Below, one piece after another: positions 1 through 64,000 of a DNA stretch of 64,000 bases. This DNA comes from Siphonodentalium dalli (lineage: Eukaryota > Mollusca > Scaphopoda > Gadilida > Siphonodentaliidae): the NCBI GenBank assembly GCA_032622095.1, contig CP136066.1:10255784-10319783 (forward strand), written 5' to 3'. The translations under genes were made by a program, and so were the position numbers. The first letter of the stretch is position 1. Every line of letters begins with the position of its first letter. A model generated the notes under the pieces. The model saw only the letters and a program-made list of their open reading frames with translations, searched no databases and was not told the DNA's origin.

Positions 1-19
1 GACTCACATACCAGGCCTG

Positions 20-107
20 ATGAGGTCCCCAGAGGGTGAATTTAGTGATGCTACCCCACATACCCGGCTAGTGTTGCCAAAGTCATCTTCTGGGGACCTC
101 ATTCTGC
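20..107. repeat. 90-bp hairpin repeat, copy 1 (diverged)
   Basis: The left arm GAGGTCCCCAGAGGGTGAAT at 22-41 is mirrored by a decayed right arm ending CTGGGGACCTCATTCTGC at 90-107. The loop contains the ACCCC/GGCTAG core seen in better copies. Fragments of the left arm recur at about 148-175 (CCCAGAGGGTGAAGATGGTG) and 234-262, so this end of the window holds a small cluster of broken copies. No transposase or target duplication is visible. Confidence 0.75.
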
Positions 108-322
108 ATGGCCTCATCTGTTATGGGAGACCTAGACTCAGATCTAAGTTCCCAGAGGGTGAAGATGGTGATGTGCACCTCAAATATGTATTGCTCCATC
201 TGCCAACTGGTTTATTGAGAAACTAAACTAAAACAGAGGGTGAATTTAGTGATGCTGCCCTGCCCAGTGGGCTTTTTAAAAAGCCATGGATACCCTAATG
301 CGAGTGATTTAGCTTTTGTTCG

Positions 323-764
323 TTAACCCTTTGAGTGCCAGGTCTGGTTTTTTGTATCAACCCATATACCCTGTGCCAATGCATTCTCTTATATATGCGA
401 CCATAGGTCGCCTCGCATATATAAGAGAATGCATTGGCCTAACAATTTTTCATCATTTGTTATTATATTTTACAATTTAAATATTTTGTTCTTATATTCT
501 TTAACAGGCTTATTTTGTAGGTTTAGGGCCAGGGAATCTTACGTTTTTCATGGGCATCAAAATTATTACTATGAATACTTGGTGATAGTTTTGAGTTATA
601 ACATGCCATGCCATATAGCATGCTTAAGCATACCCAAAAAAATTTAACCAAAAAAAAACAACTAATTTTTTTTTATTTTTTTTTATTTTTTATTTTTTTT
701 AGGGTCGATTTTACAGAACGTAAATTAGGGCCGATGAGATCGGCCGTGGCACTCAAAGGGTTAA
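323..764. mobile_element. piggyBac-type MITE (442 bp, TTAA ends)
   Basis: Starts TTAACCCTTTGAGTGCCA and ends TGGCACTCAAAGGGTTAA, an exact 18-bp inverted terminal sequence including TTAA on both sides. TTAA duplications plus CCY...GGG ends are the signature of the piggyBac superfamily. There is no transposase, so it is non-autonomous. The interior contains the GCCAATGCATTCTCTT hairpin (375-438) and an A/T-only tract near 640-700. It shares GTATCAACCCATAT just inside the left end with the element at 2525-2739. Confidence 0.72.
375..438. repeat. GCCAATGCATTC hairpin, copy 1
   Basis: Inverted repeat: GCCAATGCATTCTCTTATAT on the left and ATATAAGAGAATGCATTGGC on the right, with a loop carrying GACCATAGGTCGCC. 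At least eight copies occur in the first 9 kb: here, 1361-1410, 1629-1684, 3874-3942, 8104-8172, about 8200-8268, 8454-8522 and about 8549-8618. Confidence 0.85.
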
Positions 765-854
765 TTACGCTATCATGCACACACGATTTTGTTACATTTC
801 AACGAAGCGTTCAACCTCGGAATCAAGCCTGAATTTAATGTGTCTGATATTTAC

Positions 855-924
855 AGAATGAGGTTCCCAGAGGGCACAGTGGGCTAGCATCACAAAATTC
901 ACCCTCTCGGGACCTCACTCTGCT
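855..924. repeat. 90-bp hairpin repeat, copy 2 (internally deleted)
   Basis: Left end AGAATGAGGTTCCCAGAGGG and right end TCACCCTCTCGGGACCTCAC then TCTGC belong to the 90-bp hairpin family. About 20 bp of the left arm and loop are missing, so it can only partly fold. The sequence after it, TTAGGCCTTAT, recurs after the copy at 7590. Confidence 0.75.
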
Positions 925-995
925 TAGGCCTTATCAATGGATAAATGGACCATTTCAATGTATTATTTTATAATTGAGTGGGAGAATTAACATTG

Positions 996-1140
996 AGGCG
1001 TGCGCGCACGCGACCGGCCTCTCTCGAAAATGGCGACCCGGCGAAACGGGCAAACTTGGCCGAGCGTCCCTTCCGAAAGTCGACGTCCGAGGCGGAAAGT
1101 TGGCGTCCGAGGCGGAAACGCTGAACAACGGAAATCTTTG
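996..1140. other. CpG-rich insert in AT-rich DNA
   Basis: A 145-bp block rich in CG dinucleotides, unlike everything around it. It opens with the perfect 14-bp palindrome GCGTGCGCGCACGC (998-1011), an alternating purine-pyrimidine run, and contains two copies of GTCCGAGGCGGAAA about 20 bp apart. It separates ATTAACATTG (986-995) from CAGATAGCC (1141), two pieces that are contiguous in the second copy of the 58-bp repeat at 1188-1206. That indicates an insertion. No gene or RNA family was recognised. Confidence 0.6.
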
Positions 1141-1236
1141 CAGATAGCCTACAGCGAGACTACATAATGTAATCTTAGTATAGTGAGGATTAACATTGCA
1201 GATAGCCTACAGCGAGACTACATAATGTAATCTTAG
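1140..1236. repeat. 58-bp tandem duplication
   Basis: The string starting GCAGATAGCCTACAGCGAGA appears at 1140 and again at 1198 and stays identical for about 39 bases. The repeat unit includes ATTAACATTG. Confidence 0.9.
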
Positions 1237-1310
1237 CTTGCCAAAGTCTCGTAGACTTCGCCTTCAGCAGTAGTAGTTCTGTTCCTTTTACATGTTATAA
1301 TTTATCAAAT

Positions 1311-1734
1311 GTGACCCGCCATATCAAATCCAGTCGGAAGTCGGGATTGTTTTACCCTGTGCCAATGCATTCTCTTAGGTCGCCTCACATATATAAGAGA
1401 ATGCATTGGCCTAACAATTTTTTACAATTTTAATAATTTTTTCTTGTATTCTTTAACAATTTTATAATTTCACCCATACAGAGCCCCAGACAAACATGAG
1501 CAGATGACACTCTTCTATATGCTTCTATATATGTGTGGGGCTCCCTGCAGGGTAATGGATGTTTTTTATTTTATGTCCTAAAAATTGTCAGAAACATTTA
1601 TTTAAAAAAAATGATAAAAAATTGTTAGGCCAATGCATTCTCTTATATATAGGTCGACTCGCATATATAAGAGAATGCATTGGCACAGGGTAAAAAAATC
1701 CCGACTTCCGACTAGATTTGATATGGCGGGTCAC
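1311..1734. mobile_element. Non-autonomous element with about 100-bp inverted ends
   Basis: Left end GTGACCCGCCATATCAAATC followed by AGTCGGAAGTCGGGA is mirrored by TCCCGACTTCCGACTAGATT ending GGCGGGTCAC at 1734. Inside each end sits a GCCAATGCATTC hairpin (1361-1410 and 1629-1684), so each arm is roughly 100 bp. The centre holds a small GAGCCCCA/TGGGGCTC hairpin near 1480-1545. AAAT flanks both sides (1307-1310 and 1735-1738), a possible 4-bp target duplication. There is no coding capacity, and the superfamily is unassigned. Confidence 0.7.
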
Positions 1735-1833
1735 AAATTAGAATAACACAATTTATATATCCCTATCAGAAGCCACGATTTCCTAGAAATGAAATTTTGT
1801 TTAAACTGATTTTATTATTTTCTTCATTTGCAG

Positions 1834-1898
1834 GCGGTAAAACATTGAAAGATCTTACTCGGTCTGAGATGCCACCACCAGTTTTATTACCACCCTCA
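1834..1898 (+). CDS. SYMPK: Symplekin exon A (tentative, 65 bp)
   Basis: Reads GKTLKDLTRSEMPPPVLL then PPS, a basic then proline-rich stretch. The acceptor is a T-rich tract ending TTTGCAG at 1833. The donor is GTAAGT starting at 1899. The exon enters with two bases of a split codon and leaves at a codon boundary, which fits the next exon beginning with a complete codon. This part of symplekin is poorly conserved, so the call rests on splice signals, phase and position rather than similarity. A spurious exon remains possible. Confidence 0.55.
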
Positions 1899-4800
1899 GT
1901 AAGTATGATTAAGTCAAGTTTGAGCTATTGTCATGGGTTGGCGTACATAATCTGTCCGTCCATCCGTGAGTCTTGTGTGTCCATCCATCAACAATTTCCT
2001 ATGGCACCTCCAACAGGCCACATCCCTCGTCTGATAATCACCAACCTTCATATGGATCTTCAAGGTGACTGCTAAATGGTAGCCATAAATTTGTTCTGAT
2101 ATTCGATGTAAAATATGGCCGCTAGCAGCTATCTTGGATTTCAGATTTGTATCCAACGGCACACCCTGCAGCCCGCAATTATCAGAGAAATGTTTTGAAA
2201 ATTTACAGGCATGTTTAGGATCACCTCCAGATGGGAGCTATCGGAATTGAATGATTTTTTATAAAAAAAAATGTGTTCGCAGCAGCCATCTTGAATTTTA
2301 CTCTTTCTTCAGAACATCCTACAGACCACATCCCACATCCAAGCATCACCAAACTTTATATGGATCTTCAGGGTGACCTCTAGATGGTAGCCATCGATTG
2401 TTTCTGAAATTCATTAAAAAATATAGCCGCCATCAACACACCTTGCAGCCCGCATATATCTGAGAAATGTTTTTAAAATTTACAGGCATGTTTAGAGTCG
2501 CCTCTAACAGGGAGCCAGTCTTTTTTAACCTTTTCAGTGCCAAGTCCGATTTTTGTATCAACCCATATTTCCTTGATAATTTTTCAAATTTATTGATTAT
2601 AATAATGTGATGCATTGATGGAAAGAGCTCTTAGAGCTCTTTCCATCAATGTATTACATTGTTATAATTAATAAATTTGAAAAATTATCAAGGAAATATG
2701 GGTTGATACAAAAATCGGACTTGGCACTGAAAGGGTTAAATGGATGTATGTCTCTAGAAGTGTCCATTATATTACATTTCTACAACGACGCAGCATTCCC
2801 AACATGACGTAACAAACCATCTCCAAATATGGAGTGAATTTCTGGCAGAGTAAATGTTTGTGAGAATCACACTATTTAGAAATAGTTATAAATACAATAA
2901 GATGCGAAAGAATAATCAGTCACGAATATCGTTGACTGATAAAACATTGTGATGAGTAAAATGAATTATGGATATACTGTCTGTATTCAGTTTTCCTATA
3001 ATAGTTAAGTTTGACAATGCGTGGGAAACTTGTCAACACGTCATTGTCCTCTGATCTGATCTGTGATCTGTTAACCAATGAAATCATGCGTGTGGTTCGC
3101 TATTCTCCCATCAATGCAGTAACTGATTATGAATGAGATATCCAGAGACGTAAATATTGTTAAATTTTCGTCGGCTTTTTAAAGAGACTGACTGGAAGCT
3201 ATTGAATTTGAACGGTTTTCGATGAAAAGCATGGCCACTGTCGGCTATCTTGAATTTTACTCTTTGCATGACTAAATCATGTGGCATACCAAACAGATCA
3301 CATCTCTCATCCAATAACCACCAAAGTTTATATGGTTGGGAGCCATTGTTTTTTTTCCAATATGGTTTTCGTATTCATCTGTTCCAAAGCAACCTGGTGG
3401 GATAAATGAATCGCTGACAACTATGCTGTGGTGTCTTTGTTTCATGACGTTGAAAAACCGGAGTGCCGCTTAGAGCGAAACAGTTTGTTGGATTTTGATA
3501 GTTATTATAAGCTCGACTTATTCTGGTTTATAGATGTTTTAACCATTTTACACATTTCCTTTTTCACATTTTGTATCAATTCACGGCGTATTATGGTAAA
3601 TAAAAATGTTCCAAAATCACAATGACACCAGTTAGGCCGGTTGAGGTCTGGATAGTTAACTGCGCAATGTGCATATATAATTACGTCATGAAAGTACTAC
3701 TGACCTAATGAATCTATGTTTATCGAAATCATCCTCGTCGACCTAAGAAAGGTATGTTAACTGAATAAAGCTACTTTGGCCTAATAAACTAAAAAGAGTT
3801 TTGGTTCTCAAGCACCGCCGCATTGAAAAAAAATAGCCGCGTAGATCGTTTGTATTGATTTTTTTTACCCTGTGCCAATGCATTCTCTTATATATGCGAG
3901 TCGACCATAGGTCGCCTCGCATATATAAGAGAATGCATTGGCCTAACAATTTTTTACAATTTTAATAATTTTTTCTTGTATTCTTTAACAATTTTATAAT
4001 TTCACCCATACAGAGCCCCAGACAAACTCTTCTATATGCTTCTATATATGTGTGGGGCTCCCCGCATGGTAATGGATGTTTTTTATTTTATGTCAGGTGG
4101 GAATTGTGTACTGGCTGATATAGACCAAAGTGAAGTTAGGAAACATGAACGTACTCTAATGTCAAACTCTCCTTAAGCTTTATTAATACATAGATCAAAC
4201 CACAACCTTTCTGTTGTCAGGTCCTTGAGTGAGGTATAGTGACCACAAAATCCTTGATTGTCTGTAATCGCATCTGTTTGTTCGATTTCCAATTTAGATG
4301 TCTCAATACTACGGCACTGGTAAATTAAAATTTCGGAATGTGGAGTTTAATATACCAGACCATTTCTTGACCTGGAATAGTTTCTGGCTTTGCAGCTTTT
4401 ATAGAACTGGGAAATGACCATGATATAAATTCTTATACCAATATGACAATATAGTGATGATAGTCTGCTGAAAGTAACAAAAATACAGTAGTTGATGATC
4501 TAATGTTCCTTTTTAGAATTATTGTTCCGCTTCCCAGTTAAAAAAAATTTATAAACCGGGATTCACCCAAAATTGGCTGTTTTTAAACGTGGTAACTGGA
4601 GCATGGAATCATGCCGGTTTCATTACAAATCATACACAATAATAAAACACTGAGAGATTGGTGTATTGTGCCAGTGAACTTTAATTATACTCTACTGCTG
4701 CTTTGGAGGGTATTTTTAATGGAGATATTGCCAATGAACAGCATCACACCAATCCCAGTGGATCGTAACCCTTTTAATTCCACAGAAACAAGCCCATTTT

Positions 4801-7800
4801 ATAGTGTTGTGTTCGTTGGGAATGGCAAGAATGGAGAGTTCCAGTGAGTAACATTGGATGCAACAGTGGCAGATACATTTAGAGAAAGGATAAATCTCAA
4901 TCCCATATATTGCTTGAAGAAGAGACATTTCAGAGTGATAGGAAAGTTGATTTGAAGTGTGGGATATCAAACCATGCTGAATTAGGTAAAGATAATGTTG
5001 CATATGTTTGTTTTGTCACGACACAATTTGAGGATATAAGATGTACCTCTGATATGATGTGTCCATGTCTAAAACAAACTTGTGTCTTATTATTCTTTAC
5101 AATTTGGCATCATATTTACTAATTTCAACAGATATATGGTTCACTCATCACATTTGTTGGAAGTTCCGACTAAAAATACACATGTGCATAAAAGTACAGG
5201 TTGAATAAGTGAGGAAAATTGTTTTTTAGTCAGAACTTCCAACAACTGTGCTAAGTATCAGCTCACAATGGGGAAACAAGGTTAATATACACAATTAATA
5301 TACTTATTATAACAGCTGAAAAGAAAATTAAAAATAAAACCCTCCCTCCCTCATTGATTTGAAAAAAAATTGCCTGAGAACCAAAAATCTTTTTTTGTTT
5401 GGCCTTATGCTTGCTTTATGTAGGCAATAGATGTAGTGAGAGATGGATAAAGCTGTTTAAGCAGTGACTAACACTCTCTCTCCTGATATTTTTCAGAACG
5501 CTCCTCGTAAGGGGATAAAGCAATTTAAACTTTCGTCAGTGACTAATGCTCTCTCCCCCGATGACCTACAAGATATGAGCGTCTGTACATTCAAAAGGAT
5601 CCTCTATGCTGGAAGTAAGTATATTATCAAACCTCAAGAAACAAGCTACCAATAATTTCTCGAAATTCCCTGGATTGTGACAGGCACCAACTGATTGCAA
5701 GCCTTGAAATAGTATGCCTGTCATTTGCAGAACGAGGTTCCCAGAGGGTGAATTTAGTGATGCTACCCCGCATAGCGGGCTAGCATCACCAAATTCACCC
5801 TCTGGGAACCTCATTCTGCTTACACTTCAGTAGAATGAGGTTCCCAGAGGGTGAATTTGCTGATGCTAGCCCGCTATGCGGGGGTAGCATCACTAAATTC
5901 ATCCTCTGGGAACTTCATTCTGCAAATGACAGACACACTATTTCAAGGCTTGACTGATTGGTGTCTGTCATATCAAGTTCAGTACCTGTCATGGATTAGA
6001 CTTTCAAAATTCCTGTAACTCCGAATAATGTCAGTATTATTGCATTCTCTTTTGGTTTCACCATATGTGACCTTGTTTATACTAAATGTTTTCTGTATTG
6101 AACAGCCTGATCAAAATATTGAAGGACACTGTATTCCATTTCACCATATGTGACCTTGTTTATACTATTTGTTTTTCTGTATTGAACAGCGTGATCAAAA
6201 GATTGATATGATAGACACTGTATTCCATTTCAAATTGCCAAGCAATCAGTAAGGAAACTTTATTTTTGTAAAGTTGGGAATTCCCAGTTAACTAAGAATA
6301 GCAACAATCCCACATTATTATGCCGCCCGGAATGAAGTGACTATTGCATGTCCATTTACATATATTTTGTCACAAAATATTGCAGCTAACTCCCAACAAC
6401 TGTCCATGATAAATAGGGAGGATAGAGGTCATACATTGTGTGTTCTTAATTTGTTATAGCGAGTAGAAAAATGTAATCTCTCACGATGGGTGTTCGACCA
6501 TAGGTTCGGCAATATTTTTTTGTCAACAGTATGTACAATCAGCACATTTAGTCCAACACCTCCTTCGACAGGGCCAGATATGCTTGCCAATATACACCCT
6601 AAGAGGGCGTAATAATACAACACGTTTACTCTTTAGGCCTATGTACACATTCTCTTAAACTGGCTCACACTATCATATTACTCGGGCTTAGGGCTGCAAC
6701 AATTCAGTGAATCGCAATGTTTACTGGCGGTGTGATACATGGTTCATTCTGTAATTATTTCAGTACGTTTTCGATCTGTGTTTTTGCAGTCTAAATGAAT
6801 GCCCAAGCACTCTGAGAGAACTCTTTTCATTGGCTGTAACTGCAATAATTCCGTAATTCCGTTTTGTTAACAAATCAAAATTCTTGTTCTTCCGTTATAT
6901 CAATTGTGGATGTCTCGATGACCTTTGAAGTTTAAAATCAATAACATGTCGGAACTATCAGACCATGAAACAATAACAAGTGGTCCAACAGTCATAAGGG
7001 AGATAACTCCAAAAATTGTCGTGCAGCCACTGAAGTTTAAATCACCTGTTTGGTAACACTTCGGTTTTCAAGCCTTTTAGAAAGACTGTGTGTGGAAAAT
7101 CGACAAAACCAAAACAATATGCAAAATTTGCAAAGTATGCAAAAGCGATATGTATTGTATCGTTGAAAAATATTGTGATATGTATCGAATCGTGAGGTGG
7201 GCGTATCGTTGCAGCCCTACTCTGGCAACTCTTGTTGTATGTCTTTTATCACTACTCATATTGGCACCTCATCTTATTGTTTCTTCATTACAGATGTTGT
7301 CACTTCTGGTATCGCTGCAGCATCCCGTATTAAGATTCTTGCCAGCCTTGTTTGTCAGTTTGGGGGAGAACTCAAAGAAAGTAAGTGAGATTATTTATTT
7401 TTAGAAGCCTGAGTTAGGTGTGTCTAACCCATAGAGAGCCCCACACAGACTGGAGCAGATGACACTCTGCAGTGCATGCTTCCATCTGGGGGAGGCTCCC
7501 TGCGGGTTAAACATTAAACTTTATCAGTGAGGTTTGAGATGGATGTCTTACATTACTGACCAAGCCTGAGTTTAGTGTGCCTGTCATTTGCAGAATGAGG
7601 TCCCCAGAGAGTAAATTTAGTGACGCCATCCCGCATAGCAGGCTAGCATCACTAAATTCACCCTCTGGGGACCTCATTCTGCTTAGGCCTCATTTTCTCT
7701 GGAAAATTTCTTTATTATCAAATATATATTGAAACTTCTTCACATAGATTCTATTTCTTTTTTAGTTTAGTTTCTCTATATCCCCAAATTGGCAGCCGAC

Positions 7801-10800
7801 ACATTGAGGTTAAATTGGTTAAATGTAGAGCATTTAACCCGTCTGTGACTGGAGCTTCCTGTAGGGAGCCCCATACAGGTGGCAACTTGTATTGCTGAGT
7901 GTTGTCTGCTCACGTCTGTGAGGGGCTCCATAGGGGTAGTATAACGGTATAACCCTTCCATGACTGGAGCTTCCTGTAGGGAGCCCCATACAGGTGGCAA
8001 CTTGTATTGCTGAATGTTGTCTGTTCACGTCTGTAAGTGGCTCCATAAGGGTAGTGTAACCATTCCGTGACTGGAGCTTCCTAAAATTTTGCGAAAACCC
8101 TGTGCCAATGCATTCTCTTATATATTCGAGTCTGCCATAGGGGGCCTCAAATTTATAAGAGAATGCATTGGCTTAACAATATTTACCTTGACCTTGTAAG
8201 CCAGTGCAATCCCTTATATATGCAAAGCTCTCTATGGAAGGCTCACATATAAAATAGAATGCAATGGCACAGAATCTGTAATGCTGCACCAGCGCAGCTT
8301 CCATCATAAAAGCGATATGTAATATTCATTCAATAAACTGTCTTTAGTTATATGGAGCGTTGCATATATATAATAATAAAGATAAACCTGAGGGATATTT
8401 AATTTAACCTTATCATGATGGGAGCTTTGCTGAAGCAGCATTAAATGTCCTGCGCCAGTGCATTCTCTTATACATGAGAGTCCCCCAAAGGGAGCCGTGC
8501 ATATATAAGAGAATGCACTGGCTTACAAGGTCATGGTAAATATTGTTAGGCCAATGTATTCTCTTATATAAGCGAGGCTCCCAATGGGAGACTCGCATAT
8601 TTTAGAGACTTCATTGGCACAGGTTTCCACAAAATTTCAGAAAGCTCCAATCATCGAAAGGTTAAAAGAACATTTCAGTGACGAGGGAGGTGCCTGAGAA
8701 CACAAAATGTTTATTTATTTGGACTTAAAGATACGGGCGGCTTTCACTGTGGGTATAGGTTTTTAAATAGTCACATCCACTAAAACCACCATAAACAGAA
8801 AAAATATTATATAATAGACAGATGTTGTTCTTATATTAATCATAAATATCTCATACATTGTATGTTATTGTCACGATTGTACCATTGGTTATGTAAACAA
8901 ACATTATGAAACTGATTGTTTATAGACACTTGGAACTACCTTATCGTCCAACGAAAATGTTCCGTTGTGCTGTGGAATGCGTAGATAAATTTATTGGCGC
9001 AATCAACAATCGTATTCAAATCACACCAAATTTTATTTTAATCGACCCATTCTACACGATGTCAGTTCAAAATCAAGCTAATCCACGTTACAGTGACGAG
9101 GGAGGTGACTGAATGACGAGGGAGGTGCCTGAGTTATGATGGAGGTGCCTGAGTGACCAGGGAGGTGCTTGAGTGACGAGGGAGGTGCCTGAGCGACCAG
9201 GGAGGTGCCTGAGTGACGAGGGAGGTGCTTGAGAACACAAAATGTTTATTTATTTGGACGTAACATTAACAGATTGAGTTCGATGATGTTCGTGGTAGTG
9301 TTAGTGCTGCTTCATGCTCCAGTACATCAGTGTCAACAGTCATTACCATGGTAACCGGAGTTAGTTCCCTGGCATCCAATGCCTCACCTTCTGCTCGCAT
9401 TAGAACATGGAATTGTTATATTTGTGGTCTTACATTAATAATATATATATGCATGAAAAGTTTTGTGATACTTACATTGCTTACAGGACTGAGTGATGAG
9501 GGAGGTTCCTGAGTGATGAGGGAGGTTCCTGAGTGATGAGGGAGGTTCCTGACTGACTTACATTGCTACAATTTTGAATATATTTTTTTAATAATTATAG
9601 TGCTACAGGATTACATATTTGAAGATCTGAGGGAACGGTGTGACATAGCGTTCTCGTGGCTTTATCAGGAGTATGCTAACTGCCGAGGATTTAGTGCAGC
9701 AACACTGAGCGTTGAACACTCGACATTAGCGAGTTACGACGAATGTCTAACTCGATTGTTAGCTGGGCTCCTCGATAGACCGGACCATAAAGAAGGGTAT
9801 GTAGAATAGAGGTGTAAGCAGAATGAGGTCCCCAGAGGGTGAATTTGGTGATGCTAGCCCACTATGCGGGGTAGCATCACTAAATTCACCCTCTGGGGAC
9901 CTAATTCTGCAAATGACAGACACCCTATTTCAAGGCTTGCTGATATTTTGCAGAATTTGTATGCAAAAACAATTCTATTATAAATACTTGTTTTGTCTGA
10001 TCATTCCCCAAATTTGAAGTAACGTACATTAGTATGATTTTAAACTGACAATTTTTGATCAGTTAAAAAGTGCAACAGTAATACGTAGTTTACGATAAGT
10101 TGGTAAGATTTCAGTCAGATATCGCGGGCGGGGCTTTGGTGAAATTTAAAAAAAGTGTGAATATCAATTGACTTTTGCAGGAGAATAATGCAAATGCAGA
10201 ACTTATTATCTGAAAATTTCCTAGGGGGACTACTCATCAATGACTATTTAGTATAGAAAGGGTCAATAAGGGAACTACTCATCAATGACTATTTAGTATA
10301 GAAAGGGTTAATAAGGGAACTACTCACCAATGATGCTTTAGTATAGAAAGGGTTAATAAGGGAACTACTCATCAATGATTATTTGGTAATTGAAAGGGTT
10401 AATAAAGGAACTACTCATCAATGATTATTTGGTATAGAAAGGGTTAATAAAGGAACTACTCATCAATGACTATTTAGTATAGAAAGGGTTAATAAGGGAA
10501 AAATACTCATCAATGACTATTTAGTATAGAAAAGGTTAAGAATAAAATATATATAAAATAAAATTCGGCACCCACCACAATTACTTGTAGCCACATTCTA
10601 TGGTTTCCATCCATGAATTTTTTACCATTTATACGGCCCTTTTTTAATTGGAAATTTTTAATTGAGGATTTGGGGTATATAGTGGAGACCTTCATTTGTC
10701 CGTCCTTCATAGTGCAGGTTTTGTCCGCACTTTTTTCCAGAGCTATGGCCCTTGTTTATTTTGGCGTTATGTCAAAATAAGTTTGTATATTCATATTTTA

Positions 10801-10896
10801 TATTTTATTTGTAGGTTATTTACCAGGTTGATTTTAGAATCACCTGTTGTTACGGATAACGCAATGCAAGTCCTAAAGAAATATTGCATGGATGAG
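1834..10896 (+). CDS. SYMPK: Symplekin (partial gene, five exons, central region)
   Basis: Symplekin is the nuclear scaffold of the cleavage/polyadenylation and histone pre-mRNA 3'-end complexes, bridging CPSF73/CPSF100, CstF64 and SSU72 (established for the family). Joining 1834-1898, 5497-5614, 7294-7380, 9601-9796 and 10815-10896 gives 548 coding bases, 182 whole codons, with no stop and matching phases at every junction. Recognisable blocks in order are SSVTNALSPDDLQD with FKRILYAG, SRIKILASLVCQFGGELKE, AFSWLYQEY, YDECLTRLLAGL with RPDHKEG, and LFTRLILESPVVTDNAMQVL with KKYCMDE. These follow the order seen in animal symplekins between the N-terminal HEAT domain and Symplekin_C. The segment is about one seventh of a typical protein of roughly 1,200 residues. 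The 5' exons lie upstream of the window, and the C-terminal half is absent before the satellite starts. The alignment was made from memory of the family, without a database search. Confidence 0.87.
1915..2524. repeat. Diverged dispersed repeat with repeated modules
   Basis: Two module types alternate. One reads like CCACATCCC then CACCAA then CTTCATATGGATCTTCA and TGGTAGCCAT (1999-2084 and 2311-2393). The other reads like CCTGCAGCCCGCA then AAATTTACAGGCATGTTTAG (2163-2243 and 2441-2520). The modules return at spacings of about 280-310 bp. A third relative of the first type is at 3279-3345. The sequence looks like an old transposon-derived repeat inside intron A, and no intact frame is visible. 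Confidence 0.6.
2525..2739. mobile_element. piggyBac-type palindromic MITE (215 bp)
   Basis: TTAACCTTTTCAGTGCCAAG at 2525 mirrors TTGGCACTGAAAGGGTTAA ending at 2739. The two arms of about 100 bp are nearly perfect complements meeting at the palindromic GAGCTCTTAGAGCTC core. The TTAA ends and CCTTTTCAGTGCC/GGCACTGAAAGGG termini relate it to 323-764. With almost no loop, the whole element can form one hairpin. It lies in the intron between exons A and B. Confidence 0.78.
2740..3864. other. Intronic sequence, mostly unrecognised
   Basis: AT-rich intron sequence. A relative of the 1915-2524 repeat is present at about 3150-3345 (CTGTCGGCTATCTTGAATTT, GATCACATCTCTCATCC). CACCGCCGCATTGA near 3815 recurs near 11,647. 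Nothing else in this stretch was recognised, and no frame looks coding. Confidence 0.5.
3865..4095. mobile_element. Truncated copy of the 1311-1734 element
   Basis: From TTTTACCCTGTGCCAATGC through the GCCAATGCATTC hairpin (3874-3942), TTAATAATTTTTTCTTG, ACCCATACAGAGCCCCAGAC and GGTAATGGATGTTTTTTATT it tracks the left half and centre of the 1311-1734 element. It lacks the GTGACCCGCC terminus and the entire right arm, so it is a dead fragment. Confidence 0.75.
4096..5154. other. Unique intronic sequence, nothing recognised
   Basis: More than 1 kb of AT-rich DNA between exons A and B with no repeat, RNA gene or convincing coding frame that I can identify. Short open frames on both strands lack splice context and similarity to known proteins. 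Confidence 0.5.
5155..5244. repeat. Small inverted repeat (90 bp)
   Basis: TGTTGGAAGTTCCGACTAAA at 5155 is mirrored by TTTTAGTCAGAACTTCCAAC ending near 5243, with arms of about 22 bp and one mismatch. The size and structure suit a small MITE. No clear target duplication was found. Confidence 0.65.
5497..5614 (+). CDS. SYMPK: Symplekin exon B (118 bp)
   Basis: Reads from NAPRKGIKQFKLSSVTNALS to FKRILYAG, 39 codons plus one base. The acceptor is TATTTTTCAG ending at 5496 and the donor is GTAAGT at 5615. The pattern of hydrophobic and basic residues (KLSSVTNALS, FKRIL) matches the helix pair just before the KILA block in animal symplekin. The final A joins AT of the next exon to make Asn. A 293-bp palindrome begins 63 bp after the donor. 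Confidence 0.85.
5678..5970. repeat. 293-bp nested palindrome (two 90-bp hairpins head to head)
   Basis: TGACAGGCACCAA at 5678 mirrors TTGGTGTCTGTCA at 5970. GCAAGCCTTGAAATAGT mirrors ACTATTTCAAGGCTTG, and GTCATTTGCAGAA mirrors TTCTGCAAATGAC. Inside are two complete hairpin copies, 5728-5820 and 5831-5923, each an inverted repeat by itself. The centre is near 5824. The unit could therefore fold as one long hairpin or as two smaller ones. It begins 63 bp after the exon B donor. Confidence 0.85.
5971..6688. repeat. Intronic stretch with an 83-bp tandem duplication
   Basis: TTTCACCATATGTGACCTTG occurs at 6056 and 6139, followed both times by TTTATACTA, TTCTGTATTGAACAGC, TGATCAAAA and ACACTGTATTCCA. 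Two copies are present and a third begins and breaks off near 6225. The remainder, to the hAT-like element at 6689, holds nothing recognisable. Confidence 0.8.
6689..7219. mobile_element. hAT-type MITE (531 bp)
   Basis: Begins TAGGGCTGCAAC and ends GTTGCAGCCCTA, a 12-bp inverted terminus of the TAGGGCTGCAAC class seen in hAT elements. The eight bases outside each end, CTCGGGCT (6681-6688) and CTCTGGCA (7220-7227), agree at six positions, consistent with an aged 8-bp hAT duplication. The interior near 7145-7210 is rich in TATCG-type strings. It has no transposase frame. It ends 74 bp before exon C. Confidence 0.72.
7294..7380 (+). CDS. SYMPK: Symplekin exon C (87 bp)
   Basis: Encodes VVTSGIAAASRIKILASLVC followed by QFGGELKE. 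RIKILASLV and QF..GLK are among the best conserved strings in this part of symplekin. The acceptor is TTCATTACAG ending at 7293 and the donor is GTAAGT at 7381. The last base A pairs with TG of the next exon to give Met. A hAT-like MITE ends only 74 bp upstream, so the polypyrimidine tract lies in the short unique gap between them. Confidence 0.88.
7420..7510. repeat. GAGCCCCA hairpin
   Basis: AACCCATAGAGAGCCCCACA near 7426 is mirrored by GGGGGAGGCTCCCTGCGGGTT near 7485-7505, with a loop containing GAGCAGATGACACTC. The same loop and GAGCCCCA stem occur inside the element at 1311-1734 and, more decayed, near 4010-4075. Confidence 0.6.
7590..7682. repeat. 90-bp hairpin repeat, copy 5
   Basis: AGAATGAGGTCCCCAGAGAG on the left and CTCTGGGGACCTCATTCTGC on the right, with a CCCGCATAGCAGGCTAGCAT loop. 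The left flank CCTGTCATTTGC matches the flank of the 5728 copy. Confidence 0.85.
7836..8080. repeat. 115-bp tandem repeat, about 2.1 copies
   Basis: TGACTGGAGCTTCCTGTAGG begins at 7846 and 7961, with a truncated third start at 8068. Each unit continues GAGCCCCATACAGGTGGCAA, TTGTATTGCTGA and CACGTCTGT, and ends GGCTCCATA. Each unit is itself a weak GAGCCCC/GGGCTCC hairpin. The third copy runs straight into the foldback element. Confidence 0.82.
8055..8664. mobile_element. Foldback element, about 610 bp, four nested hairpins
   Basis: Outer arms: ACTGGAGCTTCCTAAAATTT then GCGAAAACCCTGTGCCAATG on the left, mirrored by CATTGGCACAGGTTTCCAC, AAAATTTCAGAAAGCTCCAA and AAAGGTTAA on the right. Each arm carries two GCCAATGCATTC-type hairpins: 8104-8172 and about 8200-8268 on the left, 8454-8522 and about 8549-8618 on the right. 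Inner segments GTAATGCTGCACCAGCG and GCAGCATTAAATG also mirror. The centre lies near 8350-8360 in an AT-rich loop. No coding capacity is visible. Confidence 0.78.
8675..9258. repeat. Segment bracketed by 46-bp direct repeats
   Basis: GTGACGAGGGAGGTGC then CTGAGAACACAAAATGTTTA and TTTATTTGGAC occur at 8675 and again at about 9212, with one base change in the shared stretch. The enclosed 500 bp contains a 68-codon open stretch (8906-9112) of unknown nature and ends in a 20-bp minisatellite. A tandem duplication of the border or capture between two repeat copies would both explain this. Confidence 0.6.
9088..9235. repeat. 20-bp minisatellite (GTGACGAGGGAGGTGCCTGA)
   Basis: About seven 20-bp units in a row, varying GACGAG/GACCAG and GCCTGA/GCTTGA. 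A second run of three to four units of the form GTGATGAGGGAGGTTCCTGA lies at 9490-9553, just before exon D. Isolated units are at 8675 and, weakly, near 5370. Confidence 0.88.
9490..9553. repeat. 20-bp minisatellite, second cluster
   Basis: Three clean copies and one partial copy of GTGATGAGGGAGGTTCCTGA. They carry TGATGAG and GGTTCC where the 9.1-kb cluster has TGACGAG and GGTGCC, so the two clusters have homogenised separately. The last unit lies 48 bp from the exon D acceptor. Confidence 0.85.
9601..9796 (+). CDS. SYMPK: Symplekin exon D (196 bp)
   Basis: The longest exon here. It encodes LQDYIFEDLRERCDIAFSWL, then YQEYANCRGFSA, a variable Ser/Thr linker, YDECLTRLLAGL and LDRPDHKEG. The FxLEDxRxRxDxAFxWLYQEY and YxxCLxRLLxGL patterns are diagnostic for symplekin. 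The acceptor is TAATTATAG ending at 9600 and the donor is GTATGT at 9797, with codon GG|G split across the intron. An in-frame TAG lies just beyond the donor, so reading through is not possible. A 90-bp hairpin repeat sits about 20 bp past the donor. Confidence 0.92.
9817..9910. repeat. 90-bp hairpin repeat, copy 6
   Basis: CAGAATGAGGTCCCCAGAGG on the left, CCTCTGGGGACCTAATTCTG on the right, with a GCCCACTATGCGGGGTAGC loop. The right flank AAATGACAGACACCCTATTT then CAAGGCTTG matches the right flank of the 5678-5970 palindrome, so that flank belongs to the element. The copy begins about 20 bp past the exon D donor. Confidence 0.87.
9911..10228. other. Intronic sequence, nothing recognised
   Basis: After the hairpin flank (to about 9940) this AT-rich stretch shows no repeat, RNA or coding signal that I can identify. 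Confidence 0.5.
10229..10540. repeat. 45-bp minisatellite, seven copies
   Basis: ACTACTCATCAATGACTATT then TAGTATAGAAAGGGTTAATA and AGGGA repeats with starts at 10229, 10274, 10319, 10364, 10410, 10455 and about 10502. One unit has an extra base. A lone decayed relative, ACTACCCATCAGTGACTATT, sits near 11,566. The internal AAAGGGTTAA matches the end motif of the piggyBac-type elements at 764 and 2739. Confidence 0.9.
10815..10896 (+). CDS. SYMPK: Symplekin exon E (82 bp), last exon before the satellite
   Basis: Encodes LFTRLILESPVVTDNAMQVL then KKYCMDE, matching the conserved symplekin stretch with the form (I/L)FT+..LE.P..T..A..VL++YC.(D/E)E. The acceptor TTATTTGTAG ends at 10814 and supplies the G that completes the split Gly codon. 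The donor GTAAGA begins at 10897. The exon ends at a codon boundary. In other animals the protein continues with a highly conserved stretch (LGM-TLRDLI-like), but no frame between 10,897 and 12,019 encodes anything similar, so the next exon must lie beyond the satellite. Confidence 0.9.
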
Positions 10897-12019
10897 GTAA
10901 GATATTGGCCGTCAAAATGACGGGTATATAAATGTTCTTCTTTTCTTTCTGGTCTCCGCGGTCATGAACACGGGTATATAAATGTTCTTTGTTACTTTCT
11001 GGTCTCCGCTGTCATAAACACATTATCATCTCTATATTAGCAATGGATTCATCATGCTTCTCTTCACTAGAAGCGCTTGGGAACACTTTATTGAACTAAA
11101 ACTGTATTTTGTACCCCCAACCCTACCCCACATATTTGCATGCACATATGGAAAGCAACAAAATCAACATATTACTTTATTATTATATTTACTGACTGAA
11201 ACAGACTCCATTGGGAGCGTTTATTCAGTGACCCCTTTGTGTGCTATGAGTCTATGCCTCGGGGAAAACTTTATTTCACTAAAATATTCAGATAATTCTG
11301 AAGCCCCTCTGTGAGCTAAGCACACATGCATTATGATCCTGAACAGGCCCCCATCAGGAGAATATTTATAGGCCCACAGGCCCCTGCGCTGCGGCCCATT
11401 TGCACACTTCGCGCCCATTTTGATATTATCTAAATATTATTTTATACATATCAATTTGCTGTCTTCCGGATATATACTCCTTCGATTCCACACGCAATGT
11501 ACAACTTAGTCCGATTTAGTCCTAATAGTATTGCGCTCATCTATTATTGTATGAAACCAAGTAACTACCCATCAGTGACTATTTAGTTACCGAGTGTTAC
11601 CAAGGAAAGCATATAAGGTCAAATAAAAAATAGTATTTATCTCAGACACCGCCGCATTGATATAAATGACTTGCATTGAACGTTTTATTTGGATTTTTGA
11701 TATTATGACCAAAAAAATAATAATTTTAAAATCAAAACTATTTTGGTATGTTTTTACCAACATGTCCATATGTATTGAGCATTAATTGCAACTTACGTGA
11801 ACTCTTAACATATCTCTGTGATTGATAGATTGACTATCATGCTTATGCATACTGACAACATTATGTAGTTGACTACGTTGAAGAAAATGATTAGCTAATC
11901 ATCATAATCTGGTGTACTTATTGTAACTCCAGAACCATTGAAAGGCATTGGAGGAAATTTAGAGTCACATGTTAAAATGGAGAGGTGTCAATTGATAGAC
12001 AACAATAACAATTATGAAT
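10897..12019. other. Unique intronic sequence before the satellite
   Basis: Starts at the exon E donor. A 50-bp tandem duplication (CGGGTATATAAATGTTCTT at 10921 and 10971, each followed by TTTCTGGTCTCCGC) occupies 10921-11030. The rest is AT-rich, with no symplekin exon, RNA gene or satellite-like sequence detected. The last unique bases are AACAATAACAATTATGAAT, directly abutting the first satellite unit. Confidence 0.65.
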
Positions 12020-12300
12020 AGTCAGGGGCATTAGAACATTATTGGTAACCCTATCGCACACAGGTATACTAGTCAGGGGCATTAGAACATTATTGGTAAT
12101 CCCTATGGCATACATGTATACTAGTCAGGGGCATTAGAACATTATTGGTAATCCCTATGGCATACATGTATACTAGTCAGGGGCATTAGAACAGTATTGG
12201 TAATCCCTATGGCATACATGTATACTAGTCAGGGGCATTAGAACATTATTGGTAATCCCTATGGCATACATGTATACTAGTCAGGGGCATTAGAGCATTA
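12020..12300. repeat. Left edge of the satellite
   Basis: The first unit is 51 bp (GGTAACCC form) with private changes giving TATCGCACACAGG in place of TATGGCATACATG. From the second unit on, the copies are already at consensus. There is no run of decayed monomers at the border. Confidence 0.9.
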
Positions 12301-15300
12301 TTGGTAATCCCTATGGCATACATGTATACTAGTCAGGGGCATTAGAACATTATTGGTAATCCCTATGGCATACAGGTATACTAGTCAGGGGCATTAGAAC
12401 AGTATTGGTAATACCTATGGCATACATGTATACTAGTCAGGGGCATTAGAACATTATTGGTAATCCCTATGGCATACATGTATACTAGTCAGGGGCATTA
12501 GAACATTATTGGTAATCCCTATGGCATACAGGTATACTAGTCAGGGGCATTAGAACATTATTGGTAATCCCTATGGCATACAGGTATACTAGTCAGGGGC
12601 ATTAGAACATTATTGGTAATCCCTATGGCATACATGTATACTAGTCAGGGGCATTAGAACATTATTGGTAATCCCTATGGCATACATGTATACTAGTCAG
12701 GGGCATTAGAACATTATTGGTAATCCCTATGGCATACATGTATACTAGTCAGGGGCATTAGAACATTATTGGTAATCCCTATGGCATACAGGTATACTAG
12801 TCAGGGGCATTAGAACATTATTGGTAATCCCTATGGCATACATGTATACTAGTCAGGGGCATTAGAACATTATTGGTAATCCCTATGGCATACAGGTATA
12901 CTAGTCAGGGGCATTAGAACATTATTGGTAATACCTATGGCATACATGTATACTAGTCAGGGGCATTAGAACATTATTGGTAATCCCTATGGCATACATG
13001 TATACTAGTCAGGGGCATTAGAACATTATTGGTAACCCTATGGCATACATGTATACTAGTCAGGGGCATTAGAACATTATTGGTAACCCTATGGCATACA
13101 TGTATACTAGTCAGGGGCATTAGAACATTATTGGTAACCCTATGGCATACATGTATACTAGTCAGGGGCATTAGAACAGTATTGGTAATCCCTATGGCAT
13201 ACATGTATACTAGTCAGGGGCATTATAACATTATTGGTAATCCCTATGGCATACAGGTATACTAGTCAGGGGCATTATAACATTATTGGTAACCCTATGG
13301 CATACAGGTATACTAGTCAGGGGCATTAGAACATTATTGGTAATCCCTATGGCATACATGTATACTAGTCAGGGGCATTAGAGCATTATTGGTAATCCCT
13401 ATGGCATACAGGTATACTAGTCAGGGGCATTAGAACATTATTGGTAATCCCTATGGCATACATGTATACTAGTCAGGGGCATTAGAGCATTATTGGTAAT
13501 CCCTATGGCATACATGTATACTAGTCAGGGGCATTAGAACATTATTGGTAATCCCTATGGCATACAGGTATACTAGTCAGGGGCATTAGAACATTATTGG
13601 TAATCCCTATGGCATACATTTATACTAGTCAGGGGCATTAGAGCATTATTGGTAATCCCTATGGCATACATGTATACTAGTCAGGGGCATTATAACATTA
13701 TTGGTAATCCCTATGGCATACAGGTATACTAGTCAGGGGCATTAGAACATTATTGGTAATCCCTATGGCATACAGGTATACTAGTCAGGGGCATTGGAAC
13801 ATTATTGGTAATCCCTATGGCATACAGGTATACTAGTCAGGGGCATTGGAACATTATTGGTAATCCCTATGGCATACATGTATACTAGTCAGGGGCATTA
13901 GAACATTATTGGTAATCCCTATGGCATACATGTATACTAGTCAGGGGCATTAGAACATTATTGGTAATCCCTATGGCATACATGTATACTAGTCATGGGC
14001 ATTAGAACATTATTGGTAATCCCTATGGCATACATGTATACTAGTCAGGGGCATTAGAACATTATTGGTAATCCCTATGGCATACATTTATACTAGTCAG
14101 GGGCATTAGAACATTATTGGTAATCCCTATGGCATACATGTATACTAACCAGGGGCATTAGAACAGTATTGGTAATCCCTATGGCATACATGTATACTAG
14201 TCAGGGGCATTAGAACATTATTGGTAATCCCTATGGCATACAGGTATACTAGTCATGGGCATTAGAACATTATTGGTAATCCCTATGGCATACATTTATA
14301 CTAGTCAGGGGCATTAGAACATTATTGGTAATCCCTATGGCATACATGTATACTAGTCAGGGGCATTATAACATTATTGGTAATCCCTATGGCATACAGG
14401 TATACTAGTCAGGGGCATTATAACATTATTGGTAATCCCTATGGCATACAGGTATACTAGTCAGGGGCATTAGAACATTATTGGTTATCCCTATGGCATA
14501 CATGTATACTAGTCAGGGGCATTAGAACATTATTGGTTATCCCTATGGCATACAGGTATACTAGTCAGGGGCATTAGAACATTATTGGTAATCCCTATGG
14601 CATACATGTATACTAACCAGGGGCATTAGAACATTATTGGTAATCCCTATGGCATACATGTATACTAACCAGGGGCATTAGAACATTATTGGTAATCCCT
14701 ATGGCATTCATGTATACTAGTCAGGGGCATTAGAACATTATTGGTAACCCTATGGCATACAGGTATACTAGTCAGGGGCATTATAACATTATTGGTAATC
14801 CCTATGGCATACAGGTATACTAGTCAGGGGCATTATAACATTATTGGTAATCCCTATGGCATACATGTATACTAGTCAGGGGCATTAGAACATTATTGGT
14901 AATCCCTATGGCATACATGTATACTAGTCAGGGGCATTATAACAGTATTGGTAATCCCTATGGCATACATGTATACTAACCAGGGGCATTAGAACATTAT
15001 TGGTTATCCCTATGGCATACATGTATACTAGTCAGGGGCATTAGAACATTATTGGTAATCCCTATGGCATTCATGTATACTAGTCAGGGGCATTATAACA
15101 TTATTGGTAATCCCTATGGCATACAGGTATACTAGTCAGGGGCATTATAACATTATTGGTAATCCCTATGGCATACATGTATACTAGTCAGGGACATTAG
15201 AACAGTATTGGTAATCCCTATGGCATACATGTATACTAGTCAGGGGCATTAGAACAGTATTGGTAATCCCTATGGCATACATGTATACTAGTCAGGGGCA

Positions 15301-15467
15301 TTATAACATTATTGGTAATCCCTATGGCATACATGTATACTAGTCAGGGGCATTAGAACATTATTGGTAATCCCTATGGCATACATGTATACTAGTCAGG
15401 GGCATTAGAACAGTATTGGTAATCCCTATGGCATACATGTATACTAGTCAGGGGCATTAGAACAGTA
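12301..15467. repeat. Satellite 61-unit block, copy 1
   Basis: This 3,167-bp block (61 x 52 minus five 51-bp units) is followed directly by its duplicate at 15,468. Markers at the same offset include the TAATACC unit at 12,401, three consecutive 51-bp units near 13,030-13,140, CATACATTTAT at 13,615, AACC units near 14,148, and GGGACATTAG at 15,191. Confidence 0.92.
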
Positions 15468-18400
15468 TTGGTAATCCCTATGGCATACATGTATACTAGT
15501 CAGGGGCATTAGAACATTATTGGTAATCCCTATGGCATACAGGTATACTAGTCAGGGGCATTAGAACAGTATTGGTAATACCTATGGCATACATGTATAC
15601 TAGTCAGGGGCATTAGAACATTATTGGTAATCCCTATGGCATACATGTATACTAGTCAGGGGCATTAGAACATTATTGGTAATCCCTATGGCATACAGGT
15701 ATACTAGTCAGGGGCATTAGAACATTATTGGTAATCCCTATGGCATACAGGTATACTAGTCAGGGGCATTAGAACATTATTGGTAATCCCTATGGCATAC
15801 ATGTATACTAGTCAGGGGCATTAGAACATTATTGGTAATCCCTATGGCATACATGTATACTAGTCAGGGGCATTAGAACATTATTGGTAATCCCTATGGC
15901 ATACATGTATACTAGTCAGGGGCATTAGAACATTATTGGTAATCCCTATGGCATACAGGTATACTAGTCAGGGGCATTAGAACATTATTGGTAATCCCTA
16001 TGGCATACATGTATACTAGTCAGGGGCATTAGAACATTATTGGTAATCCCTATGGCATACAGGTATACTAGTCAGGGGCATTAGAACATTATTGGTAATA
16101 CCTATGGCATACATGTATACTAGTCAGGGGCATTAGAACATTATTGGTAATCCCTATGGCATACATGTATACTAGTCAGGGGCATTAGAACATTATTGGT
16201 AACCCTATGGCATACATGTATACTAGTCAGGGGCATTAGAACATTATTGGTAACCCTATGGCATACATGTATACTAGTCAGGGGCATTAGAACATTATTG
16301 GTAACCCTATGGCATACATGTATACTAGTCAGGGGCATTAGAACAGTATTGGTAATCCCTATGGCATACATGTATACTAGTCAGGGGCATTATAACATTA
16401 TTGGTAATCCCTATGGCATACAGGTATACTAGTCAGGGGCATTATAACATTATTGGTAACCCTATGGCATACAGGTATACTAGTCAGGGGCATTAGAACA
16501 TTATTGGTAATCCCTATGGCATACATGTATACTAGTCAGGGGCATTAGAGCATTATTGGTAATCCCTATGGCATACAGGTATACTAGTCAGGGGCATTAG
16601 AACATTATTGGTAATCCCTATGGCATACATGTATACTAGTCAGGGGCATTAGAGCATTATTGGTAATCCCTATGGCATACATGTATACTAGTCAGGGGCA
16701 TTAGAACATTATTGGTAATCCCTATGGCATACAGGTATACTAGTCAGGGGCATTAGAACATTATTGGTAATCCCTATGGCATACATTTATACTAGTCAGG
16801 GGCATTAGAGCATTATTGGTAATCCCTATGGCATACATGTATACTAGTCAGGGGCATTATAACATTATTGGTAATCCCTATGGCATACAGGTATACTAGT
16901 CAGGGGCATTAGAACATTATTGGTAATCCCTATGGCATACAGGTATACTAGTCAGGGGCATTGGAACATTATTGGTAATCCCTATGGCATACAGGTATAC
17001 TAGTCAGGGGCATTGGAACATTATTGGTAATCCCTATGGCATACATGTATACTAGTCAGGGGCATTAGAACATTATTGGTAATCCCTATGGCATACATGT
17101 ATACTAGTCAGGGGCATTAGAACATTATTGGTAATCCCTATGGCATACATGTATACTAGTCATGGGCATTAGAACATTATTGGTAATCCCTATGGCATAC
17201 ATGTATACTAGTCAGGGGCATTAGAACATTATTGGTAATCCCTATGGCATACATTTATACTAGTCAGGGGCATTAGAACATTATTGGTAATCCCTATGGC
17301 ATACATGTATACTAACCAGGGGCATTAGAACAGTATTGGTAATCCCTATGGCATACATGTATACTAGTCAGGGGCATTAGAACATTATTGGTAATCCCTA
17401 TGGCATACAGGTATACTAGTCATGGGCATTAGAACATTATTGGTAATCCCTATGGCATACATTTATACTAGTCAGGGGCATTAGAACATTATTGGTAATC
17501 CCTATGGCATACATGTATACTAGTCAGGGGCATTATAACATTATTGGTAATCCCTATGGCATACAGGTATACTAGTCAGGGGCATTATAACATTATTGGT
17601 AATCCCTATGGCATACAGGTATACTAGTCAGGGGCATTAGAACATTATTGGTTATCCCTATGGCATACATGTATACTAGTCAGGGGCATTAGAACATTAT
17701 TGGTTATCCCTATGGCATACAGGTATACTAGTCAGGGGCATTAGAACATTATTGGTAATCCCTATGGCATACATGTATACTAACCAGGGGCATTAGAACA
17801 TTATTGGTAATCCCTATGGCATACATGTATACTAACCAGGGGCATTAGAACATTATTGGTAATCCCTATGGCATTCATGTATACTAGTCAGGGGCATTAG
17901 AACATTATTGGTAACCCTATGGCATACAGGTATACTAGTCAGGGGCATTATAACATTATTGGTAATCCCTATGGCATACAGGTATACTAGTCAGGGGCAT
18001 TATAACATTATTGGTAATCCCTATGGCATACATGTATACTAGTCAGGGGCATTAGAACATTATTGGTAATCCCTATGGCATACATGTATACTAGTCAGGG
18101 GCATTATAACAGTATTGGTAATCCCTATGGCATACATGTATACTAACCAGGGGCATTAGAACATTATTGGTTATCCCTATGGCATACATGTATACTAGTC
18201 AGGGGCATTAGAACATTATTGGTAATCCCTATGGCATTCATGTATACTAGTCAGGGGCATTATAACATTATTGGTAATCCCTATGGCATACAGGTATACT
18301 AGTCAGGGGCATTATAACATTATTGGTAATCCCTATGGCATACATGTATACTAGTCAGGGACATTAGAACAGTATTGGTAATCCCTATGGCATACATGTA

Positions 18401-18704
18401 TACTAGTCAGGGGCATTAGAACAGTATTGGTAATCCCTATGGCATACATGTATACTAGTCAGGGGCATTATAACATTATTGGTAATCCCTATGGCATACA
18501 TGTATACTAGTCAGGGGCATTAGAACATTATTGGTAATCCCTATGGCATACATGTATACTAGTCAGGGGCATTAGAACAGTATTGGTAATCCCTATGGCA
18601 TACATGTATACTAGTCAGGGGCATTAGAACAGTATTGGTAATCCCTATGGCATACATGTATACTAGTCAGGGGCATTAGAACATTATTGGTAATCCCTAT
18701 GGCA
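15468..18704. repeat. Satellite 61-unit block, copy 2
   Basis: Matches 12,301-15,537 at an offset of 3,167 bp at every marker I compared, including all five 51-bp units. The match stops at 18,705, where GGCACACATG replaces GGCATACAGG. The left limit is near 15,468, where the preceding unit has AACAGT against AGCATT in copy 1. Confidence 0.92.
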
Positions 18705-21700
18705 CACATGTATACTAGTCAGGGGCATTAGAACAGTATTGGTAATCCCTATGGCATACATGTATACTAGTCAGGGGCATTAGAACATTATTGGTAATCC
18801 CTATGGCATACATGTATACTAGTCAGGGGCATTAGAACATTATTGGTAATACCTATGGCATACATGTATACTAGTCAGGGGCATTAGAACATTATTGGTA
18901 ATACCTATGGCATACATGTATACTAGTCAGGGGCATTATAACATTATTGGTAATCCCTATGGCATACATGTATACTAGTCAGGGGCATTAGAACATTATT
19001 GGTAATACCTATGGCATACATGTATACTAGTCAGGGGCATTAGAACAGTATTGGTAATCCCTATGGCATACATGTATACTAGTCGGGGGCATTAGAACAT
19101 TATTGGTAATACCTATGGCATACATGTATACTAGTCGGGGGCATTAGAACAGTATTGGTAATCCCTATGGCATACAGGTATACTAGTCAGGGGCATTAGA
19201 ACATTATTGGTAATCCCTATGGCATACATGTATACTAGTCAGGGGCATTAGAACATTATTGGTAATACCTATGGCATACATGTATACTAGTCAGGGGCAT
19301 TATAACATTATTGGTAATCACTATGGCATACATGTATACTAGTCAGGGGCATTAGAACATTATTGGTAATCCCTATGGCATACATGTATACTAGTCAGGG
19401 GCATTAGAACATTATTGGTAATCCCTATGGCATACATGTATACTAGTCAGGGGCATTAGAACATTATTGGTAATACCTATGGCATACATGTATACTAGTC
19501 AGGGGCATTAGAACATTATTGGTAATACCTATGGCATACATGTATACTAGTCAGGGGCATTATAACATTATTGGTAATCCCTATGGCATACATGTATACT
19601 AGTCAGGGGCATTAGAACATTATTGGTAATACCTATGGCATACATGTATACTAGTCAGGGGCATTAGAACATTATTGGTAATCCCTATGGCATACATGTA
19701 TACTAGTCAGGGGCATTAGAACATTATTGGTAATACCTATGGCATACATGTATACTAGTCAGGGGCATTATAACATTATTGGTAATCCCTATGGCATACA
19801 TGTATACTAGTCAGGGGCATTAGAACATTATTGGTAATACCTATGGCATACATGTATACTAGTCAGGGGCATTATAACATTATTGGTAATCCCTATGGCA
19901 TACATGTATACTAGTCAGGGGCATTAGAACATTATTGGTAATACCTATGGCATACATGTATACTAGTCAGGGGCATTAGAACATTATTGGTAATCCCTAT
20001 GGCATACATGTATACTAGTCAGGGGCATTATAACATTATTGGTAATCACTATGGCATACATGTATACTAGTCAGGGGCATTATAACATTATTGGTAATCA
20101 CTATGGCATACATGTATACTAGTCAGGGGCATTATAACATTATTGGTTATCCCTATGGCATACAGGTATACTAGTCAGGGGCATTAGAACAGTATTGGTA
20201 ATCCCTATGGCATACATGTATACTAGTCAGGGGCATTAGAACAGTATTGGTAATCCCTATGGCATACATGTATACTAGTCAGGGGCATTATAACATTATT
20301 GGTAATCCCTATGGCATACATGTATACTAGTCAGGGGCATTAGAACATTATTGGTAATCCCTATGGCACACAGGTATACTAGTCATGGGCATTAGAACAT
20401 TATTGGTAATCCCTATGGCATACAGGTATACTAGTCATGGGCATTAGAACATTATTGGTAATACCTATGGCATACATGTATACTAGTCAGGGGCATTAGA
20501 ACATTATTGGTAATCCCTATGGCATACATGTATACTAGCCAGGGGCATTATAACATTATTGGTAATCCCTATGGCATACATGTATACTAGCCAGGGGCAT
20601 TATAACATTATTGGTAACCCTATGGCATACAGGTATACTAGTCAGGGGCATTAGAACAGTATTGGTAATCCCTATGGCATACATGTATACTAGCCAGGGG
20701 CATTATAACATTATTGGTAATCCCTATGGCATACATGTATACTAGTCAGGGGCATTAGAACATTATTGGTAATCCCTATGGCATACATGTATACTAGTCA
20801 GGGGCATTATAACATTATTGGTAATCCCTATGGCATACATGTATACTAGTCAGGGGCATTATAACATTATTGGTAATCCCTATGGCATACATGTATACTA
20901 GTCAGGGGCATTATAACATTATTGGTAATCCCTATGGCATACATGTATACTAACCAGGGGCATTAGAACATTATTGGTAATCCCTATGGCATACATGTAT
21001 ACTAGTCAGGGGCATTAGAACATTATTGGTAATCCCTATGGCATACAGGTATACTAGTCAGGGGCATTAGAACATTATTGGTAATCCCTATGGCATACAT
21101 GTATACTAGCCAGGGGCATTAGAACATTATTGGTAATCCCTATGGCATACAGGTATACTAGTCAGGGGCATTATAACATTATTGGTAATCCCTATGGCAT
21201 ACATGTATACTAGTCAGGGGCATTAGAACAGTATTGGTAATCCCTATGGCATACATGTATACTAGTCAGGGGCATTAGAACAGTATTGGTAATCCCTATG
21301 GCATACATGTATACTAGTCAGGGGCATTAGAACATTATTGGTAATCCCTATGGCATACAGGTATACTAGTCAGGGGCATTAGAACATTATTGGTAATCCC
21401 TATGGCATACATGTATACTAGTCAGGGTCATTAGAACAGTATTGGTAATCCCTATGGCATACAGGTATACTAGCCAGGGTCATTAGAACAGTATTGGTAA
21501 TCCCTATGGCATACATGTATACTAGTCAGGGGCATTAGAACATTATTGGTAATCCCTATGGCATACATGTATACTAGTCAGGGGCATTAGAACATTATTG
21601 GTAATCCCTATGGCATACATGTATACTAACCAGGGGCATTAGAACATTATTGGTAATCCCTATGGCATACAGGTATACTAGTCAGGGGCATTAGAACATT

Positions 21701-24700
21701 ATTGGTAATCCCTATGGCATACAGGTATACTAGTCAGGGGCATTAGAACATTATTGGTAATCCCTATGGCATACATGTATACTAGTCAGGGGCATTAGAA
21801 CATTATTGGTAATCCCTATGGCATACATGTATACTAACCAGGGGCATTAGAACATTATTGGTAATCCCTATGGCATACATGTATACTAGTCGGGGGCATT
21901 ATAACATTATTGGTAATCCCTATGGCATACATGTATACTAGCCAGGGGCATTAGAACATTATTGGTAATCCCTATGGCATACAGGTATACTAGTCAGGGG
22001 CATTAGAACATTATTGGTAATCCCTATGGCATACATGTATACTAGCCAGGGTCATTAGAACAGTATTGGTAATCCCTATGGCATACATTTATACTAGTCA
22101 GGGGCATTAGAACATTATTGGTAATCCCTATGGCATACATGTATACTAGTCAGGGGCATTAGAACATTATTGGTTATCCCTATGGCATACATGTATACTA
22201 GTCAGGGGCATTAGAACATTATTGGTAATCCCTATGGCATACATGTATACTAGTCAGGGGCATTATAACATTATTGGTAATCCCTATGGCATACATGTAT
22301 ACTAGTCAGGGGCATTAGAACATTATTGGTAATCCCTATGGCATACAGGTATACTAGTCAGGGGCATTAGAACATTATTGGTAATCCCTATGGCATACAT
22401 GTATACTAGCCAGGGGCATTAGAACATTATTGGTAATCCCTATGGCATACAGGTATACTAGTCAGGGGCATTATAACATTATTGGTAATCCCTATGGCAT
22501 ACATGTATACTAGTCAGGGGCATTAGAACAGTATTGGTAATCCCTATGGCATACATGTATACTAGTCAGGGGCATTAGAACAGTATTGGTAATCCCTATG
22601 GCATACAGGTATACTAGTCGGGGGCATTAGAACATTATTGGTAATCCCTATGGCATACATGTATACTAGTCAGGGGCATTAGAACAGTATTGGTAATCCC
22701 TATGGCATACAGGTATACTAGTCAGGGGCATTAGAACATTATTGGTAATCCCTATGGCATACATGTATACTAGTCAGGGGCATTAGAACATTATTGGTAA
22801 TCCCTATGGCATACATGTATACTAGTCAGGGGCATTAGAACAGTATTGGTAATCCCTATGGCATACAGGTATACTAGTCAGGGGCATTAGAACATTATTG
22901 GTAATCCCTATGGCATACATGTATACTAGTCAGGGGCATTAGAACATTATTGGTAATCCCTATGGCATACAGGTATACTAGTCAGGGGCATTAGAACATT
23001 ATTGGTAATCCCTATGGCATACATGTATACTAGTCAGGGGCATTAGAGCATTATTGGTAATCCCTATGGCATACATGTATACTAGTCAGGGGCATTAGAA
23101 CATTATTGGTAATCCCTATGGCATACATGTATACTAGCCAGGGGCATTAGAGCATTATTGGTAATCCCTATGGCATACAGGTATACTAGTCAGGGGCATT
23201 AGAACATTATTGGTAATACCTATGGCATACAGGTATACTAGTCAGGGGCATTATAACATTATTGGTAATCCCTATGGCATACATGTATACTAGTCAGGGG
23301 CATTAGAACATTATTGGTAATCCCTATGGCATACATGTATACTAGCCAGGGGCATTAGAGCATTATTGGTAATCCCTATGGCATACAGGTATACTAGTCA
23401 GGGGCATTAGAACATTATTGGTAATCCCTATGGCATACATGTATACTAGCCAGGGGCATTAGAACATTATTGGTAATCCCTATGGCATACAGGTATACTA
23501 GTCAGGGGCATTATAACATTATTGGTAATCCCTATGGCATACATGTATACTAGCCAGGGGCATTAGAACATTATTGGTAATACCTATGGCATACATGTAT
23601 ACTAGTCAGGGGCATTAGAACATTATTGGTAATCCCTATGGCATACATGTATACTAGTCAGGGGCATTAGAACATTATTGGTAATACCTATGGCATACAG
23701 GTATACTAGTCAGGGGCATTAGAACATTATTGGTAATCCCTATGGCATACATGTATACTAGCCAGGGTCATTAGAACAGTATTGGTAATCCCTATGGCAT
23801 ACATGTATACTAGTCAGGGGCATTAGAACATTATTGGTAATCCCTATGGCATACATGTATACTAGTCAGGGGCATTAGAACATTATTGGTAATCCCTATG
23901 GCATACAGGTATACTAGTCGGGGGCATTAGAACATTATTGGTAATCCCTATGGCATACATGTATACTAGTCAGGGGCATTAGAACATTATTGGTAATCCC
24001 TATGGCATACATGTATACTAGTCAGGGGCATTAGAACAGTATTGGTAATCCCTATGGCATACATGTATACTAGTCAGGGGCATTAGAACATTATTGGTAA
24101 TCCCTATGGCATACATGTATACTAGTCAGGGGCATTAGAACATTATTGGTAATCCCTATGGCATACATGTATACTAGTCAGGGGCATTAGAACATTATTG
24201 GTAACCCTATGACATACATTTATACTAGTCAGGGGCATTAGAACATTATTGGTAATCCCTATGGCATACAGGTTTACTAGTCAGGGGCATTAGAACAGTA
24301 TTGGTAATCCCTATGGCATACAGGTATACTAGTCAGGGGCATTAGAACATTATTGGTAATCCCTATGGCATACATGTATACTAGTCAGGGGCATTATAAC
24401 ATTATTGGTAATCCCTATGGCATACAGGTATACTAGTCAGGGGCATTATAACATTATTGGTAATCCCTATGGCATACAGGTATACTAGTCAGGGGCATTA
24501 GAACATTATTGGTAATCCCTATGGCATACATGTATACTAGTCAGGGGCATTAGAACAGTATTGGTAATCCCTATGGCATACATGTATACTAGTCAGGGGC
24601 ATTATAACATTATTGGTAATCCCTATGGCATACATGTATACTAGTCAGGGGCATTAGAACATTATTGGTAATCCCTATGGCATACATGTATACTAGTCAG

Positions 24701-27700
24701 GGGCATTAGAACATTATTGGTAATCCCTATGGCATACAGGTATACTAGTCAGGGGCATTAGAACATTATTGGTAATACCTATGGCATACATGTATACTAG
24801 TCAGGGGCATTAGAACAGTATTGGTAATCCCTATGGCATACATGTATACTAGTCAGGGGCATTAGAACAGTATTGGTAATCCCTATGGCATACATGTATA
24901 CTAGTCAGGGGCATTAGAACATTATTGGTAATACCTATGGCATACATGTATACTAGTCAGGGGCATTAGAACATTATTGGTAATACCTATGGCATACATG
25001 TATACTAACCAGGGGCATTAGAACATTATTGGTAATCCCTATGGCATACATGTATACTAGTCAGGGGCATTATAACATTATTGGTAATCCCTATGGCATA
25101 CATGTATACTAGCCAGGGGCATTATAACATTATTGGTAATCCCTATGGCATACATGTATACTAGTCAGGGGCATTAGAACATTATTGGTAATCCCTATGG
25201 CATACATGTATACTAGCCAGGGGCATTATAACATTATTGGTAATACCTATGGCATACATGTATACTAGCCAGGGGCATTATAACATTATTGGTAATCCCT
25301 ATGGCATACATGTATACTAGCCAGGGGCATTATAACATTATTGGTAATCCCTATGGCATACATGTATACTAGCCAGGGGCATTATAACATTATTGGTAAT
25401 CCCTATGGCATACATGTATACTAGTCAGGGGCATTAGAACATTATTGGTAATACCTATGGCATACAGGTATACTAGTCAGGGGCATTATAACATTATTGG
25501 TAATCCCTATGGCATACATGTATACTAGTCAGGGGCATTATAACATTATTGGTAATCCCTATGGCATACATGTATACTAGTCAGGGGCATTAGAACATTA
25601 TTGGTAATCCCTATGGCATACATGTATACTAGTCAGGGGCATTATAACATTATTGGTAATCCCTATGGCATACATGTATACTAGCCAGGGGCATTATAAC
25701 ATTATTGGTAATCCCTATGGCATACATGTATACTAGTCAGGGGCATTAGAACATTATTGGTAATCCCTATGGCATACATGTATACTAGCCAGGGGCATTA
25801 TAACATTATTGGTAATACCTATGGCATACATGTATACTAGCCAGGGGCATTATAACATTATTGGTAATCCCTATGGCATACATGTATACTAGCCAGGGGC
25901 ATTATAACATTATTGGTAATCCCTATGGCATACATGTATACTAGTCAGGGGCATTAGAACATTATTGGTAATCCCTATGGCATACATGTATACTAGTCAG
26001 GGGCATTATAACATTATTGGTAATCCCTATGGCATACATGTATACTAGTCAGGGGCATTAGAACATTATTGGTAATCCCTATGGCATACAGGTATACTAG
26101 CCAGGGGCATTATAACATTATTGGTAATCCCTATGGCATACAGGTATACTAGTCAGGGGCATTATAACATTATTGGTAATCCCTATGGCATACATGTATA
26201 CTAGTCAGGGGCATTATAACATTATTGGTAATCCCTATGGCATACATGTATACTAGCCAGGGGCATTATAACATTATTGGTAATCCCTATGGCATACATG
26301 TATACTAGTCAGGGGCATTAGAACATTATTGGTAATACCTATGGCATACAGGTATACTAGTCAGGGGCATTATAACATTATTGGTAATCCCTATGGCATA
26401 CATGTATACTAGTCAGGGGCATTATAACATTATTGGTAATCCCTATGGCATACATGTATACTAGTCAGGGGCATTAGAACATTATTGGTAATCCCTATGG
26501 CATACATGTATACTAGTCAGGGGCATTATAACATTATTGGTAATCCCTATGGCATACATGTATACTAGCCAGGGGCATTAGAACATTATTGGTAATCCCT
26601 ATGGCATACATGTATACTAGTCAGGGGCATTAGAACATTATTGGTAATCCCTATGGCATACATGTATACTAGCCAGGGGCATTATAACATTATTGGTAAT
26701 CCCTATGGCATACATGTATACTAGTCAGGGGCATTAGAACATTATTGGTAATCCCTATGGCATACATGTATACTAGCCAGGGGCATTAGAACATTATTGG
26801 TAATCCCTATGGCATACAGGTATACTAGTCAGGGGCATTAGAACATTATTGGTAATCCCTATGGCATACATGTATACTAGTCAGGGGCATTAGAACAGTA
26901 TTGGTAATCCCTATGGCATACATTTATACTAGTCAGGGGCATTAGAACATTATTGGTAATCCCTATGGCATACATGTATACTAGCCAGGGGCATTATAAC
27001 AGTATTGGTTATCCCTATGGCATACATGTATACTAGTCAGGGGCATTAGAACAGTATTGGTAATCCCTATGGCATACATGTATACTAGCCAGGGGCATTA
27101 TAACAGTATTGGTTATCCCTATGGCATACATGTATACTAGTCAGGGGCATTAGAACATTATTGGTAATCCCTATGGCATACAGGTATACTAGTCAGGGGC
27201 ATTAGAACATTATTGGTAATCCCTATGGCATACAGGTATACTAGTCAGGGGCATTATAACATTATTGGTAATCCCTATGTCATACATGTATACTAGTCAG
27301 GGTCATTAGAACAGTATTGGTAATCCCTATGGCATACAGGTATACTAGTCAGAGGCATTAGAACATTATTGGTAACCCTATGGCATACATGTATACTAGT
27401 CAGGGTCATTAGAACAGTATTGGTAATCCCTATGGCATACATGTATACTAGTCAGGGGCATTAGAACATTATTGGTAATCCCTATGGCATACAGGTATAC
27501 TAGCCAGGGGCATTATAACATTATTGGTAATCCCTATGGCATACAGGTATACTAGTCAGGGGCATTAGAACATTATTGGTAATCCCTATGGCATACAGGT
27601 ATACTAGTCAGGGGCATTAGAACATTATTGGTAATCCCTATGGCATACAGGTATACTAGTCAGGGGCATTAGAACATTATTGGTAATCCCTATGGCATAC

Positions 27701-29220
27701 AGGTATACTAGTCAGGGGCATTATAACATTATTGGTAATCCCTATGGCATACATGTATACTAGTCAGGGGCATTATAACAGTATTGGTTATCCCTATGGC
27801 ATACATGTATACTAGTCAGGGGCATTAGAACAGTATTGGTAATCCCTATGGCATACATGTATACTAGTCAGGGGCATTAGAACAGTATTGGTAATCCCTA
27901 TGGCATACATGTATACTATTCAGGGGCATTATAACATTATTGGTAATCCCTATGGCATACATGTATACTAGTCAGGGTCATTAGAACAGTATTGGTAATC
28001 CCTATGGCATACATGTATACTAGTCAGGGGCATTATAACATTATTGGTAATCCCTATGGCATACATGTATACTAGTCAGGGGCATTAGAACATTATTGGT
28101 AATCCCTATGGCATACAGGTATACTAGTCAGGGGCATTAGAACATTATTGGTAATCCCTATGTCATACATGTATACTAGTCAGGGGCATTAGAACATTAT
28201 TGGTAATCCCTATGGCATACATGTATACTAGTCAGGGGCATTAGAACATTATTGGTAATCCCTATGGCATACATGTATACTAGTCAGGGGCATTAGAACA
28301 GTATTGGTAATCCCTATGGCATACATGTATACTAGTCAGGGGCATTAGAACATTATTGGTAATCCCTATGGCATACATGTATACTAGTCAGGGGCATTAG
28401 AACATTATTGGTAATCCCTATGGCATACATGTATACTAGTCAGGGGCATTAGAACATTATTGGTAATCCCTATGGCATACATGTATACTAGTCAGGGGCA
28501 TTATAACATTATTGGTAATCCCTATGGCATACATGTATACTAGTCAGGGTCATTAGAACATTATTGGTAATCCCTATGGCATACATGTATACTAGTCAGG
28601 GGCATTAGAACAGTATTGGTAATCCCTATGGCATACATGTATACTAGTCAGGGGCATTAGAACAGTATTGGTAATCCCTATGGCATACATGTATACTAGT
28701 CAGGGGCATTAGAACAGTATTGGTAATCCCTATGGCATACATGTATACTAGTCAGGGGCATTAGAACATTATTGGTAACCCTATGGCATACATGTATACT
28801 AGTCAGGGGCATTAGAACATTATTGGTAATCCCTATGGCATACATGTATACTAGTCAGGGGCATTAGAACAGTATTGGTAATCCCTATGGCATACATGTA
28901 TACTAGTCAGGGGCATTAGAACATTATTGGTAATCCCTATGGCATACAGGTATACTAGTCAGGGGCATTAGAACATTATTGGTAATCCCTATGGCATACA
29001 GGTATACTAGTCAGGGGCATTAGAACATTATTGGTAATCCCTATGGCATACATGTATACTAGTCAGGGGCATTATAACATTATTGGTAATCCCTATGGCA
29101 TACATGTATACTATTCAGGGGCATTAGAACATTATTGGTAATCCCTATGGCATACATGTATACTAGTCAGGGGCATTAGAGCATTATTGGTAATCCCTAT
29201 GGCATACATGTATACTAGTC
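18705..29220. repeat. Satellite domain with AGTC/AGCC and GGTAAT units
   Basis: Most units begin AGTC and carry GGTAAT and ATGGCAT. TAATACC units are concentrated at about 18.8-20.0 kb, and AGCC units with ATTATA at about 20.5-27 kb. Local block copies are visible, for example the AGCC-TAATACC combination at about 25,241 and 25,813 (572 bp, 11 units) and an ACAGG-linked TAATACC unit at 25,449 and 26,333 (884 bp, 17 units). Confidence 0.85.
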
Positions 29221-32200
29221 AGGGGCATTAGAACAGTATTGGTTATCCCTATGGCATACATGTATACTATTCAGGGTCATTATAACATTATTGGTTATCC
29301 CTATGGCATACAGGTATACTAGTCAGGGGCATTAGAACATTATTGGTAATCCCTATGGCATACATGTATACTAACCAGGGGCATTAGAACAGTATTGGTT
29401 ATCCCTATGGCATACAGGTATACTAGTCAGGGGCATTAGAACATTATTGGTAATCCCTATGGCATACATGTATACTAACCAGGGGCATTAGAACAGTATT
29501 GGTTATCCCTATGGCATACATGTATACTAGCCAGGGGCATTATAACATTATTGGTAATCCCTATGGCATACATGTATACTAGACAGGGGCATTAGAACAG
29601 TATTGGTTATCCCTATGGCATACATGTATACTAACCAGGGGCATTAGAACAGTATTGGTTATCCCTATGGCATACATGTATACTAGTCAGGGGCATTAGA
29701 ACAGTATTGGTAATCCCTATGGCATACATGTATACTATTCAGGGACATTATAACATTATTGGTTATCCCTATGGCATACATGTATACTAGCCAGGGGCAT
29801 TATAACATTATTGGTAATCCCTATGGCATACATGTATACTAACCAGGGGCATTATAACAGTATTGGTTATCCCTATGGCATACATGTATACTAGTCAGGG
29901 GCATTAGAGCATTATTGGTAATCCCTATGGCATACATGTATACTAACCAGGGGCATTATAACAGTATTGGTTATCCCTATGGCATACATGTATACTAACC
30001 AGGGGCATTATAACATTATTGGTAATCCCTATGACATACATGTATACTAGTCAGGGGCATTAGAGCATTATTGGTAATCCCTATGGCATACATGTATACT
30101 AACCAGGGGCATTATAACAGTATTGGTTATCCCTATGGCATACATGTATACTAACCAGGGGCATTATAACATTATTGGTTATCCCTATGGCATACATGTA
30201 TACTAGCCAGGGGCATTATAACATTATTGGTAATCCCTATGACATACATGTATACTAGTCAGGGGCATTAGAACAGTATTGGTTATCCCTATGGCATACA
30301 TGTATACTAACCAGGGGCATTAGAACAGTATTGGTTATCCCTATGGCATACATGTATACTAACCAGGGGCATTAGAACAGTATTGGTTATCCCTATGGCA
30401 TACATGTATACTAACCAGGGGCATTAGAACAGTATTGGTTATCCCTATGGCATTCATGTATACTAGTCAGGGGCATTAGAACATTATTGGTAATCCCTAT
30501 GACATACATGTATACTAGTCAGGGGCATTAGAACAGTATTGGTTATCCCTATGGCATACATGTATACTAGTCAGGGGCATTAGAACAGTATTGGTTATCC
30601 CTATGGCATACATGTATACTAACCAGGGGCATTAGAACAGTATTGGTTATCCCTATGGCATACATGTATACTAACCAGGGGCATTAGAACAGTATTGGTT
30701 ATCCCTATGGCATACATGTATACTAACCAGGGGCATTATAACAGTATTGGTTATCCCTATGGCATACATGTATACTAACCAGGGGCATTAGAACAGTATT
30801 GGTTATCCCTATGGCATACATGTATACTAGTCAGGGGCATTAGAGCATTATTGGTAATCCCTATGGCATACATGTATACTAACCAGGGGCATTAGAGCAT
30901 TATTGGTTATCCCTATGGCATACATGTATACTAGTCAGGGGCATTAGAACAGTATTGGTTATCCCTATGGCATACATGTATACTAGCCAGGGGCATTATA
31001 ACATTATTGGTAATCCCTATGGCATACATGTATACTAACCAGGGGCATTAGAACAGTATTGGTTATCCCTATGGCATACATGTATACTAACCAGGGGCAT
31101 TAGAACAGTATTGGTTATCCCTATGTCATACATGTATACTAACCAGGGGCATTAGAACAGTATTGGTTATCCCTATGTCATACATGTATACTAACCAGGG
31201 GCATTAGAACAGTATTGGTTATCCCTATGGCATACATGTATACTAACCAGGGGCATTAGAACAGTATTGGTTATCCCTATGGCATACATGTATACTAACC
31301 AGGGGCATTAGAACAGTATTGGTTATCCCTATGGCATACATGTATACTAACCAGGGGCATTAGAACAGTATTGGTTATCCCTATGGCATTCATGTATACT
31401 AGTCAGGGGCATTAGAACATTATTGGTAATCCCTATGACATACATGTATACTATTCAGGGACATTAGAGCATTATTGGTTATCCCTATGACATACATGTA
31501 TACTAGTCAGGGGCATTATAACAGTATTGGTTATCCCTATGGCATTCATGTATACTAGTCAGGGGCATTAGAACAGTATTGGTTATCCCTATGGCATACA
31601 TGTATACTAACCAGGGGCATTAGAACAGTATTGGTTATCCCTATGGCATACATGTATACTAGTCAGGGGCATTAGAACATTATTGGTAATCCCTATGACA
31701 TACATGTATACTATTCAGGGACATTAGAGCATTATTGGTTATCCCTATGACATACATGTATACTAGTCAGGGGCATTATAACAGTATTGGTTATCCCTAT
31801 GGCATTCATGTATACTAGTCAGGGGCATTAGAACAGTATTGGTTATCCCTATGGCATACATGTATACTAACCAGGGGCATTAGAACAGTATTGGTTATCC
31901 CTATGGCATACATGTATACTAACCAGGGGCATTAGAACAGTATTGGTTATCCCTATGGCATACATGTATACTAGTCAGGGGCATTAGAACATTATTGGTA
32001 ATCCCTATGGCATACATGTATACTAACCAGGGGCATTAGAACAGTATTGGTTATCCCTATGGCATACATGTATACTAGTCAGGGGCATTAGAACATTATT
32101 GGTAATCCCTATGGCATACAGGTATACTAACCAGGGGCATTAGAACAGTATTGGTTATCCCTATGGCATACATGTATACTAACCAGGGGCATTAGAACAG

Positions 32201-34800
32201 TATTGGTTATCCCTATGGCATACATGTATACTAACCAGGGGCATTAGAACAGTATTGGTTATCCCTATGGCATACATGTATACTAGTCAGGGGCATTAGA
32301 GCATTATTGGTAATCCCTATGGCATACATGTATACTAACCAGGGGCATTAGAGCATTATTGGTTATCCCTATGGCATACATGTATACTAGTCAGGGGCAT
32401 TAGAACAGTATTGGTTATCCCTATGGCATACATGTATACTAGCCAGGGGCATTATAACATTATTGGTAATCCCTATGGCATACATGTATACTAACCAGGG
32501 GCATTAGAACAGTATTGGTTATCCCTATGGCATACATGTATACTAACCAGGGGCATTAGAACAGTATTGGTTATCCCTATGTCATACATGTATACTAGTC
32601 AGGGGCATTAGAACAGTATTGGTTATCCCTATGGCATACATGTATACTAGTCAGGGGCATTAGAGTATTATTGGTAATCCCTATGGCATACATTTATACT
32701 AACCAGGGGCATTAGAACAGTATTGGTTATCCCTATGGCATACATGTATACTAGTCAGGGGCATTAGAACAGTATTGGTTATCCCTATGGCATACATGTA
32801 TACTATTCAGGGACATTAGAACATTATTGGTTATCCCTATGGCATACATGTATACTAGTCAGGGGCATTAGAACAGTATTGGTTATCCCTATGGCATACA
32901 GGTATACTAGCCAGGGGCATTATAACATTATTGGTCATCCCTATGGCATACATGTATACTAGTCAGGGGCATTATAACATTATTGGTAATCCCTATGGCA
33001 TACATGTATACTAGCCAGGGGCATTAGAACATTATTGGTCATCCCTATGGCATACATGTATACTAGACAGGGACATTATAACATTATTGGTTATCCCTAT
33101 GGCATACAGGTATACTAGTCAGGGGCATTAGAACAGTATTGGTTATCCCTATGGCATACATGTATACTAACCAGGGGCATTAGAACAGTATTGGTTATCC
33201 CTATGGCATACATGTATACTAGTCAGGGGCATTAGAACAGTATTGGTTATCCCTATGGCATACATGTATACTAGCCAGGGGCATTATAACATTATTGGTA
33301 ATCCCTATGGCATACATGTATACTAACCAGGGGCATTATAACAGTATTGGTTATCCCTATGGCATACATGTATACTAACCAGGGGCATTAGAACATTATT
33401 GGTTATCCCTATGGCATACATGTATACTAACCAGGGGCATTAGAACAGTATTGGTTATCCCTATGGCATACATGTATACTAACCAGGGGCATTAGAACAG
33501 TATTGGTTATCCCTATGGCATACATGTATACTAACCAGGGGCATTAGAACAGTATTGGTTATCCCTATGGCATACATGTATACTAACCAGGGGCATTAGA
33601 ACAGTATTGGTTATCCCTATGGCATACATGTATACTAGCCAGGGGCATTATAACATTATTGGTTATCCCTATGGCATACATGTATACTAGTCAGGGGCAT
33701 TATAACAGTATTGGTTATCCCTATGGCATACATGTATACTAGTCAGGGGCATTAGAACAGTATTGGTTATCCCTATGGCATACATGTATACTAGTCAGGG
33801 GCATTATAACAGTATTGGTTATCCCTATGGCATACAGGTATACTAGCCAGGGGCATTAGAACAGTATTGGTAATCCCTATGGCATACATGTATACTAGTC
33901 AGGGGCATTAGAGCATTATTGGTAATCCCTATGGCATACATGTATACTAGTCAGGGGCATTAGAACATTATTGGTTATCCCTATGGCATACATGTATACT
34001 AGTCAGGGGCATTATAACATTATTGGTTATCCCTATGGCATACAGGTATACTAGTCAGGGGCATTATAACATTATTGGTAATCCCTATGGCATACATGTA
34101 TACTAGTCAGGGGCATTAGAACAGTATTGGTTATCCCTATGGCATACATGTATACTAGTCAGGGGCATTATAACAGTATTGGTAATCCCTATGGCATACA
34201 TGTATACTAACCAGGGGCATTAGAACAGTATTGGTTATCCCTATGGCATACATGTATACTAGTCAGGGGCATTAGAACATTATTGGTTATCCCTATGTCA
34301 TACATGTATACTAGTCAGGGGCATTAGAACAGTATTGGTTATCCCTATGGCATACATGTATACTAGTCAGGGGCATTAGAACAGTATTGGTTATCCCTAT
34401 GGCATACATGTATACTAGTCAGGGGCATTATAACAGTATTGGTTATCCCTATGGCATACAGGTATACTAGTCAGGGGCATTAGAACATTATTGGTTATCC
34501 CTATGGCATACATGTATACTAACCAGGGGCATTAGAAACAGTATTGGTTATCCCTATGGCATACAGGTATACTAGTCAGGGGGCATTAGAACAGTATTGG
34601 TTATCCCTATGGCATACATGTATACTAGTCAGGGGCATTAGAACAGTATTGGTTTATCCCTATGGCATACATGTATACTAGTCAGGGGGCATTAGAACAT
34701 TATTGGTTATCCCTATGGCATACATGTATACTATTCAGGGACATTATAACATTATTGGTTATCCCTATGGCATACATGTATACTAACCAGGGGCATTAGA
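29221..34800. repeat. Satellite domain with AACC, ACAGT and GGTTAT units
   Basis: Units of the AACC...AACAGT...GGTTAT...ATGGCAT form dominate here and are rare to the left. A five-unit (260-bp) repetition is marked by GGGACATTAGAGC with ATGACAT at 31,451 and 31,711. The block from about 30,835 to 31,140 recurs in part at about 32,277-32,590. Confidence 0.85.
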
Positions 34801-35303
34801 ACAGTATTGGTCATCCCTATGGCATACATGTATACTAGTCAGGGGCATTAGAACATTATTGGTAATCCCTATGGCATACATGTATACTAGTCAGGGGCAT
34901 TAGAACATTATTGGTAATCCCTATGGCATACATGTATACTAGTCAGGGGCATTATAACATTATTGGTAATCCCTATGGCATACATGTATACTAGTCAGGG
35001 GCATTAGAACATTATTGGTAATCCCTATGGCATACATGTATACTAGTCAGGGGCATTATAACATTATTGGTAATCCCTATGGCATACATGTATACTAGTC
35101 AGGGGCATTAGAACATTATTGGTAATCCCTATGGCATACATGTATACTAGTCAGGGGCATTAGAACAGTATTGGTTATCCCTATGGCATACATGTATACT
35201 AGTCAGGGGCATTAGAACAGTATTGGTTATCCCTATGGCATACATGTATACTAGTCAGGGGGCATTAGAACAGTATTGGTTATCCCTATGGCATACAGGT
35301 ATA

Positions 35304-35860
35304 CTAGTCAGGGGCATTATAACATTATTGGTAATCCCTATGGCATACAGGTATACTAGTCAGGGGCATTAGAACAGTATTGGTTATCCCTATGGCATAC
35401 AGGTATACTAGTCAGGGGCATTAGAAACATTATTGGTAATCCCTATGGCATACAGGTATACTAGTCAGGGGCATTATAACATTATTGGTAATCCCTATGG
35501 CATACAGGTATACTAGTCAGGGGCATTAGAACAGTATTGGTTATCCCTATGGCATACAGGTATACTAGTCAGGGGCATTATAACATTATTGGTAATCCCT
35601 ATGGCATACAGGTATACTAGTCAGGGGCATTAGAACAGTATTGGTTATCCCTATGGCATACAGGTATACTAGCCAGGGGCATTATAACATTATTGGTAAT
35701 CCCTATGGCATACAGGTATACTAGTCAGGGGCATTAGAACAGTATTGGTTATCCCTATGGCATACAGGTATACTAGCCAGGGGCATTATAACATTATTGG
35801 TAATCCCTATGGCATACAGGTATACTAGTCAGGGGCATTAGAACAGTATTGGTTATCCCT
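35304..35860. repeat. Satellite dimer higher-order repeat (104 bp)
   Basis: Units strictly alternate between an ATTATAACATT...GGTAAT form and an ATTAGAACAGT...GGTTAT form, nearly all ending ACAGG, for about five dimers. One extra GGTAAT unit (with the AGAAACATT insertion) breaks the pattern near 35,425. Confidence 0.85.
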
Positions 35861-35869
35861 ATGTCATAC

Positions 35870-38800
35870 ATGTATACTATTCAGGGCATTATAACATTAT
35901 TGGTTATCCCTATGTCATACATGTATACTATTCAGGGGCATTATAACATTATTGGTTATCCCTATGGCATACATGTATACTATTCAGGGACATTATAACA
36001 TTATTGGTTATCCCTATGGCATACATGTATACTATTCAGGGGCATTATAACATTATTGGTAATCCCTATGGCATACATGTATACTAGTCAGGGGCATTAT
36101 AACATTATTGGTAATCCCTATGTCATACATGTATACTATTCAGGGGCATTATAACATTATTGGTAATCCCTATGGCATACATGTATACTATTCAGGGGCA
36201 TTATAACATTATTGGTTATCCCTATGGCATACAGGTATACTAACCAGGGGCATTAGAACATTATTAGTTATCCCTATGGCATACATGTATACTAACCAGG
36301 GGCATTAGAACATTATTAGTAATCCCTATGGCATACATGTATACTAGTCAGGGGCATTAGAACATTATTGGTAATCCCTATGGCATACATGTATACTAGT
36401 CAGGGGCATTAGAACATTATTAGTTATCCCTATGGCATACATGTATACTAACCAGGGGCATTAGAACATTATTAGTAATCCCTATGGCATACATGTATAC
36501 TATTCAGGGACATTATAACATTATTGGTTATCCCTATGGCATACATGTATACTATTCAGGGACATTATAACATTATTGGTAATCCCTATGTCATACATGT
36601 ATACTAGTCAGGGGCATTATAACATTATTGGTTATCCCTATGTCATACATGTATACTAACCAGGGGCATTAGAACATTATTAGTAATCCCTATGGCATAC
36701 ATGTATACTATTCAGGGACATTATAACATTATTGGTAATCCCTATGGCATACATGTATACTATTCAGGGACATTATAACATTATTGGTTATCCCTATGTC
36801 ATACATGTATACTAGTCAGGGGCATTAGAACAGTATTGGTAATCCCTATGGCATACATGTATACTAGTCAGGGGCATTATAACATTATTGGTTATCCCTA
36901 TGTCATACATGTATACTAACCAGGGGCATTATAACATTATTGGTTATCCCTATGTCATACATGTATACCTATTCAGGGGACATTATAACATTATTGGTTA
37001 TCCCTATGTCATACATGTATACTATTCAGGGGCATTAGAGCATTATTGGTAATCCCTATGGCATACATGTATACTATTCAGGGACATTATAACATTATTG
37101 GTTATCCCTATGTCATACATGTATACTATTCAGGGGCATTAGAGCATTATTGGTAATCCCTATGGCATACATGTATACTATTCAGGGACATTAGAACATT
37201 ATTGGTAATCCCTATGGCATACAGGTATACTAGTCAGGGGCATTAAAACATTATTGGTTATCCCTATGTCATACATGTATACTAGTCAGGGACATTATAA
37301 CATTATTGGTTATCCCTATGTCATACATGTATACTATTCAGGGACATTATAACATTATTGGTTATCCCTATGTCATACATGTATACTAGTCAGGGGCATT
37401 AGAACATTATTGGTAATCCCTATGGCATACATGTATACTAGTCAGGGGCATTAGAACATTATTAGTTATCCCTATGGCATACATGTATACTAACCAGGGG
37501 CATTAGAACATTATTAGTAATCCCTATGGCATACATGTATACTATTCAGGGACATTATAACATTATTGGTTATCCCTATGGCATACATGTATACTATTCA
37601 GGGACATTATAACATTATTGGTTATCCCTATGGCATACATGTATACTAGTCAGGGGCATTATAACATTATTGGTAATCCCTATGTCATACATGTATACTA
37701 TTCAGGGGCATTATAACATTATTGGTAATCCCTATGGCATACATGTATACTATTCAGGGGCATTATAACATTATTGGTTATCCCTATGGCATACAGGTAT
37801 ACTAACCAGGGGCATTAGAACATTATTGGTAATCCCTATGGCATACATGTATACTAGTCAGGGGCATTATAACATTATTGGTAATCCCTATGGCATACAT
37901 GTATACTATTCAGGGGCATTATAACATTATTGGTAATCCCTATGGCATACATGTATACTATTCAGGGGCATTATAACATTATTGGTAATCCCTATGGCAT
38001 ACATGTATACTAGTCAGGGGCATTATAACATTATTGGTAATCCCTATGTCATACATGTATACTATTCAGGGGCATTATAACATTATTGGTAATCCCTATG
38101 GCATACATGTATACTATTCAGGGGCATTATAACATTATTGGTTATCCCTATGGCATACAGGTATACTAACCAGGGGCATTAGAACATTATTAGTTATCCC
38201 TATGGCATACATGTATACTAACCAGGGGCATTAGAACATTATTAGTAATCCCTATGGCATACATGTATACTAGTCAGGGGCATTAGAACATTATTGGTAA
38301 TCCCTATGGCATACATGTATACTAGTCAGGGGCATTAGAACATTATTAGTTATCCCTATGGCATACATGTATACTAACCAGGGGCATTAGAACATTATTA
38401 GTAATCCCTATGGCATACATGTATACTAACCAGGGGCATTATAACATTATTGGTTATCCCTATGGCATACATGTATACTATTCAGGGACATTATAACATT
38501 ATTGGTTATCCCTATGGCATACATGTATACTATTCAGGGACATTATAACATTATTGGTTATCCCTATGTCATACATGTATACTAGTCAGGGGCATTAGAA
38601 CAGTATTGGTAATCCCTATGGCATACATGTATACTAGTCAGGGGCATTATAACATTATTGGTAATCCCTATGTCATACATGTATACTATTCAGGGACATT
38701 ATAACATTATTGGTTATCCCTATGTCATACATGTATACTATTCAGGGGCATTAGAGCATTATTGGTAATCCCTATGGCATACATGTATACTATTCAGGGA

Positions 38801-41800
38801 CATTATAACATTATTGGTAATCCCTATGGCATACATGTATACTAGTCAGGGTCATTAGAACATTATTGGTAATCCCTATGGCATACATGTATACTATTCA
38901 GGGACATTATAACATTATTGGTTATCCCTATGTCATACATGTATACTATTCAGGGGCATTAGAGCATTATTGGTAATCCCTATGGCATACATGTATACTA
39001 ACCAGGGACATTATAACATTATTGGTTATCCCTATGGCATACAGGTATACTATTCAGGGACATTATAACATTATTGGTTATCCCTATGTCATACAGGTAT
39101 ACTATTCAGGGACATTATAACATTATTGGTTATCCCTATGGCATACATGTATACTAGTCAGGGGCATTAAAACATTATTGGTTATCCCTATGTCATACAT
39201 GTATACTAGTCAGGGACATTATAACATTATTGGTTATCCCTATGTCATACATGTATACTATTCAGGGACATTATAACATTATTGGTTATCCCTATGTCAT
39301 ACATGTATACTATTCAGGGGCATTAGAGCATTATTGGTTATCCCTATGTCATACATGTATACTATTCAGGGGCATTAGAGCATTATTGGTTATCCCTATG
39401 TCATACATGTATACTATTCAGGGACATTATAACATTATTGGTTATCCCTATGTCATACATGTATACTATTCAGGGACATTATAACATTATTGGTTATCCC
39501 TATGTCATACATGTATACTATTCAGGGGCATTATAACAGTATTGGTTATCCCTATGTCATACATGTATACTAGTCAGGGACATTATAACATTATTGGTTA
39601 TCCCTATGTCATACATGTATACTATTCAGGGACATTATAACATTATTGGTTATCCCTATGGCATACATGTATACTAGTCAGGGGCATTATAACATTATTG
39701 GTAATCCCTATGGCATACATGTATACTATTCAGGGGCATTAGAGCATTATTGGTTATCCCTATGTCATACATGTATACTATTCAGGGGCATTAGAGCATT
39801 ATTGGTTATCCCTATGGCATACATGTATACTATTCAGGGACATTATAACATTATTGGTTATCCCTATGTCATACATGTATACTATTCAGGGGCATTAGAG
39901 CATTATTGGTTATCCCTATGGCATACATGTATACTAGTCCGGGTCATTAGAACATTATTGGTTATCCCTATGGCATACATGTATACTAACCAGGGGCATT
40001 ATAACATTATTGGTTATCCCTATGGCATACATGTATACTATTCAGGGACATTATAACATTATTGGTTATCCCTATGGCATACATGTATACTAGTCAGGGG
40101 CATTATAACATTATTGGTTATCCCTATGTCATACATGTATACTAGTCAGGGGCATTATAACATTATTGGTAATCCCTATGGCATACATGTATACTAGTCA
40201 GGGGCATTAGAACAGTATTGGTTATCCCTATGGCATACAGGTATACTATTCAGGGGCATTATAACATTATTGGTAATCCCTATGGCATACAGGTATACTA
40301 GCCAGGGGCATTATAACATTATTGGTAATCCCTATGTCATACATGTATACTAGTCAGGGGCATTAGAACAGTATTGGTTATCCCTATGGCATACAGGTAT
40401 ACTATTCAGGGGCATTATAACATTATTGGTAATCCCTATGGCATACAGGTATACTAGCCAGGGGCATTAGAACATTATTGGTAATCCCTATGTCATACAT
40501 GTATACTAGTCAGGGGCATTAGAACATTATTGGTTATCCCTATGGCATACATGTATACTAGTCAGGGGCATTATAACATTATTGGTTATCCCTATGTCAT
40601 ACAGGTATACTAGTCAGGGGCATTAGAACATTATTGGTTATCCCTATGGCATACATGTATACTAGTCGGGGGCATTATAACATTATTGGTTATCCCTATG
40701 TCATACAGGTATACTAGTCAGGGGCATTAGAACATTATTGGTTATCCCTATGTCATACATGTATACTATTCAGGGGCATTATAACATTATTGGTAATCCC
40801 TATGGCATACATGTATACTAGTCAGGGACATTATAACATTATTGGTTATCCCTATGGCATACATGTATACTAGTCAGGGGCATTATAACATTATTGGTCA
40901 TCCCTATGTCATACATGTATACTAGTCAGGGACATTATAACATTATTGGTTATCCCTATGGCATACATGTATACTAGTCAGGGGCATTATAACATTATTG
41001 GTCATCCCTATGTCATACATGTATACTAGTCAGGGACATTATAACAGTATTGGTTATCCCTATGTCATACATGTATACTAGTCAGGGACATTATAACATT
41101 ATTGGTAATCCCTATGGCATACATGTATACTAGTCAGGGACATTATAACAGTATTGGTTATCCCTATGTCATACATGTATACTAGTCAGGGGCATTATAA
41201 CATTATTGGTAATCCCTATGGCATACATGTATACTAGTCAGGGGCATTATAACATTATTGGTAATCCCTATGTCATACATGTATACTATTCAGGGACATT
41301 ATAACATTATTGGTTATCCCTATGGCATACATGTATACTATTCAGGGACATTATAACATTATTGGTCATCCCTATGGCATACATGTATACTATTCAGGGA
41401 CATTATAACAGTATTGGTTATCCCTATGTCATACATGTATACTAGTCAGGGACATTATAACATTATTGGTTATCCCTATGGCATACATGTATACTATTCA
41501 GGGACATTATAACAGTATTGGTTATCCCTATGTCATACATGTATACTAGTCAGGGACATTATAACATTATTGGTTATCCCTATGTCATACATGTATACTA
41601 TTCAGGGACATTATAACAGTATTGGTCATCCCTATGTCATACATGTATACTATTCAGGGACATTATAACATTATTGGTTATCCCTATGGCATACATGTAT
41701 ACTATTCAGGGACATTATAACATTATTGGTTATCCCTATGTCATACAGGTATACTAGACAGGGACATTATAACATTATTGGTTATCCCTATGGCATACAT

Positions 41801-42165
41801 GTATACTATTCAGGGGCATTATAACATTATTGGTAATCCCTATGTCATACATGTATACTATTCAGGGACATTATAACATTATTGGTTATCCCTATGTCAT
41901 ACAGGTATACTAGACAGGGACATTATAACATTATTGGTAATCCCTATGGCATACATGTATACTATTCAGGGACATTATAACATTATTGGTTATCCCTATG
42001 TCATACAGGTATACTATTCAGGGACATTATAACATTATTGGTAATCCCTATGTCATACATGTATACTAGACAGGGGCATTATAACAGTATTGGTAATCCC
42101 TATGGCATACATGTATACTATTCAGGGGCATTATAACAGTATTGGTAATCCCTATGTCATACATG
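35870..42165. repeat. Satellite domain with ATTC, GGGACA and GTCAT units
   Basis: The unit start shifts mainly to ATTC, with GGGACATTATA, GGTTAT and ATGTCAT. A private variant, ATTATTAGT in place of ATTATTGGT, appears about eleven times, only between 36.2 and 38.4 kb. A block containing two such pairs at about 36,241 recurs at 38,167 (offset 1,926 bp = 37 units plus two extra bases). Confidence 0.85.
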
Positions 42166-45000
42166 TATACTAGTCAGGGGCATTAGAACATTATTGGTTA
42201 TCCCTATGGCATACATGTATACTAGTCAGGGGCATTAGAACATTATTGGTTATCCCTATGGCATACATGTATACTAGTCAGGGGCATTATAACATTATTG
42301 GTAATCCCTATGTCATACATGTATACTAGTCAGGGGCATTAGAACATTATTGGTTATCCCTATGGCATACATGTATACTAGTCAGGGGCATTAGAACATT
42401 ATTGGTTATCCCTATGGCATACATGTATACTAGTCAGGGGCATTATAACATTATTGGTAATCCCTATGGCATACATGTATACTAGTCAGGGGCATTAGAA
42501 CATTATTGGTTATCCCTATGGCATACATGTATACTAGTCAGGGGCATTAGAACATTATTGGTTATCCCTATGGCATACATGTATACTAGTCAGGGGCATT
42601 ATAACATTATTGGTAATCCCTATGTCATACATGTATACTAGTCAGGGGCATTAGAACATTATTGGTTATCCCTATGGCATACATGTATACTAGTCAGGGG
42701 CATTATAACATTATTGGTTATCCCTATGGCATACATGTATACTAGTCAGGGGCATTAGAACATTATTGGTAATCCCTATGGCATACAGGTATACTAGTCA
42801 GGGGCATTAGAACATTATTGGTAATCCCTATGGCATACAGGTATACTAGCCAGGGGCATTATAACATTATTGGTAATCCCTATGGCATACATGTATACTA
42901 GTCAGGGGCATTATAACATTATTGGTAATCCCTATGGCATACAGGTATACTAGTCAGGGGCATTAGAACATTATTGGTAATCCCTATGGCATACATGTAT
43001 ACTAGTCAGGGGCATTAGAACATTATTGGTTATCCCTATGGCATACATGTATACTAGTCAGGGGCATTAGAACATTATTGGTTATCCCTATGGCATACAT
43101 GTATACTAGTCAGGGGCATTATAACATTATTGGTTATCCCTATGGCATACATGTATACTAGTCAGGGGCATTATAACATTATTGGTAATCCCTATGTCAT
43201 ACATGTATACTAGTCAGGGGCATTAGAACATTATTGGTTATCCCTATGGCATACATGTATACTAGTCAGGGGCATTAGAACATTATTGGTTATCCCTATG
43301 GCATACAGGTATACTAGCCAGGGGCATTATAACATTATTGGTAATCCCTATGGCATACATGTATACTAGTCAGGGGCATTATAACATTATTGGTAATCCC
43401 TATGGCATACAGGTATACTAGTCAGGGGCATTAGAACATTATTGGTAATCCCTATGGCATACATGTATACTAGTCAGGGGCATTAGAACATTATTGGTTA
43501 TCCCTATGGCATACAGGTATACTAGCCAGGGGCATTATAACATTATTGGTAATCCCTATGGCATACATGTATACTAGTCAGGGGCATTATAACATTATTG
43601 GTAATCCCTATGGCATACAGGTATACTAGTCAGGGGCATTAGAACATTATTGGTAATCCCTATGGCATACATGTATACTAGTCAGGGGCATTAGAACATT
43701 ATTGGTTATCCCTATGGCATACATGTATACTAGTCAGGGGCATTAGAACATTATTGGTTATCCCTATGGCATACATGTATACTAGTCAGGGGCATTATAA
43801 CATTATTGGTTATCCCTATGGCATACATGTATACTAGTCAGGGGCATTATAACATTATTGGTAATCCCTATGTCATACATGTATACTAGTCAGGGGCATT
43901 AGAACATTATTGGTTATCCCTATGGCATACATGTATACTAGTCAGGGGCATTAGAACATTATTGGTTATCCCTATGGCATACATGTATACTAGTCAGGGG
44001 CATTATAACATTATTGGTAATCCCTATGTCATACATGTATACTAGTCAGGGGCATTAGAACATTATTGGTTATCCCTATGGCATACATGTATACTAGTCA
44101 GGGGCATTATAACATTATTGGTTATCCCTATGGCATACATGTATACTAGTCAGGGGCATTAGAACATTATTGGTAATCCCTATGGCATACAGGTATACTA
44201 GTCAGGGGCATTAGAACATTATTGGTAATCCCTATGGCATACAGGTATACTAGCCAGGGGCATTATAACATTATTGGTAATCCCTATGGCATACATGTAT
44301 ACTAGTCAGGGGCATTATAACATTATTGGTAATCCCTATGGCATACAGGTATACTAGTCAGGGGCATTAGAACATTATTGGTAATCCCTATGTCATACAG
44401 GTATACTAGTCAGGGGCATTATAACAGTATTGGTAATCCCTATGGCATACATGTATACTAGTCAGGGGCATTATAACATTATTGGTTATCCCTATGTCAT
44501 ACATGTATACTAGTCAGGGGCATTATAACATTATTGGTTATCCCTATGGCATACATGTATACTAGACAGGGGCATTATAACATTATTGGTAATCCCTATG
44601 TCATACATGTATACTAGTCAGGGGCATTAGAACATTATTGGTAATCCCTATGTCATACAGGTATACTAGTCAGGGGCATTAGAACATTATTGGTAATCCC
44701 TATGTCATACATGTATACTAGACAGGGGCATTATAACATTATTGGTAATCCCTATGTCATACATGTATACTAGTCAGGGGCATTATAACATTATTGGTAA
44801 TCCCTATGGCATACATGTATACTAGTCAGGGGCATTAGAACATTATTGGTAATCCCTATGTCATACATGTATACTAGTCAGGGGCATTAGAACATTATTG
44901 GTAATCCCTATGGCATACAGGTATACTAGCCAGGGGCATTATAACATTATTGGTAATCCCTATGGCATACATGTATACTAGTCAGGGACATTATAACATT
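42166..45000. repeat. Satellite domain with trimer (156 bp) and block repeats
   Basis: AGTC units return. From about 42,170 to 42,690 the pattern is two ATTAGA...GGTTAT...GGCAT units followed by one ATTATA...GGTAAT...GTCAT (or GGCAT) unit, repeating every 156 bp. A longer block beginning AGCCAGGGGCATTATAAC recurs at 42,848, 43,316, 43,524 and 44,252, at spacings of 9, 4 and 14 units. Confidence 0.85.
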
Positions 45001-48000
45001 ATTGGTAATCCCTATGGCATACATGTATACTAGTCAGGGACATTATAACATTATTGGTTATCCCTATGTCATACATGTATACTATTCAGGGGCATTATAA
45101 CAGTATTGGTAATCCCTATGGCATACATGTATACTAGTCAGGGGCATTATAACATTATTGGTAATCCCTATGGCATACATGTATACTAGTCAGGGGCATT
45201 ATAACATTATTGGTAATCCCTATGTCATACATGTATACTAGACAGGGGCATTATAACATTATTGGTAATCCCTATGGCATACATGTATACTAGTCAGGGA
45301 CATTATAACATTATTGGTAATCCCTATGGCATACATGTATACTAGTCAGGGGCATTATAACATTATTGGTAATCCCTATGTCATACATGTATACTAGACA
45401 GGGGCATTATAACATTATTGGTAATCCCTATGTCATACATGTATACTAGTCAGGGGCATTATAACATTATTGGTAATCCCTATGGCATACATGTATACTA
45501 GTCAGGGACATTATAACATTATTGGTAATCCCTATGTCATACATGTATACTAGTCAGGGGCATTATAACATTATTGGTAATCCCTATGGCATACATGTAT
45601 ACTAGTCAGGGACATTATAACATTATTGGTTATCCCTATGTCATACATGTATACTAGTCAGGGGCATTATAACATTATTGGTAATCCCTATGGCATACAG
45701 GTATACTAGCCAGGGGCATTATAACATTATTGGTAATCCCTATGTCATACATGTATACTAGTCAGGGACATTATAACATTATTGGTAATCCCTATGTCAT
45801 ACATGTATACTAGTCAGGGGCATTATAACATTATTGGTAATCCCTATGGCATACATGTATACTAGTCAGGGGCATTAGAACATTATTGGTAATCCCTATG
45901 TCATACATGTATACTAGTCAGGGGCATTAGAACATTATTGGTAATCCCTATGGCATACAGGTATACTAGCCAGGGGCATTATAACATTATTGGTAATCCC
46001 TATGGCATACATGTATACTAGTCAGGGACATTATAACATTATTGGTTATCCCTATGTCATACATGTATACTATTCAGGGGCATTATAACATTATTGGTTA
46101 TCCCTATGTCATACATGTATACTAGTCAGGGGCATTATAACAGTATTGGTAATCCCTATGGCATACAGGTATACTAGTCAGGGGCATTATAACATTATTG
46201 GTAATCCCTATGGCATACATGTATACTATTCAGGGGCATTAGAGCATTATTGGTTATCCCTATGTCATACATGTATACTAGTCAGGGGCATTATAACAGT
46301 ATTGGTAATCCCTATGGCATACATGTATACTAACCAGGGGCATTAGAACATTATTGGTAATCCCTATGGCATACATGTATACTATTCAGGGGCATTATAA
46401 CATTATTGGTAATCCCTATGTCATACATGTATACTATTCAGGGACATTATAACATTATTGGTTATCCCTATGTCATACATGTATACTAACCAGGGACATT
46501 ATAACATTATTGGTTATCCCTATGTCATACATGTATACTAACCAGGGACATTATAACATTATTGGTAATCCCTATGGCATACATGTATACTAGTCAGGGG
46601 CATTATAACATTATTGGTTATCCCTATGTCATACATGTATACTATTCAGGGACATTATAACATTATTGGTAATCCCTATGTCATACATGTATACTAGTCA
46701 GGGGCATTAGAACATTATTGGTAATCCCTATGGCATACATGTATACTAGTCAGGGACATTATAACATTATTGGTTATCCCTATGTCATACATGTATACTA
46801 TTCAGGGACATTATAACATTATTGGTTATCCCTATGTCATACATGTATACTAGTCAGGGGCATTATAACATTATTGGTTATCCCTATGGCATACATGTAT
46901 ACTATTCAGGGACATTAGAACATTATTGGTAATCCCTATGGCATACATGTATACTAGTCAGGGGCATTATAACATTATTGGTTATCCCTATGGCATACAT
47001 GTATACTATTCAGGGACATTAGAACATTATTGGTAATCCCTATGGCATACATGTATACTAGTCAGGGGCATTATAACATTATTGGTCATCCCTATGGCAT
47101 ACATGTATACTATTCAGGGGCATTATAACATTATTGGTTATCCCTATGGCATACATGTATACTAGTCAGGGACATTATAACATTATTGGTTATCCCTATG
47201 TCATACATGTATACTAGTCAGGGGCATTAGAACATTATTGGTAATCCCTATGTCATACAGGTATACTAGTCAGGGGCATTATAACAGTATTGGTTATCCC
47301 TATGGCATACATGTATACTATTCAGGGACATTATAACATTATTGGTTATCCCTATGGCATACATGTATACTAGTCAGGGGCATTATAACAGTATTGGTAA
47401 TCCCTATGGCATACATGTATACTATTCAGGGACATTATAACATTATTGGTTATCCCTATGGCATACATGTATACTAGTCAGGGGCATTAGGACATTATTG
47501 GTAATCCCTATGTCATACATGTATACTAGTCAGGGGCATTAGAACATTATTGGTAATCCCTATGTCATACATGTATACTATTCAGGGACATTATAACATT
47601 ATTGGTTATCCCTATGTCATACATGTATACTATTCAGGGGCATTATAACATTATTGGTTATCCCTATGGCATACATGTATACTAGTCAGGGGCATTATAA
47701 CATTATTGGTTATCCCTATGTCATACATGTATACTATTCAGGGACATTATAACAGTATTGGTAATCCCTATGGCATACATGTATACTAGTCAGGGGCATT
47801 AGAACATTATTGGTTATCCCTATGTCATACATGTATACTATTCAGGGGCATTATAACAGTATTGGTAATCCCTATGGCATACATGTATACTAGTCAGGGG
47901 CATTAGAACATTATTGGTTATCCCTATGTCATACATGTATACTATTCAGGGGCATTATAACAGTATTGGTAATCCCTATGGCATACATGTATACTAGTCA

Positions 48001-51000
48001 GGGGCATTATAACATTATTGGTTATCCCTATGTCATACATGTATACTATTCAGGGGCATTATAACAGTATTGGTTATCCCTATGGCATACATGTATACTA
48101 GTCAGGGGCATTAGAACATTATTGGTTATCCCTATGTCATACATGTATACTAGTCAGGGGCATTATAACATTATTGGTTATCCCTATGTCATACATGTAT
48201 ACTAGTCAGGGGCATTATAACATTATTGGTTATCCCTATGTCATACATGTATACTAGTCAGGGGCATTAGAACATTATTGGTTATCCCTATGGCATACAT
48301 GTATACTATTCAGGGACATTATAACATTATTGGTTATCCCTATGTCATACATGTATACTAGTCAGGGGCATTATAACATTATTGGTTATCCCTATGTCAT
48401 ACATGTATACTATTCAGGGGCATTATAACATTATTGGTTATCCCTATGGCATACATGTATACTATTCAGGGACATTATAACATTATTGGTTATCCCTATG
48501 TCATACATGTATACTAGTCAGGGACATTATAACATTATTGGTTATCCCTATGTCATACATGTATACTATTCAGGGGCATTATAACATTATTGGTAATCCC
48601 TATGGCATACATGTATACTAGTCAGAGGCATTATAACATTATTGGTTATCCCTATGGCATACATGTATACTAGTCAGAGGCATTATAACATTATTGGTAA
48701 TCCCTATGGCATACATGTATACTAGTCAGGGGCATTATAACATTATTGGTTATCCCTATGGCATACATGTATACTATTCAGGGACATTATAACATTATTG
48801 GTTATCCCTATGTCATACATGTATACTATTCAGGGACATTATAACATTATTGGTTATCCCTATGTCATACATGTATACTAGTCAGGGGCATTATAACAGT
48901 ATTGGTAATCCCTATGGCATACATGTATACTATTCAGGGACATTATAACATTATTGGTTATCCCTATGTCATACATGTATACTATTCAGGGACATTATAA
49001 CATTATTGGTTATCCCTATGTCATACATGTATACTATTCAGGGGCATTATAACAGTATTGGTTATCCCTATGTCATACATGTATACTATTCAGGGACATT
49101 ATAACATTATTGGTTATCCCTATGGCATACATGTATACTATTCAGGGACATTATAACATTATTGGTCATCCCTATGTCATACATGTATACTATTCAGGGA
49201 CATTATAACATTATTGGTAATCCCTATGGCATACATGTATACTAGTCAGGGGCATTATAACAGTATTGGTTATCCCTATGTCATACATGTATACTATTCA
49301 GGGACATTATAACATTATTGGTTATCCCTATGGCATACATGTATACTAGTCAGAGGCATTATAACATTATTGGTCATCCCTATGTCATACATGTATACTA
49401 TTCAGGGGCATTATAACATTATTGGTCATCCCTATGGCATACATGTATACTATTCAGGGGCATTATAACATTATTGGTAATCCCTATGGCATACATGTAT
49501 ACTATTCAGGGGCATTATAACATTATTGGTAATCCCTATGTCATACATGTATACTATTCAGGGACATTATAACATTATTGGTTATCCCTATGTCATACAT
49601 GTATACTAGTCAGGGGCATTATAACATTATTGGTTATCCCTATGTCATACATGTATACTAGTCAGGGACATTATAACATTATTGGTTATCCCTATGTCAT
49701 ACATGTATACTATTCAGGGACATTATAACATTATTGGTTATCCCTATGTCATACATGTATACTAGTCAGGGACATTATAACAGTATTGGTTATCCCTATG
49801 TCATACATGTATACTATTCAGGGACATTATAACATTATTGGTTATCCCTATGTCATACATGTATACTAGTCAGGGACATTATAACAGTATTGGTTATCCC
49901 TATGTCATACATGTATACTATTCAGGGACATTATAACATTATTGGTTATCCCTATGGCATACATGTATACTATTCAGGGACATTATAACATTATTGGTAA
50001 CCCTATGGCATACATGTATACTATTCAGGGACATTATAACAGTATTGGTTATCCCTATGTCATACATGTATACTATTCAGGGACATTATAACAGTATTGG
50101 TTATCCCTATGTCATACATGTATACTATTCAGGGACATTATAACATTATTGGTTATCCCTATGTCATACATGTATACTATTCAGGGACATTATAACATTA
50201 TTGGTTATCCCTATGGCATACATGTATACTATTCAGGGACATTATAACATTATTGGTTATCCCTATGTCATACATGTATACTATTCAGGGACATTATAAC
50301 AGTATTGGTTATCCCTATGTCATACATGTATACTATTCAGGGACATTATAACATTATTGGTTATCCCTATGTCATACATGTATACTATTCAGGGACATTA
50401 TAACATTATTGGTTATCCCTATGGCATACATGTATACTATTCAGGGACATTATAACATTATTGGTAATCCCTATGTCATACATGTATACTATTCAGGGGC
50501 ATTATAACATTATTGGTTATCCCTATGTCATACATGTATACTATTCAGGGACATTATAACATTATTGGTTATCCCTATGTCATACATGTATACTAGTCAG
50601 GGACATTATAACAGTATTGGTTATCCCTATGTCATACATGTATACTATTCAGGGACATTATAACATTATTGGTAATCCCTATGTCATACATGTATACTAG
50701 TCAGGGGCATTAGAACAGTATTGGTAATCCCTATGTCATACATGTATACTAGTCAGGGGCATTATAACATTATTGGTTATCCCTATGTCATACATGTATA
50801 CTATTCAGGGACATTATAACATTATTGGTTATCCCTATGTCATACATGTATACTAGTCAGGGACATTATAACAGTATTGGTTATCCCTATGTCATACATG
50901 TATACTATTCAGGGTCATTATAACATTATTGGTTATCCCTATGTCATACATGTATACTAGTCAGGGGCATTATAACATTATTGGTGATCCCTATGTCATA

Positions 51001-54000
51001 CATGTATACTAGTCAGGGACATTATAACATTATTGGTTATCCCTATGGCATACATGTATACTATTCAGGGGCATTATAACATTATTGGTTATCCCTATGT
51101 CATACATGTATACTATTCAGGGGCATTATAACATTATTGGTTATCCCTATGTCATACATGTATACTAGTCAGGGACATTATAACATTATTGGTTATCCCT
51201 ATGGCATACATGTATACTAGTCAGGGACATTATAACATTATTGGTCATCCCTATGTCATACATGTATACTAACCAGGGACATTATAACATTATTGGTTAT
51301 CCCTATGTCATACATGTATACTAGTCAGGGGCATTATAACATTATTGGTTATCCCTATGTCATACATGTATACTATTCAGGGGCATTATAACATTATTGG
51401 TTAACCCTATGGCATACATGTATACTATTCAGGGGCATTATAACATTATTGGTTATCCCTATGTCATACATGTATACTATTCAGGGACATTATAACATTA
51501 TTGGTAATCCCTATGTCATACATGTATACTATTCAGGGTCATTATAACATTATTGGTTATCCCTATGGCATACATGTATACTAGTCAGGGGCATTAGAAC
51601 ATTATTGGTTATCCCTATGTCATACATGTATACTATTCAGGGGCATTATAACATTATTGGTTATCCCTATGTCATACATGTATACTATTCAGGGGCATTA
51701 TAACATTATTGGTTATCCCTATGTCATACATGTATACTAGTCAGGGGCATTATAACATTATTGGTTATCCCTATGTCATACATGTATACTATTCAGGGGC
51801 ATTATAACATTATTGGTTATCCCTATGTCATACATGTATACTATTCAGGGGCATTATAACAGTATTGGTTATCCCTATGTCATACATGTATACTATTCAG
51901 GGACATTATAACATTATTGGTTATCCCTATGTCATACATGTATACTATTCAGGGACATTATAACATTATTGGTTATCCCTATGTCATACATGTATACTAG
52001 CCAGGGGCATTATAACATTATTGGTTATCCCTATGTCATACATGTATACTATTCAGGGGCATTATAACATTATTGGTTATCCCTATGTCATACATGTATA
52101 CTATTCAGGGTCATTATAACATTATTGGTTATCCCTATGTCATACATGTATACTATTCAGGGGCATTATAACATTATTGGTTATCCCTATGTCATACATG
52201 TATACTATTCAGGGGCATTATAACATTATTGGTTATCCCTATGTCATACATGTATACTATTCAGGGGCATTATAACATTATTGGTTATCCCTATGTCATA
52301 CATGTATACTAGTCAGGGGCATTATAACATTATTGGTTATCCCTATGTCATACATGTATACTATTCAGGGACATTATAACAGTATTGGTTATCCCTATGT
52401 CATACATGTATACTATTCAGGGACATTATAACATTATTGGTCATCCCTATGGCATACATGTATACTATTCAGGGGCATTATAACATTATTGGTTATCCCT
52501 ATGGCATACATGTATACTATTCAGGGGCATTATAACATTATTGGTTATCCCTATGTCATACATGTATACTATTCAGGGACATTATAACATTATTGGTTAT
52601 CCCTATGGCATACATGTATACTATTCAGGGACATTATAACATTATTGGTAATCCCTATGGCATACATGTATACTATTCAGGGACATTATAACATTATTGG
52701 TTATCCCTATGGCATACATGTATACTAGTCAGGGGCATTATAACATTATTGGTTATCCCTATGTCATACATGTATACTAGTCAGGGACATTATAACATTA
52801 TTGGTTATCCCTATGTCATACATGTATACTATTCAGGGACATTATAACATTATTGGTAATCCCTATGTCATACATGTATACTATTCAGGGACATTAGAAC
52901 ATTATTGGTAATCCCTATGTCATACATGTATACTATTCAGGGACATTAGAACATTATTGGTAATCCCTATGTCATACATGTATACTAACCAGGGGCATTA
53001 TAACATTATTGGTCATCCCTATGTCATACATGTATACTAACCAGGGGCATTATAACATTATTGGTTATCCCTATGGCATACATGTATACTATTCAGGGAC
53101 ATTATAACATTATTGGTTATCCCTATGGCATACATGTATACTATTCAGGGACATTATAACATTATTGGTTATCCCTATGTCATACATGTATACTAACCAG
53201 GGGCATTATAACATTATTGGTTATCCCTATGTCATACATGTATACTAACCAGGGGCATTATAACATTATTGGTTATCCCTATGGCATACATGTATACTAT
53301 TCAGGGACATTATAACATTATTGGTTATCCCTATGTCATACATGTATACTAGTCAGGGGCATTAGAACATTATTGGTTATCCCTATGTCATACATGTATA
53401 CTATTCAGGGACATTATAACATTATTGGTTATCCCTATGTCATACATGTATACTAGTCAGGGTCATTATAACAGTATTGGTTATCCCTATGGCATACATG
53501 TATACTATTCAGGGTCATTATAACAGTATTGGTTATCCCTATGGCATACATGTATACTATTCAGGGACATTATAACATTATTGGTAATCCCTATGTCACA
53601 CATGTATACTATTCAGGGACATTATAACATTATTGGTTATCCCTATGTCATACATGTATACTAGTCAGGGGCATTATAACATTATTGGTTATCCCTATGG
53701 CATACATGTATACTAACCAGGGGCATTAGAACATTATTGGTTATCCCTATGGCATACATGTATACTAGTCAGGGGCATTATAACATTATTGGTCATCCCT
53801 ATGGCATACATGTATACTAGTCAGGGTCATTATAACAGTATTGGTAATCCCTATGGCATACATGTATACTAACCAGGGGCATTAGAACATTATTGGTTAT
53901 CCCTATGGCATACATGTATACTAGTCAGGGGCATTATAACATTATTGGTTATCCCTATGTCATACATGTATACTAGTCAGGGTCATTATAACAGTATTGG

Positions 54001-57000
54001 TAATCCCTATGGCATACATGTATACTATTCAGGGACATTATAACATTATTGGTTATCCCTATGTCATACATGTATACTATTCAGGGACATTATAACATTA
54101 TTGGTTATCCCTATGTCATACATGTATACTATTCAGGGACATTATAACATTATTGGTTATCCCTATGTCATACATGTATACTAACCAGGGGCATTATAAC
54201 AGTATTGGTTATCCCTATGGCATACATGTATACTATTCAGGGACATTATAACATTATTGGTTATCCCTATGTCATACATGTATACTAGCCAGGGTCATTA
54301 TAACATTATTGGTAATCCCTATGGCATACATGTATACTATTCAGGGACATTATAACATTATTGGTTATCCCTATGTCATACATGTATACTAACCAGGGGC
54401 ATTATAACAGTATTGGTTATCCCTATGGCATACATGTATACTATTCAGGGACATTATAACATTATTGGTTATCCCTATGTCATACATGTATACTATTCAG
54501 GGACATTATAACATTATTGGTTATCCCTATGTCATACATGTATACTATTCAGGGGCATTATAACAGTATTGGTTATCCCTATGTCATACATGTATACTAA
54601 CCAGGGACATTATAACATTATTGGTAATCCCTATGGCATACATGTATACTATTCAGGGACATTAGAACATTATTGGTAATCCCTATGGCATACATGTATA
54701 CTATTCAGGGGCATTATAACAGTATTGGTAATCCCTATGGCATACATGTATACTATTCAGGGACATTATAACATTATTGGTTATCCCTATGGCATACATG
54801 TATACTATTCAGGGACATTATAACAGTATTGGTTATCCCTATGGCATACATGTATACTATTCAGGGACATTATAACATTATTGGTTATCCCTATGTCATA
54901 CAGGTATACTATTCAGGGGCATTAGAACATTATTGGTTATCCCTATGGCATACATGTATACTAGTCAGGGACATTATAACATTATTGGTTATCCCTATGG
55001 CATACATGTATACTAGTCAGGGGCATTAGAACATTATTGGTAATCCCTATGTCATACATGTATACTATTCAGGGACATTATAACATTATTGGTTATCCCT
55101 ATGTCATACATGTATACTATTCAGGGACATTATAACATTATTGGTTATCCCTATGGCATACATGTATACTAGTCAGGGGCATTATAACATTATTGGTAAT
55201 CCCTATGGCATACATGTATACTAGTCAGGGGCATTATAACATTATTGGTAATCCCTATGTCATACATGTATACTATTCAGGGACATTATAACATTATTGG
55301 TAATCCCTATGTCATACATGTATACTATTCAGGGGCATTATAACATTATTGGTTATCCCTATGTCATACATGTATACTAGTCAGGGACATTAGAACATTA
55401 TTGGTTATCCCTATGTCATACATGTATACTATTCAGGGACATTATAACATTATTGGTTATCCCTATGTCATACATGTATACTATTCAGGGGCATTATAAC
55501 ATTATTGGTTATCCCTATGTCATACATGTATACTAGTCAGGGACATTAGAACATTATTGGTTATCCCTATGGCATACATGTATACTATTCAGGGGCATTA
55601 TAACATTATTGGTTATCCCTATGTCATACATGTATACTATTCAGGGACATTATAACATTATTGGTTATCCCTATGTCATACATGTATACTATTCAGGGGC
55701 ATTATAACATTATTGGTTATCCCTATGGCATACATGTATACTAGTCAGGGGCATTATAACATTATTGGTTATCCCTATGTCATACATGTATACTATTCAG
55801 GGGCATTATAACATTATTGGTTATCCCTATGGCATACAGGTATACTATTCAGGGGCATTATAACATTATTGGTTATCCCTATGTCATACATGTATACTAT
55901 TCAGGGACATTATAACATTATTGGTTATCCCTATGTCATACATGTATACTAGTCAGGGGCATTATAACATTATTGGTTATCCCTATGGCATACATGTATA
56001 CTAGTCAGGGGCATTATAACATTATTGGTTATCCCTATGTCATACATGTATACTAGTCAGGGGCATTATAACATTATTGGTAATCCCTATGTCATACATG
56101 TATACTATTCAGGGACATTATAACATTATTGGTCATCCCTATGTCATACATGTATACTATTCAGGGGCATTATAACAGTATTGGTTATCCCTATGTCATA
56201 CATGTATACTATTCAGGGACATTATAACATTATTGGTAATCCCTATGGCATACATGTATACTAGTCAGGGGCATTATAACATTATTGGTTATCCCTATGG
56301 CATACATGTATACTATTCAGGGGCATTATAACATTATTGGTTATCCCTATGGCATACATGTATACTAGTCAGGGGCATTATAACATTATTGGTTATCCCT
56401 ATGGCATACATGTATACTAGTCAGGGGCATTATAACATTATTGGTTATCCCTATGTCATACATGTATACTAGCCAGGGGCATTAGAACATTATTGGTAAT
56501 CCCTATGGCATACAGGTATACTATTCAGGGACATTATAACATTATTGGTAATCCCTATGGCATACAGGTATACTATTCAGAGGCATTATAACATTATTGG
56601 TTATCCCTATGTCATACATGTATACTATTCAGGGACATTATAACATTATTGGTTATCCCTATGGCATACATGTATACTAGTCAGGGGCATTATAACATTA
56701 TTGGTAATCCCTATGGCATACATGTATACTATTCAGGGACATTATAACATTATTGGTTATCCCTATGGCATACATGTATACTAGTCAGGGGCATTATAAC
56801 ATTATTGGTTATCCCTATGGCATACATGTATACTAGTCAGGGGCATTAGAACATTATTGGTAATCCCTATGGCATACATGTATACTAGTCAGGGACATTA
56901 TAACATTATTGGTTATCCCTATGTCATACATGTATAATAGTCAGGGACATTATAACATTATTGGTAATCCCTATGGCATACATGTATACTAGTCAGGGAC

Positions 57001-57980
57001 ATTATAACATTATTGGTAATCCCTATGGCATACATGTATACTAGTCAGGGACATTATAACATTATTGGTAATCCCTATGTCATACATGTATACTAGTCAG
57101 GGGCATTAGAACATTATTGGTAATCCCTATGTCATACATGTATACTAGTCAGGGGCATTATAACATTATTGGTTATCCCTATGGCATACATGTATACTAT
57201 TCAGGGACATTATAACAGTATTGGTCATCCCTATGTCATACATGTATACTATTCAGGGACATTATAACATTATTGGTTATCCCTATGTCATACATGTATA
57301 CTAGTCAGGGGCATTATAACATTATTGGTTATCCCTATGTCATACATGTATACTATTCAGGGACATTATAACATTATTGGTTATCCCTATGGCATACATG
57401 TATACTATTCAGGGACATTATAACATTATTGGTTATCCCTATGGCATACATGTATACTATTCAGGGGCATTATAACATTATTGGTTATCCCTATGTCATA
57501 CATGTATACTATTCAGGGACATTATAACAGTATTGGTCATCCCTATGTCATACATGTATACTATTCAGGGGCATTATAACATTATTGGTTATCCCTATGT
57601 CATACATGTATACTATTCAGGGGCATTATAACATTATTGGTTATCCCTATGTCATACATGTATACTATTCAGGGACATTATAACATTATTGGTTATCCCT
57701 ATGTCATACATGTATACTAGTCAGGGGCATTATAACATTATTGGTTATCCCTATGTCATACATGTATACTATTCAGGGACATTATAACATTATTGGTTAT
57801 CCCTATGGCATACATGTATACTATTCAGGGACATTATAACATTATTGGTTATCCCTATGGCATACATGTATACTATTCAGGGGCATTATAACATTATTGG
57901 TTATCCCTATGTCATACATGTATACTATTCAGGGACATTATAACAGTATTGGTCATCCCTATGTCATACATGTATACTAT
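45001..57980. repeat. Satellite domain, mixed AGTC/ATTC with GTCAT
   Basis: Dominated by ATTATAACATT with GGTTAT and ATGTCAT; unit starts alternate irregularly between AGTC and ATTC, and GGGG alternates with GGGA. AGAC starts are scattered at 41.7-45.4 kb. Only one 51-bp unit is seen (near 49,997). The 51,401 unit reads GGTTAACCC but keeps the 52-bp length. Confidence 0.8.
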
Positions 57981-59513
57981 TCAGGGGCATTATAACATTA
58001 TTGGTTATCCCTATGTCATACATGTATACTATTCAGGGGCATTATAACATTATTGGTTATCCCTATGTCATACATGTATACTATTCAGGGACATTATAAC
58101 ATTATTGGTTATCCCTATGTCATACATGTATACTAGTCAGGGGCATTATAACATTATTGGTCATCCCTATGTCATACATGTATACTATTCAGGGGCATTA
58201 GAACATTATTGGTCATCCCTATGTCATACATGTATACTATTCAGGGACATTATAACATTATTGGTTATCCCTATGGCATACATGTATACTATTCAGGGGC
58301 ATTATAACATTATTGGTTATCCCTATGTCATACATGTATACTAGTCAGGGGCATTATAACATTATTGGTTATCCCTATGTCATACATGTATACTATTCAG
58401 GGGCATTATAACATTATTGGTAATCCCTATGTCATACATGTATACTATTCAGGGGCATTATAACATTATTGGTTATCCCTATGGCATACATGTATACTAT
58501 TCAGGGGCATTATAACATTATTGGTTATCCCTATGTCATACATGTATACTAGTCAGGGGCATTATAACATTATTGGTTATCCCTATGTCATACATGTATA
58601 CTATTCAGGGGCATTATAACATTATTGGTAATCCCTATGTCATACATGTATACTATTCAGGGGCATTATAACATTATTGGTTATCCCTATGGCATACATG
58701 TATACTATTCAGGGGCATTATAACATTATTGGTTATCCCTATGTCATACATGTATACTAGTCAGGGGCATTATAACATTATTGGTTATCCCTATGGCATA
58801 CATGTATACTATTCAGGGGCATTATAACATTATTGGTTATCCCTATGTCATACATGTATACTAGTCAGGGGCATTATAACATTATTGGTTATCCCTATGT
58901 CATACATGTATACTATTCAGGGGCATTATAACATTATTGGTTATCCCTATGTCATACATGTATACTATTCAGGGACATTATAACATTATTGGTTATCCCT
59001 ATGTCATACATGTATACTAGTCAGGGGCATTATAACATTATTGGTCATCCCTATGTCATACATGTATACTATTCAGGGGCATTAGAACATTATTGGTCAT
59101 CCCTATGTCATACATGTATACTATTCAGGGACATTATAACATTATTGGTTATCCCTATGGCATACATGTATACTATTCAGGGGCATTATAACATTATTGG
59201 TTATCCCTATGTCATACATGTATACTAGTCAGGGGCATTATAACATTATTGGTTATCCCTATGTCATACATGTATACTATTCAGGGGCATTATAACATTA
59301 TTGGTAATCCCTATGTCATACATGTATACTATTCAGGGGCATTATAACATTATTGGTTATCCCTATGGCATACATGTATACTATTCAGGGGCATTATAAC
59401 ATTATTGGTTATCCCTATGTCATACATGTATACTAGTCAGGGGCATTATAACATTATTGGTTATCCCTATGTCATACATGTATACTATTCAGGGGCATTA
59501 TAACATTATTGGT
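57981..59513. repeat. Satellite 17-unit duplication (884 bp)
   Basis: 57,981-58,629 reappears at 58,865-59,513 with the same succession of variants, including the adjacent ATTATA...GGTCAT and ATTAGA...GGTCAT pair at about 58,155-58,215 and 59,040-59,100. Between the copies a four-unit (208-bp) pattern repeats at 58,419 and 58,627. Confidence 0.88.
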
Positions 59514-59999
59514 TATCCCTATGTCATACATGTATACTATTCAGGGACATTATAACATTATTGGTTATCCCTATGTCATACATGTATACTATTCAGGGAC
59601 ATTATAACATTATTGGTTATCCCTATGGCATACATGTATACTATTCAGGGGCATTATAACATTATTGGTTATCCCTATGTCATACATGTATACTATTCAG
59701 GGGCATTATAACATTATTGGTTATCCCTATGGCATACATGTATACTATTCAGGGGCATTATAACATTATTGGTTATCCCTATGTCATACATGTATACTAT
59801 TCAGGGGCATTATAACATTATTGGTAATCCCTATGGCATACATGTATACTATTCAGGGACATTATAACATTATTGGTCATCCCTATGTCATACATGTATA
59901 CTATTCAGGGGCATTATAACATTATTGGTTATCCCTATGGCATACATGTATACTATTCAGGGGCATTATAACATTATTGGTTATCCCTATGTCATACAT

Positions 60000-62900
60000 G
60001 TATACTATTCAGGGACATTATAACATTATTGGTCATCCCTATGTCATACATGTATACTAGTCAGGGACATTATAACATTATTGGTTATCCCTATGTCATA
60101 CATGTATACTATTCAGGGACATTATAACATTATTGGTCATCCCTATGTCATACATGTATACTAGTCAGGGACATTATAACATTATTGGTCATCCCTATGT
60201 CATACATGTATACTAGTCAGGGACATTATAACATTATTGGTCATCCCTATGGCATACATGTATACTAGTCAGGGGCATTATAACATTATTGGTCATCCCT
60301 ATGGCATACATGTATACTAACCAGGGACATTATAACAGTATTGGTTATCCCTATGTCATACATGTATACTATTCAGGGACATTATAACATTATTGGTCAT
60401 CCCTATGGCATACATGTATACTAGTCAGGGGCATTATAACATTATTGGTCATCCCTATGGCATACATGTATACTAGTCAGGGGCATTATAACATTATTGG
60501 TTATCCCTATGGCATACATGTATACTAACCAGGGACATTATAACAGTATTGGTTATCCCTATGTCATACATGTATACTATTCAGGGACATTATAACATTA
60601 TTGGTCATCCCTATGGCATACATGTATACTATTCAGGGACATTATAACATTATTGGTTATCCCTATGTCATACATGTATACTATTCAGGGACATTATAAC
60701 AGTATTGGTTATCCCTATGTCATACATGTATACTATTCAGGGACATTATAACATTATTGGTTATCCCTATGTCATACATGTATACTAGTCAGGGGCATTA
60801 TAACATTATTGGTTATCCCTATGACATACATGTATACTAGTCAGGGACATTATAACATTATTGGTCATCCCTATGGCATACATGTATACTAGTCAGGGGC
60901 ATTATAACATTATTGGTCATCCCTATGACATACATGTATACTATTCAGGGACATTAGAACATTATTGGTTATCCCTATGGCATACATGTATACTAACCAG
61001 GGACATTATAACATTATTGGTCATCCCTATGACATACATGTATACTATTCAGGGACATTATAACATTATTGGTTATCCCTATGTCATACATGTATACTAT
61101 TCAGGGACATTATAACATTATTGGTCATCCCTATGGCATACATGTATACTAGTCAGGGGCATTATAACATTATTGGTCATCCCTATGGCATACATGTATA
61201 CTAACCAGGGACATTATAACATTATTGGTCATCCCTATGACATACATGTATACTATTCAGGGACATTAGAACATTATTGGTTATCCCTATGGCATACATG
61301 TATACTAACCAGGGACATTATAACATTATTGGTCATCCCTATGACATACATGTATACTATTCAGGGACATTATAACATTATTGGTTATCCCTATGTCATA
61401 CATGTATACTATTCAGGGGCATTATAACATTATTGGTAATACCTATGACATACATGTATACTATTCAGGGACATTATAACATTATTGGTTATCCCTATGG
61501 CATACATGTATACTAGTCAGGGGCATTAGAACATTATTGGTAATCCCTATGGCATACATGTATACTATTCAGGGACATTATAACAGTATTGGTTATCCCT
61601 ATGTCATACAGGTATACTAGTCAGGGACATTATAACATTATTGGTCATCCCTATGGCATACATGTATACTATTCAGGGACATTATAACATTATTGGTAAT
61701 CCCTATGACATACATGTATACTATTCAGGGGCATTATAACATTATTGGTCATCCCTATGGCATACATGTATACTAACCAGGGACATTATAACATTATTGG
61801 TCATCCCTATGACATACATGTATACTATTCAGGGACATTAGAACATTATTGGTTATCCCTATGGCATACATGTATACTAACCAGGGACATTATAACATTA
61901 TTGGTCATCCCTATGACATACATGTATACTATTCAGGGACATTAGAACATTATTGGTTATCCCTATGGCATACATGTATACTATTCAGGGACATTATAAC
62001 ATTATTGGTAATCCCTATGTCATACATGTATACTATTCAGGGGCATTATAACATTATTGGTCATCCCTATGTCATACATGTATACTAGTCAGGGGCATTA
62101 GAACATTATTGGTTATCCCTATGGCATACATGTATACTAGTCAGGGACATTATAACATTATTGGTCATCCCTATGTCATACATGTATACTAGTCAGGGAC
62201 ATTATAACATTATTGGTTATCCCTATGGCATACATGTATACTATTCAGGGACATTATAACATTATTGGTCATCCCTATGTCATACATGTATACTAGTCAG
62301 GGACATTATAACATTATTGGTCATCCCTATGACATACATGTATACTATTCAGGGACATTAGAACATTATTGGTTATCCCTATGGCATACATGTATACTAA
62401 CCAGGGACATTATAACATTATTGGTCATCCCTATGACATACATGTATACTATTCAGGGACATTAGAACATTATTGGTTATCCCTATGGCATACATGTATA
62501 CTAACCAGGGACATTATAACATTATTGGTCATCTCTATGTCATACATGTATACTAACCAGGGACATTATAACATTATTGGTCATCCCTATGGCATACATG
62601 TATACTAGTCAGGGACATTATAACATTATTGGTCATCCCTATGTCATACATGTATACTAGTCAGGGGCATTATAACATTATTGGTTATCCCTATGTCATA
62701 CATGTATACTATTCAGGGGCATTATAACATTATTGGTTATCCCTATGTCATACATGTATACTAGTCAGGGACATTATAACATTATTGGTTATCCCTATGG
62801 CATACATGTATACTAGTCAGGGACATTATAACATTATTGGTCATCTCTATGTCATACATGTATACTAACCAGGGACATTATAACATTATTGGTCATCCCT

Positions 62901-63420
62901 ATGTCATACATGTATACTAGTCAGGGACATTATAACATTATTGGTTATCCCTATGGCATACATGTATACTAACCAGGGACATTATAACATTATTGGTCAT
63001 CCCTATGACATACATGTATACTATTCAGGGACATTAGAACATTATTGGTTATCCCTATGGCATACATGTATACTAACCAGGGACATTATAACATTATTGG
63101 TCATCCCTATGACATACATGTATACTATTCAGGGACATTAGAACATTATTGGTTATCCCTATGGCATACATGTATACTAACCAGGGACATTATAACATTA
63201 TTGGTCATCTCTATGTCATACATGTATACTAACCAGGGACATTATAACATTATTGGTCATCCCTATGTCATACATGTATACTAGTCAGGGACATTATAAC
63301 ATTATTGGTCATCCCTATGTCATACATGTATACTAGTCAGGGGCATTATAACATTATTGGTTATCCCTATGGCATACATGTATACTAGTCAGGGACATTA
63401 TAACATTATTGGTCATCCCT
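60000..63420. repeat. Satellite domain with GGTCAT and GACAT units, nested dimers
   Basis: GGTCAT and ATGACAT variants are strongly enriched. A 104-bp dimer (AACC...ATTATA...GGTCAT...GACAT followed by ATTC...ATTAGA...GGTTAT...GGCAT) appears at about 60,985, 61,200-61,340, 61,770-61,940, 62,395-62,500 and 62,970-63,170. The rare ATCTCTATG variant marks three related units at 62,531, 62,843 and 63,207, 312 and 364 bp apart (676 bp = 13 units in total). Confidence 0.87.
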
Positions 63421-64000
63421 ATGTCATACATGTATACTAGTCAGGGACATTATAACATTATTGGTTATCCCTATGTCATACATGTATACTATTCAGGGGC
63501 ATTATAACATTATTGGTTATCCCTATGTCATACATGTATACTAGTCAGGGGCATTATAACAGTATTGGTAATCCCTATGGCATACATGTATACTATTCAG
63601 GGACATTATAACAGTATTGGTCATCCCTATGGCATACATGTATACTATTCAGGGGCATTATAACATTATTGGTTATCCCTATGTCATACATGTATACTAG
63701 TCAGGGTCATTATAACATTATTGGTTATCCCTATGTCATACATGTATACTATTCAGGGACATTATAACATTATTGGTTATCCCTATGTCATACATGTATA
63801 CTATTCAGGGACATTATAACATTATTGGTTATCCCTATGTCATACATGTATACTAGTCAGGGTCATTATAACATTATTGGTTATCCCTATGTCATACATG
63901 TATACTAGTCAGGGTCATTATAACATTATTGGTTATCCCTATGTCATACATGTATACTAGTCAGGGACATTATAACAGTATTGGTTATCCCTATGTCATA

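Follow-up and report, generated by a model that had tools for sequence, protein, structure and literature searches.

A 75-kb satellite array in an intron of symplekin, most likely born in situ from one transposon copy

Two kinds of described system come close to the locus reported here. Transcription through gigantic introns that bear satellite DNA has been described for the Drosophila Y fertility genes kl-3 and kl-5 (PMC6508621, PMC11207136, in the parts consulted here). Satellites formed from segments of transposable elements have been described in Lathyrus, where they derive from LTR sequences (PMC7004042, likewise in part), and for Tetris/TIR-220 in Drosophila virilis (PMC4079207, likewise in part). 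The array that we analysed in Siphonodentalium dalli resembles kl-3 and kl-5, as portrayed in those excerpts, in that satellite DNA occupies an intron of a protein-coding gene; transcription through the array has been shown there and is expected here. The same excerpts describe megabase introns, simple repeats at several loci, a Y-chromosomal location and expression in spermatogenesis (PMC6508621, PMC11207136), whereas the symplekin array measures 75 kb, is built from a 52-bp unit that is nearly private to its locus, and lies in a conserved gene for which a second copy was not seen. As in Lathyrus and Tetris/TIR-220, as far as the excerpts describe them, an internal part of a dispersed element has been amplified into a tandem array that the element still surrounds. 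In those cases, according to the same parts of the papers, tandem repeats were already present in the element, and amplification took place preferentially in primary constrictions or beta-heterochromatin (PMC7004042, PMC4079207), whereas here the segment is single in 38 of the 56 genomic matches listed and the large array lies in a gene intron. Each kind is already known, and the array adds a new member that combines them, a nearly locus-private satellite, most likely transposon-derived, inside an apparently single-copy conserved gene. A 75-kb satellite in a symplekin intron is unusual, yet of a known kind; our literature search returned no paper joining symplekin, satellite DNA and intron.

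The region examined consisted of the window, by which we mean the whole 64-kb stretch of DNA under analysis (genome G000, contig C6, positions 10,255,784–10,319,783), joined to the next 50 kb of the same contig with the window numbering kept. The resulting 114 kb contain no N bases. On this sequence TRF placed the 52-bp array (unit TAGTCAGGGGCATTATAACATTATTGGTAATCCCTATGGCATACATGTATAC, forward strand) at 12,019–87,516 in continued coordinates, a length of 75,498 bp with 95% matches, of which 12,019–64,000 falls inside the window. Its start lies 1,122 bp past exon E of symplekin, in agreement with a previous sequence-only reading. That reading had also described the satellite as one that never stops, which holds inside the window, whereas in the continued sequence the array ends at 87,516.

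Exon E (10,815–10,896, forward strand), the last before the array, ends at a codon boundary with a GTAAGA donor (GAT GAG/GTAAGA, phase 0), just as had been read earlier. The sequence-only reading had called for a look to the right of the window for the next exon, and exon F was found there at 88,110–88,223 (TGTTACAG/AAT...GAG/GTAAGA, phase 0), on the same contig and strand and matching the donor at 10,896 in phase, with 593 bp of intron sequence separating it from the array end. Intron E–F (forward strand; 10,897–64,000 inside the window) runs from the GTAAGA donor to a TTACAG acceptor at 88,104–88,109, with phase 0 on both sides. It measures 77,213 bp, 97.8% of which is satellite (75,498/77,213 bp), and the remaining 13 introns between joined exons measure 176–4,427 bp each. 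The position of the array between consecutive, same-strand, phase-compatible exons and its share of most of the intron are both features of satellite-bearing giant introns; the megabase intron size of the Drosophila Y genes is absent here, at 77 kb.

Upstream of exon E, on the same strand, lie exon D1 (5,497–5,614), with AG/GT borders, a consistent phase and a match to the symplekin structure 6v4x_J from query residue 8 on, and exons D2 (7,294–7,380) and D3 (9,601–9,796), both placed by the joined-exon model and the match of the joined protein to 6v4x_J. The model covers exons D1 to N (5,497–108,960), and exons upstream of the window were mapped in part. AG/GT borders and consistent phases were found in 15 of 15 exons, including the 11 joined downstream of the array, which are all open and in phase. 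The exon search was guided mostly by the human symplekin sequence, and exon G2 came from a scored search with a human piece (best score 44, against 24 in a reverse-complement control). Outside the joined model, an exon after N is visible with AG and GT borders, and the acidic tail is visible as an open stretch.

We then compared the unit with the rest of the genome (2.227 Gb in 9 contigs). An exact 27-mer of the unit had 314 + 14 matches, 295 of them within the 114 kb, and a degenerate 31-mer had 1,346 + 8, of which 1,342 of 1,354 fell within the 114 kb and 12 elsewhere, words of both kinds overlooking more diverged relatives. The array is nearly private to the symplekin locus, and so it does not represent a fragment strayed from some identical satellite that is abundant elsewhere. 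A query of two units gave at least 56 matches with 40 of 152 candidates scored, and the symplekin array is itself absent from these matches, common words having been skipped. Among the 56 matches listed, 38 were single stretches of about one unit on many contigs, often of 56 bp, that is, one unit plus a second TAGT, and 18 lay in two arrays on contig C3. The 16 places that were fetched have several hundred bases in common around the 52-bp segment, which elsewhere in the genome usually occurs once, bounded by TAGT, in a dispersed element of about 0.6–0.7 kb. That the unit forms part of a dispersed element, as the single matches and the homologous flanks of the 16 fetched places show, is a feature of transposon-derived satellites.

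So is the presence of element remnants on both sides of the array. The left half of the putative progenitor was placed at 11,608–12,073 (forward strand), reaching into the first 52-bp unit; its left end is approximate (11,603–11,616), and copies L008, L016, L021 and L023 carry the left-flank match out to about these positions. We took the majority of 14 of the 16 fetched places as the element consensus, leaving out the array-bearing L021 and also L013, which duplicates L012 almost identically. In a BLASTN comparison, the left intron flank (11,732–12,073) aligned with consensus positions 224–573 at 89%, and the last unit (87,462–87,516) matched positions 518–572 at 94.5%. The right half (87,583–87,751) matched positions 560–751 at 74%, being degraded and interrupted, and an inverted-repeat insertion of about 66 bp (87,517–87,582) separates it from the last unit. 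Because the flanks match the element consensus on both sides, the array lies inside one old element copy, and since these flanks are two halves of one dispersed element, a single transposon copy at this site is the most likely source of the satellite.

The ends of the window copy are TIR-like with a score of 36, which none of 500 shuffles equalled (best shuffle 33). Its terminal motif was also present in two of seven dispersed copies tested, L017 (3 of 200 shuffles as good) and L023 (14 of 200), and was not shown by the remaining four; in L008, 4 of 200 shuffles did as well, but the alignment was on other, A/T-rich sequence. The element is probably a short non-autonomous one, with TIR-like ends that are modest in the window copy. 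The 56-bp segment is highly conserved across the copies fetched, but this was set aside because the choice of copies biases it. On contig C3, an overlapping part of the 52-bp segment has its own array at L021 (276.4 Mb; 27 bp x 28.3), and the other C3 array matched by the two-unit query lies at 277.39 Mb.

Misassembly is a classic problem at tandem arrays, and a gene arm might have been misjoined to an array from elsewhere, for example from a centromere, or a short array might have been inflated. In keeping with this, a block of 61 units (3,167 bp) is tandemly duplicated exactly, at 12,330 and 15,497, which could be either a recent event or an echo of assembly. A join of unrelated arms is nevertheless disfavoured because two halves of one transposable element flank the array; moreover, the two sides belong to the same intron, the unit is nearly absent from the rest of the genome, with the 12 of 1,354 degenerate matches noted above, and the assembled sequence is free of N bases. 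Within the array, 71,999 of 71,999 windows of 3.5 kb were unique, as were all windows of 5 kb, and accurate long reads could therefore place themselves and assemble it. This uniqueness speaks for the assembly, though it is no substitute for reads, and altogether we regard an artefact as improbable.

Monomer decomposition resolved the array into 1,453 units, the last a remnant of three bases. The units are 95.3% identical to the consensus and fall into 237 distinct types, so that the earlier description of a pure satellite is slightly generous. Minor alleles reach at least 2% at ten unit sites, and 32 of the 52 sites show at most two departures across all units. Singleton variants number only 15 in 75,480 bases, which we read as recent turnover or recent amplification. 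On average, the outer units (first 300 and last 252) are 94.7% identical to the element segment, compared with 91.2% for units 700–1,099; since 30 of 1,451 array rotations do equally well and the bins were set after the variant structure had been seen, support for this edge-to-centre gradient is moderate. It suggests that the edges are old and the centre younger.

The near-invariance of 32 sites, together with the lack of AATAAA on either strand of the array, might be taken as signs of a selected element, for example a device acting on transcriptional delay, chromatin or splicing, a reading compatible with an origin in situ. Against it, the amplified variants give no sign of protected positions, as 28 of them occupy 20 sites where 21.8 are expected by chance (P=0.22), and we therefore rejected positional constraint within the unit. 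The low private variation is accounted for by recent amplification, and one 208-nt sample of array RNA showed no better folding than its shuffled versions (z −1.05; 30 of 200 matched it). Selection on the array is accordingly very improbable. The sense strand of the array contains three ATTAAA motifs; GTAAGT and GTGAGT are absent, and GTAATC, which we judge to be a weak donor, occurs 741 times. A sigma-70-type scan of 12,019–12,500 returned nine promoter-like sites where 2.2 were expected, with one in each unit and all on the forward strand, and was discounted, the model being bacterial and the units repeated.

The joined exons translate to 559 aa without a stop. Against the PDB, this protein matched one distinct sequence at E ≤ 0.001, symplekin 6v4x_J, which we take to be the human protein, with 737.5 bits for the stretch, and the alignment is free of gaps across the E/F junction (KYCMDE-NRVTTGMYTLRDL against KYCEDE-SRTYLGMSTLRDL). 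The joined protein also matched Symplekin_C (PF12295) with 250 bits, and the two matches bear out the assignment of these exons to symplekin that had been made from the sequence alone. In the genome, 14 of 14 matches of the joined protein fell at the symplekin locus on the same strand (40 of 40 candidates scored), as did both matches of PF12295, and the one match of PF11935 lay upstream at C6:10,225,113. Because all 14 protein matches fall at this locus, a second symplekin copy was not seen genome-wide in the searches with the joined protein, PF12295 and PF11935, and the gene appears to be single-copy in this genome. The sequence-only reading had allowed that the remaining exons might lie on another scaffold, or that an intact second locus might mark this one as a fragment; the following exons share the contig with those before the array, and the searches above showed no second locus. 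That the array silences or truncates symplekin and leaves the downstream exons decaying or unused is hardly credible, because, although a 77-kb satellite intron could draw heterochromatin and the other 13 introns are far smaller, the 11 post-array exons are open, AG/GT-bordered, phase-consistent and conserved, a second copy able to supply the function was not found, and the stops flagged in Symplekin_C-region matches fall outside exon M (107,939–108,126) and the other joined exons.

The position of the array, the matching phases, the intact exons, the searches that revealed no second copy, the element halves on both sides, the near-privacy of the unit and its layered variants are direct observations, and the account that very probably covers them is an insertion of the element into intron E–F followed by amplification of its 52-bp segment in situ, with the gene left intact, transcribed and spliced. 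It corresponds to the first of three options offered by the sequence-only reading, the others being an assembly join and a broken allele, both disfavoured here. A short non-autonomous element of about 0.6–0.7 kb with TIR-like ends would have landed in the intron, and a 52-bp segment inside it, with the 4-bp direct repeat TAGT at its borders, would then have been tandemly duplicated. The TAGT repeats at both segment ends suggest slippage or unequal exchange at this microhomology as the first step. Further rounds of duplication, both local and of whole blocks, would have brought the array to about 1,453 units and left the most derived variants at its centre; the block step is shown in part by the exact 61-unit block. 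Since ordinary intron sequence surrounds the array, symplekin would be expected to be transcribed through some 75 kb of satellite, and splicing would be expected to remove the array along with everything else in the 77-kb intron, leaving the symplekin protein unaffected. The array itself is presumably without function.

Large satellites are usually heterochromatic and common to many loci, so that the birth of a satellite is hard to read. At the symplekin array, the progenitor element is still around, unmultiplied relatives occur elsewhere, and an apparently single-copy conserved gene lies on both sides. With all three preserved, satellite birth, central growth and the tolerance of a transcribed satellite become testable at one locus. 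A further reading, which we hold only tentatively and consider doubtful, is that the birth record is complete: one element copy in an intron of an essential gene would have expanded on the spot into a centromere-like, layered array of 75 kb with old edges and a young centre, almost absent elsewhere and transcribed with symplekin. If this were true, changes in array length would be free to tune symplekin output.

The surroundings of the array are themselves rich in repeats. Leaving the 52-bp array aside, 36% of the sequence in the 154-kb locus is tandemly repeated, compared with 9.5% in eight 10-kb stretches hand-picked at round-number positions and 10.5% across 18 gene loci. Mirages are minisatellites at exon/intron boundaries that have been described in amphioxus (PMC3087553, in the part consulted here), and several symplekin arrays likewise repeat an exon end together with its splice site. 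This likeness concerns the neighbouring arrays, in which exon ends and splice sites stand in tandem, and not the 52-bp array. The symplekin boundary arrays comprise about 33, 27 and 62 copies, compared with 3 and 6 units given for amphioxus BflGb6 in that part of the source (PMC3087553).

Tandem arrays that copy exon ends together with their splice donors were found at three symplekin exons on contig CP136066.1 (C6). The first, an 85-bp x 33 array at C6:10,225,192-10,227,997, lies 27.8-30.6 kb left of the window, and its consensus unit comprises the tail of a symplekin exon followed by a GAG|GTAAG donor. Judged from this consensus, the array holds at most about 33 tandem 5′ splice sites, and at least two of the units read depart from the consensus donor (GTTAGT). 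The second, a 93-bp x 27 array, is located right of the window at C6:10,357,479-10,359,950 (101,696-104,167 when the window numbering is carried on), and each unit contains the end of exon K, a GTGAGT donor and about 30 bp of intron. The unit length equals 31 codons, and the match is covered by a 758-aa open frame, with a frame shift near 103.87 kb. The third is an 18-bp x 62 array at C6:10,364,734-10,365,848 (continued coordinates 108,951-110,065), whose unit, CCAACATCAG|GTATGCAT, is a copy of the end of exon N and its donor.

On the acceptor side, a 33-bp x 3.7 array at C6:10,343,619-10,343,741 (continued coordinates 87,836-87,958) is placed between the 52-bp satellite and exon F, the first symplekin exon after it, and copies the acceptor side of that exon, TTACAG|AATCGAGTGATG. 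The symplekin locus also carries a second large array, 55 bp x 109 (6 kb, 99% matches), which lies to the left of the window at a distance of 1.3-7.3 kb (C6:10,248,460-10,254,455).

Of 18 loci tested in other conserved genes, three had tandem arrays overlapping the matched exon: L048 (1347-1563), L049 (861-1572 and 1674-2030) and L051 (1430-1562). Inspection by eye of the L048 and L049 sequences revealed repeated splice-site-like words in both.

Within the window, 20-bp arrays at 9092-9233 and 9489-9556 resemble, by eye, the terminal sequence of the same element family as the presumed source of the satellite, or of a related one. On another contig, C7, the matches listed include at least seven copies of the 52-bp element segment at 51,913,956-52,010,976. 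Since four of the six gaps between neighbours among these matches measure 12.7-13.3 kb, the spacing suggests that this region is a large tandem repeat.
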